A stretch of 64,000 nucleotides of DNA from assembly GCF_029360805.1 (NCBI RefSeq), contig NZ_JARKNC010000008.1:618339-682338 (forward strand). Reading direction: 5' to 3'. This DNA comes from Daejeonella sp. JGW-45. GTDB lineage: Bacteria > Bacteroidota > Bacteroidia > Sphingobacteriales > Sphingobacteriaceae. The notes beneath the pieces were generated by a model. The model had not been told where the DNA came from. It saw nothing but the letters and a program-made list of their open reading frames with translations, and searched no databases. Each line of letters opens with the position of its first letter. Position 1 is the first letter of the stretch. Both the position numbers and the translations under genes were made by a program. Shown here piece after piece: positions 1-64,000 of this stretch.

Positions 1-1
1 G

Positions 2-546
2 TAATCCCGGATTACCTGCTCAGGTCTAAAAATTTAGTGTTTGAGACCGACACGTCCACCATCCCGATAGCTATCGGGACCGCCAGCTGGGCATTTAATT
101 GGTCATACTCATATATTACAGATAAGCCCAACGAGCTACAAACATCATAAAATTTTAACTATTAATAACCTCCGGATATTTCTGAGTGACCCGCAAATTT
201 ACCGTATTGCCTCCCGGTGGCTCAGGAATAATCCACGGATTACCTGCTCAGGTCTAAAAATTTAGTGTTTGAGACCGACGCGTCCACCATCCCGATAGCT
301 ATCGGGACCGCCAGCTGGGCATTTAATTGGTCATACTCACATATTACAGATAAGCCCAACGAGCTACAAACATCATAAAATTTTAACTATTAATAACCCC
401 GGATATTTCTGAGTGACCCGCAAATTTACCGTATTGCCTCCCGGTGGCTCAGGAATAATCCCGGATTACCTGCTCAGGTCTAAAAATTTAGTGTTTGAGA
501 CCGACGCGTCTACCATCCCGATAGCTATCGGGACCGCCAGCTGGGC
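2..546. repeat. Tandem array of 226-228 bp units with an internal 18-bp palindrome
   Basis: This gene-free stretch holds two full copies (about 2-228 and 229-455) and a partial third copy (456-546) of the same unit. The copies are nearly identical, with one-base indels and a few substitutions. Each contains the perfect palindrome TCCCGATAGCTATCGGGA (62-79, 290-307, 516-533) and a looser dyad GGTCT...AGACC just before it. The array probably extends left of the window. No reading frame or known RNA family was recognised. The palindrome core recurs, less perfectly, at 1346, 8145 and 43861, so the unit has absorbed or spawned a dispersed element. Confidence 0.9.
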
Positions 547-553
547 TTTTTGA

Positions 554-587
554 GTTGTAAGTTATAAGTATTACGTTATAAGTTACT
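554..587. repeat. Heptad repeat block, GTTATAA type
   Basis: About five consecutive 7-bp units related to GTTATAA/GTTGTAA directly follow the long tandem array. Same family as the blocks at 13481, 22041, 41677 and 52848. From 588 to 686 I see nothing recognisable. Confidence 0.7.
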
Positions 588-686
588 AACCAGTCGTTGA
601 CTGTTTAACGGGATGCAAACTTATATATTTTTTTGAAATAATTGAAGCTCGAAGCAAGATTATTATTGGCTGAGCTCGCTAAATTC

Positions 687-1229
687 TTAATTCTTATTCC
701 TCAATTTATCAATGCTGGTTCGGATACGCTGCAGGTACTTCTGACGGTACCAGATGTCCTTGATTTTTAGCAGGATGCCGTTGGGGTCGGAGTTGTTTTT
801 TGCATCAAACTCGTCAGTTAATTTTTTTAGCTCATCGAAGAGGGAGGCTTCCAACTGGTCTACTTCGGAAGTTAATTCCATCAAACGGGCAGGGTCTGGA
901 TCGAATTCCATATCCATCAAGGCTTCATTCACATCCATCATATCCATTAAAAATTCCTGCGGCAAGGTGTATTTATCTCCTTCCGTAAGCATCTCATGAA
1001 GCTCGAGCACATATTCAATGCGCTTTAACGGATCAGACAGGACTTTGTATGCCTTATTGTTAAGCGTGGATAATTCCATCACCTCATCCTGCTTCTCCTG
1101 CGACTCGTTCGCATAGAAATCCGGGTGATACTCTTTGCTGAAAGCATAGAATTTCTTCTTCAACTGGGATTCATCAAGCTGAAAAGTGACCGGAAGATCG
1201 TAAAACTCAAAATAGGATTTTTCTAACAT
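687..1229 (-). CDS. hscB: Fe-S cluster assembly co-chaperone HscB (J-domain)
   Basis: 180-residue J-domain co-chaperone. The N-terminal third is a J-domain with the HPD tripeptide at residues 35-37 (EYHPDFY), which stimulates the ATPase of the Hsp70 partner HscA. The C-terminal half is an acidic helical domain of the kind that binds the IscU scaffold. Length is close to the 170-180 residues usual for HscB. It is the last gene of a minus-strand run and lies 145 bp after rseP, with a heptad repeat in the gap, so it may be transcribed separately. Its partner hscA is at 50998-52848, and iscX and an Isc-type ferredoxin are at 37287-37881, so the Fe-S assembly genes are dispersed here. Confidence 0.9.
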   Translation of the reverse strand: MLEKSYFEFYDLPVTFQLDESQLKKKFYAFSKEYHPDFYANESQEKQDEVMELSTLNNKAYKVLSDPLKRIEYVLELHEMLTEGDKYTLPQEFLMDMMDVNEALMDMEFDPDPARLMELTSEVDQLEASLFDELKKLTDEFDAKNNSDPNGILLKIKDIWYRQKYLQRIRTSIDKLRNKN

Positions 1230-1292
1230 CTGATTGAAACAGGATTTATAGGATTGTAGAACTCATAGGATCAGATCGGACAAACCGGCGTG

Positions 1293-1374
1293 TTCAGTTT
1301 CAGTTTTCAGTTCTCCGCTCTCAACTTTCAACTTTCAACTTTCAACCCGATAGCTATCCGATCTCAACTTTCCC
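1293..1374. repeat. Heptad repeat block, TTTCAAC type, with degraded palindrome
   Basis: TCTCAAC (1319-1325) is followed by three exact TTTCAAC units (1326-1346), then CCGATAGCTATCCGAT, which is a decayed copy of the 18-bp palindrome at 62. Another CTCAACTTTC follows, ending right at the rseP stop codon. A TCAGTTT heptad run (about 1293-1313) lies just to the left. Confidence 0.8.
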
Positions 1375-2703
1375 CTAATTAATCACATGCTTAATAATAT
1401 CATTCCCAAACACAAACACCATCAACGTGATCAATATTACGAATCCCACCATTTGTGCCCGTTCCATGAATTTGTCTCCAAGCGGCTTGCCCTTTATCAT
1501 TTCGATAAGCAGAAAGATTGCGTGGCCGCCATCAAGAGCTGGTATAGGAAGGAGATTCATCAAGGCCAGCGCCATTGAAAGAAGACCTACAAGACTCCAG
1601 AATTTAATCCAGTTAACTTCCGACCCGAACATGGTAGCAATGCCTATAGGGCCTGTAAATGCCTTATTTGCCTTTACCTGTCCGGATGCTACCTTGCCCA
1701 GGCCTTTAGCATTGTCCATAAATGACCCCCAGGCACGTGAGGCTCCAACCGGAAGGGACTCAAAGAATCCATACTTCACAGTTTCAACAGGAATATTGAA
1801 GTACATAGGGATATATACACCGACAGTTCCTTCAGGTGAAACGTTGGTTGGTATCTTAATGGTTTCATTGTTTCGCACCACAGTAAGCTCAACCTTCTTA
1901 CCCGAGTTAGCAACTACCTGCGATTTGAATTCATCGTAAAAAGCAACCGGCTTATTATTTACTGCGATTATGCTATCGCCCTTATTCACCCCTGCCTTAG
2001 CTGCATTGCCTCCAGGTTCAATCAGCGAGATGCCTGATATTTTCACGCGAGGCTCGACAAACTGCCCGATACCTAGATCGGATACCCTCTCCAGCACATC
2101 GCCGGGAACATGGATATGCTTGGTTTCCCCGTTACGGTCTACGGTAAGTTCCGTATTTCCCAGCAGTACTTTAGAACTGGTCAATTCCTCAAAGCGCACA
2201 ACCGGTTTGCCGTTTACCGCCGTGATCCTGTCGCCGTTCTGAAGGCCTATTTCACGCCCTATTATTCCCGGGGCAATTCCGTCCGGAATCTTTGCATTTG
2301 GCACAAAGGTCTCTCCATTGTTTAGGGTGAGCATCCAGAAAATAAATATACCCAGCACAATATTCACGGCAACACCGCCAAGCATGACAATTAGTCGCTG
2401 CCAGGCTGGTTTAGCGCGGAACTCCCAGGGCTGCGGCGGACCAGCGAGCTGCTCGGTATCCATCGACTCATCGATCATACCGGAGATCTTTACATAGCCT
2501 CCCAGTGGAAGCCATCCGATGCCGTATTCACAACCTTTATAATTGAAACTAACCAGCTTAAAACCCCAGGCATCGAAAAACAGGTAGAACTTCTCTACCC
2601 TTATGCCGAAAGCGCGGGCAGCAAAAAAGTGCCCTGCTTCGTGTAAAATAATTAAAATCGATAACCCAAGTAACAGCTGACCTGTCATTACTAATCCATC
2701 CAT
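1375..2703 (-). CDS. rseP: Site-2 zinc metalloprotease RseP (M50 family)
   Basis: Inner-membrane intramembrane protease of 442 residues. The zinc motif HEAGH is at residues 21-25 in the first transmembrane segment. Two PDZ-like domains occupy roughly residues 130-310. The second metal-site motif, LLPIPALDGGH, lies near residue 390 between the last membrane helices. Order and length match the RseP family, which cleaves anti-sigma factors and leftover signal peptides within the membrane. It sits 30 bp downstream of dxr on the same strand, the common dxr-rseP pairing, so co-transcription is likely. Substrates in this organism cannot be told from the sequence; no anti-sigma gene is nearby. Confidence 0.93.
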   Translation of the reverse strand: MDGLVMTGQLLLGLSILIILHEAGHFFAARAFGIRVEKFYLFFDAWGFKLVSFNYKGCEYGIGWLPLGGYVKISGMIDESMDTEQLAGPPQPWEFRAKPAWQRLIVMLGGVAVNIVLGIFIFWMLTLNNGETFVPNAKIPDGIAPGIIGREIGLQNGDRITAVNGKPVVRFEELTSSKVLLGNTELTVDRNGETKHIHVPGDVLERVSDLGIGQFVEPRVKISGISLIEPGGNAAKAGVNKGDSIIAVNNKPVAFYDEFKSQVVANSGKKVELTVVRNNETIKIPTNVSPEGTVGVYIPMYFNIPVETVKYGFFESLPVGASRAWGSFMDNAKGLGKVASGQVKANKAFTGPIGIATMFGSEVNWIKFWSLVGLLSMALALMNLLPIPALDGGHAIFLLIEMIKGKPLGDKFMERAQMVGFVILITLMVFVFGNDIIKHVIN

Positions 2704-2733
2704 GCCTTATTCTCTGTTTTTATTTTTTAGATA

Positions 2734-3912
2734 TTAATACTTCCTGTTTGTTACTAATTCCAGCGCATATACACGTGCCTGCCTATCGGTTTCGATATAA
2801 TCGTCAAGAGTAGGCTGTTCAATAAACATAACTTCTGACATGCATTGTTCTATGATGTCACTCATGTCCAGAAATCCCAGACGATCGTTCAAAAACTCAG
2901 CCACAACGACTTCATTGGCAGCGTTGATCACGCATGGCATATTCCCGCCGCTGCGTAACGCATTAAATGCAAAATCAAGGTTCCTGAACGTCTTTTTGTC
3001 AGCCTTTTCAAAACTCAGGCCCGGAAAGTCTATGAAATCGAATCTCGGGAAATTATTCGGAATTCTTTCGGGGTATGCCATGGCGTATTGAATGGGCAGT
3101 TTCATATCCGGCAAGCCCATCTGAGCCTTCATCGACCCGTCGTGAAACTGAACGATGGAATGAATGATTGACTGCGGATGTACTATCACATCGATCTGTG
3201 AAACATCCAGTTTAAAGAGCCATTTCGCCTCTATAACTTCCAGTCCCTTGTTCATCAGTGAAGCCGAATCTATCGTGATCTTCTCGCCCATCACCCAATT
3301 GGGATGTTTTAAAGCTTCTTTTTTTGTGATCGTAGAGAGGAACTCCGAAGTTTTCCCACGAAAAGGCCCTCCCGAAGCGGTCAGGTATATTTTCTCGATC
3401 GCTGCCATATTCTCTCCTTCAAGGCATTGGAAAATGGCAGAATGTTCCGAGTCTACAGGAAGGATCTTAACTTTATGCTTTTCTGCCAGGCTTGTAACCA
3501 GTTCACCGGCAACCACGAGGGTTTCTTTATTCGCCAGGGCAATATCTTTACCAGCTTTTATTGCTGCCAGTGTGGGCTTTAAACCGGCGAATCCTACCAT
3601 AGCCGTAAGAACAAGTGATATATCGGAGTGAGTAACTATCTCACACATATCATCTATGCCACAAAGCACCGTTATTCCATGCGGGTGCAAAACGACCTGA
3701 AGTTCTTCGAACTTTTCACGGGTACCTATAACCACGTATTGCGGCTTAAACTCTATAGCCTGGGCGATGAGCCGTTCCGCATTGTTCTGCGCTGTCAGCA
3801 CAAATGCACGGAAGCGATCCGGATTCCGACGTATCACTTCCAGAGCCTGCGTACCAATGCTTCCGGTTGAGCCAAGAATGGCTATATTTTTAAGATTATT
3901 ATCTTCTTTCAC
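2734..3912 (-). CDS. dxr: 1-deoxy-D-xylulose 5-phosphate reductoisomerase
   Basis: Cytosolic enzyme of the MEP isoprenoid pathway, converting DXP to 2-C-methylerythritol 4-phosphate with NADPH. At 392 residues it has the family length. Seen: the nucleotide-binding loop GSTGSIG (14-20), NKET (128-131), the metal-binding DSEH (154-157), the substrate loop SGGPFR (from 180) and MGEKITIDSAS (from 208). Its start lies 2 bp after the stop of the upstream GH3-family gene and rseP follows 30 bp downstream, so the three probably share a transcript. Confidence 0.95.
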   Translation of the reverse strand: MKEDNNLKNIAILGSTGSIGTQALEVIRRNPDRFRAFVLTAQNNAERLIAQAIEFKPQYVVIGTREKFEELQVVLHPHGITVLCGIDDMCEIVTHSDISLVLTAMVGFAGLKPTLAAIKAGKDIALANKETLVVAGELVTSLAEKHKVKILPVDSEHSAIFQCLEGENMAAIEKIYLTASGGPFRGKTSEFLSTITKKEALKHPNWVMGEKITIDSASLMNKGLEVIEAKWLFKLDVSQIDVIVHPQSIIHSIVQFHDGSMKAQMGLPDMKLPIQYAMAYPERIPNNFPRFDFIDFPGLSFEKADKKTFRNLDFAFNALRSGGNMPCVINAANEVVVAEFLNDRLGFLDMSDIIEQCMSEVMFIEQPTLDDYIETDRQARVYALELVTNRKY

Positions 3913-3914
3913 TA

Positions 3915-5438
3915 CTATTTCTTTGAGCTTACAAACTTGTGCAGTTCGTCAGCTATAAGCCGGTCGTTCGATAATCTCGGCACTTTATTCTGCCCCCCCA
4001 GTTTCCCCTGGGCCTTCATGTAATCCCTGAATGCATCCCGTCGAAGCGCATGCATTACCAGTGGCTGCAAAACCTTTCCCTCGACCAGGTCATAATAATA
4101 TGAATTACGTTCCTGTAATGACCTGTCTACCTTCAGGCTGAATGCCTTCAGGTCTTCCGGTGGTTTCACAAACTCTACATACCATTCATGATAAGGTAAC
4201 TGATACCCTTCGTTTGTAGTTTCAGGATTAACCTGCGGGGCTACTGTAAATTCGGTGATCTCAAGATTCTCTTCCTTTGCCGCGGACAAAATTGCAGATT
4301 CCACTTCTTCTCCGATAACATGCTCACCAAAAGCTGAAATATAATGTTTAATTCTGCCGCTTACAATTATCCGGTAGGGATCTTTCGAAACAAATTTAAT
4401 GGTATCACCAATGCTGTATCCCCAAAGACCTGCATTAGTACTCATTATTAAGGCATAATTCTTATCCAATTCGACATCTCTTAGAGATAAGCGTGCAGGG
4501 TTTTCATTGAAGTATTCGTCTGCCGGAATAAATTCGAAAAAAATACCTGAATCTACGGCCAGGAGAAGGCCCCTGTCGCGCTGCGAGTCCTGGAAAGCGA
4601 TAAAACCTTCGGATGCCGGATAAGTTTCGATAGAGTCGATGCGTCTGCCGATGCTTTCTTCAAGCCGGGCCCTGTAGGGCTCAAAGTTTACACCCCCGTA
4701 TACAAAAAGCGAGAAGTTCTTAAAAATATCCTTGATCTTCTTTCCATCAGCGCGAGCAGAGAGGCGGTCGAAATACATCTGCACCCAGGGCGGGATACCT
4801 GAAATAAGCCGCATGTCCTCGTTGATAGTTTCATCGACTATCGCCTCGACCTTTTCTTCCCAATCCTCAATACTATTTATTTTGAACGACGGCAGGCGGT
4901 TGGTCTGAAGATAAGCAGGAACGTGATTTGCGACGATACCCGAAAGCCTTCCGACTGCAATTCCATTTTTATGTTCCAGCACAGGGCTCCCCTGCAGAAA
5001 AATTATCCGGCCGTCCAGGAATTTTGCTTTCCCTGTTTCGTGAATATAACAGAACATGGCGTTCTGCGCTGCCCAGATATGTTCGGGCATGGAAGCATGG
5101 GAAATAGGAATATATTTGGTACCCGAGGTTGTACCTGATGTTTTAGCCAGGTACTTAGGCTTACCCGGCCAAAGTACATCAGTTTCACCGTTGACTACAC
5201 GTTCAATATAAGGCCTGAGGCCCTCATAGTCGCGAACGGGGACATTCTTCTTGAAATCTTCGTATGAATTGATGCTTGAAAAAAGATGATCGTGGCCGAA
5301 AGCTGTCTGCCTTGCATCTTTTATCAGCTTCGCAAAAACCCTGTCCTGGGCAGCAAGCGCATTATTTTTCCATTTATTTATGCGCATCACTGCAAATGCA
5401 GCCAGGGGTTTCGCCAGCAGAGACTTAATTCCCATCAT
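3915..5438 (-). CDS. GH3 family acyl-adenylate-forming protein
   Basis: 507 residues matching the GH3 (auxin-responsive promoter) family throughout. The adenylate-forming motif TSGTTSGTKYIP is at residues 100-111. Later regions YPASEGF and GRIKHYISAFGEHV fit the AMP-binding and C-terminal parts of the fold. Plant members join amino acids to jasmonate or auxin; bacterial members mostly have unknown substrates. The start overlaps the end of the upstream membrane-protein gene by 14 bp and dxr follows after 2 bp, so it lies in a tight operon with glycosyltransferases and isoprenoid synthesis. Another in-frame ATG one codon in (5435) is equally possible. An acyl-adenylating or ligating role is inferred; the substrate is unknown. 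Confidence 0.85.
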   Translation of the reverse strand: MMGIKSLLAKPLAAFAVMRINKWKNNALAAQDRVFAKLIKDARQTAFGHDHLFSSINSYEDFKKNVPVRDYEGLRPYIERVVNGETDVLWPGKPKYLAKTSGTTSGTKYIPISHASMPEHIWAAQNAMFCYIHETGKAKFLDGRIIFLQGSPVLEHKNGIAVGRLSGIVANHVPAYLQTNRLPSFKINSIEDWEEKVEAIVDETINEDMRLISGIPPWVQMYFDRLSARADGKKIKDIFKNFSLFVYGGVNFEPYRARLEESIGRRIDSIETYPASEGFIAFQDSQRDRGLLLAVDSGIFFEFIPADEYFNENPARLSLRDVELDKNYALIMSTNAGLWGYSIGDTIKFVSKDPYRIIVSGRIKHYISAFGEHVIGEEVESAILSAAKEENLEITEFTVAPQVNPETTNEGYQLPYHEWYVEFVKPPEDLKAFSLKVDRSLQERNSYYYDLVEGKVLQPLVMHALRRDAFRDYMKAQGKLGGQNKVPRLSNDRLIADELHKFVSSKK

Positions 5439-6180
5439 TCTTCTCTACATTGTCAAGCAATATCTCTTCTTCTTCCATATACCTGTTCGCCATGTGACGG
5501 TAGGCGATAATGAGAATAATACTTGAAAACGGCACAGTAAATAATAGCCCGATGAATATCACCATTGCACCCAGGATATTAACTCCCAGCATGCATAAAT
5601 AAAGTACAAATACAAACCAAAAATGACCTTTGGTAAGAGCCCAGCTCTGGCTGATCGCTTCCGACGACCCGGATTCCTGATCAACTATAAAACAAGTGAC
5701 AAAACTAGTTCTGACGGTTACGAAGGTAATTCCGACAGCTGCCAGGATGTATACCGGGAGCAGCTCCCAGGCGAAGGGGCTGTTCTCATCGATCTGCACA
5801 TCGGGCGCGAAAGCAGTGTAATAAAGATTTATCAAAAGCGCGCTGGCAAATGCCAGGCCCAGTCCTACGATAAGTTTAACAATGAGAAAGTTGAGCGCTT
5901 TGACCATATTGGGAATGAAGTCAGGAAATTCCGCATCACCCGGTTGATCTATGAGTTTGAAGAATACCTGATAGAAGGCAACGGTAAAGAAAGCATCAAA
6001 AAGCGTCAGAAGCCCTAATCCGAAGGTACTTGCCTCACCGAATACGAGCGTGACCAAAGATCCTATGATAAGCAGTGACACGAACTGGGTGACTGTAAAG
6101 CCAATCAGTATCCAAAAATTGTTTTTTGCAAGATCCCAGGAGTCCGACAAAACATCCCTCACGCTAATTCCTCTATCCAT
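5425..6180 (-). CDS. Polytopic membrane protein of unknown function
   Basis: About 251 residues with five or six hydrophobic helices (for example around WILIGFTVTQFVSLLIIG and ILGAMVIFIGLLFTV) and a charged C-terminus rich in Glu. The N-terminus (MDRGISVRDVLSDSWDLAKNN) resembles membrane domains where a soluble helix precedes a bundle with repeated W-x-L-x-K/W-A-L-T-K motifs. I chose ATG 6180 because an upstream ATG at 6213 would overlap the preceding gene by 31 bp, while 6180 leaves a 2-bp gap. It sits between a GT2 glycosyltransferase and the GH3 gene. No function can be assigned. Confidence 0.75.
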   Translation of the reverse strand: MDRGISVRDVLSDSWDLAKNNFWILIGFTVTQFVSLLIIGSLVTLVFGEASTFGLGLLTLFDAFFTVAFYQVFFKLIDQPGDAEFPDFIPNMVKALNFLIVKLIVGLGLAFASALLINLYYTAFAPDVQIDENSPFAWELLPVYILAAVGITFVTVRTSFVTCFIVDQESGSSEAISQSWALTKGHFWFVFVLYLCMLGVNILGAMVIFIGLLFTVPFSSIILIIAYRHMANRYMEEEEILLDNVEKNDGN

Positions 6181-6182
6181 AT

Positions 6183-7151
6183 TTAATATTGTTTTAAAAT
6201 TATGCGCTTCCAAAAATCCTGAATGAACCCAAGGCCATAGGCCACCAGTTGAACCAATGAAGCAATAACGCTCAAAAATGCAACTTTTACCGATTTGTTT
6301 ACCGTTAGGGAATGGAAAAATATCAACAAAACATACAAAACCAGTATAGTATTACAAAATGCTGCCAGAGGATGTTTTAGCAGGTTGAAAACTATACCTG
6401 CCAGAATGAAAATAGTAAAGCAGGCCGGAAAGAAATGAACCATCTTGAGTTCTGCAGGAAAGTGCTTATAAATATTGATTCTGGCCCGGCCAAAAAAATG
6501 CAGTTGTTTGTAAAACTGGCTAAAACTGGTTCGCCTTTTATGGTACACCATAGCGCCCGGGATTAACCCTATCTTGAATCCTTTTGAAGCTGCGCGGATA
6601 CTGAATTCGATATCTTCGCCAAGTCGGGTGAGGATAAATCCGCCTGTTGATTCCCATACCTCGCGCGACAATCCCATATTAAAGCTTCGCGGATGAAATG
6701 TTCCGATATGTTTTTTATTCCCCCGGATCCCTCCTGTCGTAAACGGGGAGGTCATGGAATAACTGATTGCCTTTTGCACCGATGTGAATGAGGTGTGCGC
6801 GCCATCGGGTCCGCCGTATACGTCAAGCCGGTGTTCCAGCAAGAAATCCTTCACTGTCTCCAGGTAATCTTCGGGGATGAGGCAATCCGAATCGAACACG
6901 ACGAAGTAATCTCCGCGGGCACGTTCGAAGCCATAGTTCCGGGCAAAACCCTGGCCGCCGTTTTCCTTAAAATAATAAGAGATATCAAGCTTTTCAGCGT
7001 AGCCATCAACAATATCCTTTGCATCTTTTACTGAGCCGTCCTCGATCACTATTACTTCAAACTGCGTGTAAGTCTGCCTGGTCAGGGTAGCAAGCAACTC
7101 ATCTATCTCCTGCGGACGGTTGTATAATGGAATTATTATCGAAAAGAACAT
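6183..7151 (-). CDS. Glycosyltransferase family 2, membrane-anchored
   Basis: 322 residues. The N-terminal GT-A domain begins SIIIPLYNRPQEIDELL and carries the nucleotide-sugar/metal motif FDSDC (about 91-95) and the later GEDIEFSIR acid motif typical of GT2 enzymes. The last 80 residues contain two or three hydrophobic helices that should anchor it to the inner membrane. It follows the next upstream glycosyltransferase gene by 15 bp. Transfer of a sugar to a lipid or polysaccharide is inferred; donor and acceptor cannot be read from sequence. Confidence 0.87.
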   Translation of the reverse strand: MFFSIIIPLYNRPQEIDELLATLTRQTYTQFEVIVIEDGSVKDAKDIVDGYAEKLDISYYFKENGGQGFARNYGFERARGDYFVVFDSDCLIPEDYLETVKDFLLEHRLDVYGGPDGAHTSFTSVQKAISYSMTSPFTTGGIRGNKKHIGTFHPRSFNMGLSREVWESTGGFILTRLGEDIEFSIRAASKGFKIGLIPGAMVYHKRRTSFSQFYKQLHFFGRARINIYKHFPAELKMVHFFPACFTIFILAGIVFNLLKHPLAAFCNTILVLYVLLIFFHSLTVNKSVKVAFLSVIASLVQLVAYGLGFIQDFWKRIILKQY

Positions 7152-7166
7152 GAAAGGTAAAGCGGG

Positions 7167-8120
7167 CTATACGGTTTTTTCAATATGATAGGTATTCCGT
7201 TCCGGGGAGTTACGTGAAACAAGCTCGGCTATAAATCCCGTAAGGAAAAGCTGAAATCCAACTACGATCGCCACCAATGCTATGTAGAATAATGGCTGAT
7301 CGGTAACATCACGATTGTTGTGAATGTGCATTGAAATATTATACAGTTTATTGCCTATGATCCAAACTGTTATCCCGAGACCGGCAACAAAACTCAAGGC
7401 TCCCATTGTGCCGAAAAAATGCATAGGGCGTTTAGAGAACTTGCCAACAAAAAATATCGACAGGAGATCAAGAAAGCCGTTAACAAAGCGGCTTAAGCCA
7501 AATTTTGTGGTGCCATATTTCCGGGCGCGATGTTCAACCACCTGTTCACCGATCCTCGTGAATCCTGCCCATTTGGCTATAACAGGTATATAACGATGCA
7601 TTTCTCCATAAACTTCAATGTTTTTCACTACATCCTTCTTGTAGGCCTTTAAACCGCAGTTAAAGTCATGGAGGTTGTGAATACCTGACATCTTGCGGGT
7701 AAAGAAATTGAAGACTTTGGTTGGGATTGTTTTACTAAGCGGATCGTGTCGTTTCTGTTTCCATCCGGACACCAGGTGAAATTTATCTTCAGTAATCTTC
7801 CTGTACAGCTCCGGGATCTCATCCGGACTATCCTGTAAATCGGCATCCATAGTAATTACAACATCTCCCTGGCTTGCTTCAAAGCCAACATTCAGGGCTG
7901 CTGATTTACCATAATTCCTACGAAACTTTATTCCTACAATGTTGGATAATTGCTGTTTTAAAGATTCTATCACTTCCCAGGATCCGTCGTTGCTTCCATC
8001 ATCTACAAGAATAATCTCGTAGGAAAAGTCGTTTGCATCCATCACACGGCTTATCCAACCGGTAAGCTCGGGCAGTGATTCTGCTTCGTTGAACAAGGGA
8101 ACGACAACTGAAATATTCAT
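7167..8120 (-). CDS. Glycosyltransferase family 2, polyprenyl-phosphate type
   Basis: 317 residues resembling the dolichol/undecaprenyl-phosphate sugar transferases (DPM1, GtrB and ArnC group). Seen: VVVPLFNEAESL at the N-terminus, VDDGSNDGS, the DAD metal motif in ITMDADLQD (about 91-99), and two C-terminal transmembrane helices from about residue 225. The family moves a sugar from a nucleotide to undecaprenyl phosphate. It is the first gene of the minus-strand run that ends at hscB. Grouping with dxr, which makes isoprenoid precursors, and a second glycosyltransferase fits envelope glycan synthesis, but this is inference. Confidence 0.87.
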   Translation of the reverse strand: MNISVVVPLFNEAESLPELTGWISRVMDANDFSYEIILVDDGSNDGSWEVIESLKQQLSNIVGIKFRRNYGKSAALNVGFEASQGDVVITMDADLQDSPDEIPELYRKITEDKFHLVSGWKQKRHDPLSKTIPTKVFNFFTRKMSGIHNLHDFNCGLKAYKKDVVKNIEVYGEMHRYIPVIAKWAGFTRIGEQVVEHRARKYGTTKFGLSRFVNGFLDLLSIFFVGKFSKRPMHFFGTMGALSFVAGLGITVWIIGNKLYNISMHIHNNRDVTDQPLFYIALVAIVVGFQLFLTGFIAELVSRNSPERNTYHIEKTV

Positions 8121-8125
8121 TAACT

Positions 8126-8172
8126 AGAAAATTGAAAGTGGAAACCCGGTAGCTATCGGGTTGAAAGCGGCC
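8126..8172. repeat. Dispersed element: GAAAGTG heptads flanking CCCGGTAGCTATCGGG
   Basis: A near-perfect palindrome (about 8145-8160) is flanked by TTGAAAGTGGAAA on the left and TTGAAAGCGGCC on the right. The string GTTGAAAGCGGCCA recurs at about 37230. It lies just upstream of the glycosyltransferase start at 8120. The rest of 8173-8350 shows only a possible minus-seven box (TAAATTTG, 8324-8331) for the receiver-domain gene, with no clear upstream element. Confidence 0.6.
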
Positions 8173-8350
8173 AACGTCCCACCCGACAATTAAGGTGCAA
8201 ATTTCATTAATAAAAGTCAAAATATATAGTTTTCTTTCGGATTCTAAAAAGGTCTTCCGGAAATGGGAGCCGGAAAAAATATAATTGATAACTTTTTCAG
8301 GCAGATAAATACAGATTTTACATTAAATTTGTTGTTATCTACTCTATCCT

Positions 8351-8761
8351 ATGATTTCTGTACTTTGTATTAACGATAGCGATATCAACTTGTTCCTTCA
8401 AAAGCGCCTGCTTTTATTATCGGGGATAACCAATAAGGTTATAACTGTTAACGATGGGAAGAAAGCCTTGGATTTTTATGCCCGGCTGAAAAAAGAAGGG
8501 GGTGAAGACTACCCGGCACTGGTAGTTTTAGATATTCACATGCCCAACATTGACGGATGGGGATTTCTTGACTATTTCACTGAAAGGTATTTACCGGATT
8601 TTAAAAACACCAGGGTAATAATCAACTCCTTTACAGTTGATCAGAACGAAATAAACAGGGCTAAAAACTACCCCCTGGTGGTCGATTTCGTGACTACACA
8701 ATTAACGGTCGAATACTTTAGGAATATTCAATTACCCCACACACTCCGCATGCAACCTTGA
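8351..8761 (+). CDS. Stand-alone response-regulator receiver protein with altered switch residues
   Basis: 136 residues consisting only of a CheY-like receiver fold, with no output domain. Seen: the acidic pair in INDSD (8-11), the phospho-acceptor Asp61 in VVLDIHMPN, and a Ser93 (IINSF) at the usual Thr/Ser switch position. The normally invariant Lys of the FxxKP motif is missing: the segment reads FVTTQL (113-118), giving Thr-Gln instead of Lys-Pro. The family receives phosphate from a histidine kinase; without the Lys, activation could be altered. No kinase gene is adjacent. It is flanked on both sides by minus-strand operons. Confidence 0.85.
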   Translation: MISVLCINDSDINLFLQKRLLLLSGITNKVITVNDGKKALDFYARLKKEGGEDYPALVVLDIHMPNIDGWGFLDYFTERYLPDFKNTRVIINSFTVDQNEINRAKNYPLVVDFVTTQLTVEYFRNIQLPHTLRMQP

Positions 8762-8861
8762 ACCTTCCCGGGCGGACGCCTGCGTGAAAGAGGCCAAATA
8801 TGGCGGCACTGAAGATATGTGACTAACTTCAGCACCACCGAAAATCTCTGTCTGATTGTTT

Positions 8862-9434
8862 TTAAGCTTCGTCGTTTTCCGACGGTGCAAAAATGGGTGC
8901 TTCTTTTTTGAATATAGCCGCGAAGATGAGTGACAATACAAACTCCACTACGATAGCAATACCCAGATTGGTAAAGAAATCCTTAATGGTGGGATCGAAC
9001 TGCGACCTCATCTGTTCGATCTGCTTGGCAACGGTCTGATCGGCTGCATCTTCATCCATTCCCATGTTTTCGAAGGTAGATCTCAAGCCTTCTTCCACGT
9101 GGCCTGAGATTGTTGCAAAAGCGCCCGGTTCAATGAACTTATAGAATATGAAATTGAATACGGCAACTATTAGGCCCGCAACAAAGGCCATAAGAAAGAT
9201 ACCTTTTAAGGCCTGGCGAAAATTCCAGTAACCCCCAATCTTCTTGCGGAGATCCAATGTAAAATAAATATAAACCAGCAGAAGAAACACCATATTACCG
9301 ATTCCAAATCCCATCGAACCAAATAAGGCTGGCGCGGTGTAAAAGATCACGATACCCAGGATAGCCGACAGTATCCCGATAATAACGCCGTTATTAACAG
9401 CGGCTTTGTTTAAGTTTTGTAACGACAGTTCCAT
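8862..9434 (-). CDS. DUF4199 family membrane protein
   Basis: 190 residues with four hydrophobic helices (roughly 15-35, 42-60, 75-98 and 155-175) and an acidic, Gln/Glu-rich loop between helices three and four. This matches DUF4199, a family common in Bacteroidota and often next to glycosyltransferases and dihydroorotase-like genes. It follows the acidic hypothetical gene by 26 bp and is the last gene of the minus-strand group starting at 13457. Function unknown. Confidence 0.8.
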   Translation of the reverse strand: MELSLQNLNKAAVNNGVIIGILSAILGIVIFYTAPALFGSMGFGIGNMVFLLLVYIYFTLDLRKKIGGYWNFRQALKGIFLMAFVAGLIVAVFNFIFYKFIEPGAFATISGHVEEGLRSTFENMGMDEDAADQTVAKQIEQMRSQFDPTIKDFFTNLGIAIVVEFVLSLIFAAIFKKEAPIFAPSENDEA

Positions 9435-9460
9435 TTTGAATTAATTAAGTTAGGTTTTAG

Positions 9461-10132
9461 TTAGCGTTGATTATACGAAATTAACAATGAATATACTGCA
9501 GAATCGAAATCCGCATTAGTGCTGTATTTAACAAAATCTTCAAATTCTTCGTTGTCGGGGCTCTGGTCACGGAAAAATCCCATCATGGGATAAAATAATT
9601 CTTTTAATTCCGAGTCTTCCGGAAGTTCTTTTACTACCCTGGCCACTTCTTTCAGATCGCTGTCGACCAGGATCTGGTTCGTTATAACATCCTCATAGAT
9701 GCGGTGCTCGTCCTGAAATTCGTCTTCATCAACGAGAAGAAATTCCTTCAGGAAGTCGCCCAATTCAGGTTCGATATCCTCGTCCTCACATTCCTTCAGA
9801 TATAGCATCAGGTTCAAGAGTTCAGTTCCCCTGTCAAGGGTTTTCTCTTCTATTGCTTCCCATTCGGATGACTCCAGATAATCTTCTTCCAATTTTCGCA
9901 CATCTTCGTTGAAGAAGTTAATCAGTAACAGGTCGAAGAATATCTCTCTCAACGACTCATATGCAGGGTTGTCGTCAAACAGTGTGTCCATGGCTTCCAC
10001 CTTTTCAAGGTAGTCGCCATCACCGCCAAATACCTCCACAAGCTTATCGAAGAACGGTTTACTATCCTCCCTGCTAACCGCAGCATATTGTCTCAACGCT
10101 GCGAGCATTGCCTTTTTTACACCTGCATCCAT
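9461..10132 (-). CDS. Acidic conserved hypothetical protein
   Basis: 223 residues, very rich in Asp and Glu (for example LKECEDEDIEPELGDF and LLVDEDEFQDEH), with regular hydrophobic spacing that suggests an all-helical soluble protein. No signal peptide, membrane segment or catalytic motif is visible and I do not recognise a family. It is bracketed by the dihydroorotase-like gene (10-bp gap upstream) and the DUF4199 gene (26-bp gap), so it is probably co-transcribed with them. An adaptor role to its neighbours is only a guess from charge and context. Confidence 0.7.
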   Translation of the reverse strand: MDAGVKKAMLAALRQYAAVSREDSKPFFDKLVEVFGGDGDYLEKVEAMDTLFDDNPAYESLREIFFDLLLINFFNEDVRKLEEDYLESSEWEAIEEKTLDRGTELLNLMLYLKECEDEDIEPELGDFLKEFLLVDEDEFQDEHRIYEDVITNQILVDSDLKEVARVVKELPEDSELKELFYPMMGFFRDQSPDNEEFEDFVKYSTNADFDSAVYSLLISYNQR

Positions 10133-10141
10133 AAGATCGAT

Positions 10142-11407
10142 TTAATACGTGAGATATTGGGCATTATTATATACTAACTTAACCTTTCCTGTTAGATTTT
10201 CATTCATAAAAGGTGAATTTTCTGATTTCGAATAATTGGTTTGCTCATCGAATGTCCACTTTTCGGCCGGATCAAATAAAATAAAGTTAGCAGAAATCCC
10301 CTTTTCAAAATGCGGATTCGGCAATCCGAGTATTTTTCGCGGATTTACAGCTATCTTCTCAATGATCAGTTCTGGCGACAGCCCGGCTTTCAAAGCCAGA
10401 GGCAGAACGGTCTGCAGACCGATCATCCCATAAGAAGCGATCTCAAACTCAACGTTCTTAAACTCGATCTCATGAGGAGTATGCTGAGAAACAATTGCAT
10501 CGATGGTGCCATCTTTCAGACCTGCGATAAGGGCCTTTTGATCTGCTTTTGTACGTAAGGGAGGTTTCACCTTATAATTGCTATCAAAACCTTCCAATTG
10601 GTCTTCGGTAAGCACAAGGGCATGAGCCGCAACATCACAGGTTACTTTTACTCCCGATCTCTTTGCCTTCCTGATCAGGTCGACGCTCCTAGCCGTGCTG
10701 ACCGTGCTGAAATGTATCCGTGCATCATTATACTCCGCAAGATAAAGGTCGCGCGAGATCATCAACTCTTCAGCCAGCGAAGGGTTTCCTTTCATCCCAA
10801 GGTACGTGCTCATAACGCCTTCGTTCATCTTCGCTTTACCGGCGATATCTGGGTCTTCAGCATAGGAGAAGATCAGACCGTTAAACGATTTTGAATACAA
10901 AAGAGCCCGGCTCATCAATCCGGCATTGCTAATCGGCTTCTTCCCGTCGGTAAAGCCGACAGCGCCTGATTCCCGCATATCGAACATTTCAGAAAGCTCC
11001 TTCCCTTCGCAATTATGGCTAACACATCCCAAAGGATGAATATCCACTATATTCCCCTTAGCCCGGTTTACCAGGTACGATACTTCAGCTTTAGAATGAA
11101 TTGGCGGCTGTGTATTGGGAAGCAGGGCCAGGCCGGTATATCCTCCTGCAGCAGCGGCTCTGCTTCCGCTACCTACATCTTCCCTGGTTTCAAGCCCCGG
11201 ATCACCGAAACTTGCGTTAAGATCGAAAAAACCGGCTGAGAGATACTGCCCCCTGGCATTTATGGTCGTGAGGTTCTTATCAGGAGATTTAATGCCCTTA
11301 CCAATTTCTGATATTTTGCCATCTGCGACAAGAACATCGAAAACCTTCCCGCTGTATTTACTTTGAGGATCAAGGATCGTGGCTGACTGAATTAATAAGT
11401 TATTCAA
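10142..11407 (-). CDS. Dihydroorotase-like protein lacking metal ligands (probable pseudoenzyme)
   Basis: 421 residues with the overall amidohydrolase fold and order of a class I dihydroorotase. The residues that hold the zinc ions and run catalysis are replaced. The HxHxR signature reads NASFG (Asn64, Ser66, Gly68), the HAED histidine is Tyr182 (SYAED), the HVS histidine is Thr235 (FSTVST), and the catalytic Asp of DHAPH is Gln308 (SQHTPHE). Only the Asp in GFTDGK (154) seems kept. Hydrolysis is therefore unlikely; non-catalytic homologues in other bacteria support aspartate transcarbamoylase, but no pyrB is nearby. The start overlaps the upstream BatA-type gene by 8 bp. A second dihydroorotase with an almost complete active site is at 49497. 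Confidence 0.85.
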   Translation of the reverse strand: MNNLLIQSATILDPQSKYSGKVFDVLVADGKISEIGKGIKSPDKNLTTINARGQYLSAGFFDLNASFGDPGLETREDVGSGSRAAAAGGYTGLALLPNTQPPIHSKAEVSYLVNRAKGNIVDIHPLGCVSHNCEGKELSEMFDMRESGAVGFTDGKKPISNAGLMSRALLYSKSFNGLIFSYAEDPDIAGKAKMNEGVMSTYLGMKGNPSLAEELMISRDLYLAEYNDARIHFSTVSTARSVDLIRKAKRSGVKVTCDVAAHALVLTEDQLEGFDSNYKVKPPLRTKADQKALIAGLKDGTIDAIVSQHTPHEIEFKNVEFEIASYGMIGLQTVLPLALKAGLSPELIIEKIAVNPRKILGLPNPHFEKGISANFILFDPAEKWTFDEQTNYSKSENSPFMNENLTGKVKLVYNNAQYLTY

Positions 11408-13457
11408 GTTTTATTGCTTTAGTTTGTGATTTTTTATAGAATCGGATAAGGAATATCTCAACCGCCAGGAATAATAATGAAAGTATGATACATAATTTCC
11501 AAAGAGATGTCCCTTGGTTGATAGCCTTAACAGCGCCCTGCATAGAGCCTGCTGCCGGCGTTATCAGGTCAATTTTATGACCCGGGAATTTGGCCTCTAT
11601 GGTACGGTCGCCAGCATAGCTCAAGTCTGATTCCGGGCCTGGGTCGTTGAAAGAAAGAATCGCAAGTAAACTGTCATTCTTTAGCAACTCGTAGTTACCG
11701 GTTTGCCTGATCTGATCGGCTACATATATCTGGGAGGCATTTTCATTCTGGCGCAGATCAGGAATAGCTTCAAATTTATCTCTTCGCAGCTTCAATGTCT
11801 GGTTTGAGCTGAGCGTAAGTTTAGGAAGCTCGACAACCTGATCTATGTTCAGCTTATGATATAAATTTTGATCCTGGAGGGACAAGAGTGCCGTTTGGTA
11901 CATGATCGGTACAAATACAGAATGTCTGGCAAAATTACTCGTTTCCGGGTTCAAAGGCACAGCCGAAAGATAAATTTTACCTTTTCCCATCCGGTAGTCG
12001 CTAAAAAATGTCATTCTTCCCGGAAAATCCAGCACACTTTGCCTCGTTGTATTGTTCTGAATTGTATAACGGAGGTATTTTTTAGCTACCGGGAGATCAA
12101 GCTTCTGCGGTATATTTTCAAACACGCCTTTAAATACGGGATGCTGAAGGTTTATAGCTGTAACCTTTGTTTCTGCGTTTACAATTTCCGCAGGCAAATC
12201 CGTTCGAAGGGCTTGCAATAAGCTCTTTAGCCCTTCCTGATTGCTTTGGAGCTCCGGAAAAACCATCAGGCTGCCGCCCCTGCTGACATATTCCTTCAAC
12301 TGCTGAATAAGCCCGTCGCTGATCTCAGCAAGCTCGTTTAATATTACGAGCGGATAGTTACCAAGGCTGGAGTAATTTATGCTACCAGAGCTAACGTTGG
12401 TCACATTAAAGAACAGATCCGATTTATAAACCGAGTTAAGATATTCATTTTCCAGGCCGCCGTTTATGATGAGCAGAGGAATAGAAGGCTGTACCTTAAA
12501 ACTAAAATAGAAGCGGTCATCAAACACAACCGGAAAATCAGTGATCACGATCTCACCTTCCTGCCAGCCCGCTTTAAGTCCGCTGAATGATAGTGTATCG
12601 GTTGACGTAGTGCGGGGCTGAATGGTCAGGCTACCGATAGCTTTTTGCTGCCTGTTTAGAGCAACTTTAATAGGAATACTTTCAGCTTCCTCATCCGAAT
12701 TGTTTCTAAGTCTTACAACCAGCTGTTCAGAATCACCGGGCTTATGAATAGCCGAAACAAACCACACCGAGTCTATTGAAATATTGGGCTGCGAATTCGC
12801 TTTTAACCTAACAAGCCTAACTAAAACAGCACTATCAGCCTGTACCGATGATTGAGGAAGTATATTTTCCTGGAAGTCTGAGATAACATAAACTGTCTTC
12901 CTGGCGTTAGGTTCGCCCAAAAACACATCCTCCTGCCGGCGAATGATCTGGCTTAAATCGCGGTTGGCGGCGCTGATCTGAACTTCATCCACCGCTCTTT
13001 GAAATTCATCGTAATTCAGTAAACGCTGAAACCGGCCTTCAAAGTCGTTAGTAAGCAGCTGAAATTTGTCATTCAAACTATATGCTGATGCTATTTCCTT
13101 CGCTCTCCGCTTGGCTTCATCCAACAATGTCCCTTCTTTGTTCACAGCTTCCATGCTGTAAGAGTTGTCAATAAAAATACTTACTACCTGTGACTGATAG
13201 GCATTTTTGTCGTTTGAATTAGGAATGTATGGTCTGGAAAAAGCAAAAACCAGGAACGAAAGTGCAAGCAGTCGGGACGCCAGTATCAGCCGGTCTTTCA
13301 AATGTTGTCGTGATGAGGTCTGAATTTGAACAGACTTCAAAAACCGAACATTGCTGAAATATACTTTCTTGAACTTCCGGAAATTAAAAAGATGTATAAT
13401 GATGGGAATGGCTAATGCCAGAAGAGCAAACAAAAATCCGGGGGACAGGAATCTCAT
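11400..13457 (-). CDS. BatA/VWA-type membrane protein
   Basis: 685 residues. The N-terminus (FLSPGFLFALLALAIPIIIH, then a second helix near RLLALSFLVFAFSRP) matches the aerotolerance-regulator BatA N-terminal domain. A VWA-like domain follows, with the MIDAS-like FIDNSYSM near residue 90. The middle is a large extracytoplasmic beta-rich part, and the last helix (LCIILSLLFLAVEIFLI) anchors the C-terminus. It heads the minus-strand group with the dihydroorotase-like, acidic and DUF4199 genes. Bat proteins are linked to stress tolerance in Bacteroides, but the role of this long form is not established. No MoxR ATPase is adjacent. Confidence 0.8.
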   Translation of the reverse strand: MRFLSPGFLFALLALAIPIIIHLFNFRKFKKVYFSNVRFLKSVQIQTSSRQHLKDRLILASRLLALSFLVFAFSRPYIPNSNDKNAYQSQVVSIFIDNSYSMEAVNKEGTLLDEAKRRAKEIASAYSLNDKFQLLTNDFEGRFQRLLNYDEFQRAVDEVQISAANRDLSQIIRRQEDVFLGEPNARKTVYVISDFQENILPQSSVQADSAVLVRLVRLKANSQPNISIDSVWFVSAIHKPGDSEQLVVRLRNNSDEEAESIPIKVALNRQQKAIGSLTIQPRTTSTDTLSFSGLKAGWQEGEIVITDFPVVFDDRFYFSFKVQPSIPLLIINGGLENEYLNSVYKSDLFFNVTNVSSGSINYSSLGNYPLVILNELAEISDGLIQQLKEYVSRGGSLMVFPELQSNQEGLKSLLQALRTDLPAEIVNAETKVTAINLQHPVFKGVFENIPQKLDLPVAKKYLRYTIQNNTTRQSVLDFPGRMTFFSDYRMGKGKIYLSAVPLNPETSNFARHSVFVPIMYQTALLSLQDQNLYHKLNIDQVVELPKLTLSSNQTLKLRRDKFEAIPDLRQNENASQIYVADQIRQTGNYELLKNDSLLAILSFNDPGPESDLSYAGDRTIEAKFPGHKIDLITPAAGSMQGAVKAINQGTSLWKLCIILSLLFLAVEIFLIRFYKKSQTKAIKLE

Positions 13458-13480
13458 TAAGTATCAAAAATAGGAAAAAA

Positions 13481-13639
13481 GTTATACGTTGTACGTTATA
13501 AGTTTTAAGTTCACGGAAATCGATTTAGCTTTTTTAGCGTGCATCAGCCCATTTTGATTTCCCGGGAAAATTCATTTCACCTGGATTTTCGATCAGAACC
13601 GGGTTTTAACGTAGAACGTATTACGTAAAACGTATAACT
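13481..13639. repeat. Facing pair of heptad repeats, GTTATAC type / ACGTAAA type
   Basis: In the 406-bp gap between the BatA-type gene and hisG. Units GTTATAC, GTTGTAC, GTTATAA, GTTTTAA run 13481-13508. About 100 bp further the complementary family runs ACGTAGA, ACGTATT, ACGTAAA, ACGTATA (13609-13636). The two blocks are imperfect inverted copies and could fold into a long stem. The rest of the gap holds the his promoter and leader listed separately. Confidence 0.8.
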
Positions 13640-13676
13640 ATTCATATGGATCCGGCGAAACCCGAACTTATTTATT

Positions 13677-13707
13677 TTTGTAAATCAACATCCTATCACT
13701 ATATTTG
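13677..13707 (+). promoter_or_regulatory. Bacteroidetes-type promoter of the his operon
   Basis: TTTG at 13677-13680 (minus-33 box), a 19-bp spacer, then TATATTTG at 13700-13707, a full match to the TAnnTTTG minus-seven consensus of the Bacteroidota primary sigma factor. The predicted transcript would begin near 13714, about 25 nt ahead of the leader peptide start. Confidence 0.75.
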
Positions 13708-13739
13708 CTCGCCTCCCAAGCAGATTTGGGCCAAATATT

Positions 13740-13802
13740 ATGAAAAAAGTTTTCACACATGACGTACATTTCCATCATCGCTTTGCGGCGATGATAAAAT
13801 AA
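13740..13802 (+). CDS. his operon leader peptide (histidine-rich)
   Basis: A 20-codon frame, ATG at 13740 and TAA at 13800-13802, encodes MKKVFTHDVHFHHRFAAMIK. Four of residues 7-13 are His (CAT at 13758, 13767, 13773 and 13776). It lies between the his promoter and hisG, as expected for a leader whose translation senses charged tRNA-His. The mRNA can form a hairpin ATCATCGC/GCGATGAT (13774-13781 with 13788-13795) inside the frame, and TTTCAC (13751-13756) can pair with GTGAAA (13816-13821). The frame is too short for ordinary gene finders. Leader function is inferred from position and composition; a strong GC-rich terminator is not evident. Confidence 0.75.
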   Translation: MKKVFTHDVHFHHRFAAMIK

Positions 13803-13804
13803 TA

Positions 13805-13845
13805 TACGTTTCTACGTGAAACTCTTTCTTAATAATTTTTTTGGT
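13805..13845 (+). promoter_or_regulatory. Candidate attenuator hairpin between his leader and hisG
   Basis: GTTTC (13808-13812) and GAAAC (13818-13822) form a short stem, followed by a pyrimidine-rich stretch ending in a run of seven T before GG. The left side TACGT can alternatively pair with ACGTA at 13762-13766 inside the leader frame, and GTGAAA with TTTCAC at 13751-13756, giving mutually exclusive folds. The stem is short and not directly next to the T run, so the exact mechanism is uncertain. Confidence 0.4.
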
Positions 13846-13863
13846 CTGATTAAAACATAAAAT

Positions 13864-14715
13864 TTGAAAACTCTTAAAATTGCTATCCAGAAATCTGGTA
13901 GACTAAACGAAAAATCGGTTGAACTTTTAAAAAACTGTGGCTTAAGTTTCGAAAATTATAAAAGCTCTCTGATTTCCACCGTATCGAACTTCCCTTTAGA
14001 AATTCTATTCCTGCGAGATGATGATATCCCTGAATATGTGCAGGATGGCATTGCCGATCTTGGCATTGTAGGCGAAAACGTTATCAGCGAAACTGAAGTC
14101 GAAGTAAGCTACTTACAAAAGCTTGGATTCGGAAAATGCACTTTAAAACTTGCTGTTCAGAATAACAGCGATATCCGGAATATTGCTGATCTTAACGGAA
14201 AAGCCATCGCAACATCGTACCCGGTGATCCTGCGAAGGTTTCTCGAAAAGAATAATATCAGCGCAGACATTCGTACAATTTCTGGTTCTGTCGAGATATC
14301 TCCGGGCCTCGGCCTGAGCGATGCAATTTTTGACATAGTATCTACGGGAGGGACGTTAAAAAGCAATGGTCTTAAACCTTTTGCAGATGTACTTTCGTCA
14401 GAAGCTGTACTAATTGGAAGAAAAGGAGAAGAGTCCAATCCCCTGGTCATCGAACTGATCCAGAGGGTCCAGTCTGTTCTTCGCGCAAAAGAAACAAAAT
14501 ACGTAGTGCTGAATGCTGAGTCTAAAAACCTGGACACGATTGTAAAGCTCCTGCCAGGTGTAAAGAGCCCTACAGTAGTGCCTTTGGCTGAAGAAGGCTG
14601 GGTTGCTGTTCATACTGTGATCCCGGAGCGCGATTTCTGGGAAAAGATCAGCCTGCTTAAAAATGCGGGGGCTCAGGGTATTGTAGTGATGCCAATAGAA
14701 AAGATCATATTGTAA
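13864..14715 (+). CDS. hisG: ATP phosphoribosyltransferase, long form
   Basis: First enzyme of histidine synthesis: ATP plus PRPP to phosphoribosyl-ATP, the feedback-controlled step. At 283 residues it is the long HisG form, with a C-terminal ACT-like regulatory domain (about 210-283, beginning near LLPGVKSPTVVPL), so no HisZ partner is needed. The catalytic part begins KIAIQKSGRLNEKS and includes DIVSTGGTLKSNGL. The start is a TTG at 13864; no in-frame ATG lies near, and the N-terminus then aligns with the family. It is the first gene of an eight-gene operon behind a His-rich leader. Confidence 0.95.
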   Translation: MKTLKIAIQKSGRLNEKSVELLKNCGLSFENYKSSLISTVSNFPLEILFLRDDDIPEYVQDGIADLGIVGENVISETEVEVSYLQKLGFGKCTLKLAVQNNSDIRNIADLNGKAIATSYPVILRRFLEKNNISADIRTISGSVEISPGLGLSDAIFDIVSTGGTLKSNGLKPFADVLSSEAVLIGRKGEESNPLVIELIQRVQSVLRAKETKYVVLNAESKNLDTIVKLLPGVKSPTVVPLAEEGWVAVHTVIPERDFWEKISLLKNAGAQGIVVMPIEKIIL

Positions 14716-14734
14716 ACCCGGTTAATCAGAGGCC

Positions 14735-16021
14735 ATGCTAAAAGTTTATAAACTGTGTGATCTTGATCCTGGAAATATCAAAAAACTTTGCACACGGAAT
14801 ACAGACGTAAACAACGATATCCGGAAAACCGTGGACGATATTATCCAAAGGGTTAAAACCGGGGGCGACGCCGCACTAAAAGAATTTTCCGAAAAATTCG
14901 ACGGTATAACGCTGGACGAGCTCTATATCGGCAAAAAAGAGATTGACGCACTTGCTTTTAAGGTAGGTAATTCCGAAAAACAAGCGATTCAGCTTGCCTA
15001 TAACAATATCTGGAAATTTCACGAAGCTCAGCTCGTTAAAGAGGGCAAGATTGAAACGACTGCAGGAGTTACCTGCTGGCGGGAAACGCGGGCCATTGAA
15101 AAAGTAGGCTTGTACATCCCCGGGGGCACAGCTGTGTTGCCAAGCACCTTTCTTATGCTAGGCATTCCTGCAAAAATTGCCGGATGTGAACAAATAATTG
15201 TGTGTTCCCCCCCTCAAAAAGATGGAAAGGTAAACGCGTATCTGGCTTATTGCGCACAACTCTTAGGGATTGAAAGGATCTACCTTATAGGCGGAGCGCA
15301 GGCCATCGCTGCTATGGCCTATGGAACAGAGAGCGTTGAAAAGGTTGATAAGATATTCGGGCCCGGAAATCAATATGTAACCAAAGCAAAAACCATTATA
15401 CAATCTGAGAGCCAGACCGCTATTGATATGCCTGCCGGCCCCTCTGAGGTATTGGTAATTGCCGACGAAACTGCAAATCCGGTTTATGTTGCTGCAGATC
15501 TTTTGGCGCAGGCTGAACATGGTGCCGATAGTCAGGCTGTGCTGATCGCAGATTCACAATTAATTATCGATCAAACCATCAAAGAACTTGACAAACAACT
15601 GCCTGCACTGCCGCGTCACACTATTGCCGCTAAGGCAATAGCAAATTCATATGCCGTACTGACTGCCAGCCTGGATGAAAGTATGACGTTCAGTAATGCT
15701 TATGCACCGGAACATCTTATTCTCGCGACCGACAAATGGGAGTCTTTACTCGATAAGATAATCAATGCGGGCTCTGTATTTCTCGGTCATTTAACTCCGG
15801 AAAGCGCTGGCGATTATGCGTCCGGCACAAATCATACCCTGCCTACCAGTTCTTACGCCAGGGCATATTCCGGCGTATCCGTCGACTCGTTTGTAAAAAA
15901 GATAACTTTTCAGCATATCAGCCGTGCCGGAATCGAAAACCTGGGGCCGGCAGTAGAGGTTTTAGCTTCGTTAGAGGGCTTAGATGCGCATAAGAATGCT
16001 ATAACCGTGCGATTAAAATAA
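14735..16021 (+). CDS. hisD: Histidinol dehydrogenase
   Basis: 428 residues, the normal length. Oxidises L-histidinol to L-histidine in two NAD-dependent steps, using zinc. Seen: GLYIPGGTAVLPST (substrate/NAD loop), the signature MPAGPSEVLVIAD, AEHGADSQAVL with zinc ligands, and the C-terminal SGTNHTLPTS. It starts 19 bp after hisG. An 80-bp gap follows before hisC, containing CAGGATC...GATCCTG complementary arms, the largest gap in the operon. Confidence 0.96.
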   Translation: MLKVYKLCDLDPGNIKKLCTRNTDVNNDIRKTVDDIIQRVKTGGDAALKEFSEKFDGITLDELYIGKKEIDALAFKVGNSEKQAIQLAYNNIWKFHEAQLVKEGKIETTAGVTCWRETRAIEKVGLYIPGGTAVLPSTFLMLGIPAKIAGCEQIIVCSPPQKDGKVNAYLAYCAQLLGIERIYLIGGAQAIAAMAYGTESVEKVDKIFGPGNQYVTKAKTIIQSESQTAIDMPAGPSEVLVIADETANPVYVAADLLAQAEHGADSQAVLIADSQLIIDQTIKELDKQLPALPRHTIAAKAIANSYAVLTASLDESMTFSNAYAPEHLILATDKWESLLDKIINAGSVFLGHLTPESAGDYASGTNHTLPTSSYARAYSGVSVDSFVKKITFQHISRAGIENLGPAVEVLASLEGLDAHKNAITVRLK

Positions 16022-16101
16022 TATAAGACAGCAGAGATTAGCAGGATCATAGCGGAGAATTAAGGTAAAAGATCCTGTTTCAATAATAACGATAGAAATA
16101 C

Positions 16102-17157
16102 ATGTTTAATCTTCAAAATATACTCAGAGAAAATATTAAAAACCTCGTTCCTTACTCATCTGCCCGCGATGAATTTAAGGGAGAGGCATCGGTGTTCCTG
16201 GATGCGAATGAGAATAGTTTCGGATCGCCACTGGCGACCAGTTACAACCGTTATCCTGATCCTATGCAGTTCAAAGTTAAGACCAGACTTAGTGAAATTA
16301 AAGGCGTACCACCACGTAATATTTTTTTAGGAAACGGAAGCGATGAGGCTATCGACATTCTTTTCAGGGCTTTTTGCCGTCCCGGTGTCGACAATGTCGT
16401 AATCGTCCCTCCCACTTATGGAATGTATGAGGTATCTGCCGGTATTAACGATATTCAGATCCGTAAAGTTAAACTGACGGCGGATTATCAGCTTGACCTG
16501 GAGGGCATCGCAGAAGCCATAGACAATAACACGAAGCTCATTTTTATTTGCTCGCCGAATAATCCGACGGGAAATTCAATAAACAGGGCGGATATCGAGA
16601 CTGTTCTCACTAATTTCAGCGGTCTGGTGGTTATTGATGAGGCTTATATCAATTATTCGAGACAAAAAACGTTTATCCAGGAGCTGACTGAATATGCCAA
16701 CCTGGTTGTGTTGCATACCCTGTCAAAAGCTTGGGGTTTAGCCGGGTTAAGGCTCGGAATGGCCTTTGCCAGCGAAGAGATTATCGAAGTATTCAACAAG
16801 GTTAAACCTCCCTATAACATAAATGAGGCCTCGCAGGAGCTTGCTCTTGAAGCGCTACAAAATGTAGAGCAGGTCAATGCCTGGATCAAACAAACCGTTA
16901 GCGAACGCGAGAAGCTTGCAGCCGAACTTGAAAAGCTGGAAATAATTAAAAAAGTTTATCCTTCGGATGCGAACTTTATCCTGGTGAAAACTACAGACGC
17001 AAAAGGGATCTACAATTACCTTGTGGAAAAAGGTATAATCGTCCGCGACCGGTCAAAGGTTGAGCTTTGCGAAGATTCGCTGCGCATAACTATCGGCACG
17101 CCTGCAGAAAATGAAAGCCTGATCGTAAACTTGAAAAATTTCCTATCCCAGAGATGA
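16102..17157 (+). CDS. hisC: Histidinol-phosphate aminotransferase
   Basis: 351-residue fold-type I PLP enzyme converting imidazole-acetol phosphate and glutamate to histidinol phosphate. Seen: FLGNGSDEAID (phosphate-binding loop), CSPNNPTGNS, VIDEAYINYS (Asp and Tyr that hold PLP), and the Schiff-base lysine in HTLSKAWGLAGLRLG. The N-terminus VFLDANENSFGSP is typical of HisC. The 3' end overlaps hisB by 4 bp (ATGA), indicating translational coupling. Confidence 0.95.
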   Translation: MFNLQNILRENIKNLVPYSSARDEFKGEASVFLDANENSFGSPLATSYNRYPDPMQFKVKTRLSEIKGVPPRNIFLGNGSDEAIDILFRAFCRPGVDNVVIVPPTYGMYEVSAGINDIQIRKVKLTADYQLDLEGIAEAIDNNTKLIFICSPNNPTGNSINRADIETVLTNFSGLVVIDEAYINYSRQKTFIQELTEYANLVVLHTLSKAWGLAGLRLGMAFASEEIIEVFNKVKPPYNINEASQELALEALQNVEQVNAWIKQTVSEREKLAAELEKLEIIKKVYPSDANFILVKTTDAKGIYNYLVEKGIIVRDRSKVELCEDSLRITIGTPAENESLIVNLKNFLSQR

Positions 17158-18245
17158 AAAAAGTATTATTTATAGACCGCGATGGTACTATGATCGTTGA
17201 ACCACCGGTTGATATGCAGGTGGATAGCCTCGAAAAGCTGGAGTTCCTTCCTTATGCGATATCATCGCTTAAGAAATTGCAGGATCATGGCTACGAGCTG
17301 GTGATGGTAACAAATCAGGACGGACGGGGTACAAGCAGTTTCCCTGAAGAGGATTTTCAGAAACCTCATCAGAAAATGCTTGATATACTGCGTAATGAGG
17401 GCATTACTTTTGCTGAGATCTTCATAGATGACTCATTTGCAGAAGCAAACAGCCCAAACAGAAAACCAAATACCGGCATGCTGACCAGCTACCTTATATC
17501 GAATTTAATAGATCTTCGTAATTCTTACACTATCGGTGACAGGGCAACTGACGTGCAACTGGCTAAGAACCTCGGATGCCGCTCTATTTTTTACGGAGAG
17601 CAGGGCCATGAAGCCGATCTGAACAGCAGGGACTGGATCGAGATCACTAAATTTCTGACCAAAAGAACAGACCGGAAAGTCGATATCGAGCGAAATACCA
17701 ATGAAACCAGGATCAGGCTCAGTTTGAACCTGGATGGTAATGGAGAGCATCAAATCGATACCGGCCTCAAATTCTATGATCACATGCTTGATCAGCTGGC
17801 TAAACACTCAGGAATAGATCTTGTGCTAAACGTTCAGGGTGATCTTGAAATTGATGAACATCACACCATTGAAGACAGCGCCATTGCGCTCGGCAAAGCA
17901 TTCAAGCAGGCTTTGGGAGATAAACGCGGCATTGAGCGGTACGGCTTTCTGCTGCCCATGGACGAAGCTTTGGTTCAGTGCGCAATAGATTTTTCGGATC
18001 GTTCCTATTTCATTTATGAAGGCAAATTCGACCGCGAATATGTCGGCGATTTTCCTACTGAGATGTTCGAACATTGGATGAAATCATTCTCAGAACATGC
18101 GGGCATGAACCTCAACTTAAAGATAATTGATGGTAATAACACACACCACATGATAGAAGCGAGCTTTAAGGCTCTCGCGAAAAGCATAAAACAGGCCATA
18201 AAGGTGACGGGTACCGAACTGCCAACTACCAAGGGGGTTATATGA
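17154..18245 (+). CDS. hisB: Bifunctional histidinol-phosphatase / imidazoleglycerol-phosphate dehydratase
   Basis: 363 residues. The N-terminal HAD phosphatase (about 1-165) has the nucleophile pair Asp8/Asp10 in FIDRDGT and removes phosphate from histidinol phosphate. The C-terminal dehydratase (about 172-363) has the two metal motifs HHTIED and HHMIEA that bind manganese. The fusion is the form known from enterobacteria and common in Bacteroidota. It overlaps hisC and hisH by 4 bp each. Confidence 0.95.
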   Translation: MKKVLFIDRDGTMIVEPPVDMQVDSLEKLEFLPYAISSLKKLQDHGYELVMVTNQDGRGTSSFPEEDFQKPHQKMLDILRNEGITFAEIFIDDSFAEANSPNRKPNTGMLTSYLISNLIDLRNSYTIGDRATDVQLAKNLGCRSIFYGEQGHEADLNSRDWIEITKFLTKRTDRKVDIERNTNETRIRLSLNLDGNGEHQIDTGLKFYDHMLDQLAKHSGIDLVLNVQGDLEIDEHHTIEDSAIALGKAFKQALGDKRGIERYGFLLPMDEALVQCAIDFSDRSYFIYEGKFDREYVGDFPTEMFEHWMKSFSEHAGMNLNLKIIDGNNTHHMIEASFKALAKSIKQAIKVTGTELPTTKGVI

Positions 18246-18835
18246 TCGGAATTGTATATTACGGAGCGGGAAATATTTTTTCATTAACAGCTGCGCTGGA
18301 CAGACTGGGGTTTGAATATGGAATGATCCGTACCGCCGGCGATTTCGACAAATACGACCGGTACATCATTCCGGGCGTAGGCCATGCCGGGTCTGCAATG
18401 AAAAAACTTGAAGAAACCGGGCTTATCCCATCGATACTTAAGCTCGACAAGCCGGTGCTTGGAATATGTGTAGGTATGCAGCTGCTAACCGAATTTTCGG
18501 AAGAAGGGGATTCTACCCTCACCGGGATCGTCCCGCTGAAAACCAGACTCTTTAATCAGGACTTGCAGATTAAAGTTCCGCACACCGGGTGGAACCGGGT
18601 TAGCGCCCTGACACCAAGTGCCCTGCTCGACGGAATATTGCCGGAGGCTCATTTTTATTTCGTTCACTCTTATTTTATAGAATTTAATTCTAATTTTACT
18701 ATTGCGTTAGCAGAATACGGAATAAAATTTTCTGCAGTTATTCAAAAAGATAACTTTTATGGAGTTCAGTTTCACCCTGAAAAATCCGGACTTGCCGGCG
18801 AACAACTATTAAAAAATTTCTCACAATTAACTTAA
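18242..18835 (+). CDS. hisH: Imidazole glycerol phosphate synthase, glutaminase subunit
   Basis: 197-residue class I glutamine amidotransferase. The nucleophile Cys76 is in GICVGMQ, the oxyanion loop in PGVGHAG, and the catalytic His and Glu in FHPEKSG near residue 180. It releases ammonia from glutamine and passes it to HisF. Start overlaps hisB by 4 bp; hisA follows after 4 bp. Its partner hisF is two genes downstream. Confidence 0.95.
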   Translation: MIGIVYYGAGNIFSLTAALDRLGFEYGMIRTAGDFDKYDRYIIPGVGHAGSAMKKLEETGLIPSILKLDKPVLGICVGMQLLTEFSEEGDSTLTGIVPLKTRLFNQDLQIKVPHTGWNRVSALTPSALLDGILPEAHFYFVHSYFIEFNSNFTIALAEYGIKFSAVIQKDNFYGVQFHPEKSGLAGEQLLKNFSQLT

Positions 18836-18839
18836 TCCC

Positions 18840-19589
18840 ATGTATATAATCCCAGCCATTGATATTTTAAACGGAAAGGTTGTCCGCCTTCGCGAAGGAG
18901 ATTACGAGCAAGCTACCTTTTATGATGTTACTCTCGAAGAAATGATCGAGAAGTATCAATCAAACGGCACCGAGTTCATTCACATCATAGACCTGAATGG
19001 AGCGAAAGGTGATTTTAGCAATCAGAAATTTCTGTTTGATATAATTAACAAAACTGACATTAAAGTTCAGTATGGAGGCGGCGTACGTAGTATTGATAAG
19101 GTAAAGGAGCTTATCGACTCAGGTATACACCGCATAATTGTGGGAACTCAAGCCCTTACAAACGCGGAATTCCTGCCTGAGCTGAGCAGCGAGATCTGCG
19201 GGAAATATAAATCACAAGATCAGATAGTGGTGGCTATCGATGTTTTGGACGAGGTGATTAAGTATTCCGGCTGGATGGAGAGCTCGCCTATTAAGATGAT
19301 GGACTATGTTGACAAGTGCCTGAACCTCGGCTTTTTCAGGTTTCTTTGCACAGATATTGATAAAGACGGCAAACTGGGAGGTGCAGGGGTAGAACTGTAT
19401 AAAAAGCTGCTTGATCATTCCCCCTTTATTAAGCTTATTGCATCAGGCGGTATTAGCTCAATGGACGATATTGAAAAACTTCATAAGATTAAGGTCGAGT
19501 CCTGCGTGGTTGGAAAAGCTATCTACGAAGGCCGCATCACGATAGAAGAAATAAAGGACTGGAACCTAAGAGCCTTGATCAGCTTTTAA
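18840..19589 (+). CDS. hisA: Phosphoribosylformimino-5-aminoimidazole carboxamide ribotide isomerase
   Basis: 249-residue TIM barrel, an internal Amadori isomerase acting on ProFAR. Catalytic Asp8 is in PAIDILNGKVVRL; the two phosphate-binding half-barrel motifs are GGGVRS and ASGGISS. The central acid is in the CTDIDKDGKL loop. Sits between hisH and hisF as usual. Confidence 0.95.
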   Translation: MYIIPAIDILNGKVVRLREGDYEQATFYDVTLEEMIEKYQSNGTEFIHIIDLNGAKGDFSNQKFLFDIINKTDIKVQYGGGVRSIDKVKELIDSGIHRIIVGTQALTNAEFLPELSSEICGKYKSQDQIVVAIDVLDEVIKYSGWMESSPIKMMDYVDKCLNLGFFRFLCTDIDKDGKLGGAGVELYKKLLDHSPFIKLIASGGISSMDDIEKLHKIKVESCVVGKAIYEGRITIEEIKDWNLRALISF

Positions 19590-19604
19590 ATGTGATCAGG
19601 AGTT

Positions 19605-20405
19605 TTGAATAAAATAATACATACTCTTCCTGGTGAGTTAAGAGAAACCGGCCTGGCTAAAAGGATTATCCCTTGTCTTGACGTAAAGGATGGCCGCACC
19701 GTCAAGGGTGTCAATTTCGTCGCTTTGCGCGATGCTGGTGACCCCGTAGAACTGGCATATCAATATTCTCAACAGGGTGCTGATGAACTCGTATTCCTGG
19801 ATATAACCGCTACTCATGAACGGCGTAAAACGCTGGTCGAGCTGGTCAGGTCGGTTGCTACGCAAGTTAACATTCCCTTTACTATCGGTGGGGGGATCAA
19901 TGAAATTACTGACGCCGATATCTTATTAAATTCGGGAGCAGATAAAATTTCGGTTAATTCGGCGGTTGTAAGAAACCCGGGATTTATCGATGAACTGGCG
20001 CTTGCGTTTGGAAAGCAGTTTGTTGTGGTTGCCATCGACACAAAATATGTCGACGGTAAAAACTATGTCCATCTGAACGGCGGCCGTATAAAAACTGATA
20101 TTGAAACAGAAGCCTGGATCAAAGAAGCAGAAGAACGCGGCGCAGGCGAAATACTGTTAACTTCGATGGACCAGGATGGCACTAAAGCGGGGTTCGACAA
20201 TGCCTTACTTAAGAAAGTAAATACTACAATGGGCATTCCGCTAATTGCATCCGGCGGCGCAGGAAATAAGCAGCATTTTGTAGATGTCTTTAAATATGCC
20301 AACGTCGACGCGGCATTAGCGGCCTCAGTGTTTCACTATGGCGAAATCCTTATCCCCGACCTGAAAACGCTTCTAAGACAGAATAATATTGAAGTAAGAA
20401 TATAG
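19605..20405 (+). CDS. hisF: Imidazole glycerol phosphate synthase, cyclase subunit
   Basis: TIM-barrel cyclase that uses ammonia from HisH to make imidazole glycerol phosphate and AICAR. Seen: [17 protein letters not shown] (catalytic Asp), GGGINE and ASGGAGN phosphate loops, and [13 protein letters not shown] with the second catalytic Asp. The start is uncertain. TTG 19605 gives 266 residues with a 16-residue extension; a CTG at 19653 would give 250 residues beginning [10 protein letters not shown], which is where the family normally starts. There is no in-frame ATG; an upstream ATG at 19590 is followed at once by a stop. Confidence 0.93.
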
Positions 20406-20411
20406 AAGGAA

Positions 20412-20999
20412 ATGAAAATTGATTTTAACAAGGGTAATGGCCTGGTCCCGGTAATTATACAAGATAACAAAACCCTGGAGGTTTTGATGCTGGGGTACAT
20501 GAACGAGGAGGCTTACCAAAAAACCTTATCAGAAAACAGGGTCACTTTTTTTTCGCGCACAAAAAACCGCCTGTGGACAAAAGGTGAAGAGAGTGGAAAT
20601 TTCCTGACAGTAACTTCTATAAGCGAAGATTGCGACCACGATACCTTGCTGATAAAAGTAGAGGCCGCAGGACCCACTTGCCATACTGGTTCACGGAGCT
20701 GCTTCAATACCGAGTATAATCAGAACTTCATTTTCGAACTTGAGAATATAATTGCCGATCGTTATGAAAACCCTGTTGAGAATTCATATATCAATAAATT
20801 ACGTGGTAAGGGATTAAATAAGATCGCACAAAAGGTTGGTGAAGAGGGAGTGGAAACTGTCATCGCAGCGCTAAACGAAACTGAAGGCGATTTCATTAAT
20901 GAATCGTCGGATCTTGTTTTCCACCTGTTGGTTCTCATGAAAGAAAAAGGAATTAGCCTTGAAACAATAGCGAAAAATTTGGCGGGCAGACACCGGTGA
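20412..20999 (+). CDS. hisI: Bifunctional phosphoribosyl-AMP cyclohydrolase / phosphoribosyl-ATP pyrophosphatase
   Basis: 195 residues (HisIE fusion). The N-terminal cyclohydrolase has [15 protein letters not shown] and the metal-binding DCDHD and CHTGSRSCF segments. The C-terminal MazG-like pyrophosphatase (about 105-195) has [14 protein letters not shown]. It catalyses the second and third steps and closes the operon. Directly after its stop comes a heptad repeat and no obvious terminator. Confidence 0.95.
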
Positions 21000-21000
21000 A

Positions 21001-21065
21001 GAAAGTGGAAAGTGGAAAGTGAAAGCTGAAAACTGAAAACTGAAAGTGGAGAGTGGAAAGTTGGG
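21001..21065. repeat. Heptad repeat block, AAAGTGG/AAACTGA type
   Basis: Nine consecutive 7-bp units (AAAGTGG, AAAGTGG, AAAGTGA, AAGCTGA, AAACTGA and so on) begin immediately after the hisI stop codon. Same family as the TTTCAAC units at 1326, on the other strand. Confidence 0.85.
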
Positions 21066-21131
21066 AATGGGCAGCTGACCGCCATGGTAGATTTGAATTT
21101 CCTGCTCCTTGTCAAAATATAATTCCGCACT

Positions 21132-22040
21132 ATGATCGAAATTAAGCTTCAGGCAACTTTATCCGGCCACCAAAATCCGATATTCACGGCAGAAAACTCG
21201 CAGAAGAAGGGAATTCTGTTTACCGCGGGGAACGACCGGGGTATAGTGGAATGGAGCCTGAAAACAATGGCTTTTATCAAAGTCATGTTTCCTGTACGAT
21301 CTTCGGTGTATGCTCTGCATTGTCCGAAAAGCGAGCCTGTTCTTCTTTCCGCAGAGCGGAGCGGGCAAGTGAACGTGTTTAATTTTATAGAACAAAAGAT
21401 CACTCACGTTCTTAACTTTCATAAGCTGCCGGTGTTCGACATTAAATCAGTGACCTCCAAGGGCGAGCTGCTTCTCTCCTCTGAAGACGGATCGGTATCT
21501 GTGTGGGATTTGAAAAGCATGCAGATGCTTTATAGATTCCAGGTTTCTTCGACTACGGTTCGTACCATAACTATAAGTCCTGATGAAACAACAGTTGCAT
21601 TCGGGTGCAAAGATAACATCATCCGGATCTATAATCTCGGCGACTATAGCCTGATTGCAGAGCTCGGTGAGCACGTCATGCCGGTAACTGCATTGCAATA
21701 CTCACCGGATGGCCAGAGGTTATTGTCTGGCGGCAGGGACGCGCAGTTGAAGATATGGGATACAACGGACTATGCACTTTTAAAAAACGTCCCCGCACAT
21801 TTATTTACTATTTACAGCATTGCTTACCATCCCGCGCTGCCGTTTTTTGCTACCGCAAGCCGTGACAAGACGATCAAAATATGGGATACGGAAAATTACG
21901 ACCTTAAAAAAACCCTGAGCTCTGAAAAAGGCTACGATATGCACAGACTATCTGTTAATAAGATCGTTTGGGATTCCGAAAACAGACTTATCTCGGTAGG
22001 TGACGATAAGTTGTTGAAAGTCTGGGATATTCAGTTTTAA
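21132..22040 (+). CDS. WD40 repeat protein
   Basis: 302 residues made almost entirely of WD40 repeats, enough for one seven-bladed propeller. Repeat ends are visible as SVWDLKS, IYNLGD, IWDTTD, IWDTEN and VWDIQF, preceded by GH-like turns such as GEHVMPVTALQYSPDG. No signal peptide or membrane helix, so it should be cytoplasmic and act as a scaffold or binding protein. It stands alone between the his operon and a convergent hydrolase gene, flanked by heptad repeats. Partners are unknown. Confidence 0.88.
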   Translation: MIEIKLQATLSGHQNPIFTAENSQKKGILFTAGNDRGIVEWSLKTMAFIKVMFPVRSSVYALHCPKSEPVLLSAERSGQVNVFNFIEQKITHVLNFHKLPVFDIKSVTSKGELLLSSEDGSVSVWDLKSMQMLYRFQVSSTTVRTITISPDETTVAFGCKDNIIRIYNLGDYSLIAELGEHVMPVTALQYSPDGQRLLSGGRDAQLKIWDTTDYALLKNVPAHLFTIYSIAYHPALPFFATASRDKTIKIWDTENYDLKKTLSSEKGYDMHRLSVNKIVWDSENRLISVGDDKLLKVWDIQF

Positions 22041-22148
22041 GTTATACGTAGTACGTTCTACGTTTGATTGGTCGTAACTAAGAAATTTCAAGCAGAAGAG
22101 TGGTGCGCTGTGCAAACGTACCACGTACCACGTACCACGTAAAACGCT
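22041..22148. repeat. Facing pair of heptad repeats, GTTATAC type / ACGTACC type
   Basis: GTTATAC, GTAGTAC, GTTCTAC (22041-22061) start right after the WD40 stop codon. After about 55 bp the facing block ACGTACC x3, ACGTAAA (22116-22143) reaches the end of the convergent NlpC gene at 22147. The arms are partly complementary and may act as a bidirectional stem. Confidence 0.8.
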
Positions 22149-22929
22149 AAAAGCGCTTGACGATCCTCAACTTGTGCGTATACTTTTTAAGCTCGTTGGA
22201 GTAAATCCCCTGATTATCTATCGGATCTATTTTCACACGACCGGAAGCGTGGATAATACGCTCACTATCCAGCATAATCCCGACATGTGTAATCCGTCCC
22301 TCTTCATTATCGAAAAATGCAAGATCACCGCCCTTCGCTTCTTGTAAAAAGCCAACCAGTTCCCCCTGCTCAGCCTGCTGGTAAGCATCCCGCTTAATCT
22401 TAATTCCAAACTGCCGGAATACCATCTGAGTGAAGCCCGAACAATCTATCCCGAAAACCGATTTCCCACCCCAGAGGTACGGGGCGTTCAAATAGAACAT
22501 CGCAGCCTCACGAATCCCGCTTCTGAAATTTTCTTTCCCCGGCTTAACCGTTTCGCCCTCGAGCTTATACCTGGTATCGCGCAGGTAGAAAAAATTATCA
22601 AGCCTTCCAGGAATATTCGATCCCGCGACCAGGTTCAGGATTTCATTGCTCGATGTCTTTACGATACGGTGGTTGATCGATAATCCTAATATAGAATTCA
22701 GGTCGTGCAAAGCTACGAAAGCCGCATGCTCGATTTCCGCAAATTGCTTCTTATCGATCCATCCTTCATAATCGTCGTATGCAGTTGAGATTCGAACCCA
22801 CTTTTCTGTTGCTTCCAACAAGGTGAAGTGATCTCCAAATAATAATTGTGAGCACATTTCACTGCGGTCGGACGGTTCCGTCCGCACAGGCACCAGAGAT
22901 AGGTTGCAAACGCCAAACTGTTGATTCAT
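22147..22929 (-). CDS. NlpC/P60 family peptidoglycan hydrolase with SH3-like domain
   Basis: 260 residues. An N-terminal bacterial SH3-like domain (about 1-65, ending GWIDKKQF) precedes a linker and a C-terminal NlpC/P60 cysteine peptidase (about 140-260). Catalytic residues: Cys163 in IDCSGF, His215 in THVGIM, His227 in IIHASG. The family cuts D-glutamyl-diaminopimelate type bonds in peptidoglycan peptides. No signal peptide is visible, so it may act on imported muropeptides in the cytoplasm, or be exported another way. Stands alone. Confidence 0.87.
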   Translation of the reverse strand: MNQQFGVCNLSLVPVRTEPSDRSEMCSQLLFGDHFTLLEATEKWVRISTAYDDYEGWIDKKQFAEIEHAAFVALHDLNSILGLSINHRIVKTSSNEILNLVAGSNIPGRLDNFFYLRDTRYKLEGETVKPGKENFRSGIREAAMFYLNAPYLWGGKSVFGIDCSGFTQMVFRQFGIKIKRDAYQQAEQGELVGFLQEAKGGDLAFFDNEEGRITHVGIMLDSERIIHASGRVKIDPIDNQGIYSNELKKYTHKLRIVKRF

Positions 22930-23056
22930 AATTGCAAATAAACCAATTTTAGGTTAAATTGGATAAAATTGATCCGATTAATGTATCAGCCTGCTCAAAC
23001 AGCTGTCGATCAGTTTGTCGCAGAAACAGAAACCTTTAAACCGTGTTATAAATTAT

Positions 23057-23527
23057 ATGAAGAGTCCGGAGAATATAAACAGAATTCTGATCGCAGTTGA
23101 AGACAGTCCATATTCAGATCAGGCCATTCAGTATGGAGTAATGCTTGCCAAAAAGCTAGGGTCTAAAATTGCACTTGTTCATGCAGATGATATTCCGGTC
23201 AGCACCCCTTATATCGCCGACCCGCTTTTGAGTGAAACGCCGCTGATGATCCCCGAAATTATGGAAATTCAGGAAGAAGCAAGTAAAAACTTGTTTAAGC
23301 GAATCCATGAACAATATGGAAGCGACGTAGAAATTGCAAATTACATTAAGGTTGGTCGCGCGCAGGACGAAATTCTCGCTGTAGCAGACGACTTCAAGGC
23401 TGATCTGATCATCCTTGGCACGCATGGCAGGACCGGGCTTGATCACTTTATATCGGGAAGCGTCTCTGAAAGTGTGGCGAGAAAAGCTAAATGCCCGGTG
23501 TTGATTATTCCGAAACCGGGGGTCTGA
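23057..23527 (+). CDS. Universal stress protein (UspA family)
   Basis: About 156 residues from ATG 23057; a TTG at 23015 would add 14 residues that do not fit the family. The start NRILIAVEDSPYSDQAI is the typical first strand and helix, and the C-terminal GTHGRTGLDHFISGSV is the G-x2-G-x9-G-S ATP-binding motif. Single-domain cytoplasmic Usp of the ATP-binding type, presumably stress or starvation linked. It stands alone and is followed by a shared terminator. Confidence 0.88.
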   Translation: MKSPENINRILIAVEDSPYSDQAIQYGVMLAKKLGSKIALVHADDIPVSTPYIADPLLSETPLMIPEIMEIQEEASKNLFKRIHEQYGSDVEIANYIKVGRAQDEILAVADDFKADLIILGTHGRTGLDHFISGSVSESVARKAKCPVLIIPKPGV

Positions 23528-23618
23528 AGCCGGAGCTCTGATCTTGGCGGAGAAGCACAACGGATATTAAATGCCGGAAATCCATCAGACTTCAGACCTC
23601 CAACCCTGATCACATAAA

Positions 23619-23655
23619 AAAAGCGGCTGCTCCTAAAAGTAACCGCTTTTCTATT
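23619..23655. terminator. Bidirectional intrinsic terminator
   Basis: AAAAGCGG (23619-23626) pairs with CCGCTTTT (23643-23650). The run of A on the left and T on the right makes it work on both strands, ending the Usp gene and the convergent ferredoxin gene. Confidence 0.8.
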
Positions 23656-23672
23656 AATAATAAATATGTGGC

Positions 23673-24023
23673 TTACTCCGCGTGTAACCAGGCTTTCTTA
23701 GCAAGTAACTCCTCGCGGCTTTCGCGAATATCCTCATCATCAACACAACAGTCTACCGGACAAACCGCAGCACATTGAGGTTCATCATGGAATCCAACAC
23801 ATTCGGTACATTTATCAGGCACGATATAATAAACTTCGTCTGAAATTGCTGATTGCGTTTCACCGGCATCCAGGGTTGTTCCATCACCGAAATCAATTAC
23901 CCCGCTTAAGCCTGTGCCATCTGAAAATCTCCAGGCAGCTCCCGCATCGTAAATTGCATTGTTCGGGCATTCTGGTTCACATGCCCCGCAGTTAATACAC
24001 TCATCGGTGATTTTAATTGCCAT
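23673..24023 (-). CDS. 2[4Fe-4S] ferredoxin
   Basis: 116 residues. First cluster motif CINCGACEPECP (residues 10-21). The second is CTECVGFHDEPQCAAVCP near residue 77, with the eight-residue spacing seen in Allochromatium-type ferredoxins. About 50 residues without cysteines separate the motifs, including WRFSDGTGLSG, longer than in minimal bacterial ferredoxins. A cytoplasmic low-potential electron carrier. It is divergent from the acyl-CoA reductase gene at 24124. A TATATTTG minus-seven box lies on its strand at 24099-24092. Confidence 0.9.
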   Translation of the reverse strand: MAIKITDECINCGACEPECPNNAIYDAGAAWRFSDGTGLSGVIDFGDGTTLDAGETQSAISDEVYYIVPDKCTECVGFHDEPQCAAVCPVDCCVDDEDIRESREELLAKKAWLHAE

Positions 24024-24123
24024 CTCTGTCTAAAAATCTATTAGTTAAGTTAATTTTGCACCTAAAATAAGGCGACTATTTAAAAACGATACAAATATAC
24101 ATTATTTGAAGTAAATTTTTCCG

Positions 24124-25149
24124 ATGAGTGAGAATTTGACAACCAGACAACGATTGGCAGCTTTTGCCAGGCTGGGCGAGGTATTGCACACGCCTGATGG
24201 GCAATTAACAGAGCTGATAAACTCGGCAAAACAATTCAATGCCTGGTTTACTCCGGAAAGCGTTAAAAATGCTTTAAAGGCGATAGCTGCAATGCTGAAT
24301 ACAGCTGATTTGGAAAAATGGATACCAGGTAATGACGATGAGAATCCTGGCAGCGGCAAATCAGTTGGACTAATCCTCGCTGGCAACATCCCTCTCGTTG
24401 GATTTCACGACATACTTTGTGTAATTGCTACAGGCAATAAGGCGCTTGTGAAGCTTTCCTCCCAGGACAAAGTGCTCATTCCATATATCATTAACAAGCT
24501 AGTTGAGATTGAGCCGGGCTTCAACGATAAAGTAGAATTTATTGAAAAGCTAACCGGCTTTGACGCGGTTATAGCTACCGGCAGTAATAATACGTCCCGG
24601 TATTTTGAATATTATTTTAACCGGGTACCTCATATTATCCGGAAGAACAGAAATAGTGTTGCTATTCTGAAAGGCGACGAAAGTGCTGAAGAGCTGCTCG
24701 GTCTGGGTCATGACATATTCGATTATTTTGGTCTGGGATGCCGCAATGTATCCAAACTCTATGTCCCGCGTGGATATGATTTTAAACATTTTTTTGAGGG
24801 AATTGAAAGCTTCAAACCAGTAATTGATCATCACAAATACAACAACAATTACGACTACAATAAATCCATTTATCTCGTAAATCTGGATAAACACCTCGAC
24901 AATGGTTTTCTTTTGGTAAAGGAGGATGAAAGACTGGCCTCTCCCCTGGCCGTATTATATTACCAGGAATATGATGATATACGGGTGCTGGAAAAAGATA
25001 TTACCGAGCGTTCTGACGAGATCCAATGCGTTATTTCCGGTGATGACTCATCACTAAGAACTGTCAAATTCGGCGCAAGCCAGTCGCCTGAATTATGGGA
25101 CTATGCAGATGGTGTCGATACCATCGCTTTTTTGACGAGTATTAAGTAA
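24124..25149 (+). CDS. LuxC-like acyl-CoA reductase
   Basis: 341 residues related to the LuxC acyl-protein/acyl-CoA reductase family of the aldehyde dehydrogenase fold. Seen: the nucleotide region VGLILAGNIPLVGFHD (about 81-96) and the likely nucleophile Cys in FGLGCRNVSKLYVPRG (about 204). The family reduces fatty acyl-CoA to aldehyde with NADPH. No luxD/luxE or luciferase genes are nearby; the only close partner is the divergent ferredoxin. The true substrate is unknown. Confidence 0.82.
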   Translation: MSENLTTRQRLAAFARLGEVLHTPDGQLTELINSAKQFNAWFTPESVKNALKAIAAMLNTADLEKWIPGNDDENPGSGKSVGLILAGNIPLVGFHDILCVIATGNKALVKLSSQDKVLIPYIINKLVEIEPGFNDKVEFIEKLTGFDAVIATGSNNTSRYFEYYFNRVPHIIRKNRNSVAILKGDESAEELLGLGHDIFDYFGLGCRNVSKLYVPRGYDFKHFFEGIESFKPVIDHHKYNNNYDYNKSIYLVNLDKHLDNGFLLVKEDERLASPLAVLYYQEYDDIRVLEKDITERSDEIQCVISGDDSSLRTVKFGASQSPELWDYADGVDTIAFLTSIK

Positions 25150-25239
25150 GGTATATCTAAGACCATCAGAACTAAGCGTTTTAACAGTGAATGCATCCCG
25201 ATTGTTGATACTGAATACTAATTATTAACTTTACGGCTC

Positions 25240-25443
25240 ATGTATGTTATTAAAGTAAAAGGCGTTGCAAAGATTCCCGATTATGTCCAGCTGAGGGATG
25301 AAAAGTTCACTTTACTAGCCTACTTTCGATTAGACAGGCCTGAAAAAGCACTCGACAAAGCCGGATTAGCAGACCATGCAGACCGCATAATGAACATTAT
25401 TAAAGACCTGCCTTTTGGGCAAATATTAAAATTAGAGATCTGA
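25240..25443 (+). CDS. Small conserved hypothetical protein
   Basis: 67 residues, beginning MYVIKVKGVAKIPDYVQLRD, a soluble alpha/beta-looking protein with no cysteines, signal or membrane segment. It ends 2 bp before the ATG of the FtsE-like gene, so the two are almost surely co-translated. A 90-bp gap separates it from the acyl-CoA reductase. I do not recognise the family. Regular codon use and tight coupling support that it is real. Confidence 0.7.
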   Translation: MYVIKVKGVAKIPDYVQLRDEKFTLLAYFRLDRPEKALDKAGLADHADRIMNIIKDLPFGQILKLEI

Positions 25444-25445
25444 TT

Positions 25446-26132
25446 ATGATTGGCAATTCCGTTATTAAGCTGCAGGGGGTGGATGTGTATCAACAAAAAC
25501 ACCTGGTATTAAGCAATGTAAATCTCCACGTTGACAAAGGGGAGTTTGTTTTTCTTATCGGACAAACGGGCTCGGGAAAAAGCAGTTTGCTGAAAATAAT
25601 TTATGGTGATCTTCATATTGGAAACGGCGAAGGACATGTTGCCGGCTTTGACCTTAAAAAACTTGCTGAGAAGGACGTGCCTTTCCTTCGTCGTAAGCTT
25701 GGCATCGTCTTCCAGGATTTTCAGCTGCTCACCGATCGCAGCATCGAACAAAACCTCGAGTTTGTTATGAAGGCAACAGGATGGAAAGATAAAAAGCTTA
25801 TCTCTGAGCGAATTCTTGATGTTCTTGAAAAGGTCGGCTTACGTTCTAAAATAAAAAAAATGCCTCATGAGCTTTCCGGAGGCGAACAGCAACGTGTGGT
25901 TATCGCCCGCGCTCTTCTTAATGACCCCGAATTAATCCTGGCCGATGAGCCGACCGGTAATCTTGATCCCGACACCTCCGAGGAAATCGTAACCCTGTTG
26001 AAACAGATCAGCTTATCAGGCACGTCGGTATTAATGGCATCCCACGATTACCATATTATGCGCACTTTCCCGTCAAGAATAATTAAATGTGAAGGCGGAG
26101 AGGTACATGAGGATGTCTCCCTGCCACTCTGA
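25446..26132 (+). CDS. ftsE: FtsE-like ABC transporter ATPase
   Basis: 228 residues, a single ABC ATPase domain. Walker [10 protein letters not shown] (about 38-46), signature LSGGEQQRV, Walker [10 protein letters not shown], followed by the FtsE/LolD-type D-loop NLDPDTS. FtsE works with the membrane protein FtsX to control cell-wall hydrolases at the division site. No ftsX is adjacent; in Bacteroidota the two genes are often apart. It could instead be a LolD-type ATPase, but the short length and motif set fit FtsE better. Confidence 0.82.
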
Positions 26133-26174
26133 CGCATTTAAGCTTTTGGCAAAAGAATTGTCATAGCCATAGTT

Positions 26175-26801
26175 ATGAGTCTTTCAGATGTGTTTAATAA
26201 AAAGAAGAAGAATAAAATGGATGAGAATAGCAAACCTGAAGATCAGGAACTGAATGAATTGCAGGAAGAGAATGTATTGCCTGAAGACGAGAGCAAGCTA
26301 GATACCGAAAACAATATTGAGAATAATCCGGAAACCGCAGAGGAAGCTTTAACTGAAGAAGAACGCTTAAAAGCCGAGGTAGCAGAATGGCAGAATAAAC
26401 ACCTGCGTTTATACGCAGAATTTGACAATTTCAAACGCCGCACAAGTAAAGAACGCCTTGAATTACTCCAGATGGCAGGAAAAGACGTGATCGTTGACCT
26501 GTTGCCTGTTCTTGACGACTTCGAAAGAGCCCTTAAATCTATGGAGACCGCAACCGACGTTGAGGCAGTTAGAGAAGGTGTGAAACTTGTGCATCACAAA
26601 TTAAAAAATATACTTTCACAAAAAGGGTTAAAAGAAATGGAAGCGCGGGGCGCCGAGTTTAACGCTGACATTCATGAGGGGATCACTAATATTCCGGCAC
26701 CTTCGGATGAACTGAAGGGAAAGGTTGTTGATGAACTGGAAAAAGGCTATTATCTGAATGATAAAGTGATCCGTTTCGCTAAAGTTGTAATTGGATCATA
26801 A
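26175..26801 (+). CDS. grpE: Nucleotide exchange factor GrpE
   Basis: 208 residues. An acidic, disordered N-terminal part (about 1-65) precedes the long dimerising helix (LRLYAEFDNFKRRTSKERLE) and the beta domain that opens the DnaK nucleotide cleft (NADIHEGI...VVDELEKGYYLNDKVIR). It drives ADP release from DnaK. A second in-frame ATG at 26217 could be the start. dnaJ follows after 67 bp on the same strand; dnaK is not in the window. Confidence 0.95.
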   Translation: MSLSDVFNKKKKNKMDENSKPEDQELNELQEENVLPEDESKLDTENNIENNPETAEEALTEEERLKAEVAEWQNKHLRLYAEFDNFKRRTSKERLELLQMAGKDVIVDLLPVLDDFERALKSMETATDVEAVREGVKLVHHKLKNILSQKGLKEMEARGAEFNADIHEGITNIPAPSDELKGKVVDELEKGYYLNDKVIRFAKVVIGS

Positions 26802-26868
26802 GAAAAATATAATGACCAGTAAAAGGGGATCAACTGGTTTTTGCTTAAGAGCATTTCTGTAAAATAAA

Positions 26869-28035
26869 ATGGGGAAGAGAGATTACTACGATGTCCTGGG
26901 TGTCACCCGCAGTTCAAGCGCGGATGATATTAAGAAGGCATATCGCAAAATGGCTATCAAGTATCACCCGGATAAAAATCCGGGTGATAAGAAATCTGAG
27001 GATAACTTTAAGGAAGCTGCCGAGGCCTACGAGGTCTTAAGCAATGCTGAGAAAAAGAAACGCTATGACCAGTTCGGCCATGCCGGCGGGGCTGCTAGCG
27101 CTAACGGCGGCGGCTATGGCGGCGGCAATATGAACATGGAAGATATCTTCAGCCAGTTTGGAGACATCTTTGGCGGCGGCGGCGGTAGCCCTTTTGACAG
27201 CTTTTTTGGCGGCCAGCAGCAATCACGGGGCGGACGCAGGGTATCGAGGGGCAGTAATTTAAGGATCAAGGTAAAACTCAACCTTGAAGAGATCGCCAAG
27301 GGAGTAGAGAAAAAAGTAAAAGTTAATAAACAGGTTGTTTGCGATACCTGCGACGGCAGCGGTGCCAAAGACAAATCATCGTTTCACACCTGTCATACCT
27401 GCAACGGCAGCGGCTCCGTGCGGCGCGTTACAAATACCATCCTCGGCCAGATGCAAACCACCAGCACATGTCCTACATGTAACGGCGAAGGATCTGAGAT
27501 AACTGCCAAATGTACAGTTTGCCATGGTGAAGGGCTGACAAGAGGTGAAGAAACCATCACCATAAACATTCCGGCTGGTGTAAGCGAAGGTATGCAGCTG
27601 TCCATGAGCGGCAAAGGAAATGCCGCGCCGCGGGGCGGTGTTCCTGGTGACCTGATCATCCTGATCGAAGAATTACCACATGAATTCCTAAAAAGAGAAG
27701 GAAATAATATAATTTATGATCTTCATATTAGCTTCATTGATGCCGCTATAGGCTCAAGTGTAGAAATTCCTACGATCGATGGTAAGGCTAAAATTAAAAT
27801 AGAACCGGGTACACAGGGCGGAAAAATTCTTCGTCTGAAATCGAAAGGTATCCCCGAGGTCAATTCATATCATCGCGGGGATCAGCTTATTTATGTTAAT
27901 ATATGGACGCCAAAAGCATTGTCCAAGGACGAACGTGAGATGCTCGACAGACTGAAGGATTCTCCAAACTTCAAGCCTCAGCCCGGAAAAAATGAAAAAA
28001 GTTTCTTTGATAAGATGAAAGAATATTTTGAATAA
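26869..28035 (+). CDS. dnaJ: Chaperone DnaJ
   Basis: 388-residue class I J-protein. J-domain 5-66 with HPD (YHPDKNPGD), Gly/Phe-rich linker (about 70-125, several GGG runs), then four zinc motifs [24 protein letters not shown] and CTVCHGEG, and the C-terminal substrate-binding domains. It hands unfolded proteins to DnaK and stimulates its ATPase. Forms a pair with grpE and ends at a strong terminator. Confidence 0.97.
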
Positions 28036-28080
28036 GAAAGCAGCGCGAGAATTGAGATTCGAGCCTCCTGCCGACAAAAC

Positions 28081-28114
28081 AAAAAGCCCATTCTCCTCGG
28101 ATGGGCTTTTTTTG
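28081..28114 (+). terminator. Intrinsic terminator after dnaJ
   Basis: AAAAAGCCCAT (28081-28091) pairs with ATGGGCTTTTT (28101-28111), followed by more T. A strong stem with a U tract 45 bp after the dnaJ stop. Confidence 0.9.
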
Positions 28115-28249
28115 GCGCTTATTTTTAAACAGTGTCTCACTCAATAATTTTACACAAAAGCCACTTTTCATCGCTTATTGATCGGGTAAATGGCAAGAAC
28201 TTTTAATAATTTAGCAATGCCTTAGAAAATATAAAAAACTCAGATTCAG

Positions 28250-30337
28250 ATGAATACTTTTCCGGAATATAGCCGTTCCCTGTTAACCTGCGCACTGACG
28301 CTATTATTTTATTTTAATTCTGCTTTTGCTCAGAGCAAAATAGACTCCGTTCAAAAAATGAATGAAGTTGTGATACGCGCGTACCTCTCTGATCAGCCGA
28401 TCCTGAAAATACCAGCATCTGTAAGCTACATTGGCAGTAAAGCTCTTAACGACCAACCAGGCATATCAATGCTTCCGGCCCTTAACAGCCTACCCGGTAT
28501 TCGCATGGAAGAACGGTCACCTGGCAGCTATCGTCTCTCTATCCGCGGAAGTTTGCTCCGTTCACCATTTGGCGTCAGGAATGTTAAAGTATATATTGAT
28601 GATTTCCCGCTGACGGATGCCGGTGGTAACACTTACCTGAACTCCCTTGATGTGGGTAGTATCAATAACATTGAAGTCCTGAGAGGACCGGATGGAAGTC
28701 TCTTCGGCGCTAATTCCGGAGGGGTGGTGCTGCTAAATCCTTTTGACAAGCGCTCCGACAGCAGCTGGGCATCTGCAAATATTACCAGCGGCTCGTATGG
28801 ATTATTTCAGGAGAAAATTGCCGTTCAAAAAAAATGGAACAACAATTACCTCAACATCAACCATTCCTACCAAACCTCCCAGGGTTATCGTGAGCATAGC
28901 TCCATGCAACGTCACTACGGCCAGGTTGGTTACAGGTGGAATTACTCCAAGATCAGCCAGGTACGTTTCCTCGCCCTATATTCAGATCTCGACTATCAAA
29001 CACCAGGTGGCCTAACTCCTGCCCAGTATGCAGCAAATCCTAAACTGGCGCGTCCTTCTACTCCTGCCGTTGCCGGACCTGTCGCTCAAAAGGCCAGGAT
29101 CGACAATAAGACATTCTTTGGTGGTGTGGCTCATGAGACCAATTTGTTCAGAAACTTTCGCCATGTCCTGGCCCTTTACGGCTCTCATACCAATTTCCTG
29201 AATCCATTCATAACAAATTATGAGGTACGTGATGAAGGCACGCTTGGCCTTCGAACCTATTTCGAACTGTCGGGCAATTCAAACAGTAACATTAGCTGGA
29301 AATGGAATGCCGGTCTTGAATTACAGGGGACGAGTGCTGACATTGCAAACTATGATAATAACCGGGGTACCAGGGGTGACCTTCAGGCACAGGACGATAT
29401 AAATTCCCGTCAATTCTTTTATTTTACTCGTTTTTCGGCTAATATAGGCGAACGCCTTACTGCCGAAGTTGCAGCCAGCTTCAATTATTACAAGTACGAA
29501 TTTGATAAAAATATACAGACCCCGACTTCAAATGCTGTCAGGAAATTTGACCCTCAATTAATGCCCCGCTTTGCTTTAGCTTACCAGATAACAGATGGAT
29601 TTGCATTGAGAACATCCGTAAGCCGTGGTTACTCGACGCCGACAATTGCAGAAGTCAGGGCGTCAGACAATAAGATCAATACAACCCTTGAATCCGAAAC
29701 AGGGTGGAATTATGAGGGCGGTATACGCTTAAGAGACCGGACAGACCGGTTCTGGCTGGACGCATCTTTGTTCAATTACCGGCTCGAAAGCGCTATCGTT
29801 CGTCGTGTAAATGCTGACGATACCGAATTTTACCTGAACGCGGGGGGCACCAAACAATCAGGCTTCGAAACGCAGGCTTCGTACTGGCTGATTCGCCCTG
29901 GAACAAAGGGACTTATCAGTGGGCTCCAGTTGCAAAACAGCTATACCCTCAGCAAGTATTATTTTAGAAATTATTTAAATGGTACGGCTAATTACTCAGG
30001 TAATCGGCTGACCGGTGTACCGAGAGGCGTGGTAGTGACTGGTGTTGATCTTCGTATCGACAAACATTTTTACCTGTTCGGCCAACATAATTACACATCT
30101 AAGATTCCATTAAATGATGCCAATAGTTTATATGCCGGCGATTACCACCTGGTTCACTTTAAGGCAGGATGGAGAAAAACTGCATCGAAAAAACCATCTC
30201 TGGACGTTTTTGTAGGAGTAGATAACCTCCTCGACAAAAAATACAGCCTTGGAAATGACCTTAACGCATTTGGAAACCGCTATTTTAACGCAGCGCCGCT
30301 AAGAAATTTCTTCGGAGGGATGAAACTGACGCTTTAA
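28250..30337 (+). CDS. TonB-dependent outer-membrane receptor
   Basis: 695 residues. Signal peptide about 1-28, cut after a hydrophobic run ending SAFAQ. The plug domain follows (about 35-165), with LPGIRMEERSPGSYRLSIRG and VEVLRGPDGSLFGANS-like features, then a 22-strand barrel ending in ...NFFGGMKLTL with the terminal aromatic/hydrophobic pattern. There is no N-terminal carboxypeptidase-like domain and no SusD gene next to it, so it is not a SusC-type glycan receptor. It likely imports an iron chelate or cofactor; the ligand is unknown. Monocistronic, between two terminators. Confidence 0.9.
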   Translation: MNTFPEYSRSLLTCALTLLFYFNSAFAQSKIDSVQKMNEVVIRAYLSDQPILKIPASVSYIGSKALNDQPGISMLPALNSLPGIRMEERSPGSYRLSIRGSLLRSPFGVRNVKVYIDDFPLTDAGGNTYLNSLDVGSINNIEVLRGPDGSLFGANSGGVVLLNPFDKRSDSSWASANITSGSYGLFQEKIAVQKKWNNNYLNINHSYQTSQGYREHSSMQRHYGQVGYRWNYSKISQVRFLALYSDLDYQTPGGLTPAQYAANPKLARPSTPAVAGPVAQKARIDNKTFFGGVAHETNLFRNFRHVLALYGSHTNFLNPFITNYEVRDEGTLGLRTYFELSGNSNSNISWKWNAGLELQGTSADIANYDNNRGTRGDLQAQDDINSRQFFYFTRFSANIGERLTAEVAASFNYYKYEFDKNIQTPTSNAVRKFDPQLMPRFALAYQITDGFALRTSVSRGYSTPTIAEVRASDNKINTTLESETGWNYEGGIRLRDRTDRFWLDASLFNYRLESAIVRRVNADDTEFYLNAGGTKQSGFETQASYWLIRPGTKGLISGLQLQNSYTLSKYYFRNYLNGTANYSGNRLTGVPRGVVVTGVDLRIDKHFYLFGQHNYTSKIPLNDANSLYAGDYHLVHFKAGWRKTASKKPSLDVFVGVDNLLDKKYSLGNDLNAFGNRYFNAAPLRNFFGGMKLTL

Positions 30338-30372
30338 AGAGCTAACGGCTTTTTTCAACCCGGATTAAAATG

Positions 30373-30404
30373 AATGAGCAAACAGCGTGTTTGCTCATTT
30401 TTTG
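30373..30404 (+). terminator. Intrinsic terminator after the TonB-dependent receptor
   Basis: AATGAGCAAAC (30373-30383) pairs with GTTTGCTCATT (30389-30399) around a 5-nt loop, followed by a T run. Confidence 0.9.
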
Positions 30405-30503
30405 TTGCCATAAATTGAAACTTATGGTATATTGATTGTTAGTAGATTATTTTCTGAAGCAAATACACGAACGTATTACATTAACATCAGACCTGAAAAC
30501 CGC

Positions 30504-31613
30504 ATGTTTACTGCTACCCCTTCCCTCTCCAAAAGCATTTCCATCCTTTTCTTTGCTTTCCTGGTGATCAGCGGGATGTATTTCGGACGCGAATTCCTGA
30601 TTCCAATTGCTATTGCATCGCTCCTGGCGATGCTTTTCGTGCCCCTTTCACGATGGTTTGAACTCAGGGGAATAGGGCGCACTCTGGCAAGCCTGCTGTG
30701 TGTACTGACATTGTTAGCCGGCATAGCCGGAGTAATTACCCTTTTATCATGGCAAGCCTCCGATATTTCAAACGATCTTTCTCAAATCGGCGAACGGCTT
30801 AGTCAAATTGGAAATGATCTGCGACAATTTATCGCAAGAAATGTTGGTATTTCTGCTGAAAAACAGAAAGAATGGATGGATAAACAGTCCGTAGCGGGGT
30901 CGGGGCCATCCATGGGCACAGCCGGGACAATTTTAAGCTCTGCGATGAGTATCCTTGTAGATTGTATTTTGGTGCTTGTCTATTTATTTCTGTTTATCTG
31001 TTCAAGAGCTCATTTGAAAAAATTCGTACTTACAATAGTCCCCTCATCGGAAGCCAAAGAAGCGGATCAAATCATTAATGATGCTGGTAAAATGGCTCAG
31101 AGGTACATTTCTGGCATGAGCATGATGATCGTTATGCTGTGGATCCTTTACGGGATCGGATTCAGTATCGCGGGAGTCGAAAACGCGCTGTTTTTTGCTG
31201 TACTCTGCGGAATCCTGGAGATAATTCCATTTATCGGAAATATAACCGGAACGGCTCTAACAATACTAATGGTTATCTCACAGGGAGGCGACAACTCAAT
31301 GATACTTGCTGTTCTGGGCACCTACGCGATAATACAATTTATGCAGACCTATATACTTGAACCGCTGGTAGTCGGCTCAGAGGTAAACATCAGTCCGCTA
31401 TTTACCATCCTGGCCCTCGTTTTCTTTGAGCTCGTGTGGAGCATACCGGGAATGATCCTTGCCATCCCTATGCTTGGTATCGTAAAGATATTGTGTGATC
31501 ACATTAAGCCTCTAAAACCTTATGGTTTATTAATCGGCAGGGAAAAGAATCGCGACCCACGGATCTTCATGGCGGTTAAAAGCTGGTTTGGCCCGGCGGC
31601 GAAGAAAAAATAG
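30504..31613 (+). CDS. AI-2E family transporter (PerM-type permease)
   Basis: About 369 residues from ATG 30504; a TTG at 30432 would add 24 residues that look non-coding. Seven or eight transmembrane helices, with a soluble segment near 90-150 (LSQIGERLSQIGNDLRQF) and the conserved C-terminal core GILEIIPFIGNITG and LEPLVVGSEVNISPL that defines the family. Members export autoinducer-2, act as Na/H antiporters, or have unknown roles. The substrate cannot be inferred. Confidence 0.87.
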   Translation: MFTATPSLSKSISILFFAFLVISGMYFGREFLIPIAIASLLAMLFVPLSRWFELRGIGRTLASLLCVLTLLAGIAGVITLLSWQASDISNDLSQIGERLSQIGNDLRQFIARNVGISAEKQKEWMDKQSVAGSGPSMGTAGTILSSAMSILVDCILVLVYLFLFICSRAHLKKFVLTIVPSSEAKEADQIINDAGKMAQRYISGMSMMIVMLWILYGIGFSIAGVENALFFAVLCGILEIIPFIGNITGTALTILMVISQGGDNSMILAVLGTYAIIQFMQTYILEPLVVGSEVNISPLFTILALVFFELVWSIPGMILAIPMLGIVKILCDHIKPLKPYGLLIGREKNRDPRIFMAVKSWFGPAAKKK

Positions 31614-31731
31614 GGCCTAAAACCTCGCGTTATGTAATATTTTGATAATTTACGCGACTAATCATCGGCGAAAGTAAGCGTACGAAAAAAACCTGCTGAG
31701 CTCCGCTGAAATCGTTAAATAAAAACCCAAG

Positions 31732-32628
31732 ATGCTAAGTATAAGAAATATTGTTAAACAATACGCAAACCACCGGGCGCTGGACGATGTGTCTATCGAA
31801 GTCGAAAAAGGAAGTGTTTTTGGGCTCCTCGGGCCAAACGGTGCCGGTAAAACCTCCCTTATACGAATTATAAACCAGATCACTGCGCCTGATAGCGGAG
31901 AGATTTATCTGAACGGGGAAAAATTAAATCCCTCTCACATCTCAAAAATAGGATACCTGCCGGAAGAACGCGGCTTATATAAAAAGATGGAGATCGGAGA
32001 GCAAATGCTTTATCTGGCACAATTAAAGGGGCTTAGCCGACACGATGCTACCGAGCGGATCAAATACTGGTTCGAAAAAATGGAAATTGTAAGCTGGTGG
32101 AAAAAAAAAGTTGAAGACCTGAGCAAGGGAATGCAGCAGAAAGTCCAGTTTATTGCTACTGTTGTGCATGATCCTGAATTAATCATCCTCGATGAACCGT
32201 TCTCCGGCTTTGATCCCCTAAATGCACAGGTGATCACAAACGAGATCCTGGAACTCAATAGCAAGGGAGCGACGATCATATTTTCGACCCACCGGATGGA
32301 ATCTGTAGAGCAACTCTGCGACAGCATCGCCCTTATTCACAGATCAAAGAAGATTCTGGAGGGAAAAGTGAAAGAGGTAAAAAACAGGTATCGCAGCAAT
32401 ACATACAGGGTAGGCTTCACCGGCCAGCTGACTTCCTCAGAGAATTCAATGTTCACCATCCTCAGCAGTACCTCTGATAACAACGACACGCATTTAACAA
32501 TTAAAGTTGGCGAAAAATATGCAGCTAATGATGTGCTGAAGTTCTTAATCCCGCAGGTGGAGGTAAACGAATTCATGGAAGTAATTCCCAGCATGAACGA
32601 TATTTTTATTCAGAACGTAAAGAACTAG
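31732..32628 (+). CDS. ABC transporter ATP-binding protein (NatA-like)
   Basis: 298 residues. Walker A LLGPNGAGKTS, signature LSKGMQQKVQF, Walker B LIILDEPFSGFD, and a C-terminal extension of about 80 residues (DUF4162-like). This matches ATPases of ABC-2 exporters such as NatA/YhaQ. The permease gene begins 3 bp after its stop. Together they form an inner-membrane exporter, possibly for sodium or a toxic compound. Confidence 0.9.
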   Translation: MLSIRNIVKQYANHRALDDVSIEVEKGSVFGLLGPNGAGKTSLIRIINQITAPDSGEIYLNGEKLNPSHISKIGYLPEERGLYKKMEIGEQMLYLAQLKGLSRHDATERIKYWFEKMEIVSWWKKKVEDLSKGMQQKVQFIATVVHDPELIILDEPFSGFDPLNAQVITNEILELNSKGATIIFSTHRMESVEQLCDSIALIHRSKKILEGKVKEVKNRYRSNTYRVGFTGQLTSSENSMFTILSSTSDNNDTHLTIKVGEKYAANDVLKFLIPQVEVNEFMEVIPSMNDIFIQNVKN

Positions 32629-32631
32629 ACC

Positions 32632-33930
32632 ATGAACAAAACATTACTTGTTATAAAACGGGAATACTTTACCAGGGTTAAGAAGAAGTCGTTCCTGTTG
32701 ATGACATTCCTCGTGCCTATGTTAATTATAGGTATGTACGCACTCATGATAGGATTGGCTATAAAGGGCGGCGACAATGTGCCGACTGTAGAAGTTGTTG
32801 ATGATAGCGGCATATTTACACGAGGTTTTAAAGACAAGAAATCGGTTAAATTCCAAAACTCAGTGAAAACTCTTGACCAGGCAAGGAAAAAAGTGGTAAA
32901 TAATGAAGACGCATTCGTGCTCCATATTCCGAAAGATATAGCTGCCGGCGGGAAACTACAACTCTTCTCTCAAAAAAAAGCCGGGATCTCGGTTATAAGC
33001 ACTATTGAAGATCAGATTAACGAGCAGATGCGAAATAAAATGCTCGAAGACGCAGGGATAGACGCAGAGACACTCGACAATATTAAACCGAGCTTTTCAG
33101 TAGTTTCAAAAGAGTTAACTGCTGAGGGTGAAAAAGACAGCAGCTCCGGAGCAGCCATGGGAGTAGCTTTTGCCGCTGCTATTCTGATATACATGTCTCT
33201 TTTCATCTACGGTGTTCAGGTAATGCGTGGCATTATAGAAGAGAAAACAAGCCGGATCGTTGAAGTTGTAATTTCGTCAGTTAAACCGTTTCAGCTGATG
33301 CTGGGCAAAATTGTCGGAATAGGGCTTGTTGGTCTTACCCAATTTTTACTTTGGATTATTCTTTCTGCCTCACTGGCAGCTGTTGCTACGAACATGATCT
33401 TTAAAGACAAGATTGAAGCGGTAAAGTCTAACATGCCCGGGCAGGCGGCAGCCGTAGCAGAATCCAATAAAGGGGTAGACTTACTGAATGCGCTTGGAAC
33501 GGTAGAATGGGGCTACATCCTCCCCTTATTCCTTATATTTTTTATCGGCGGTTATATGTTATACAGCGCTTTATTTGCTGCGGTCGGTTCTGCAGTAGAT
33601 AGCGATACAGAAACGCAGCAGTTTATGCTTCCCATTACGCTCCCTCTGTTGTTTACCTATATCATGTCCTTTAGCTTCATTGTTAATAACCCCGACAGTT
33701 CTTTATCATTCTGGCTGAGTATTATTCCCTTTACTTCTCCTATCGCTATGATGGTCAGGCTGCCTTTTGGGGTACCGTTCTGGCAATTGAGCTTATCGAT
33801 CGCGTTACTTATCGGTGGTTTCATTTTAACGACTTGGGTTGCTGCCCGGATCTACCGAGTTGGAATTTTAATGTATGGCAAGAAGGTGAGCTTTAAAGAG
33901 CTGGGGAAATGGTTTATGTATAAGGGATGA
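32632..33930 (+). CDS. ABC-2 type transporter permease (NatB-like)
   Basis: 432 residues. One N-terminal transmembrane helix (about 20-42), a periplasmic domain of about 130 residues, then five or six C-terminal helices. The conserved ABC-2 motif VMRGIIEEKTSRIVEVVISSVKP occurs just after the second helix, and SIIPFTSPIAMMVRLPFG near the end fits NatB/YhaP permeases. Pairs with the ATPase immediately upstream; the phosphatase gene follows 5 bp downstream. Confidence 0.9.
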   Translation: MNKTLLVIKREYFTRVKKKSFLLMTFLVPMLIIGMYALMIGLAIKGGDNVPTVEVVDDSGIFTRGFKDKKSVKFQNSVKTLDQARKKVVNNEDAFVLHIPKDIAAGGKLQLFSQKKAGISVISTIEDQINEQMRNKMLEDAGIDAETLDNIKPSFSVVSKELTAEGEKDSSSGAAMGVAFAAAILIYMSLFIYGVQVMRGIIEEKTSRIVEVVISSVKPFQLMLGKIVGIGLVGLTQFLLWIILSASLAAVATNMIFKDKIEAVKSNMPGQAAAVAESNKGVDLLNALGTVEWGYILPLFLIFFIGGYMLYSALFAAVGSAVDSDTETQQFMLPITLPLLFTYIMSFSFIVNNPDSSLSFWLSIIPFTSPIAMMVRLPFGVPFWQLSLSIALLIGGFILTTWVAARIYRVGILMYGKKVSFKELGKWFMYKG

Positions 33931-33935
33931 GATAA

Positions 33936-34850
33936 ATGGATACACGTGTAGCCGTATTGGACCTCGGGACGAATACTTTTCACCTGCTGATCGCTGATAT
34001 TGCCGCCGGTACGCCACAGATCCTCTATACCGGTACTATAGCAGTTAAATTGGGCGAAGGAGGGATCACAGACGGTACGATTTCGCATGAGGCATGCCGC
34101 AGGGGGCTCGGTGCCCTGAGTGAATTCAGAAAACAAATAGATTACCATCAGGTTACCCGGATAACAGGCGTTGCTACATCAGCGATCAGAAGCGCATCTA
34201 ATGGCGCTGACTTCCTTGCAAGAGTTAAGTCCGGGACGGGAATTGAAGTTAAAACAATTGACGGCGAACAGGAAGCTTTACTTATTTATGAAGGGGTAAG
34301 GAACGCCTTTCGTCTGGAGCAGAATAACCTGATCATTGACATTGGCGGGGGCAGCGTTGAGTTTATAATCTGTAGTAGCGATAAAATTCATTTCAAGCAA
34401 AGCTACCCGATCGGAGCTGCCAGGCTAATGGATCAATTTCATCACTCAGATCCCATAACCATTCATGACATTAGCCGCCTTACTGCTTATCTTGACAGTA
34501 CCTTATATGAGCTTAAACAGCAGCTCGAAATCCATAGACCAACAGTTATCGTGGGGGCAGCAGGTGCCTTTGAAACTTTCGCAGTTTTTCAGGAACCGGG
34601 TTTCAAGGCAAGCTTTTCCAAACCAGGCTTTGATTTCGATTATCGTCAATTCGGTAGTATTATAGATATGATTATTAACAGCTCCCATGCGGAAAGAACC
34701 AATATGCCTCAGATCATACCTGTCCGGGTGGATATGATCGTCGTAGCGGCAATACTGATCAGCTATATTTTAGAAATTTCAGGGATCAAAGTTCTTAAGC
34801 TATCTACTTATTCGGTGAAAGAAGGCATTCTTTTCGGAATGCTGAAATAA
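33936..34850 (+). CDS. Ppx/GppA family phosphatase
   Basis: 304 residues of the acetate/sugar-kinase/Hsp70 fold. Phosphate loop 1 is VLDLGTNTFHLLIAD (about 6-20); the second is IIDIGGGSVEF (near 131), and the catalytic Glu lies in TIDGEQEALLIYEG. This is the short, two-domain form without the HD-like C-terminal part. The family hydrolyses polyphosphate or pppGpp. The start is 5 bp after the ABC permease. The 3' end overlaps the convergent membrane-protein gene by 43 bp. Confidence 0.9.
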   Translation: MDTRVAVLDLGTNTFHLLIADIAAGTPQILYTGTIAVKLGEGGITDGTISHEACRRGLGALSEFRKQIDYHQVTRITGVATSAIRSASNGADFLARVKSGTGIEVKTIDGEQEALLIYEGVRNAFRLEQNNLIIDIGGGSVEFIICSSDKIHFKQSYPIGAARLMDQFHHSDPITIHDISRLTAYLDSTLYELKQQLEIHRPTVIVGAAGAFETFAVFQEPGFKASFSKPGFDFDYRQFGSIIDMIINSSHAERTNMPQIIPVRVDMIVVAAILISYILEISGIKVLKLSTYSVKEGILFGMLK

Positions 34851-35527
34851 GTATTTGGCCGGAAGCAACCACGTTTAACTAATGTAAGGTTCCATAACAT
34901 CATAATGAAGAAGCAGATACTGAAGAAAAGTTCTCCTATCTCCTCTTCGTGCCCGGTTTGAAAGTCAAGCATCAAAATAGCTGCGATTGTAAACCCACCC
35001 CTCAGGAACATCGGTGGAAATATAAAATGCCTTAAAGGCAAAGTGTCGGATATAGACTGCCTGTTACGCATCAGGCCGGGAAGCAGGCTACCATAGACAA
35101 ATAGCACCAGTAAAGCTATATGTTTGGTCTTTATTTGAAATATTCCCTGGAAGGTATTGTGAAGATTAATTTCATTCTGATCACTATACTCTCTAAATAC
35201 GCCTGTCGTTTCAATATTAAAAACCCGCTGCCCCCAACTTATTTCTTCAAGCCCGGCGAGAAAATTGAAACCGACGAACAGAATAAAGAACCAGTGAAAA
35301 TAATTATACCTTAATTTGATCCGGGAGGCTACAAACAGGGATAGCATGCCGGCGGCGATCAAAAACGCAAAGGTCATCCATTCCACGACACCGTCTTCCC
35401 GGATTATCTGGCGGTACAGACCTTTATCTATAAGATAAAATGCAATGAAGATCAGCGTTAAGACTGGAAAAAGATATAATCCCAATCTGGGAATCCAGCC
35501 GGTCTCGCTTTTGTGAATGAGTACCAT
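34808..35527 (-). CDS. Membrane protein with GLEEISWGQR and EEEIGE motifs
   Basis: 239 residues with six or seven transmembrane helices. The motifs LAGLEEISWGQRVF (near 90) and HNTFQ, and HEEEIGELFFS near 195, place Glu and His pairs close to membrane surfaces. I recognise this motif set from uncharacterised bacterial membrane proteins but know no function; a metal-dependent enzyme is conceivable. The last 43 bp run antisense over the end of the phosphatase gene, encoding its final 14 codons there. The upstream side (35528-35605) shows no clear promoter. Confidence 0.72.
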   Translation of the reverse strand: MVLIHKSETGWIPRLGLYLFPVLTLIFIAFYLIDKGLYRQIIREDGVVEWMTFAFLIAAGMLSLFVASRIKLRYNYFHWFFILFVGFNFLAGLEEISWGQRVFNIETTGVFREYSDQNEINLHNTFQGIFQIKTKHIALLVLFVYGSLLPGLMRNRQSISDTLPLRHFIFPPMFLRGGFTIAAILMLDFQTGHEEEIGELFFSICFFIMMLWNLTLVKRGCFRPNTYFSIPKRMPSFTE

Positions 35528-35605
35528 ACCACGGATACCACAACATTCGTACTAAATGTAAAATAGCCCGTTACCGGTAGTTGTAAACAATTTATTAAAA
35601 GAACA

Positions 35606-36178
35606 TTAAATAAAAGTGCACAATTCCTGGTACAGTCGGTGTGTAGGAAGACCGACAACATTGGTATACGATCCGTTTATTCTTTCAATAGCAATCAGGC
35701 CGATCCACTCCTGGATACCGTATGCTCCGGCTTTATCTGAAGGATTACCATTCTTAATATAATATTGGATCTGCTCAGCACTTATTTCCCGGAAATATAC
35801 CTCTGATACTTCACAGAAACTCCGGATCTGTCCATTTTTCACCAGGCTGACAGCAGTAATAACTTCATGCATTCTTCCCGACAGGGTCGAAAGAATTTTA
35901 AACGCATCATCATCATTTTCAGGCTTTCCAAGAATCCTTCCGTCGATCACGACGATCGTATCTGCCGTAATAACAACTTCATCATTGACGAGCTCGTCAA
36001 ATGCCTTCGCCTTTTTCTCAGATATATAGGTAGCGATTTCCGCCGGGCTTAATCCTTCAGGGTATGATTCGTCAACTTCCTTTAGCACTATCCTGAAATC
36101 AATTCCCAACAGCTTTAAGAGTTCCTGTCTGCGTGGCGATTTGGAAGCAAGAATTATAGGCGGGAAACGATTATGCAT
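35606..36178 (-). CDS. maf: Maf-family nucleotide pyrophosphatase
   Basis: 190 residues, family length. Seen: LASKSPRRQELLKLLG (N-terminal substrate loop), ISEKKAKA, ITADTIVV with the catalytic Asp, and GSYTNVVGLP at the C-terminus. The YhdE-type Maf proteins hydrolyse dTTP, UTP and modified pyrimidine nucleotides, acting in the cytoplasm. Located after the Spy-like gene, from which it is separated by a terminator. Confidence 0.93.
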   Translation of the reverse strand: MHNRFPPIILASKSPRRQELLKLLGIDFRIVLKEVDESYPEGLSPAEIATYISEKKAKAFDELVNDEVVITADTIVVIDGRILGKPENDDDAFKILSTLSGRMHEVITAVSLVKNGQIRSFCEVSEVYFREISAEQIQYYIKNGNPSDKAGAYGIQEWIGLIAIERINGSYTNVVGLPTHRLYQELCTFI

Positions 36179-36200
36179 ATGGATCTGGTTTCTCCAAAAA

Positions 36201-36226
36201 TAAGAAAAGCGGCCATGAGCCGCTTT
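36201..36226 (-). terminator. Intrinsic terminator of the Spy-like gene
   Basis: On the minus strand AAAGCGGC (36226-36219) and GCCGCTTT (36213-36206) form an 8-bp stem with a 5-nt loop, followed by TTCTTATTTTTGG. It lies just after the stop of the gene at 36249. Confidence 0.75.
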
Positions 36227-36248
36227 AATAATTTAAGAGAAATAAAAA

Positions 36249-36614
36249 TTAGTTATTCATCCTTGCTCTCCGTTCTGCTTCCATTGCTTCGTACGACTTC
36301 TTTTGTTCATCGTTCAGGATCGTCATTACTCTCTTAGATGTAGCGGCCTGGATAGGAGCAATTTTCTCACGCATTCCTTCAAAACCACCCCCACTGTTTG
36401 CCGCCCTTAAACTGTCAATCGATTTTCCCTGCGCAAGAAATACTTCGGTCAGCTTTGCTTTTTGATCAGCGGTAAGTTTTAGCGACTCCATACGGGCGAT
36501 GGAACGTTCTGCTCTTTCAGCCGGAGTTCCCATTTGACGGCCACCGCCGCCCTGTGCATTGGCAAAAGTAGCTGCACACAAGACAAGCCCTAATGCGATA
36601 ATTAATCTCTTCAT
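36249..36614 (-). CDS. Spy/CpxP-like small periplasmic protein
   Basis: 121 residues. Signal peptide 1-20 (MKRLIIALGLVLCAATFANA), a Gly-rich spacer, then helices with an LTxxQ-type motif (LKLTADQKAKLTEVF, about 46-60) and a second related segment (TILNDEQKKSYEAME). This pattern is that of Spy/CpxP-like chaperones or sensors of envelope stress. Monocistronic, with its own terminator. Confidence 0.8.
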   Translation of the reverse strand: MKRLIIALGLVLCAATFANAQGGGGRQMGTPAERAERSIARMESLKLTADQKAKLTEVFLAQGKSIDSLRAANSGGGFEGMREKIAPIQAATSKRVMTILNDEQKKSYEAMEAERRARMNN

Positions 36615-36675
36615 TTTGATTGGGTTTTCCAGTTTGATAGTATTATTTCAAAATGGTTTAACCCTTACCGCAAAA

Positions 36676-37206
36676 TTATCCGGATGTTCCGTCGTGTGCC
36701 GACGGGCTCTCATCGTACCAGTCGCCGCGGACTTTCAAGACCTTTTCTATAATATCCCTGACGCAGCCTTCTCCGCCCTTTTTTGGCGATATATAGTCGC
36801 ATACAGATTTAATTTCTTCAGCAGCATCAGCAGGACAGACCTTCAGACCTGCCAGCTGCAGCGCGGGCAGGTCAGGAATATCATCTCCCATATACAGGGC
36901 GTGCCCCGGTTCAAGACCTTTACTTTGCAAAAAAATCCTGCAGGTCTCTATTTTTGAATCCAGGCCGAGGTAAACCTCTTTTATTCCTAAGCCTTTTAAA
37001 CGTAGCTCGATACCTTTAGAACGGCCCCCGGAAACAGCTACAACATAATAACCCCGTTTTACCGCTAGTTGCAATGCGTAACCATCCTTTATATTGAACC
37101 GTCGTAACTGCTCTCCCGTCTCGGTAACAAGTACAGTTCCGTCAGTAAGAACACCGTCTACATCAAGGATGAAAGCTTTTATATGTTTGATTTTGTCGAG
37201 GAACAC
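36676..37206 (-). CDS. kdsC: 3-deoxy-D-manno-octulosonate 8-phosphate phosphatase (KdsC-type)
   Basis: 176-residue HAD phosphatase without a cap domain. The nucleophile motif is FILDVDGVLTDG (about 12-23), SGG near 60 and GDDIPDLPAL (metal site) near 117. It releases phosphate from KDO-8-phosphate for the lipopolysaccharide inner core, as a tetramer. The C-terminal tail of about 15 residues (YDESPSAHDGTSG) is poorly conserved. A heptad repeat sits in the gap before iscX. Confidence 0.9.
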   Translation of the reverse strand: MFLDKIKHIKAFILDVDGVLTDGTVLVTETGEQLRRFNIKDGYALQLAVKRGYYVVAVSGGRSKGIELRLKGLGIKEVYLGLDSKIETCRIFLQSKGLEPGHALYMGDDIPDLPALQLAGLKVCPADAAEEIKSVCDYISPKKGGEGCVRDIIEKVLKVRGDWYDESPSAHDGTSG

Positions 37207-37229
37207 GGTGATAAGGTTGAAAATGGACA

Positions 37230-37291
37230 GTTGAAAGCGGCCAGGACTAACCGATCAGAAAAAAGCTGACAGCTGACAGCTCATAGCTATT
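37230..37291. repeat. Heptad repeat block, AGCTGAC type, with GTTGAAAGCGGCCA
   Basis: AGCTGAC, AGCTGAC, AGCTCAT, AGCTATT (37264-37291) end at the iscX stop codon. The string GTTGAAAGCGGCCA near 37230 is the same as at about 8160. Confidence 0.8.
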
Positions 37292-37529
37292 GGTTATCCC
37301 TCCATTCATAGACCCAGGCCGACTGTATCTGCTCCAAATGCCCTTCGTTGCTCTCCTCGCGGGTACCGGCAAAGTTGGGAAGACTTAGCACCCAGTCGAG
37401 CAGTTCCGTGAAACGGATCCTGTAGATCTTTGATTCGCTGAAATCGTCCCCAAACTTCTCATAGAGTCCCATTGCAATGTCTTCGTAGTCGTTCCAGTGA
37501 ATAGGAAGTTCAAATTTTTCGTTTGCCAT
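37287..37529 (-). CDS. iscX: Fe-S cluster assembly protein IscX
   Basis: 80 residues. The pattern HWNDYEDIAMGLYEKF, RFTELLDWVLSLPNFAG and AWVYEWRDNQ is the IscX (YfhJ) family; it is slightly longer than the usual 66 residues. IscX binds IscS and modulates Fe-S assembly. It follows the ferredoxin gene by 19 bp, as in the isc order fdx-iscX. Confidence 0.92.
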   Translation of the reverse strand: MANEKFELPIHWNDYEDIAMGLYEKFGDDFSESKIYRIRFTELLDWVLSLPNFAGTREESNEGHLEQIQSAWVYEWRDNQ

Positions 37530-37548
37530 AAATTATTCAGCGATAGTA

Positions 37549-37881
37549 TTAATGACCTAAAAATTGGTTCTGGTCCGGTAATGTTACTTCTATATCCCCG
37601 TCGATGACTACACACTGGCAGCCCAAACGTGAATTAATCCTCGGATTAACAGCTCTGTCTATAAAATCCTCTTCTTTGTCTGAAATTTCCTGGATATTGT
37701 CCATACCCTTGTTCACATACACCTGGCAGGTGCTGCATCCGCAAACTCCCCCGCAATTGTGCTGTAGTTCTATCCCGTTATCCAGGCACACATCCAGAAC
37801 CGATTCTCCCTCTGCAATAGGCAGTTCCACAGAAGCCCCGGAGGCGTCTTCAAAATTGATTTTTATCTTAAAAATGTTCAT
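37549..37881 (-). CDS. fdx: Isc-type [2Fe-2S] ferredoxin
   Basis: 110 residues. Cluster cysteines Cys43, Cys49, Cys52 and Cys88 have the spacing C-x5-C-x2-C-x35-C, the same as in the Isc ferredoxin of E. coli. It supplies electrons during cluster assembly on the IscU scaffold. The neighbouring iscX supports the role. The rest of an isc operon (iscS, iscU, iscA) is not in the window. Confidence 0.93.
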   Translation of the reverse strand: MNIFKIKINFEDASGASVELPIAEGESVLDVCLDNGIELQHNCGGVCGCSTCQVYVNKGMDNIQEISDKEEDFIDRAVNPRINSRLGCQCVVIDGDIEVTLPDQNQFLGH

Positions 37882-37905
37882 TAAAGCAAAAATAGCAATT
37901 TAAAT

Positions 37906-38682
37906 TCAGCCCTGTGACCGCTTGTGTAAATTGACTATGCTTTGACTCAGCTTTTCATAGATCTCATAGACGTCAGGCTGATCCTTAAGCATTTCGAGAT
38001 GGGATTTGATTATTCCCCTGTCATTTCTTATGGCGGGCCCTGTTTGAACCGCTTTAGGTTCATTCAGGTTAATCTTACCTGCTGTCTCTGCTATGAGAGG
38101 TCTGATAAGATCGAAATCTAAGTTATTAGCCTCCAATAACTCTTGTGAAAGTGCATATAAGTGATTAGTGAAGTTACATGCGAGTACAGCAGCCACATGC
38201 AGTGCCTTTCTCTGTGATGAATTTAATTCCTTTACCCTCTCAGACAAGCGATCGGCTATTGATCTGATAACAGCGAGATCCTCCGGAGTATTAGCTTCAA
38301 TAGCAATAGGTATCTGACGGAAGTCGACAGCCTTATTTGATGAGAAAGTCTGCAGGGGATAGAAAACACCCGTATGTTCTGAAACTCCATCCAAGGCTTC
38401 CAATGGGGTCGAACCTGAAGTATGAACGATAAGCTTATCTCCAACCTTCAGTTGGCGGGCCACTGATCTGATGGCATCGTCACTAACAGCAATTATATAA
38501 AGATCGGCAGATGTATACAGATCATCAATATCTGAAACTGCTTCTGAGCCAATTGTGTCAGCAAGCTCTTTCGCATGATCGATATTACGGCTCCAAACCT
38601 GCACAATGCTCTGGCCTGCCATTTTGAAGGCACGCCCAAGGTGGGTGGCTACATTGCCACTCCCCAATATTACGATATTCAT
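37906..38682 (-). CDS. Rossmann-like and DUF2520 domain protein
   Basis: 258 residues. N-terminal Rossmann nucleotide-binding domain (VILGSGNVATHLGRAF, about 3-18) resembling ketopantoate/pyrroline-carboxylate reductases, and a C-terminal helical DUF2520 domain (from about 130). An NAD(P)-dependent oxidoreductase is likely, but the substrate is unknown. Its start overlaps the ccmF stop by 4 bp (ATGA), so the two are translationally coupled. Confidence 0.87.
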   Translation of the reverse strand: MNIVILGSGNVATHLGRAFKMAGQSIVQVWSRNIDHAKELADTIGSEAVSDIDDLYTSADLYIIAVSDDAIRSVARQLKVGDKLIVHTSGSTPLEALDGVSEHTGVFYPLQTFSSNKAVDFRQIPIAIEANTPEDLAVIRSIADRLSERVKELNSSQRKALHVAAVLACNFTNHLYALSQELLEANNLDFDLIRPLIAETAGKINLNEPKAVQTGPAIRNDRGIIKSHLEMLKDQPDVYEIYEKLSQSIVNLHKRSQG

Positions 38683-41144
38683 CGTGACTGTTTTAACTCC
38701 TTGTTTCTACGGAAAATAGAAAGTATAAATCCGACAACCATAATGATCGTTCCTCCCCAGAACAAATTAATATAAGGAAACTCGATCGCTTTAAGCACAA
38801 CCCAGTTTCTCTCGACTTTGGGCTTCTGATAAACCATCAATTCCAGTTTATCTTTATCGGGAAATACGTTAGTAAACCGAAGCTTCAAACCAGCCTCATC
38901 AATCTTCTTACCAAAGTCGAATTTAGATCCGTCTTTCAGCAGATACACGGGTTCAGACTCATAGGTTTTACCTTTTGAATTTACTTCAAGCTGCATTCCT
39001 ATAGCTATGTCCTGATCAGACAAAGGTATATTCTGAACTTTCGCATCGCGGTTTATAGCCTTAACAGTGATAAACCCTTCACGAAAACGAACAGTATCGC
39101 CAACATTAACCTCATGGTTAACAGGCTTCTCGTAATTCTCGTCATCAGAGTGGCCTTCATGGTCCTCGTGCTCCTCTTCCTTAAGCGGCACACTGCTCAC
39201 GTGCGTATAAATGTCGTGGAACAAGTAGTGTCGGGTATCCGGCGAAGCAATGATCTGTCTCATTTTCACGTTCTGCTGTGCATTCGGATAAAGGTCAAAG
39301 TTCTCCTTTATCTCACCGCTTACCGTATCAATAACCCGGTAATTTATCTTGTAATAGGTATTTACACCTTCTGTCGAATCTCCTTTGTAAGTTACAGTAT
39401 ACCGGTCCATCTTCACGGGCTCATCCTGGTAAAGAATAATATTCTCACGGGGATTATTACTTTTGGCAAACTCATCGCCAAAACCGATACCGGTATTGTT
39501 AACAGAGATAACATTGTTGGTAGCTGCAGCGATCAGGGCGCCCACAAGCAAAAATGCAAATCCGATATGTGCTACTGCTGATCCTGCGAGTTTCCATTTG
39601 CCCTTAAACGCGTCACCGAGTATTTTGGCGTTTGCCAGGATAGAGAATACCGCTGCGTACGTAAGAATGATGTACATAAAATTAGTGTACACTTTGGTAA
39701 TATAAACAGCTGCTGCAGTAATGAACACCGCTAAAACGAGCGATACCCCGATACTGATATAGAATTTCTTCGCATCCGTCCTTTTATATTTGAGATATTG
39801 GGAGAAAGCAGATATAAAAGCAACCACCACAGCGAACGGCACCTGCCATTTGTTGTAATGTTGGATTACATTAGGAGGCGGCGCTATTTCGGTACCGAAA
39901 ACAGCATTGAAGACAGGGACTGATGTGGTGGCAAGAATCTGGATACAAGCGACTGACAATACCAGTGCACCAATAAACAACCAGAATTCCCGTGAATATG
40001 TTTCCTCATCCTTTTTAGTGATAGGCATGTCCTTCCAGCGTATCACCAGGAAAACGACCATCAAAATTAGAAACACCAGTATATATGAAACCAGGTGCCA
40101 GAACATCCCCAGATCGGTGAAAGCATGAACAGAAGTTTCACCTAGAATACCGCTGCGTGTAAGAAACGAAGCGTATAGGACAAGGACGAAACTAATCATC
40201 ACCAGGAATGTGGCAGTGAAATAAGAATGCCCTGAATTCTTATAGGCAACTAATACGTGTACCCCCGCGATCAGTGTCAGCCATGGAATAATCGACGCAT
40301 TTTCAACCGGGTCCCATGCCCAGAAACCACCGAAGTTAAGTGCTTCATAAGCCCAGAACGATCCCATGATGATTCCCGTTCCAAGGATCATCACCGCAAA
40401 AAGCGACCATGGCAATGCAGGCTTAACCCACTCGCTATACCGCTTTTCCCATAATCCCGCAATGGCATAAGCAAAAGGAACGACCATAGATGCGAATCCG
40501 AGGAACAACGTTGGTGGGTGGATAACCATCCAATAATTTTGTAAGAGTGGATTTAACCCGTTTCCGTCTGTGATCATCGTCAGGTAATCAGGACGCGCGA
40601 AAATAGGCCCTGGAACCGCATCTCTCAATAAGATAAACGGTGAGCTGCCGATCCGCTCTCCTAATACCTCGACCCCGACTAACATAGAGGCAATAAAAGC
40701 CTGGGAAAGCATAATAGTGGTCATTACAGAGTTTTCCCAGGTTCTGCCCCGGAGGACTATAATGATCCCCAGTAAGCCCTGCCAGAAGGTCCAAAGCCAG
40801 AAGCTCCCCTCCTGTCCTTCCCAGAATGAAGAAATTATATAATAAACAGGAAGAGTTTTAGACGAGTGTGCCCAGGCGTAATGGTACTCAAAAAGATGGT
40901 TATAGATAATATAGAACAAGCAGCTCCCAATCCCAATAACAGAAAGAATATTTAAGCTGAATGCTACCCTGGCTATTTTTTGCCAGCCTGCTACCGTCTG
41001 CTTCTGAAAACTATCCCCATGTGAACTAACTGTAGCAAAGTAATAACAGACCGTTGCCAGCAATGCCGAGCAGAACGATAAAATAATGAAGAATTGACCT
41101 AACTTACCAGGAAGAAGGTTTTCTCCGACGAATTGTATGTCCAT
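38679..41144 (-). CDS. ccmF: Cytochrome c maturation heme lyase CcmF
   Basis: 821 residues with 14 or 15 predicted transmembrane helices and a large periplasmic domain near the C-terminus (about 560-780, with the His/Asp-rich HEDHEGHSDDE). The tryptophan-rich heme-handling motif GGFWAWDPVENAS lies near residue 270. CcmF receives heme from CcmE and attaches it to apocytochromes. The segment EEEHEDHEGH in the periplasmic domain could bind metal. It lies 8 bp downstream of ccmE. Confidence 0.93.
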   Translation of the reverse strand: MDIQFVGENLLPGKLGQFFIILSFCSALLATVCYYFATVSSHGDSFQKQTVAGWQKIARVAFSLNILSVIGIGSCLFYIIYNHLFEYHYAWAHSSKTLPVYYIISSFWEGQEGSFWLWTFWQGLLGIIIVLRGRTWENSVMTTIMLSQAFIASMLVGVEVLGERIGSSPFILLRDAVPGPIFARPDYLTMITDGNGLNPLLQNYWMVIHPPTLFLGFASMVVPFAYAIAGLWEKRYSEWVKPALPWSLFAVMILGTGIIMGSFWAYEALNFGGFWAWDPVENASIIPWLTLIAGVHVLVAYKNSGHSYFTATFLVMISFVLVLYASFLTRSGILGETSVHAFTDLGMFWHLVSYILVFLILMVVFLVIRWKDMPITKKDEETYSREFWLFIGALVLSVACIQILATTSVPVFNAVFGTEIAPPPNVIQHYNKWQVPFAVVVAFISAFSQYLKYKRTDAKKFYISIGVSLVLAVFITAAAVYITKVYTNFMYIILTYAAVFSILANAKILGDAFKGKWKLAGSAVAHIGFAFLLVGALIAAATNNVISVNNTGIGFGDEFAKSNNPRENIILYQDEPVKMDRYTVTYKGDSTEGVNTYYKINYRVIDTVSGEIKENFDLYPNAQQNVKMRQIIASPDTRHYLFHDIYTHVSSVPLKEEEHEDHEGHSDDENYEKPVNHEVNVGDTVRFREGFITVKAINRDAKVQNIPLSDQDIAIGMQLEVNSKGKTYESEPVYLLKDGSKFDFGKKIDEAGLKLRFTNVFPDKDKLELMVYQKPKVERNWVVLKAIEFPYINLFWGGTIIMVVGFILSIFRRNKELKQSR

Positions 41145-41151
41145 TTAAGAT

Positions 41152-41562
41152 TTAGATTTTTGCGGTGGTAGCAGATACTTCAGTAACTTCTACTTCGTCT
41201 TTGGTGTATTTGGATGGGCATTTCATAAGGATCTTGGAAGCATGAAACTCATTGCCAACCATTTTCCCGGTAAGCACGATCTGTTCTGAGCGCTCAAAAT
41301 CTTGTGGCTTGGAGCCACCGAAAACTACTTTACACTCCTTACCCTCATTATCCTTAAGATAAAAAGCGAAGTAGTTTGCGTCCTGCTGGGGATTATAAAA
41401 AAGTTCTTTTTCCTTGTTAAGCTGGCCTACAACATGCAGCTCAGACTCAGTTTCGCGGGCATCACTAAATGACCCATAGGTACTCGAATCTGCATATGTG
41501 CTTATGATCACACAAATAGCAATTGCTATAATGATCAAACCTGCAATGGAGCTTTTCTTCAT
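41152..41562 (-). CDS. ccmE: Cytochrome c maturation heme chaperone CcmE, CxxxY type
   Basis: 136 residues from ATG 41562; a longer reading begins at 41604 but adds an unlikely leader. N-terminal membrane anchor (about 7-22), then the OB-fold with GQLNKEKELFY and FYLKDNEGKECKVVFGG. The heme-binding site, HxxxY in most CcmE proteins, reads C115-PSK-Y119 here (ILMKCPSKYT). A CxxxY form is known from archaea and some deltaproteobacteria (the System I* variant). A second Cys (Cys77) lies in the OB-fold. It is followed by ccmF after 8 bp. Confidence 0.88.
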   Translation of the reverse strand: MKKSSIAGLIIIAIAICVIISTYADSSTYGSFSDARETESELHVVGQLNKEKELFYNPQQDANYFAFYLKDNEGKECKVVFGGSKPQDFERSEQIVLTGKMVGNEFHASKILMKCPSKYTKDEVEVTEVSATTAKI

Positions 41563-41676
41563 GATTAATTGTGTTAGAATCCTTTGAACGGCATTTACCA
41601 CCACAAAAGTACTAAATGATAGACTTTTGAAGCAATTCTAACAATATTGTTTCCATATTAGAATCGTTCTAAATAA

Positions 41677-41989
41677 GTTGCACGTTGTAAGTTATACGTT
41701 GTACGTTTTCTAAACGCTGTGCTAGCCGCCCAGACGTAAAACGTATAACTTACAACGTACAACTCCCTAAGGCCGGTTTCCCATATTCATTTATACGCTG
41801 TACGTTTTCTAAACGCTGTACCCGGCGCCCAGACGTAAAACGTATAACTTAAAACGTACAACTCCCTAAGGCCGGTTTCCCATATTCATTTATACGCTGT
41901 ACGTTTTCTAAACGCTGTACCCGGCGCCCAGACGTAAAACGTATAACTTAAAACGTACAACTCCCTAAGGCCAGATCCCCATATTCATG
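41677..41989. repeat. 99-bp tandem repeat (three units) built on heptads and the gdhA 3' end
   Basis: This fills most of the 402-bp gap between ccmE and gdhA; I see no gene in it. Units begin at 41692, 41791 and 41890, exactly 99 bp apart. Each holds GTTATAC/ACGTAAA-type heptads facing each other around GGCGCCCAGACG, then CTAAGGCC...CCCATATTCAT. In the third unit this is the true end of gdhA. The first two carry mutually identical copies of that end, differing from the gene at three positions. Additional heptads GTTGCAC, GTTGTAA lead in at 41677. From 41563 to 41676 nothing is recognisable. Confidence 0.9.
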
Positions 41990-43401
41990 TATGACACCGC
42001 CACTTTATTGATAGAGCTAACAAAAGCCGCAGTCCTTAAGCTGTCGATTCTCGAATTTTCCATCCTTATATCGCGGATCTCGTGGTAAGACCGGATCATG
42101 GTATCTTCCAGACCTGAATTAACAAGCTCCAGTTCTGAGGCACCTTTAATGATCATACTGCGCTGTGCAGTATCCAGGGTAACACCCGTCGATTTCTCTA
42201 CCATATTCACCAGGTTCAGGTTGGCGTTCTCTTCGTATCGCTTGTCCATACGGCCAAAAGCTACGTGAGAAAGATTCTTTAACCACTCGAAATATGAAAC
42301 CGTTACACCGCCGGCATTACAGTACATATCAGGGATCAGTATACAGCCTCTCTGTATAAGCGCATCGGCCGCAGCTGGCGTTGTTGGCCCGTTTGCTGCT
42401 TCAGCGATAATTTTAGCCTTAATATTAGCTACATTCTGTTCGGTCAGCTGGTTTTCTAAAGCCGCGGGAACCAAGATGTCACAATCCTGCTCCAGGCCTT
42501 CGGCCGAGTTTTTAAACTCTTTCTGTGCTTTTGAAAAGCCAAGGATAGAACCTGTCGTTTTACGGTGATTGAATACCTCGTCGAGATCAAAACCCTCGGA
42601 ACTATAGATCGCTCCCTCAAATTCGCAGATACCTACTATAGTAGCCCCGAACTCAATTAAGAATTTAACCGTAAAGTACCCGACATTTCCCAGGCCCTGC
42701 ACAATAACCCTCTTCCCTGATAAGCCTGCACTCAGACCAAGCTTCTTCATATCCTCCTCAACGCCCACACACTCACGGATAGCGATGGCCACACCGCGGC
42801 CTGTAGCTTCCTTACGCCCGGCAATTCCATGAAGAGCAAGCGGCTTCCCCGTTACACATCCCAGCGCATCTAATTGGCCAGGATTCATTGTCTGGTAAGT
42901 ATCAGCTATCCAACTCATCTCACGCTCACCAGATCCATAGTCAGGGGCCGGCACGTCGATCCCCGGACCAATAAAGTTTTTCTTGATAAGCTCAACTGTA
43001 TAGCGGCGCGTGATATTCTCCAGTTCAGCTATCGTGTATTCTTTCGGATTGATCTTAACCCCTCCCTTGGCACCGCCGAACGGCACATTAACAATAGCAC
43101 ACTTATAGGTCATAAGTGCGGCCAGCGCCATTACTTCATCCTCGTTCACCATCTCGCTGTAACGAATCCCACCTTTCGTCGGCGATTTATGATGAGAGTG
43201 CTCAACACGCCATGCATCAATTACTTCAAAGCCATTTCCCCTGCGTATCGGGAAACGGAAGCGGTAAACACTGTTACATGATCTGATCTGGTCAAGCAGC
43301 CCCTCAGGATGTGATGTAAATTGCGCTGCGTGATCGAAAAATTGGCATACGTCTCCGAAAAACGATGTGTCGGAGTGCGCTGCGTCTATAGACTTAGCCA
43401 T
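41965..43401 (-). CDS. gdhA: Glutamate dehydrogenase (Glu/Leu/Phe/Val family)
   Basis: About 478 residues from ATG 43401 ([11 protein letters not shown]); a longer frame begins at 43464 but is unlikely. Seen: [19 protein letters not shown], the active-site lysine segment [24 protein letters not shown], and the Rossmann motif GLGNVGYF. It reversibly deaminates glutamate to 2-oxoglutarate. It lies inside the cytochrome c maturation cluster, between ccmD and ccmE. Its 3' end is copied twice in the adjacent tandem repeat. A promoter-like pair (TTTG and CAACTTTG) and a dyad lie upstream. Confidence 0.93.
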
Positions 43402-43435
43402 ACTGTAAATAAATTTATTTAATAATTGGTTTATG

Positions 43436-43465
43436 CAAAGTTGAAAGAAATAAATTGATACCAAA
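43436..43465 (-). promoter_or_regulatory. Candidate gdhA promoter
   Basis: On the minus strand TTTG (43465-43462), an 18-bp spacer, then CAACTTTG (43443-43436). This fits the Bacteroidetes promoter except CA for TA in the minus-seven box. The start of transcription would be about 28 nt ahead of ATG 43401. Confidence 0.45.
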
Positions 43466-43475
43466 AATGAAAATC

Positions 43476-43495
43476 ACTTAGTGTATCAAGTACAT
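43476..43495. promoter_or_regulatory. Dyad ACTTAGTGTA-N5-TACAT upstream of gdhA
   Basis: GTGTA (43481-43485) and TACAT (43491-43495), separated by 5 bp, sit about 10-15 bp upstream of the candidate minus-33 box of gdhA. The same ten bases followed by N5-TACAC occur between the NUDIX-type regulator and pfkA (62695-62714). The position upstream of the promoter would suit an activator. Function inferred only. Confidence 0.45.
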
Positions 43496-43546
43496 CTTTT
43501 AAACCAATTCGAAAAACTTAACAGATGGAATTTAAAATGAGATTTT

Positions 43547-43762
43547 CTACTTCTGCAGCTTCTCGATTTTTTTTAACCTGTTGTCGATGAAGAACAAATA
43601 GAATGCCAGTCCGATGAAGATAGTTGCCAGAACAGCTACCACAACATAGATCTTTCCGGAGCTGCGAAGCTCGGTCGCCATCTCCACTCCGCCAGATCCC
43701 TGGGCGAATGTTGCGATGGAAGCTAAAATCAAAAAGCAGAAGGTAACGAGGATTTTTTTCAT
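43547..43762 (-). CDS. ccmD: CcmD-like small membrane protein
   Basis: 71 residues. An N-terminal hydrophobic stretch (about 1-20, signal-like, ending TFAQG) and one transmembrane helix (about 36-58, YVVVAVLATIFIGLAFYLFF), ending with a basic tail (DNRLKKIEKLQK). It is the right size and position (next to ccmC) for CcmD, which helps release holo-CcmE. The sequence itself is too short to prove family membership. Confidence 0.72.
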   Translation of the reverse strand: MKKILVTFCFLILASIATFAQGSGGVEMATELRSSGKIYVVVAVLATIFIGLAFYLFFIDNRLKKIEKLQK

Positions 43763-43768
43763 GATTAT

Positions 43769-43884
43769 GGTATTAGGTATCAGGTGTGAGGTGTCAGGTA
43801 TCAGGTCTGAGGTATCAGCTCTGGGCGGCTAATTTAATGATAGAGCATCTCAACTTTCCACCCGATAACTATCGGGTTTCAACT
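43769..43884. repeat. Heptad repeat block, GGTATCA type, with palindrome element
   Basis: Eight consecutive 7-bp units (GGTATTA, GGTATCA, GGTGTGA, GGTGTCA, GGTATCA, GGTCTGA, GGTATCA, GCTCTGG) run 43769-43824. Then CTCAACTTTCCA and CCCGATAACTATCGGG (43861-43876), a decayed copy of the palindrome at 62, lead to the ccmC stop codon. Confidence 0.88.
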
Positions 43885-44535
43885 AATTAAATTTTCTTGC
43901 TTACGTATTCTATACCTCAGCGTTGTTATCCATGAAGCGATAAGTATCCATCCAAGGCAGGCCGGATAAAACACAGGTCTCAGTTCGGGGGCCATATCAT
44001 TCGTATTGAAACCAGGATTACCTCCGTTACCCGGATGCAAAGAATCTGTCATGCGGGGCAATACGAACAGTAAAACTATCATTATCGGAAAAGCAAAAAC
44101 ATTATATACCGATGATATTTTACCTCTTTTCTGTTCTTCTTCCATCGAGTTCCGAAGCACCATGTAAGCCATATAGATCAGCAGGGCTATAGCAGAGCTG
44201 TTTTGCTTCGGGTCATTGCTCCATGGCTCTCCCCACGTGTATTTGGCCCATACCATCCCGGTAACCAATCCCAGGAGACCGAAAATTATCCCCACGTTCG
44301 CGCTTTCAACCGCCATCAGGTCATCGTTCTCATCGCCCTTGTTCAGGTATTTTATACTATAGATAAAAGACACCAGCAACATGACGATCATTGCAAACCA
44401 CATCGGTACATGAAAATGGATGTTCCTGATTGATTCGTTAAGTATGGGTTTTGCCGGAACGGGGAATAGCAGTCCGCCGGTTATTGAGAAAAGTACAAGT
44501 ACAATGGCCAGAATTTTCCACCAACTTTTGTTCAT
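43879..44535 (-). CDS. ccmC: Cytochrome c maturation heme exporter protein CcmC
   Basis: About 218 residues from ATG 44535 (MNKSWWKIL); an in-frame ATG 7 codons upstream is less likely. Six transmembrane helices. The WWD-like loop reads KYTWGEPWSNDPKQNS (about 100-115), and the axial His residues lie in NIHFHVPMW (about 45) and SLHPGNG (about 165). CcmC loads heme onto CcmE. Lies 48 bp downstream of ccmB. Confidence 0.92.
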   Translation of the reverse strand: MNKSWWKILAIVLVLFSITGGLLFPVPAKPILNESIRNIHFHVPMWFAMIVMLLVSFIYSIKYLNKGDENDDLMAVESANVGIIFGLLGLVTGMVWAKYTWGEPWSNDPKQNSSAIALLIYMAYMVLRNSMEEEQKRGKISSVYNVFAFPIMIVLLFVLPRMTDSLHPGNGGNPGFNTNDMAPELRPVFYPACLGWILIASWITTLRYRIRKQENLIS

Positions 44536-44604
44536 AATGAGAATATTGGTCAGCAAATGTAAGATAAATGGATTATTTGCCGATAAAATTTTTCAGCTAC
44601 CCAA

Positions 44605-45267
44605 TCACTCCCTCCACAAAAACGGGAACAGCAACAACGAAGTAGTAATCACGATAACGTTTATTGCGAGAAGAATAGCTATCTCATCTAAAGATACCGA
44701 ACGATCCAGCCCGTCGAGAGCATTTTTTGACAACTTGATCAAAACGATCAATAACGGTATGACCAGCGGAAAGCTTAGGATAGCCATTAATGAGCCGCCT
44801 GCGCCTGATTTAGATGCTATACCAGAGATCATAGTAAAGACCGAAGCAAAGCTGATACTCCCTAATACGACTGAAAGCATATAGAATAACGGATCACCCA
44901 CCGGGTTCTTAAAAACCAGCGAATAAAAACCTAGTGCAATAACTGAAAGCAGCAGCATCAGGAGGACGTTATAAATGATCTTGGAGATGATTATAGCTTG
45001 TGGACCCGTAATTGTATAATAATAAAGTTGCCTGCCCCGGCTCTCCTGGATAAAGCTTTTAGTGATCGCATTTACGGAGGCGAAAAGCATAATGATCCAA
45101 AAAAGCGCATTCCAGGTAGGAGGATTGCTTATTTCACGGAACGACAAATAGCACACAAAAACCGTTGAAACTACGTAAAGCAAGATCCCATTCAGCGCAT
45201 ACCGTGAACGCCATTCGAGCATAAGTTCTTTGCGGATTAAGAATTTGATCTGGTGAAAGAGGCTCAT
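44605..45267 (-). CDS. ccmB: Cytochrome c maturation ABC transporter permease CcmB
   Basis: 220 residues with six transmembrane helices, beginning IKFLIRKELMLEWRSRYALNG as is typical of CcmB. Conserved features: TKSFIQESRGRQLYYY, which contacts the ATPase, and the SFPLVIPLLIV segment. CcmB works with the ATPase CcmA to free heme-loaded CcmE. No ccmA is found in the window, so the ATPase must be encoded elsewhere. Confidence 0.9.
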   Translation of the reverse strand: MSLFHQIKFLIRKELMLEWRSRYALNGILLYVVSTVFVCYLSFREISNPPTWNALFWIIMLFASVNAITKSFIQESRGRQLYYYTITGPQAIIISKIIYNVLLMLLLSVIALGFYSLVFKNPVGDPLFYMLSVVLGSISFASVFTMISGIASKSGAGGSLMAILSFPLVIPLLIVLIKLSKNALDGLDRSVSLDEIAILLAINVIVITTSLLLFPFLWRE

Positions 45268-45281
45268 AAATCGACATCTGG

Positions 45282-45716
45282 TTATATGACCGGGGCGGGT
45301 GTCTTTTCCGTCGTCATCGCGACCTTATTCTTTCCTGAAAATAAGATTATTATGAAGGCACCCGCGAACATCAGGCCCCATCCCAGCCATTTGAACTTAA
45401 TCATCCGGCTGGCGGCCGCAGCTAACTTCTTTAAAGGAATAAAGCTAAAATAATCGTTGACCTTAAAATAAACTGCCGCCAATGTAAATATTAACGTCAG
45501 AAGCAAAAACCACCCGGAGAACCGGAGAAGACCCTGTTTACCGGTTACGGCAGCAAGCAAGGCTAAAGCCGCCAGCGTGTAAACGATACTGGCCAGAACC
45601 GTGTCTATATCCCAGTAATTCCAGTTTCCCATGATGGGGACGCGCAGCATCGGGCACATTCCCCCCACAAGAACGAGTATTACACCCAAAAGGCTTGCAT
45701 AGCTTTTTGCTGTCAT
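45282..45716 (-). CDS. Four-helix membrane protein of unknown function
   Basis: 144 residues with four transmembrane helices (about 8-28, 38-58, 68-86, 112-130) and a short basic/acidic C-terminus. No motif recognised. It begins 8 bp after gldC and ends 14 bp before ccmB, so it is probably translated with them; a role tied to cytochrome maturation or the envelope is only a guess. Confidence 0.68.
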   Translation of the reverse strand: MTAKSYASLLGVILVLVGGMCPMLRVPIMGNWNYWDIDTVLASIVYTLAALALLAAVTGKQGLLRFSGWFLLLTLIFTLAAVYFKVNDYFSFIPLKKLAAAASRMIKFKWLGWGLMFAGAFIIILFSGKNKVAMTTEKTPAPVI

Positions 45717-45724
45717 GATTCAAG

Positions 45725-46084
45725 TTAGCCTTTCAACGCTGATTGCGGGCTATTACCTTCAGTCAGTTCCATCTTTTCGGCAAAGTGGGCACAATAATCC
45801 CGCAGATCTTCGACAATCGCCTCTTCACCGGTTGCACGTAAGAAGCTATCACCCATGGTCTGAAGTGTTTCGTAAAAAAACCTCTTCATTTCATCAACAG
45901 GCATATCTTTAGTCCATAGGTCGATACGCAAGGAATTTTTATAGTTGTGATCCCATAATGCCAGCATCATGGACTTAACCGGCAGTGCTTCTTTATTTTG
46001 AGAGTCGGTAGATTCCCAAAGAATACTTTCAGGTACGTTCTGATCGTCAAGTTCAACGGTCAGTTTTATTTCGGCTTTTTTCAT
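45725..46084 (-). CDS. gldC: Gliding motility protein GldC homologue
   Basis: 119 residues. The sequence KKAEIKLTVELDDQNVPE, LWDHNYKNSLRIDLWTKDMPVDEM and FFYETLQTMGDSF matches GldC of Flavobacterium. GldC is a small soluble protein associated with gliding machinery (linked to GldB) whose exact role is not settled; it also occurs in non-gliding relatives. No other gld genes are in the window. Confidence 0.9.
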   Translation of the reverse strand: MKKAEIKLTVELDDQNVPESILWESTDSQNKEALPVKSMMLALWDHNYKNSLRIDLWTKDMPVDEMKRFFYETLQTMGDSFLRATGEEAIVEDLRDYCAHFAEKMELTEGNSPQSALKG

Positions 46085-46147
46085 GCGATGCGGAATATGA
46101 GAAACGAGAAGCGAGCCTTGCTCGTAGTTAACTATAAATTTTAAGTT

Positions 46148-46408
46148 TTAATCAAACTGGGTTCTGATCAATAAGATCAATATGACGACAAAGATGAGAA
46201 ATAAGAGTTCAAATAACCAAATCCGTTTAAGGTTCCCTATGAGCCGTCTGAAAATGAGGTCTGATATTGAGCTCAATATAAAAAGAACAAAGAGCGGAAT
46301 GATCCCCAGCTGGCGCCAGCCATTATCGTCGGGGAAAATCAACAGATAAGCGATGGCGACAAGTAAAATAGACGAAACGATGTTCAGCGGTGTTAAGCGC
46401 AAATTCAT
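46148..46408 (-). CDS. Small two- to three-helix membrane protein
   Basis: 86 residues with three hydrophobic stretches (about 8-24, 32-48, 64-83) separated by short loops. No family recognised. The start codon directly abuts the helicase stop (46409), which suggests translational coupling with the RhlE-type gene. Confidence 0.6.
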   Translation of the reverse strand: MNLRLTPLNIVSSILLVAIAYLLIFPDDNGWRQLGIIPLFVLFILSSISDLIFRRLIGNLKRIWLFELLFLIFVVILILLIRTQFD

Positions 46409-47788
46409 TTATTTTCTCTTTTTATCTTTTTTATGTACCGCATCGAATTTAGGGCCCTTCTTCTTTCTGGCTGCTCCTGGCTTATTATTTCTAATTTTTT
46501 TCGGATTGCCGGCTGCGGCAGTTTTTGTGCCCTTCGTGTTTTTTGCCTTTTTCTCGTGAAAAGCTCCCTTAAATTCCGGATCATCCCGTCGCTTCTGAAG
46601 ATCGATTTCCCTCGCAATGTCCTGCCGCTCCTCATAAGGTGTTTCGTCTATAAATACCCCTTCGGGGATTACCGCACGAGGGATTTGCTGGCGAATAAGC
46701 TTTTCTATTTTCTGCACATAATATTCTTCGGAAGGACTACAAAAAGTTATTGCGTCGCCTGTTTGAAGTGCCCGGCCCGTTCTGCCAATCCGGTGAACAT
46801 AGTCCTCAATGATTATAGGCACATCGAAGTTGATCACATGACTGACATTGCTGACGTCCAGCCCCCGTGATGCCACGTCTGTAGCAACGAGGATCCTGAT
46901 ATCTCCTTCTTTAAAGGCATTGATGGAATTTATCCTCGTATTCTGCCCTTTATTTGCATGAATGACCCTCACCTGCTCAGCCCCGTAACGACGCTCCAGG
47001 AAACGGAAGATATTATCTGCCACGGTCTTCGTCTTACAAAAAACGATAAGCCTGCTAAAATCCTCAGTATCTTTAAGCAGATGCTGAAGCAGGTTCAGTT
47101 TAGTTTTAAGGTTTGGAACGGTATACAGCACCTGGCTAACAGTATCTGCAGGTGTAGCCTGAGCGGCCACCTCTATAACAGTTGGATGTTTCAGGAAGTC
47201 GCCTGAAATTTTATGGACCAATTCACTCATTGTGGCCGAGAATAAAAGGTTCTGCCGCTTCCGGGGAACAACTTCCAGGATCCGGTGAATAGAACCTATA
47301 AATCCCATATCCATCATCTTATCGGCCTCGTCCATAACGAGGAACTTCAGGTATTGAGTATTAATATTTCCGGCCAGATATAGATCCAGGAACCTCCCAG
47401 GAGTTGAAATAATAATATCGACACCCCTTTTCAACTCAGCGATCTGAATCTTGGGACCAAGTCCACCATATAGCACTACTGTCCGAAGATCCGTGTATTT
47501 AGCGAATGTGCGAACATTCTCCTCGATCTGCATGGCAAGTTCGCGGGTCGGGACTATGATCAAAGCCCTTGCATCGTTTCCCTGGGCATATTTAAGCTTC
47601 ATAAGTATAGGCAGCACGAACGCGGCAGTTTTTCCGGTACCCGTTTGAGCAATGCCCATGATATCCTGTCCTGATAGAATCGGCATGATCGCTTTTTCCT
47701 GAATGGGTGTGGGCAAGGTATAACCCGCATCCGAAACCGCGTTCAGGATCTGGCGGTTAAGCTTAAAGTCTTCAAAAGATTGTGACAT
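46409..47788 (-). CDS. DEAD-box RNA helicase (RhlE type)
   Basis: 459 residues. Q motif region FEDFKLNRQILNAV, motif I AQTGTGKT, motif II DEAD, motif III SATM, motif VI HRIGRTGRA. After about residue 375 comes a Lys/Arg-rich tail (KKAKNTKGTKTAAAGN, then GAARKKKGPK), common in RhlE-type helicases, which unwind RNA in ribosome assembly or mRNA decay, often at low temperature. Preceded by a heptad repeat. Confidence 0.92.
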   Translation of the reverse strand: MSQSFEDFKLNRQILNAVSDAGYTLPTPIQEKAIMPILSGQDIMGIAQTGTGKTAAFVLPILMKLKYAQGNDARALIIVPTRELAMQIEENVRTFAKYTDLRTVVLYGGLGPKIQIAELKRGVDIIISTPGRFLDLYLAGNINTQYLKFLVMDEADKMMDMGFIGSIHRILEVVPRKRQNLLFSATMSELVHKISGDFLKHPTVIEVAAQATPADTVSQVLYTVPNLKTKLNLLQHLLKDTEDFSRLIVFCKTKTVADNIFRFLERRYGAEQVRVIHANKGQNTRINSINAFKEGDIRILVATDVASRGLDVSNVSHVINFDVPIIIEDYVHRIGRTGRALQTGDAITFCSPSEEYYVQKIEKLIRQQIPRAVIPEGVFIDETPYEERQDIAREIDLQKRRDDPEFKGAFHEKKAKNTKGTKTAAAGNPKKIRNNKPGAARKKKGPKFDAVHKKDKKRK

Positions 47789-47806
47789 AGGGCAAAGGTA
47801 AGGTTT

Positions 47807-47848
47807 AGCTTTGAGCTGTGAGCTATCAGCTATCAGCTATCAGCTTTT
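47807..47848. repeat. Heptad repeat block, AGCTATC type
   Basis: Six consecutive 7-bp units: AGCTTTG, AGCTGTG, AGCTATC three times, AGCTTTT (47807-47848). They lie between the helicase start and the terminator of the outer-membrane protein gene. Confidence 0.85.
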
Positions 47849-47858
47849 TGCAGACGCA

Positions 47859-47887
47859 TAAAAAAAGGCACACCTTTCGGTGCACCT
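47859..47887 (-). terminator. Intrinsic terminator of the outer-membrane barrel gene
   Basis: On the minus strand AGGTGCACC (47887-47879), a GAAA tetraloop and GGTGTGCCT (47874-47866) pair over nine positions including two G-U pairs, followed by a T run. It lies 27 bp after the stop of the gene at 47914. Confidence 0.85.
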
Positions 47888-47913
47888 CTCTTTAATTATC
47901 AGTGTCGGTGATC

Positions 47914-48531
47914 TTAGAAGTGGAACTGAACTCCGATTTGCGGGGCAAAGAAACTTGTTCCAATTGAGAACCTGTCGTAACCTGCACCCGGTAATTCGTT
48001 ACCACTTGCATCCTCAACACGGTAGTTGTTGTAAGAAATACCTCTGAATGCAAATTCAATACCGATCTTTTTAGTCGGGAAGTAAGCAAAGCCTGGAGAA
48101 ACAGCTACGCCGATAGCGGTAGATGAACCTACTTTAGCGCCAGTGTCACCACTTGCATCAGTAGCTTTAACCGTACCGAATGCCAATGGCACTGCTGCCT
48201 GACCGAAGAATTTAAACTGATCGCTTAATCCAACGTAGTATCTACCGAATGGACTTACTACAAATGCTTCATTGTAACCTGTAGGGCTCGCGGTACCTAC
48301 TTTGGCGTAGTTGTAGCCAACACCAGTTCCTAATGCGAAATTATCAGAAACGAAATAACCTACGTTAGGAACTAAAGACAAAGTCTCAGTTGCTTTTGCT
48401 CCGTCTGCATCAGATTTTTGTGAATCATAAGAAGCTGTACCACCCAGTATCCATTTTCCTTTTTCTGTTTGTGCATTTACATTTAATGCAAGTACTACTA
48501 CTGCTGTTAACGATAAAATTAACTTTTTCAT
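47914..48531 (-). CDS. Outer-membrane beta-barrel protein
   Basis: About 205 residues from ATG 48531 (a longer frame to 48582 adds an unlikely leader). Signal peptide 1-20 (MKKLILSLTAVVVLALNVNA). The mature part alternates polar and hydrophobic residues over about eight strands and ends IGVQFHF, the aromatic C-terminus recognised by the barrel assembly machinery. Its promoter overlaps a motif shared with the divergent TetR gene, and it has its own terminator. Family level: OmpX/OprF-like small barrel; function unknown. Confidence 0.88.
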   Translation of the reverse strand: MKKLILSLTAVVVLALNVNAQTEKGKWILGGTASYDSQKSDADGAKATETLSLVPNVGYFVSDNFALGTGVGYNYAKVGTASPTGYNEAFVVSPFGRYYVGLSDQFKFFGQAAVPLAFGTVKATDASGDTGAKVGSSTAIGVAVSPGFAYFPTKKIGIEFAFRGISYNNYRVEDASGNELPGAGYDRFSIGTSFFAPQIGVQFHF

Positions 48532-48579
48532 GATTGTATGTTTAAAATTTAAAGGGCCGTTATTTTTTCGACCACAGCA

Positions 48580-48609
48580 CAAAATTAGTCGAATATTATG
48601 GTCTGCAAA
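48580..48609 (-). promoter_or_regulatory. Promoter of the outer-membrane barrel gene
   Basis: On the minus strand TTTG (48609-48606), an 18-bp spacer and TAATTTTG (48587-48580): both Bacteroidetes elements. The minus-seven box lies inside AAAATTAGTCGAA (48581-48593), which recurs at 48830-48842. A TTCGAC...GTCGAA dyad spans 48567-48593. Confidence 0.65.
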
Positions 48610-48842
48610 AATATTTTAAGCCGAATTAAAATCGACTTTCGTAACCCCTTGATCTACTGTCTATATTATTTTAAGGTTACACAAACATTACCAAATTGTG
48701 ACAAATACCTCATTTTAGCAGGCAATTAAAGAATTAGCGTCTCCTGGCTGTTTTTTCATGAGACGCAAAACTTTAATCCACAGGAAATTACATTTTCCAA
48801 TTTTTTATTTGTATTTTAGAATAAATAGAAAAATTAGTCGAA
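48581..48842. promoter_or_regulatory. Divergent region with a repeated 13-mer, candidate TetR operators
   Basis: The 311-bp gap 48532-48842 separates the barrel gene from the TetR gene and contains no gene. The 13-mer AAAATTAGTCGAA occurs twice in the same orientation, at 48581-48593 over the barrel promoter and at 48830-48842 directly before the TetR ATG. A regulator binding both would control itself and its neighbour. Inferred from repetition and position. Confidence 0.45.
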
Positions 48843-49442
48843 ATGAGCGCTCCAATTCAAAAAGACGAAAAAACCCTCCGGGAGATCCTGGAAGCTGCCA
48901 GAGATCTTTTTACAAAAAACGGCCTGAAAAAGACCACGATGGATGATGTTGCCAGGGCCGTGGGCAAGGGTAAGAGTTCCTTATATTATTATTTCACCGG
49001 CAAAACAGAACTGTTTCGGGCCGTTGTACTTTACGAGCTAAAGAAGATATTGAAAGACATTCGCTTTGCTATTAATGCCGAAACTAGTGCCAGTGGCAAA
49101 TTAAAAGCATTCCTGCTCACCAGGCTGGATCTCAAGGAGAAGACCCACAATCTGGGGCAGGTGGTTTCCGAAGATATCTTTGACAACTTTAAAGAGATCT
49201 GCGAGCTTAAAGCAGATTTCGAATTAACCCAGGTTGAGATCATAAGGGAAATTGTAAAGGGCGGCATTCAGGCCGGCGAATTCAGAGACATGACTAAAGA
49301 TGAAATTGGATTTTTCTCCTGCTGGACAGCCGCAGCATTTGGCGGCCTCGAGCTTTCGATAAGTACAAACTCTGATCTTATTGCAGATAAACGTTCAATC
49401 GATAAGATAGTTGAATTTATACTCTTCGGCATAAGCCGGTAA
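48843..49442 (+). CDS. TetR family transcriptional regulator
   Basis: 199 residues. N-terminal helix-turn-helix (about 12-58): ILEAARDLFTKNGLKKTTMDDVARAVGKGKSSLYYYF is the classic TetR pattern. The C-terminal ligand and dimer domain (about 65-199) resembles the YcdC/DUF type with no clear ligand clue. It is divergent from the barrel gene, and the dihydroorotase gene follows 54 bp downstream. Likely a repressor of itself and the barrel gene. Confidence 0.9.
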   Translation: MSAPIQKDEKTLREILEAARDLFTKNGLKKTTMDDVARAVGKGKSSLYYYFTGKTELFRAVVLYELKKILKDIRFAINAETSASGKLKAFLLTRLDLKEKTHNLGQVVSEDIFDNFKEICELKADFELTQVEIIREIVKGGIQAGEFRDMTKDEIGFFSCWTAAAFGGLELSISTNSDLIADKRSIDKIVEFILFGISR

Positions 49443-49496
49443 ACCTGCCGCTTCTTATCGAATAATTTCTCAAATTTGTAAAAATCCAAACTCATC

Positions 49497-50831
49497 ATGT
49501 CTTCTATCCTGATCCATTCTGCCACCCTTGTTAATGAAAACCGGACCTTCATTGCGGATGTGTATATTAAAAATGGGCTGATCGAACAAATCGCCGGGAC
49601 GATTGACAGAAAAGCTGATAAGGTTATTGACGGCCGGGGTCTGCACTTGTTCCCCGGATGCATTGACGACCAGGTGCACTTCCGTGAACCAGGCTTAACG
49701 CATAAGGCTGATATCTTTACAGAAAGCAGGGCTGCAGTAGCTGGTGGTATTACATCCTTCATGGAAATGCCCAATACGGTTCCCAATACGCTCACACAGG
49801 AATTACTTGCCGGGAAATATGAAATTGCATCCAGAACATCCGCAGCTAATTATTCCTTTTTCATGGGTGCTGGCAATGATAACCTAGACGAGGTCCTTAA
49901 AACAGATCCAAAAACCGTGTGCGGAATAAAAGTTTTCATGGGCTCGTCCACTGGCAATATGCTGGTAGATAATGAAAAGACGCTCGAGGGGATCTTCAGC
50001 CAGGCCCCGATATTAGTTGCTGTGCATTGTGAAGATGAAGCGACGATACGCGAAAACACCGCAAATTTCAAGGCTTTGTATGGTGATAAATTGACGGCCG
50101 AGATGCATCCGCAGATCCGCAGTGCCGAGGCCTGTTATAAATCGTCTTCGTTTGCTATAGAACTGGCCAAAAAACACAATACAAGATTGCATATCCTGCA
50201 TATCTCATCAGCTTTGGAAACGCATTTATTTGAGAACTCTATTCCCTTGTCTGAAAAACGAATAACTGCAGAGGCATGCATACACCATCTCTGGTTTTCT
50301 GATAAGGACTATGATAAAAAAGGTAACTGGATCAAATGGAACCCAGCCATAAAGTCCGGCGAAGACCGGGAGGCTATTTTCAATGCCGTACTGGATGGCC
50401 GAATTGATATTATAGCCACTGACCATGCGCCTCATACGATGGAAGAAAAGTCGCAGCCTTATATTAAAGCTCCTTCAGGCGGTCCGCTAGTGCAGCATGC
50501 TTTAATTGCCATGCTTCAGTTTTACGATCAGGGTAAAATAAGTCTTGAAAAGATCGCAGAAAAAATGGCACACCATCCTGCAATTTGTTTCCAAATAGAA
50601 AAAAGAGGTTTTATACGCGAGGGATTTTGGGCAGATCTGGTGTTAGTCGATTTGTCCAGACCTACAGAGGTAACCAGAGAAAACATCTTATCCAAATGTG
50701 GCTGGAGCCCTTTTGATGGACTGATCTTTAGTTCTTCCATCCATACAACGATCGTTTCAGGACGGGTAGCTTATGAAAATGGGAAAGTAATTGAGAATGG
50801 TGTTGGGGAGAGGCTAATGTTCAGCAGGTAA
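49497..50831 (+). CDS. pyrC: Dihydroorotase (probably active)
   Basis: 444 residues, an amidohydrolase. Metal and catalytic residues are mostly present: QVHFR at 59-63 (Gln59 replaces the first His of HxHxR), GIKVFMG with the carboxylated Lys, VHCEDE, LHILHIS and ATDHAPH near residue 306. It cyclises carbamoyl aspartate in pyrimidine synthesis. To my knowledge the Gln variant is common among Bacteroidota dihydroorotases. It is the likely functional counterpart of the degenerate homologue at 10142. No other pyr gene is adjacent. Confidence 0.85.
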   Translation: MSSILIHSATLVNENRTFIADVYIKNGLIEQIAGTIDRKADKVIDGRGLHLFPGCIDDQVHFREPGLTHKADIFTESRAAVAGGITSFMEMPNTVPNTLTQELLAGKYEIASRTSAANYSFFMGAGNDNLDEVLKTDPKTVCGIKVFMGSSTGNMLVDNEKTLEGIFSQAPILVAVHCEDEATIRENTANFKALYGDKLTAEMHPQIRSAEACYKSSSFAIELAKKHNTRLHILHISSALETHLFENSIPLSEKRITAEACIHHLWFSDKDYDKKGNWIKWNPAIKSGEDREAIFNAVLDGRIDIIATDHAPHTMEEKSQPYIKAPSGGPLVQHALIAMLQFYDQGKISLEKIAEKMAHHPAICFQIEKRGFIREGFWADLVLVDLSRPTEVTRENILSKCGWSPFDGLIFSSSIHTTIVSGRVAYENGKVIENGVGERLMFSR

Positions 50832-50997
50832 TTAGCAAATGGGGGAAATGAGTAGGTTTAGTAATTAGTATGCTTGTTGGATGTGCTGTCGACCCGGAGG
50901 GGCCGCATTTGCTAATTCTCATGCCCGCGTAATAAACCCTCTAAAATCCCCTCTCTTACTTCCCATTTTCAGTAAACTACGTACCTTTACCCCTAAT

Positions 50998-52848
50998 ATG
51001 GCTACAGTATCAATCAATCTCGCTACAGGTTCGGTTCAAAAAGAAGAAATTATTGTTGGGATAGATCTTGGCACCACGAACAGCCTGGTTGCTTTTATTA
51101 ATCCGGATGGGAATCCCCAGGTAATTAATGATACGGGAAAAGGAGTGCTCGTCCCTTCTGTTGTTCACTTTCAGCCTGATGGCAGCGTCATCGTAGGCAA
51201 TGAGGCGAAAGAGCATTTAATTACTGATACCCAGAATACTATATTTTCTGTGAAACGTCTTTTGGGGCGTTCATTTGATGATATTAAAGCCCATAGCGAA
51301 TTATTTTCATACAAGATTATCGACGACGATAGTGAAAGCATGGTTAAGATCAATGCCGGAGGCAGGTACTATACCCCTATCGAGCTGTCAGCTATGGTCC
51401 TGAAAGAATTGAAAGATCGTGCCGAACACGCCTTGAAAACCGCGGTAAACAGGGCTGTGATTACTGTCCCTGCATATTTTAATGACAGCCAGAGACAAGC
51501 TACCCGCGACGCCGGTAAACTTGCCGGGCTCGATGTGTTAAGGATAGTAAACGAACCGACGGCCGCCAGTCTGGCTTACGGTATCGGCCTGGATCCTGAA
51601 GAAGAAAAAACCATAGCTGTGTACGACCTTGGCGGCGGAACATTCGACGTCTCAGTTCTGAAGATCCAGAACGGCATATTTGAGGTTCTTGCAACAAATG
51701 GTGATACTTTCCTGGGCGGGGATGATTTCGACCAGGCAATCGTTAATTATTGGATTGAGGCAAATCAGCTTCAGAACAGGATGAACGATGATACCCTTCG
51801 CCAGGCCCTGCGCCTGAAAGCTGAGGAAGCAAAAAAAGCCTTAACTACCCAAAATCTCTTTAACGATTTCGTCGGCGAAATTCCCTGTGCAATAACCAGG
51901 ATGAAGTTTGAAGAATTAATCTCTGCAAAAGTTGAGCAAACTATTCAATCCTGCAGGAATGCACTTGCTGATGCAAACCTGAATATCAGCGATATCCAGG
52001 AAGTGGTGATGGTGGGAGGCTCGACCCGTACTCCCCTCGTGAAGCGTAAGGTGTCAGAATTTTTCGCACAGGAAGTGCATGATAAGATCAACCCTGACGA
52101 GGTGGTTGCACTGGGCGCCGCCATACAGTCGGATATTCTGGCTGGTAACCGGAAGGATATCTTACTGCTGGACGTTACTCCGCTTTCACTTGGAATTGAA
52201 ACTATGGGTGGCTTAATGGATGTCATCATTCCACGAAACGCAAAAGTACCGAGTAAAGCGGGCCGGCAATACACTACCTCGATAGACGGACAGGCGAATA
52301 TGAAGATCTCTGTGTACCAGGGAGAGCGGGATCTTGTGAAGGAGAACCGTAAACTTGCTGAATTTGACCTTAAAGGTATCCCGGGAATGCCTGCAGGTTT
52401 CCCAAAGGTTGACATAAACTTCCGCCTGAACGCCGACGGCATTCTTACTGTAGAAGCTGTTGAACTGCGCTCAGGAGTAAAACAAAAAGTTGAAGTGAAA
52501 CCTACCTACGGCCTGACTGACGAGGAGGTTGAAAAGATGCTCATCGATAGCATACAAAATGCAAAAGAAGACGTCAGTAGAAGAATGCTGATCGAATCAC
52601 GCACCGAGGGTGAACAAATGGTCTACACTGTAGAACGTTTTCTTCAAAAGAACAAAGACCAGGTTTCGGAACAGGAAACACTGGACACTCAAAAACTCTT
52701 AGATGCCTTAAAAGCTGCTTTAGTTTCCGGCGATAAAGACTTGATCCATAAAAGCATTGACGAACTGAATGAATTTACCAGGCCTTTTGCAGAGCGGCTT
52801 ATGAATGTGGCCATCGGTACGGCGATGAAGGGCAGACGGGTGGAGTAG
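50998..52848 (+). CDS. hscA: Fe-S cluster assembly chaperone HscA (Hsp70)
   Basis: 616 residues from ATG 51000 region (start 50998); a longer frame from 50881 adds 39 residues that are unlike the family. ATPase domain (about 20-380): [69 protein letters not shown]. Substrate domain after about 385. Shorter than DnaK (about 640) and lacking the acidic tail, as for HscA, which releases clusters from IscU with HscB (687-1229). The stop codon directly enters a heptad repeat. Confidence 0.88.
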
Positions 52849-53063
52849 TTATACGTTATAAGTTGTACGTTATAAGTTGTACGTGAATTTCTGGTAAAGA
52901 CGACTTTTGTGTCCAAAAATAAAAGAGCCGGCGACCGAACATTGTTCCACTCCCCGGCTTTTTTCGCTTAGTGCGGTACGTTTCCAACTTATAACGTAAA
53001 ACGTACAACGTATAACCTTTAGGCGTATTGCAACTTACAACGTAAAACGTACAACATATAACT
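52848..53063. repeat. Facing heptad repeats around a terminator
   Basis: GTTATAC, GTTATAA, GTTGTAC, GTTATAA, GTTGTAC run 52848-52882, starting at the last base of the hscA stop codon. Facing blocks AACTTAT, AACGTAA, AACGTAC, AACGTAT (52986-53013) and AACTTAC, AACGTAA, AACGTAC, AACATAT (53032-53059) follow, up to the end of the next gene. A terminator sits between the arms. Confidence 0.85.
52926..52965. terminator. Bidirectional intrinsic terminator
   Basis: AGCCGG (52926-52931) pairs with CCGGCT (52954-52959), flanked by an A-rich run and TTTTTT. The loop is 22 nt. It separates convergent hscA and the hypothetical gene at 53064. Confidence 0.7.
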
Positions 53064-53360
53064 CTAAAGCCCGGCTTCACGCATAGATTCCTGCTCTCTT
53101 AACCCTTCAATATTATTTTTCTTTTCATAGTCATCTTTCGCTTCTGCAAAACTACTGAGGATCTCGGCAATCTTATCCAGGTTATCTGATACGTTCTGAT
53201 GCATTTCAGGAAGAACTTTCTCAAGTGTCTTATTACCAAGATCGAAATTGTCTATCTCTATTTTACCGATCTTTTGCACGATAGCAGTCTGGCTATTTTT
53301 TAGATCTTCCAGTTCATGCGTGATCTTTTCCATTAAGTCGAATTTTTTCAGCTTATCCAT
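53064..53360 (-). CDS. Small hypothetical protein, helical
   Basis: About 98 residues from ATG 53360 (an ATG at 53381 is also in frame). Rich in Glu, Lys and Asn with heptad-like hydrophobic spacing (MEKITHELEDLKNSQTAI, LDKIAEILSSFAEAKDDY), suggesting a helical coiled-coil protein. No family recognised. Its end is at the heptad repeat, 70 bp before riboflavin synthase in transcription order reversed. Confidence 0.6.
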   Translation of the reverse strand: MDKLKKFDLMEKITHELEDLKNSQTAIVQKIGKIEIDNFDLGNKTLEKVLPEMHQNVSDNLDKIAEILSSFAEAKDDYEKKNNIEGLREQESMREAGL

Positions 53361-53431
53361 AGTGTTGCAAATTTGGTTCACATAAGTAATGCAATTATGT
53401 TGCCAGATTGGTCACACACAGGACTTCAATC

Positions 53432-54016
53432 TCATCCCTTCATCAACCTCGCGACATATTTCCCGATGATATCAAATTCAAGGTTAACACTATCGCCCTT
53501 TTTAAGATACTGCATATTGGTATGCTCAAAAGTGTATGGGATAATTGCAACTGAAAAGGAGCTTGCTTTAGAGTTTACTACCGTAAGGCTTATTCCGTTA
53601 ACGCAGATCGAGCCTTTTTCTACTGTGACATTGCCTGCCGAAGGGTCATAGCTGAATGTATATTCCCAGCTGCCGGCAAGTTCTTTTACATCTGTGCAAG
53701 TAGCGATCTGATCTACGTGCCCCTGTACAATGTGCCCGTCAAGACGTCCATTCATTTGCATGCAGCGTTCAATGTTGACCAGGTCTCCAGTCTTGAGACT
53801 ACCGAGGTTAGATTTAAGCAGCGTTTCCTGTACTGCGGTTACCCTGTGACTGCCGTCAATAACCTCAACAACGGTCAGGCATACGCCATTGTGGGACACT
53901 GACTGGTCAACCTTCAATTCATTAGAAATTTCCGATCGTACAATAAAATGCAAATTGCCGTTTTCAGCTTTTATGTCCGTAAGCTTGCCTAAGGTTTCTA
54001 TTATCCCGGTAAACAT
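53432..54016 (-). CDS. ribE: Riboflavin synthase, alpha chain
   Basis: 194 residues, two tandem lumazine-binding repeats. First repeat MFTGIIETLG to about 90; second from about 97 (GHIVQGHVDQI) to the end. Each carries the N-G-V/I-C/S-L-T motif (HNGVCLTVV, VNGISLTVV). It converts two molecules of 6,7-dimethyl-8-ribityllumazine into riboflavin. It starts 10 bp after the biotin carboxylase gene. No FMN riboswitch is visible in this tight gap. Confidence 0.95.
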   Translation of the reverse strand: MFTGIIETLGKLTDIKAENGNLHFIVRSEISNELKVDQSVSHNGVCLTVVEVIDGSHRVTAVQETLLKSNLGSLKTGDLVNIERCMQMNGRLDGHIVQGHVDQIATCTDVKELAGSWEYTFSYDPSAGNVTVEKGSICVNGISLTVVNSKASSFSVAIIPYTFEHTNMQYLKKGDSVNLEFDIIGKYVARLMKG

Positions 54017-54025
54017 CTTATAAGA

Positions 54026-55510
54026 TTAGTATTCTGTTCTATTTTTCTTCCAGGATGAGCTCGAGGCTACATCATTTGAGGGAGCTGCAGGATTACTCCG
54101 AGATTTCAAAAAGTTTGCGGCGATAATAGCCGCGATCATGGCTTCTTCCTCATTCGCGTTTACCAGCGCCGCCGGCGTAAAATATTTACTTACGAAATGA
54201 GTATCGAAGTCGCCTGATACAAATGCCGGATGCTGCATAACATACTTGCCAAATCCCAGCGTTGTTTGAATCCCCGTTATCGTATATTCGTCAATAGCCC
54301 TTATCATTCTCTCGATGGCCTCCCTGCGATCTTTTCCATGGGTGATTAACTTGGCGATCATAGGATCGTAATAGATCGGAATTTCCATACCTTGTTCGAA
54401 ACCATCATCTACCCGTACCCCGGGGCCCTTTGGTGTTTTATATGTTTGGAGTGTGCCTATATCAGGAAGGAAGTTATTAGCCGGATCTTCAGCATACACT
54501 CTCACCTCAATCGCATGCCCGTTGATTTCAATGTCTTCCTGTGTGAAGCTTAGTTTCTCTCCTCTTGCTATCCTGATCTGCTCTTTTACCAGGTCGATCC
54601 CCGTGATCATTTCAGTAACAGGATGCTCAACCTGCAGCCTGGTGTTCATTTCGAGAAAGAAGAAGTCCAGATTTTCATCAAGGATAAATTCGACGGTTCC
54701 GGCACCTGTGTAGTTGCAAGCCCGCGCAGCATCCACAGCGCTGCGTCCCATCTTTTCCCTTAGTTCGGGGCTTAGTACAGACGATGGAGCTTCCTCAACA
54801 ACTTTCTGATGGCGCCTTTGGACAGAACAATCACGTTCAAAGAGATGCACTATATTTCCATGACTGTCACCGATCACCTGGATTTCGATGTGGCGCGGCG
54901 ATGAAACGTAACGCTCTATAAAAACCGACCCATCTCCAAATGCTGAAGTAGCTTCAGAGACTGCAAGATTCATCTGCTCAATAAAATCACCGGCCTTTTC
55001 AACGATCCGCATTCCTTTTCCTCCCCCGCCAGCGGCTGCCTTTATAAGTATGGGAAAGCCGATCTCAACAGCCCTTTTCTGGGCTAAAGGAATATCTTTG
55101 ATTGCTTCATCAGTACCCGGGACCATAGGGATATTAAATTTCAGGGCCGCCGCTTTCGCAGACAGCTTATTCCCCATGATCTCCATCGCTTCGGGGGAAG
55201 GTCCGATCAGCACTAACCCGGCTTGTTTAACCTGCCGTGCAAAAGCAGCGTTCTCCGAAAGGAAACCATAGCCCGGATGAACTCCTTCGGCGCCGGTAAG
55301 CTTGCACGCGTCAATGATCTTGTCGCCCAGAAGGTAGGATTGGGAAGATGCAGCAGGTCCGATACAAACTGCTTCATCAGCATATCGCACGTGCAATGCA
55401 TTGCGATCCGCCTCCGAATAAACCGCAACAGTATTAATTCCCATCTCGCGTGCCGAGCGCATAATACGTAGAGCAATTTCACCGCGGTTAGCAACGAGGA
55501 TTTTCTTCAT
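54026..55510 (-). CDS. Biotin carboxylase subunit of an acyl-CoA carboxylase
   Basis: 494 residues. Biotin carboxylase domains: KILVANRGEIALRIMRSA, ATP-grasp with AAAGGGGKGMR (about 163-173), NTRLQVEHPVTE, and the C-terminal DPMIAKLITHGKDR. The C-terminal extension of about 45 residues (from EEEAMIAAIIAANFLKSRS) is more like carboxylases of propionyl- or methylcrotonyl-CoA than the minimal AccC. It carboxylates biotin on a carrier protein. No carrier or carboxyltransferase gene is adjacent, so the partner acyl-CoA is uncertain. Confidence 0.85.
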   Translation of the reverse strand: MKKILVANRGEIALRIMRSAREMGINTVAVYSEADRNALHVRYADEAVCIGPAASSQSYLLGDKIIDACKLTGAEGVHPGYGFLSENAAFARQVKQAGLVLIGPSPEAMEIMGNKLSAKAAALKFNIPMVPGTDEAIKDIPLAQKRAVEIGFPILIKAAAGGGGKGMRIVEKAGDFIEQMNLAVSEATSAFGDGSVFIERYVSSPRHIEIQVIGDSHGNIVHLFERDCSVQRRHQKVVEEAPSSVLSPELREKMGRSAVDAARACNYTGAGTVEFILDENLDFFFLEMNTRLQVEHPVTEMITGIDLVKEQIRIARGEKLSFTQEDIEINGHAIEVRVYAEDPANNFLPDIGTLQTYKTPKGPGVRVDDGFEQGMEIPIYYDPMIAKLITHGKDRREAIERMIRAIDEYTITGIQTTLGFGKYVMQHPAFVSGDFDTHFVSKYFTPAALVNANEEEAMIAAIIAANFLKSRSNPAAPSNDVASSSSWKKNRTEY

Positions 55511-55557
55511 TTACAAATGTAAGGCTTTTAACAGGTGAGTATTGGCAGATAGTCATA

Positions 55558-56592
55558 TTAATGGATCTTTTTCAAAGCCTCAACGGTATATTCAAGCATT
55601 GAATCATCGAAGTCAAGGTGTGTTACAAAGCGGACCATCTGTTTTCCAAACGTATTACATTTAATGCCGGCATGGCTTAGTTTCTCAACAAAATCATCGG
55701 ACTTGTGATGTGAATCAAGTTCAAATATGACAATATTCGTGTCAACCGGCATAACATTTTTAACATACGGAAGGCTTTTCACCGCATCGCCTAAGATCCT
55801 GGCACGTTCGTGGTCTTCTTTCAGGCGCTGAATGTTATTATCAAGTGCGTAAATACCGGCCGCCGCCAGGAAACCTGCCTGCCGCCATCCCCCACCCAAT
55901 ACCTTGCGTATCCTGGTTGCCTTTGCAATAATTTCCTTACTGGCAAGCAGTACCGATCCTACCGGGGCCCCGAGTCCCTTTGAGAGGCAAACCGATACAC
56001 CATCGAACATATCCCCGTAATCCTTCGGATCATCATTAGTTTCAATAAGCGCGTTAAAGATCCGCGCACCATCAAGATGTAAGTAAAGTCCTTTCATTCT
56101 GCACAGATGATAAATCGGTGCAATCTTTTCAGTTGTATAATAACTTCCCCCACCTCTGTTCACCGTGTTTTCAAGAACCACCAGGCTGCTTTTGGGATAA
56201 TGGATATTATCCGGATTAATATGCGACTCTATAAGATCTGGGCTCAGGCGCCCGCGGTCGCCGTACAACAGCCGCACGGATGCCGATGAATTAAACGCAA
56301 TTCCGCCGCCTTCGTACCGGTAAACATGCGCGGTTTCGTCACAGATAACCTCATCCATAGGATTAGTAAAGCACTTGATCGCTATTTGGTTTGTCATGGT
56401 ACCTGAGGGGCAAAACAATCCGGCTTCCATGCCAAATATGTCAGCTGTTTTCTTCTCAAGAGCCTTCACAGTTTCATCATCACCGAAAACGTCATCGCCA
56501 ACTTCTGCGCTCATCATCGCATCAAGCATACCCGGAGTCGGGCGTGTTACCGTATCACTTCGGAGATCAACGGTTTGTCTTTTTTGGTCCAT
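55558..56592 (-). CDS. ltaE: Low-specificity L-threonine aldolase
   Basis: 344 residues from ATG 56592; a longer frame to 56718 adds a leader that is unlike the family. PLP fold type I: VDLRSDTVTRPT at the N-terminus, EVGDDVFGDD, LHLDGARIFN, and the Schiff-base Lys205 in CLSKGLGAP. Cleaves threonine and allo-threonine to glycine and acetaldehyde. Divergent from the trehalose gene; a minus-seven-like box occurs at 56636-56629. Confidence 0.92.
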   Translation of the reverse strand: MDQKRQTVDLRSDTVTRPTPGMLDAMMSAEVGDDVFGDDETVKALEKKTADIFGMEAGLFCPSGTMTNQIAIKCFTNPMDEVICDETAHVYRYEGGGIAFNSSASVRLLYGDRGRLSPDLIESHINPDNIHYPKSSLVVLENTVNRGGGSYYTTEKIAPIYHLCRMKGLYLHLDGARIFNALIETNDDPKDYGDMFDGVSVCLSKGLGAPVGSVLLASKEIIAKATRIRKVLGGGWRQAGFLAAAGIYALDNNIQRLKEDHERARILGDAVKSLPYVKNVMPVDTNIVIFELDSHHKSDDFVEKLSHAGIKCNTFGKQMVRFVTHLDFDDSMLEYTVEALKKIH

Positions 56593-56787
56593 GGTTAAAA
56601 ATAGCAAGAAAAGAGAGAACACGAAGAGCAAATGTAACATCAACCACTTATTTAAGACAGAAACGAACTTTTCCCGGTATTTTTTGTTATAATACGATGT
56701 CCGTTGCGAAGCGAACATTCCAGGTTTATTCCAACCTCCATTCGTTCACATCAAAATTTCATACAAGCAGATACTATTCATACAATT

Positions 56788-59022
56788 ATGGGAAAGACAA
56801 TTATCGTTTCAAACAGGCTACCAGTTAAAATTTCAGAAGAAAATGGTTCATATACTTTTTTTCCAAGCGAAGGGGGATTGGCGACCGGCCTGGGCTCAAT
56901 CTACCAGAACGGAGAGAATATCTGGATCGGCTGGCCGGGGCTTGAGGTTTCGGACGAAGCGCGTCAGACGGATGTAACCGAAAACCTTAAAACGATGAAG
57001 CTTCAGCCGGTTTTCTTAACTCAAAAAGAAATTACTGAGTACTACGAAGGCTTTTCCAATGAGATATTATGGCCGGTGTTTCACTATTACGCATCCACTT
57101 ATGCTAACTACCAGCAGTCTAACTGGGATTATTATCAATCCGTTAATAAAAAATTCCGGGACGTGGTCCTCAGCGCCGCTGAACCGGGCGACACCATTTG
57201 GATCCACGATTACCAGTTGCTGTTGCTTCCCGGCCTGATACGGGCGGAGAGGCCAGATCTTACTATCGGCTTTTTTCTTCATATACCCTTCCCTTCTTAT
57301 GAAATGTTCCGGCTGATCCCGTGGAGGGCAGAGTTGCTCGAAGGAATAACAGGCGCTGACCTGGTGGGTTTTCATACTTATGACGATGTACAGCACTTTC
57401 TTAGCGCGGCCACCCGGATCCTGCCTCTGAACTCCTCTTCAAATATCCTGACAGTAGACGACCGCCCCGTTGTCGCCGAAGCATTTCCTATGGGGATTGA
57501 CTTTGAAAAGTACTCAGATCTCACGCGTGAGAAAGAGGTTCGTGAACAGATGGAGCATCTCAAAAGCACCTTCAACGGAAACAAGATCATCTTATCTGTA
57601 GACCGCCTTGATTACAGCAAAGGTATTTTACAGCGTCTGCAGGCATTTGAACTTTTAATGGAACTTCACCCTGAATATATCGGCAAGATCGCACTGTATA
57701 TGATCGTGGTGCCATCACGGGACATGGTGCCCCAATACAGGGAGCTGAGAGATGCCATCGACAAGAAGGTTGGGAACATCAATTCAATCTATCGCACGAT
57801 GGATTGGTCGCCCGTCCTGTATTTCTATCGTTCGTTCCCCATCGAAGCTATTTCTGCACTGTACTCGATGGCTGATATAGCTCTTGTAACACCCATGAGG
57901 GATGGAATGAACCTTGTTGCCAAAGAATATGTTGCAAGCCGCACCACCAATAGGGGTGTGCTGGTACTAAGTGAAATGGCCGGTGCCTCAAAAGAACTTA
58001 TTGATGCTGTAATAGTAAACCCCAATAACATCGGCGACATCACCCGTTCCATTGTAAGGGCGCTGAACATGCCCGAGGAAGAACAGGAGTTCCGGATGCG
58101 CCAGATGCGCAGCATCGTGTCAAGGTTCAATATCTTTCATTGGGTAAAGATCTATATGGAGAAGCTGCAGGAAGTCAAAGAACTCCAGCGGTCTATGCAA
58201 TCAAGGCATGTCGATACCAGCATCGGTAAATCAATCACGAGAATCTACGCAGAGGCCTCCCGCCGGATCATATTCCTCGACTATGATGGCACCCTTGTAA
58301 ACTTCAATGCTGATATCAATAAAGCGTCGCCCGATGAGGCACTCTACAAATTACTTATGGAGCTAGTTGCCGACAAAGCAAATACGATAGTGCTGATCAG
58401 CGGCCGCGATCATGAAAAAATGGAAGAATGGTTTGGTGATACGGGCATCCACATGATAGCAGAACATGGAGTTTGGCAGAAAGCATACGGCAAGAAATGG
58501 AAAAGCCTGCGGGGGCTTAGCGATAAATGGAAAGAGGATATCATGCCCATCCTTAACACCTACACTGACCGTACCCCGGGCGCATTTGTCGAAGAAAAAA
58601 GCTTCTCACTGGTCTGGCACTATCGCAAAGTCCCGAAAGACCTGGGTGAGTTAAGAGCCTCAGAACTAGTTAACAATCTTGGATATCTTACTCGTGATCG
58701 CGGATTGCAATTACTTCCCGGGAGTAAAATCATAGAGGTAAAAAACATGGAAGTGAATAAGGGGAAAGCAACACTTCACCATCTATACAAACAAGACTAC
58801 GATTTCATCATGGCCATAGGCGACGACCATACTGACGAAGATATTTTCAAGGCCTTACCTGATACTGCCTATACATTTAAGGTGGGCAGCACGATGTCCG
58901 CGGCACGATACTATTTGCGTAATACAACTGAAGTCAGGCAATTCCTGAGCCGCCTGGCTAACGCGCCGGTCATTGAGTTTTCAGAACGTATTTTTAAACA
59001 AAGGCCGCTTATAAAAAAATAG
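56788..59022 (+). CDS. Fused trehalose-6-phosphate synthase / phosphatase
   Basis: 744 residues from ATG 56788 (an upstream in-frame start at 56704 is unlikely). Residues about 1-460 form the GT20 synthase (IIVSNRLPVKI, GGLATGLGS, WIHDYQLLLLPG, VDRLDYSKGI, TPMRDGMNLVAKEY), joining UDP- or GDP-glucose to glucose 6-phosphate. Residues about 490-744 form a HAD phosphatase, with the nucleophile pair Asp498/Asp500 (FLDYDGTLV) and GDDHTDEDIF. Together they make trehalose from glucose units. The 3' end overlaps the convergent GH15 gene by 14 bp. Confidence 0.93.
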   Translation: MGKTIIVSNRLPVKISEENGSYTFFPSEGGLATGLGSIYQNGENIWIGWPGLEVSDEARQTDVTENLKTMKLQPVFLTQKEITEYYEGFSNEILWPVFHYYASTYANYQQSNWDYYQSVNKKFRDVVLSAAEPGDTIWIHDYQLLLLPGLIRAERPDLTIGFFLHIPFPSYEMFRLIPWRAELLEGITGADLVGFHTYDDVQHFLSAATRILPLNSSSNILTVDDRPVVAEAFPMGIDFEKYSDLTREKEVREQMEHLKSTFNGNKIILSVDRLDYSKGILQRLQAFELLMELHPEYIGKIALYMIVVPSRDMVPQYRELRDAIDKKVGNINSIYRTMDWSPVLYFYRSFPIEAISALYSMADIALVTPMRDGMNLVAKEYVASRTTNRGVLVLSEMAGASKELIDAVIVNPNNIGDITRSIVRALNMPEEEQEFRMRQMRSIVSRFNIFHWVKIYMEKLQEVKELQRSMQSRHVDTSIGKSITRIYAEASRRIIFLDYDGTLVNFNADINKASPDEALYKLLMELVADKANTIVLISGRDHEKMEEWFGDTGIHMIAEHGVWQKAYGKKWKSLRGLSDKWKEDIMPILNTYTDRTPGAFVEEKSFSLVWHYRKVPKDLGELRASELVNNLGYLTRDRGLQLLPGSKIIEVKNMEVNKGKATLHHLYKQDYDFIMAIGDDHTDEDIFKALPDTAYTFKVGSTMSAARYYLRNTTEVRQFLSRLANAPVIEFSERIFKQRPLIKK

Positions 59023-60790
59023 GCTTGTCCAGTTTGATGGCGATACGGTATGCAGCATTCATCAGGCCTACATGACTATAGGCCTGTGGGAAGTTACCCC
59101 ACTGGCTGCCAGTTTCCTCATCCACATCTTCGCTGAAAAGCAATAAATGATTCGAGTATTTCAAAAGGTTCTCAAACTCTTTAACGGCCTCGTCGATCCT
59201 TCCCACGCAGGCTAATGCTTCCACATACCAGAAGGCACAGATCAGAAAAGTAGTTTTAGGCTTTCCGAAGTCGTCTGAATGAAGATACCTGTAAAATAAT
59301 CCATTAGGAGTCTTCAGCTCCTTCTCAAGGGCTATCAGGTGATCTTTAGCACGATCTGAGGCCGGATCCAGGTAATTCATCATAATGAGTTGGAGTGTGC
59401 TGGCGTCCAGGTGCGGGCTATCAACCGCATGTGCATACACCTTCCGTACCGGGTCGTAGCAATTCTCAATATGAACAGCAGCACGTTCTTTCAGGGCTAT
59501 CGCTCTTTGCATCAGCTTCTCGTCGCCAATTGCCCGCGCCATTTTTTCGGCAGCAGAGCAACCTGCCCATTGGAAAAGATTGCTGTAGCAGTGCGTATTG
59601 GCAATATTCCTGAATTCCCATATTCCCGCGTCTTTCTCATCGATGGTCAGCTCCACTTTTGTAAGCAGATAATCAATCCATCGTGCAGAATCCTTACGCT
59701 CCGAAAAAACAAAACGGTGATCAACATACAGTGGCAGCAGAGAAATCAAAACCTGCCCATAAATATCGTTTTGGATATGCTCATAAGCCTGGTTGCCAAC
59801 CCTGACAGGCTTATTTCCCATGTATCCCTCCAGATGGTCTAATATATTTTCATAAAGATGCTTCTCACCTGTAATTCCATAAAGGGGCTGAAAACGGCCT
59901 TTCTCCGAAAAAGAGATATCCGATACATAATTAAAATAGCGTTCCATTTCTTCGAAATGCCCGATATGGCTTAATGAAGAAATTACATAATATGTATCCC
60001 GTAGCCAACAATACCGGTAATCCCAATTACGTCCGCTGCCCGGAAATTCAGAAAGACTGGTCGTACTTGCAGCGATGATGGCACCAGTATCTTCATATTG
60101 ATGGATCTTCAAGACCAAAGCAGACCGGATAACATTCTTTTGAAAGAAAGCCGCAATTGATGAATGCTTGATCCAAAGCCGCCAGTAAGCCACCGTTTCC
60201 CGTAAAAATTGCTCTGAGGTATTCGCTAAAGGGGCTTCGAGCGGTTTACCATAGGTCAGCACAAGATATTTGGTTTCGCTTAATACGCTATACTGCTCAT
60301 CAATTATATAGTTAATAGGTATATTGGTGGTAAGCCGTACTTTTTCCTCAGTTCCGAAGTACTCTATATGGCTGCTCCCCCGCTGCCGGGAAAGGGTTTT
60401 TAATCCGTAATCGTATACCGGTTTGCAAACAACCTTGACCCTCGGCGTTCCCTCCAGCACTTCGATCTTCCTGACAAGCATTAACGGCTTGAAATACCGT
60501 TCAAACTGGTTGAAACGCGGTGCAAAATCCGTGATCCTATAAACACCTTCCGTAGAAGTGATCACTGTACAAAGCACATTCGTATTTTCCAGGTAGTATT
60601 GTTCCGACTGGTAATCGCCCTCAGGCAGGATCGAAAATTCTCCTCCCTTCTCTCTATCCATTAACCCGCCGAAAATAAACGAGCTATCGAAACGCGGCCA
60701 GCACAGCCATTCAACATTTGTATTTTTATGTATATGTGCGAGATATGCACAATTTCCTATAAGACCGGTTTGATAGAGGTGGTTCTTCAT
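59009..60790 (-). CDS. GH15 glycoside hydrolase (trehalase or glucoamylase type)
   Basis: 593 residues. An N-terminal beta domain (about 1-220) begins GLIGNCAYLAHIH and has EWLCWPRFDS; an alpha6/alpha6 barrel follows, with GRNWDYRYCWLRDTYYV (catalytic region) and the C-terminal GNFPQAYSHVGLMNA. No signal peptide, so likely cytoplasmic. Its pairing with the trehalose synthase suggests a trehalase, since several bacterial GH15 proteins act on trehalose, but alpha-glucan hydrolysis is equally possible. Confidence 0.82.
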   Translation of the reverse strand: MKNHLYQTGLIGNCAYLAHIHKNTNVEWLCWPRFDSSFIFGGLMDREKGGEFSILPEGDYQSEQYYLENTNVLCTVITSTEGVYRITDFAPRFNQFERYFKPLMLVRKIEVLEGTPRVKVVCKPVYDYGLKTLSRQRGSSHIEYFGTEEKVRLTTNIPINYIIDEQYSVLSETKYLVLTYGKPLEAPLANTSEQFLRETVAYWRLWIKHSSIAAFFQKNVIRSALVLKIHQYEDTGAIIAASTTSLSEFPGSGRNWDYRYCWLRDTYYVISSLSHIGHFEEMERYFNYVSDISFSEKGRFQPLYGITGEKHLYENILDHLEGYMGNKPVRVGNQAYEHIQNDIYGQVLISLLPLYVDHRFVFSERKDSARWIDYLLTKVELTIDEKDAGIWEFRNIANTHCYSNLFQWAGCSAAEKMARAIGDEKLMQRAIALKERAAVHIENCYDPVRKVYAHAVDSPHLDASTLQLIMMNYLDPASDRAKDHLIALEKELKTPNGLFYRYLHSDDFGKPKTTFLICAFWYVEALACVGRIDEAVKEFENLLKYSNHLLLFSEDVDEETGSQWGNFPQAYSHVGLMNAAYRIAIKLDKPIFL

Positions 60791-61015
60791 AAAAAGTATC
60801 TGCTCTCAGGATGGGATCGTTCGTTCGAAATATAAACAAGTATTACACCAAATACCGCCAAAAAGTTTTCTAAAACTTACCGGGTTGTCAGAAATCAGCC
60901 TTCCACTGCACGGAAACCCACATAGACCCCTGAATCGCGCACAGAATTTTATTTTGCGGTTTTTTTAACTTTAGTATAAATTCATACATTTAGCTTTTTA
61001 TAAGGAAACGAACGT

Positions 61016-61879
61016 ATGATCATTATTGCAGATGGAGGGTCTACCAAGACCAATTGGTGTTTATTGAATAAAGCTGGTCAAAAAATATACTTTAATACAG
61101 AAGGTTATAATCCATATTTTGTAAGTACAAAGTACATTACAGATTCACTTAAAAAAGATCTTCCGTCAGACCTTGAGCTCGACGAAGTAACTGAGGTTAA
61201 CTATTACGGCGCCGGTTGTTCAACCGAAGACAAGGTAAAAATAGTCGCCGATGCGATGAAAGCCGTTTTTAAAAACGCAAGCATACATATAGGTCATGAT
61301 CTTTTGGCAGCGGCCAGGGCGCTCTTAGGTTTAGAGACAGGCTTCGCAGCCATTCTTGGAACGGGTACGAATACCGGAGTATACAACGGAAAAGATATTG
61401 TACATAATATTGATTCCGCGGCATATATCCTGGGTGATGAAGGCAGCGGCTGCTATATTGGCAAAAAACTGTTGACCGACTATCTTCGTGGCTATATGCC
61501 CGAAGTAGTGAGGCAGCGTTTTTGGGAGACTTATAAGCTTACTGTTGACGAAGTAACCGATCGCGTGTATACCCAACCTCTGGCTAACCGCTTTTGCGCC
61601 AGCTTCGCAAAGTTCGTTTATGATAATAATGTTCACGCTGAATACTCAAGGGCCATTGTAAAAACATCCTTTGTCGACTTCTTCGAAAATCTTGTAAGCC
61701 ATTATCCTAATTATAAAGATTATACATTCAATTGTATCGGCTCTGTAGGATACAATTTCAGGAATGTGCTTGAAGAAACTGCAATAGAATATGGAATGAA
61801 AGTTGGAAAGATCATCCGTTCACCAATAGATGACCTTGTTCGATATCATGTTGAGCTGGCACCGAGGAAGAGGGCGTAG
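61016..61879 (+). CDS. BadF/BadG/BcrA/BcrD-type kinase (N-acetylglucosamine kinase-like)
   Basis: 287 residues of the ASKHA fold. Phosphate loop 1 is IIADGGSTKTNWCLL (about 3-17), the second is ILGTGTNTGVY (near 115), the adenosine region is CIGSVGYNFRN near 240, and GDEGSGCYIGKKL is the sugar-binding segment typical of GlcNAc kinase-like members. It likely phosphorylates an amino sugar. A second, divergent copy begins at 63735 beyond pfkA. Upstream lies TTTG-N18-TATAAATT, a weak promoter. Confidence 0.82.
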   Translation: MIIIADGGSTKTNWCLLNKAGQKIYFNTEGYNPYFVSTKYITDSLKKDLPSDLELDEVTEVNYYGAGCSTEDKVKIVADAMKAVFKNASIHIGHDLLAAARALLGLETGFAAILGTGTNTGVYNGKDIVHNIDSAAYILGDEGSGCYIGKKLLTDYLRGYMPEVVRQRFWETYKLTVDEVTDRVYTQPLANRFCASFAKFVYDNNVHAEYSRAIVKTSFVDFFENLVSHYPNYKDYTFNCIGSVGYNFRNVLEETAIEYGMKVGKIIRSPIDDLVRYHVELAPRKRA

Positions 61880-61921
61880 TTAGTATCCATTTACATGGCC
61901 GGGAATTACTGCCTAAGTAAA

Positions 61922-62623
61922 TTACTTCCCGAATGATAGCTCCTTCTGGAACAACCTCGCATATTTTCTTTTATCGAATTTATAAAGCTTGGCCGCACGG
62001 TACGAAACACCCCGCTGCTTTTCATCAAGCTCTTTTAAGATCCCATAATTAAGCATCTTCTTTCGGAAATTACGCTTATCCAGCTTCTTATTAAGTATAA
62101 CTTCATAAAGATGCTGCAACTGTGTCAACGTAAATTTCTCGGGAAGTAACTCAAATGCAATTGGCTGGTAGCTTATCCGCGTCCTGATCTTGCCAAAGGC
62201 CCGCCCAAAGATCTGATCGTGGTCGAATGCAAGATTAGGAAGCTCCGCGATCGGTTTCCAAACCGCCTTCCTGGCATAATCGGTAACCGGAACGGGCTTT
62301 AATTCCTTATTCCCACTAAGCCGGATCATCGCATAATAACCAACGGTGACCACCCGCCCCTGCGGGTGCCGGTTAACATCGCCAAAGGTGTAGAACTGAT
62401 CCATATATATCCCTTTAAGGCCGGTTAGTTCATACAAGATCCGTTCAGCTGCAGTATCCAGGCTTTCATCCTGTTCTACAAGATATCCGGGGAGTGCCCA
62501 CCAGTCTTTAAAGGGCTCAGCATTACGTTCAATCAGCAAAACTTTAAGCTCACCCTCATCGAATCCAAAAATCACGCAGTCTATTGAAAATACCGAATCG
62601 AATTTGGGCAGAATTGTTTCCAC
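61922..62623 (-). CDS. NUDIX-type transcriptional regulator (NrtR-like)
   Basis: 233 residues. N-terminal NUDIX domain (about 10-140), then a winged-helix domain (about 155-233, LTQLQHLYEVILNKKLDKR). The NUDIX box is degraded: GYLVEQDESLDTAAERILYELTGL shows RI instead of RE and EL instead of EE, so the metal-binding Glu residues are lost and hydrolysis is unlikely. This architecture is that of NrtR-like repressors that sense sugar- or NAD-derived ligands. It is divergent from pfkA, and the gap holds a GTGTA-N5-TACAC dyad. A sugar-responsive regulator of pfkA is inferred. Confidence 0.8.
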   Translation of the reverse strand: METILPKFDSVFSIDCVIFGFDEGELKVLLIERNAEPFKDWWALPGYLVEQDESLDTAAERILYELTGLKGIYMDQFYTFGDVNRHPQGRVVTVGYYAMIRLSGNKELKPVPVTDYARKAVWKPIAELPNLAFDHDQIFGRAFGKIRTRISYQPIAFELLPEKFTLTQLQHLYEVILNKKLDKRNFRKKMLNYGILKELDEKQRGVSYRAAKLYKFDKRKYARLFQKELSFGK

Positions 62624-62694
62624 GGGGTAGCATTAATTAAAAGACTAAATATATAAGGATTAAAAGTAAAGGGTGAAAAAATCTGGCAAAAATT

Positions 62695-62714
62695 ACTTAG
62701 TGTAAAAAATACAC
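62695..62714. promoter_or_regulatory. Candidate operator ACTTAGTGTA-N5-TACAC
   Basis: GTGTA (62700-62704), AAAAA, TACAC (62710-62714), a perfect 5-bp dyad in the 123-bp gap between the divergent regulator and pfkA, 33 bp ahead of the pfkA start. A possible minus-seven box TATCTTCG follows at 62717-62724. The ten bases ACTTAGTGTA recur upstream of gdhA at 43476-43485. Confidence 0.55.
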
Positions 62715-62746
62715 CCTATCTTCGTTGAGATCAATAAAGATTAATA

Positions 62747-63730
62747 TTGTCGGAAATAAAAAAAATAGGCGTTTTTACGTCCGGAGGCGACGCGCCGGGC
62801 ATGAATGCATGTATCCGGGCCGTTGTCAGAACTGCAATATTTAAAAATATCGAAGTGGTGGGGATCCGTCAGGGATACCAGGGAATGCTTGAATGCAATT
62901 TTTGGGACATGACGGCCAGAGACGTTGGTAACATTATCCATATAGGTGGCACTATTTTAAAAACAGCGCGATGCCTTGAGTTTAAAACTGCCGAGGGCAC
63001 AAAAAAAGCCTATGAAAATCTGAAAGCCCACGGGATAGACGCCCTTGTAGCAATTGGCGGTGATGGGACAGCGAATGGCGCCGACCGGCTCTCGAGGACG
63101 TTTGATATTCCGGTAATGTGCATACCCGGCACGATAGACAACGATCTTAACGGATCTGACTTCACACTTGGTTTTGATACTGCCACAAATACAGTTATCG
63201 AAGCAATCGACAAGATCAGGGATACAGCCGCATCACACGACCGCCTATTTTTTATCGAAGTTATGGGGCGTGATTCGGGTTGCATCGCACTTCATGCGGG
63301 TATCGCCGGAGGTGCGGAAGCCGTACTTCTTCCCGAAAGGGAAACCGCTATAGATGAGCTGATAGAGAAGCTTTCGAGCCAGGCAAAGAACAAGAAAACG
63401 TCAAGCATAGTGATCGTTGCAGAGGGCGATAAAAACGGAGGCGCCTATCATGTTGCCGCCCGTGTAAAAGAAAAATTTGATTTTTACGACAGTAAAGTCA
63501 CTATATTAGGGCATTTACAAAGAGGTGGCAGTCCGAGCAGTTTCGACCGTATTTTAGCCAGCAGACTGGGTTTCGCTGCTGTTAAGGCGTTATTAAATGG
63601 CAGGACCCGTCAGATGGTAGGCCTTCGCGGCAACGCAATAGTGCTTACTCCTCTTGAAGAAGCATTAAATATTTCCCATTTCAAGCTTGAGGATGATCTG
63701 CTGGAAATGATAAATGTATTATCAATATAG
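62747..63730 (+). CDS. pfkA: ATP-dependent 6-phosphofructokinase
   Basis: 327 residues. Seen: GVFTSGGDAPGMNACIRA (ATP site), GGDGTANGA, the catalytic PGTIDNDLNGSDFT, GRDSGC and LGHLQRGGSPS. The commitment step of glycolysis, from fructose 6-phosphate to fructose 1,6-bisphosphate. The start is a TTG at 62747; no ATG is near and the frame then matches the family start (SEIKKIGVFTSGG). Divergent from the NUDIX-type regulator; the second BadF-type gene begins 4 bp after its stop. Confidence 0.95.
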   Translation: MSEIKKIGVFTSGGDAPGMNACIRAVVRTAIFKNIEVVGIRQGYQGMLECNFWDMTARDVGNIIHIGGTILKTARCLEFKTAEGTKKAYENLKAHGIDALVAIGGDGTANGADRLSRTFDIPVMCIPGTIDNDLNGSDFTLGFDTATNTVIEAIDKIRDTAASHDRLFFIEVMGRDSGCIALHAGIAGGAEAVLLPERETAIDELIEKLSSQAKNKKTSSIVIVAEGDKNGGAYHVAARVKEKFDFYDSKVTILGHLQRGGSPSSFDRILASRLGFAAVKALLNGRTRQMVGLRGNAIVLTPLEEALNISHFKLEDDLLEMINVLSI

Positions 63731-63734
63731 TTAT

Positions 63735-64000
63735 ATGATTGCGGTAGTTTATAGCGGGTCGAGATTTGCAGATTGGAAGTTGGCTGAAAGAGGAAAGATC
63801 GTTTCAGAATTTAAAACTCAGGGGATCAACCCGTTTTTTAGTGACAAGAACTCAATAAATCAACTACTTAACAAGAACGTTCAGCTAATCAATAATGCTG
63901 AAAAAATAAATTGGGTTTATTTTTTCGGTGCAGGCGCATCCTCACCGGAGAGACAAAAAATTATATCCGAGTCTTTTGGATCATTCTTCAGATATAGCCG
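63735..64000 (+). CDS. BadF-type kinase homologue, 5' part (cut by the window end)
   Basis: Open frame from ATG 63735 to the window edge, about 88 codons, starting MIAVVYSGSRFADWKLAERG, with FFGAGASSPERQK about 75 residues in. It aligns with the N-terminal part of the BadF-like protein at 61016 (compare YYGAGCSTEDK there). Its first phosphate loop is changed: YSGSRFADW replaces ADGGSTKTNW, losing the Asp and the Gly-Ser-Thr turn. It may be a non-catalytic or altered partner. It is 4 bp from pfkA and probably co-transcribed. Not complete here. Confidence 0.75.
   Translation, partial: MIAVVYSGSRFADWKLAERGKIVSEFKTQGINPFFSDKNSINQLLNKNVQLINNAEKINWVYFFGAGASSPERQKIISESFGSFFRYS

What the first reader, a model, noticed from the sequence alone, without database searches (positions are those of the whole stretch)
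554..53063. Dispersed intergenic repeats with a strict 7-bp period in several sequence families
At least a dozen intergenic blocks (554, 1319, 13481, 13609, 21003, 22041, 22116, 37264, 41677, 43769, 47807, 52848, 52986, 53032) consist of 4-9 degenerate tandem units. The sequences differ between blocks (GTTATAC/AACGTAA, ACGTACC, AAAGTGG/TTTCAAC, AGCTATC/AGCTGAC, GGTATCA), yet every block keeps a period of exactly seven. They lie between genes, often starting at a stop codon, and the family changes without the period changing. This points to one copying process, such as slippage or a replication/repair activity, that produces heptads of any sequence. Heptanucleotide tandem repeats are known in filamentous cyanobacteria; I know of no description in this group.
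Basis: seen in the sequence. Interest (0 to 1): 0.75.

Follow-up and report, generated by a model that had tools for sequence, protein, structure and literature searches.

The report
Seven-letter repeats framing a small gene
The strange seven-letter repeats between genes look like arms of hairpin-shaped DNA elements that, in intact copies elsewhere, surround a small gene for an uncharacterised four-helix-bundle protein, which would link two old puzzles: where such bacterial repeats come from and what this protein family works on.

Summary
In detail: all 14 blocks are there, and period 7 dominates tandem repeats in an 860-kb sample of this Daejeonella-like genome (71 arrays, none in a shuffle). 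The interpretation changes. The blocks resemble arms of hairpin elements whose intact form is: heptad array, gene for a PF05635 protein (23S-rRNA "IVP"/S23, four-helix bundle), inverted heptad array. Such arms (87 of period 7, 6 of period 8) flank 93 of 113 IVP genes examined: 18 of 20 in a held-out set, 5 of 5 in this genome, 10 of 10 fetched from named plasmids of five phyla. Non-IVP genes under the same criterion: 8 of 257 and 15 of 551. Heptad sequence follows the protein's lineage (Mantel r -0.41, 0 of 5000 permutations). At one orthologous site the arms differ between species yet pair within each element. The window's blocks lack the gene; 48 of 94 such arrays in the sample are nearest to a resident IVP's heptad, and relics suggest gene loss. 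Slippage alone does not explain this. Binding of heptads by IVP, and mobility, are inferred. Heptad repeats and rRNA IVSs are known separately; ten literature searches listed no paper joining them.

The parts
548..585 (+). solo heptad array, AAGTTAT family (AG strand +)
   Evidence: nearest IVP heptad L145/L144, distance 0.06-0.08
1298..1346 (-). heptad array TTTCAGT/TTTCAAC
   Evidence: nearest IVP heptad = own-genome L133
13481..13511 (+). left arm of an IVP-less inverted pair between the BatA-like gene and hisG
   Evidence: nearest L145/own L129
13608..13638 (-). right arm of the same pair; in D. lutea an IVP gene lies between the arms at this site, with another heptad family
   Evidence: nearest IVP heptads match on the - strand
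21001..21061 (+). heptad array GAAAGTG/GAAAACT after hisIE stop
   Evidence: nearest own L133
22030..22064 (+). left arm, overlapping the stop of the WD40 gene
22116..22154 (-). right arm (ACGTACC), convergent gap before the NlpC/P60 gene
37264..37297 (.). heptad array AGCTGAC
   Evidence: nearest IVP heptad L186, other genome
41677..41707 (+). left arm, GTTGTAC family
   Evidence: nearest own L129
41734..41763 (-). right arm of the 41677 pair
41692..41992 (+). 99-bp unit in three tandem copies, made of hairpin arms plus spacer (further arms 41833-41862 and 41932-41961)
43769..43818 (+). heptad array GGTATCA (CAG+GTAT)
   Evidence: nearest L150/L140
47804..47845 (.). heptad array AGCTATC
   Evidence: nearest L147/L186
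52848..52884 (+). left arm beginning at the TAG stop of the Hsp70 gene
   Evidence: nearest own L129
52986..53021 (-). right arm (first of two)
53028..53062 (-). right arm (second of two)

Best explanation
The blocks are arms, or relics of arms, of a hairpin element. Shown by comparison: the intact form is two inverted arrays of heptads bracketing a PF05635 (IVP/S23, four-helix-bundle) gene, 0.50-0.57 kb in four of the five own copies and 0.85 kb in the fifth, placed between genes; a unit typically has an AG that reads inward; heptad sequence and period (7, or 8 in some lineages) follow the IVP lineage; at one old site the arms differ between species yet pair within each element, and the IVP gene appears to be under purifying selection; the gene can be missing where relatives have it, leaving pairs or single arms like those in the window. 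Inferred: the IVP protein binds its cognate heptads, one contact per 7 bp, at DNA rather than RNA level; arms lengthen by 7-nt slippage and are kept alike by copying within the extruded hairpin plus selection for binding; the unit is a self-maintaining, at least occasionally mobile element, a protein-coding IVS living outside rRNA, with IVP-less copies in the role that REPINs play for RAYTs.
For: IVP genes flanked by inverted arms: 56 of 72, 19 of 21, held-out 18 of 20. Same criterion on other genes of 90-250 aa: own sample 8 of 257 (2 with period 7); named loci 15 of 551 after removing the D. lutea IVP (5 with period 7); other-genome set 9 of 221, 8 of them plasmid IVPs. Plasmid loci of Cyanobacteriota, Spirochaetota, Bacillota, Bacteroidota and Chloroflexota: 10 of 10 fetched. 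Heptad tracks IVP: Mantel r -0.41, 0/5000; pairs under 50% identity r -0.226, 3/2000; on an IVP tree heptad clusters change 19 times against a shuffled mean of 36.9 (55 rows), period 3 against 6.8 (79 rows), 0/300 each. fadJ-thiolase site: arm distance 0.087 within elements, 0.284 between species; with equal search a 5' arm scores higher with its own 3' arm than with the mean foreign one in 11 of 11; two elements are mirror-identical over 31 and 33 nt; median dN/dS 0.17 (17 of 55 pairs usable). IVP-less arrays nearest to a resident IVP: 48 of 94, 1 of 5000 random sets reaches it. Relics: IVP 3' end beside its cognate array; arm-like relics without IVP at the fad site in D. lutea and G067 (by eye). 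IVP-less genus genomes: 0 arrays in 181 kb. Presence/absence at a helicase-methylase junction, the arm supplying the helicase's stop. G.T mismatches do not exceed A.C, 63 and 95.
Against: No binding or movement was observed. 24 spacers between arrays shared no sequence between loci except one separate palindrome and one 22-nt hit, so there is no sign that empties moved as units. Outside the genus, five IVP-rich genomes had only 2 arrays in 200 kb, about as few as five IVP-less ones (1 in 200 kb). Within the genus density does not scale with IVP number (Spearman 0.48, p 0.16, n=10). AG polarity is weaker in empty pairs (12 of 18, 5 opposite). Many arrays are unpaired. Heptad tracking the protein could be simple co-inheritance. 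Arms were chosen by maximising their inverted match, which inflates the agreement behind the 0.087; with equal search the own partner is the best of all in only 3 of 11, because species share families. The mirror-order test was inconclusive for the same reason. IVP loci are not independent: many are from one genus, some look orthologous, and L258 and L259 have the same arms.
Confidence: 0.7

Rival explanations
1. Plain replication slippage with a 7-nt preference of the polymerase makes arrays of any sequence; IVP genes merely sit in such gaps.
For: Heptads were the most abundant long simple repeats in most genomes studied and a polymerase-footprint idea was proposed (Mrazek 2007, as told in PMC4679880); expansion in 7-nt steps.
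Against: Inverted pairing, shared AG polarity, heptad and period following IVP phylogeny, arms that agree within each element, no arrays seen in two IVP-less genus members.
Confidence: 0.08
2. The arms are selected as RNA hairpins in operon transcripts (processing, stability or termination, as the stem of rRNA IVSs cut by RNase III).
For: Inverted arms, position between genes, few in divergent gaps (6 of 98, against 94 of 415 gaps); rRNA IVSs are excised by RNase III (PMC4990558).
Against: No excess of G.U-compatible mismatches (G.T 63, A.C 95; empties 5 and 16); loops of several hundred nt in intact elements.
Confidence: 0.12
3. A domesticated host function: IVP plus arms regulate the neighbouring operon, and species keep the pair at fixed sites.
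For: IVP at the fadJ-thiolase junction in 15 of 18 genus loci, median dN/dS 0.17 from 17 usable pairs.
Against: Neighbour genes are unrelated between loci (his, fad, hsd, cas, methylase); no IVP at that junction in D. lutea, D. oryzae and G067.
Confidence: 0.1

Closest known systems
23S rRNA intervening sequences (IVS) with S23p ORF (Coxiella, Leptospira)
   Same: Same protein family in the loop of an inverted-repeat stem (28-bp stem in Coxiella), sporadic, called selfish (PMC4990558, abstract and passages seen)
   Different: The loci whose neighbours were identified here lie between protein genes, and arms are heptad arrays whose sequence follows the protein; RNase III excision untested
Heptameric repeats GGGAATC of Xanthomonas and GGGGA(C/T)T of Nostoc (Rehm 2015, PMC4692102; abstract and passages seen)
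   Same: Intergenic, few between divergent ORFs, some overlap stop codons, 70 and 75 pairs in convergent orientation, which I read as G-strand inward, as here; X. campestris ATCC 33913 is studied there, and XCC0516 (2gsc; X. campestris according to PMC10053308) is an IVP homologue
   Different: Read there as G-quadruplexes; the searched terms 'four helix' and 'XCC0516' have 0 occurrences
TAACTGA heptads of Beggiatoaceae, Cyanobacteria, five Bacteroidetes (MacGregor 2015, PMC4679880; abstract, sections 3 and 10 and passages read)
   Same: Heptad arrays at gene ends; TAACTGA reversed is CAG+TTAT, which fits the unit syntax
   Different: Mostly direct sets upstream of starts; a post-transcriptional role proposed; 'four helix' has 0 occurrences
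REP/REPIN-RAYT systems (recalled)
   Same: One gene flanked by inverted repeats, many gene-less copies in the genome
   Different: Gene is PF05635, not a Y1 transposase
Avd of diversity-generating retroelements
   Same: PF05635 resembles Avd (PMC10053308, passage seen)
   Different: No reverse transcriptase close to the own IVP genes

Membership tests
23S rRNA IVS | S23p/IVP open reading frame | tested here: met
   PF05635 hits
23S rRNA IVS | terminal inverted repeats forming a stem | tested here: met
   93 of 113 loci
23S rRNA IVS | insertion in 23S rRNA | tested here: not met
   the own and plasmid IVPs whose neighbours were examined lie between protein genes; other loci not annotated
23S rRNA IVS | excision by RNase III | not testable with these tools
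   needs RNA data
REP/RAYT | flanked gene is a Y1 (REP-associated) transposase | tested here: not met
   flanked gene is PF05635; the single PF01797 gene (C1:396760) has no array listed within about 2.8 kb in L127
REP/RAYT | many gene-less copies cognate to the resident gene | tested here: met
   48 of 94 arrays nearest to one of 5 own IVPs; in this genome, not in five distant IVP-rich ones
Diversity-generating retroelement | reverse transcriptase next to Avd-like gene | tested here: not met
   one PF00078 hit in the own genome at C9:402008, far from the five own IVPs
Heptanucleotide long simple repeats | excess of tandem 7-mers | tested here: met

The most novel reading that the evidence does not exclude
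PF05635 proteins are sequence-specific readers of phased heptad (or octad) DNA, one unit per protein contact, and drive a cross-phylum class of hairpin elements; the heptanucleotide repeats reported separately in Bacteroidota, Nostoc, Xanthomonas and Beggiatoaceae are all arms or remains of this one class, so that the heptad acts as an address code co-evolving with the protein.
Probability: 0.45. Interest if true: 0.92.

Novelty: new variant of a known kind. Interest (0 to 1): 0.82.

Why it matters
PF05635 proteins have two solved structures by my search (2rld, 2gsc), resemble the DGR protein Avd (PMC10053308) and are said to have no known function (PMC4990558). Bacterial heptanucleotide repeats have been discussed since at least 2007 (as told in PMC4679880), with polymerase slippage as the proposed cause. 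Linking the two gives the protein a candidate target, suggests why the period is 7 (and 8 in some lineages), and offers a testable pairing between protein sequence and repeat sequence across five phyla. It also points to elements that sit between, and reshape the ends of, genes in metabolic, CRISPR and restriction operons.

Tried and rejected
Rfam (no hit) and tRNA search (none). RNA-hairpin selection: tested by G.T against A.C mismatches, not supported. Mirrored order of unit variants as proof of arm copying: 62 of 67 loci above the shuffle mean, but arms had been selected by the same score, so inconclusive. Dose relation between IVP number and array density: none beyond presence/absence within the genus, and none outside it. 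Transposition of empties as units: spacers not shared. A first Mantel test was invalid because genome-search loci with '-' matches are not flipped; redone after correction. One search's mismatch and AG counts come from the same uncorrected set and are not used; its density counts are unaffected. The hisG survey had the same fault and was redone. IVP-flank counts used other flanks and thresholds and are superseded. (50 of 96) had left in two arms of own IVP L129 through an offset error; one search gives 48 of 94. One search's arm-distance comparison was biased by arm selection; one search repeats the comparison with equal search. RT and Y1 transposase as movers: one gene each in the genome, neither near the own IVPs. 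L160 (contig-end palindrome) was counted as a failure. Two of 23 genus loci lacked flanks and were left out's count.
Full report
OBSERVATION. In 860 kb of the genome (window plus 40 stretches of 20 kb, overlaps removed) a lag-match scan finds 71 period-7 arrays, 9 of period 14, 4 of period 21 and at most 5 of any other period, against 0 in one Markov shuffle; TRF gives 64 against 0. Four stretches on C1 were picked because one search had hits there; without them and the window, 716 kb hold 39 period-7 arrays (62 at the looser threshold). At the looser threshold the 860 kb hold 109 arrays, 102 of them intergenic. The genome is Daejeonella-like: a window protein (HisB) is 90% identical in D. lutea, 87% in MAG 16-39-50, 80% in D. 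oryzae.

ARRAYS COME IN INVERTED PAIRS. Of 52 pairs of arrays within 800 bp, 27 match as inverted repeats, 13 as direct ones, 12 as neither; 1500 random draws (those within one locus skipped) give 146 and 165. Of 32 adjacent pairs within 250 bp, 18 are inverted, 7 direct, 7 neither. In the window the pairs are 13481/13608, 22030/22116, 41677/41734 and 52848/52986+53028.

THE KEY. At the site of the 13481/13608 pair, D. lutea has an inverted pair of another family (TTGACAG/CTGTCAA) and between its arms a gene whose product is PF05635, 23S_rRNA_IVP (E 2.5e-26). The window's genome has five PF05635 genes, and all five are bracketed by inverted heptad arms, each of a different family.

TEST. Criterion set: inverted match score >=13 within 420 bp, and best period score (periods 5-10) >=9. 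Pass: 56 of 72 loci (own genome 5, family 29, phylum 28, plasmids 10), with period 7 in 52 and period 8 in 4; 19 of 21 further genus loci (18 period 7, 1 period 8); and 18 of 20 held-out lower-scoring genus loci (17 and 1), fetched after the criterion was set and taken in rank order of E-value, the discovery locus left out. Together 93 of 113. The loci are not independent: many are from one genus, some look orthologous, and L258 and L259 have the same arms. Controls, other genes of 90-250 aa under the same criterion: own sample 8 of 257 pass, 2 of them with period 7; named loci L009-L088 16 of 552, 6 with period 7, one of these being the D. lutea IVP (the rest were not screened for IVPs); L206-L255 9 of 221, 8 of them with period 7 and all 8 being IVP genes of the plasmid loci that lie in that range.

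TAXONOMIC BREADTH. PF05635 occurs (E <= 0.001) in 116 of 148 Bacteroidota genomes sampled, 70 of 101 in the family and 18 of 20 in the genus. On named plasmids I fetched 10 of 27 hit records: Treponema, Monoglobus, Bernardetia, Euhalothece, two Nostoc, Dolichospermum, Anabaena, Planktothrix, Chlorohelix. All 10 pass. Some lie inside operons or gene clusters: hsdS-IVP-hsdR, cas2/cas1 with IVP between on the other strand, helicase-IVP-methylase in Chlorohelix and, with a hypothetical gene annotated before the methylase, in Dolichospermum.

UNIT SYNTAX. On the left arm an AG dinucleotide recurs at the period (mean best-phase frequency 0.75 in 52 period-7 elements; column-shuffle mean 0.51, maximum 0.65 of 200), and AG exceeds CT in 51 of 56 elements with 3 ties. 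Because the arms are inverted, this means AG reads inward from both ends. In gene-less pairs the bias is weaker, 12 of 18 with 5 opposite.

HEPTAD FOLLOWS PROTEIN. Across 52 period-7 elements IVP identity and heptad distance correlate (Mantel r -0.41, 0 of 5000 permutations; pairs under 50% identity r -0.226, 3 of 2000). On an IVP tree heptad clusters (55 rows, 9 clusters) change 19 times against a shuffled mean of 36.9; without the genus extras 17 against 26.6 (39 rows); period 7/8 (79 rows, 7 octads) changes 3 times against 6.8 (0 of 300 for the first and the last). Co-inheritance of gene and arms could give this without recognition.

GENE-LESS ARRAYS. Of 94 arrays in the own sample not flanking an own IVP, 48 have as nearest heptad one of the five own IVPs out of 52 (L129 21, L133 15, L132 8, L131 4, L130 0); random sets of five average 9.0 and 1 of 5000 reaches 48 (mending). 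One array lies beside a 41-bp, 88% identical remnant of the 3' end of the IVP gene whose heptad it shares.

ONE SITE, MANY SPECIES. In the 11 elements compared the arms differ between species (TAGTACA, TATTGAG, AGATGTG, GTATTGC and others) but agree within each element: profile distance 0.087 within against 0.284 between. Arms had been picked by their match, so I repeated it with the same search for own and foreign partners: own exceeds the mean foreign score in 11 of 11, and is the best of all in 3 of 11, since several species share a family. Two elements are mirror-identical over 31 and 33 nt. Median dN/dS of the IVP gene is 0.17, from 17 of 55 pairs (the rest had no usable dS). At the hisG site, arrays occur in 9 of the 14 genomes with upstream sequence, in several families.

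DENSITY. Genus genomes without IVP: 0 arrays in 181 kb (G067, G077). With IVP: 2.0 to 16.4 per 100 kb in eight genomes, but no significant dose relation (Spearman 0.48, p 0.16; the own value 12.7 falls to 8.7 without the window and C1 stretches). Five IVP-rich genomes elsewhere in the phylum had 2 arrays in 200 kb, five IVP-less ones 1 in 200 kb. So gene-less copies accumulate only in some lineages.

PRESENCE AND ABSENCE. At the cyanobacterial helicase-methylase junction, Dolichospermum has the element: its arm begins directly after the conserved ...LQPG of the helicase and supplies the stop. Five other plasmids (two Chroococcidiopsis, Calothrix, two Nostoc) have no IVP there; in C. thermalis the annotated genes overlap by 4 bp, and Chroococcidiopsis CCNUC1 has a short heptad-like array without the gene. 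Direction (gain or loss) is not proven. Arrays tend to begin at stop codons, TAG being over-represented (13 of 24), and are rare in divergent gaps (6 of 98, against 94 of 415 gaps of 40 bp or more).

DNA OR RNA. If RNA pairing were selected, G.U-compatible mismatches should exceed A.C ones; they do not (63 against 95; gene-less pairs 5 against 16). This favours DNA-level constraint or copying, though it is indirect.

KNOWN WORK. S23p genes in hairpin IVSs of 23S rRNA are known (PMC4990558, abstract and passages). PF05635 resembles Avd (PMC10053308, passages). Heptads are known in Beggiatoaceae, Cyanobacteria and five Bacteroidetes (PMC4679880, abstract, sections 3 and 10 and passages) and in Xanthomonas and Nostoc, where convergent pairs and stop-codon overlap were reported (PMC4692102, abstract and passages). 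XCC0516 (2gsc) is an IVP homologue. I did not test whether XCC0516 is flanked by GGGAATC arrays. Ten searches listed no paper that joins heptad repeats to this family, judged from titles and abstract starts; the library lacks most subscription papers.

VERDICT. The link between heptad arms and IVP genes is, in my view, secure. Recognition of heptads by the protein, homogenisation by hairpin copying, and mobility are inferences.

Noticed in passing
window 43850-43884 and 8141-8167; L106:14994-15027: A dispersed palindrome close to CCCGATAGCTATCGGG: 10 sites in the 860-kb sample match its core, 5 of them within 40 bp of a heptad array (one search had counted overlapping matches twice); possibly a separate REP-like element.
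   Followed up: partly
window 41692-41992: A 99-bp unit made of heptad arms and spacer is repeated three times in tandem; a 69-nt spacer is identical in two copies.
   Followed up: no
L126:8459-9022: A 187-aa ORF without Pfam match lies between inverted ACGTA-family arrays, perhaps other cargo of the same kind of element.
   Followed up: partly
L143, L169, L180, L183, L185, L277, L278, L347: Some IVP loci have arms of best period 8 (e.g. CAAAGATT, TTAGTTGG) instead of 7.
   Followed up: partly
L227, L232, L233, L235: IVP elements sit inside restriction, CRISPR (cas2/cas1) and helicase-methylase gene clusters on plasmids of several phyla.
   Followed up: partly
L202:430-1310 (G251, upstream of hisG): About half of this 0.9-kb intergenic stretch consists of interleaved heptad families TTCAGAC, AACTGAT and GAACCAA in repeated blocks.
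   Followed up: no
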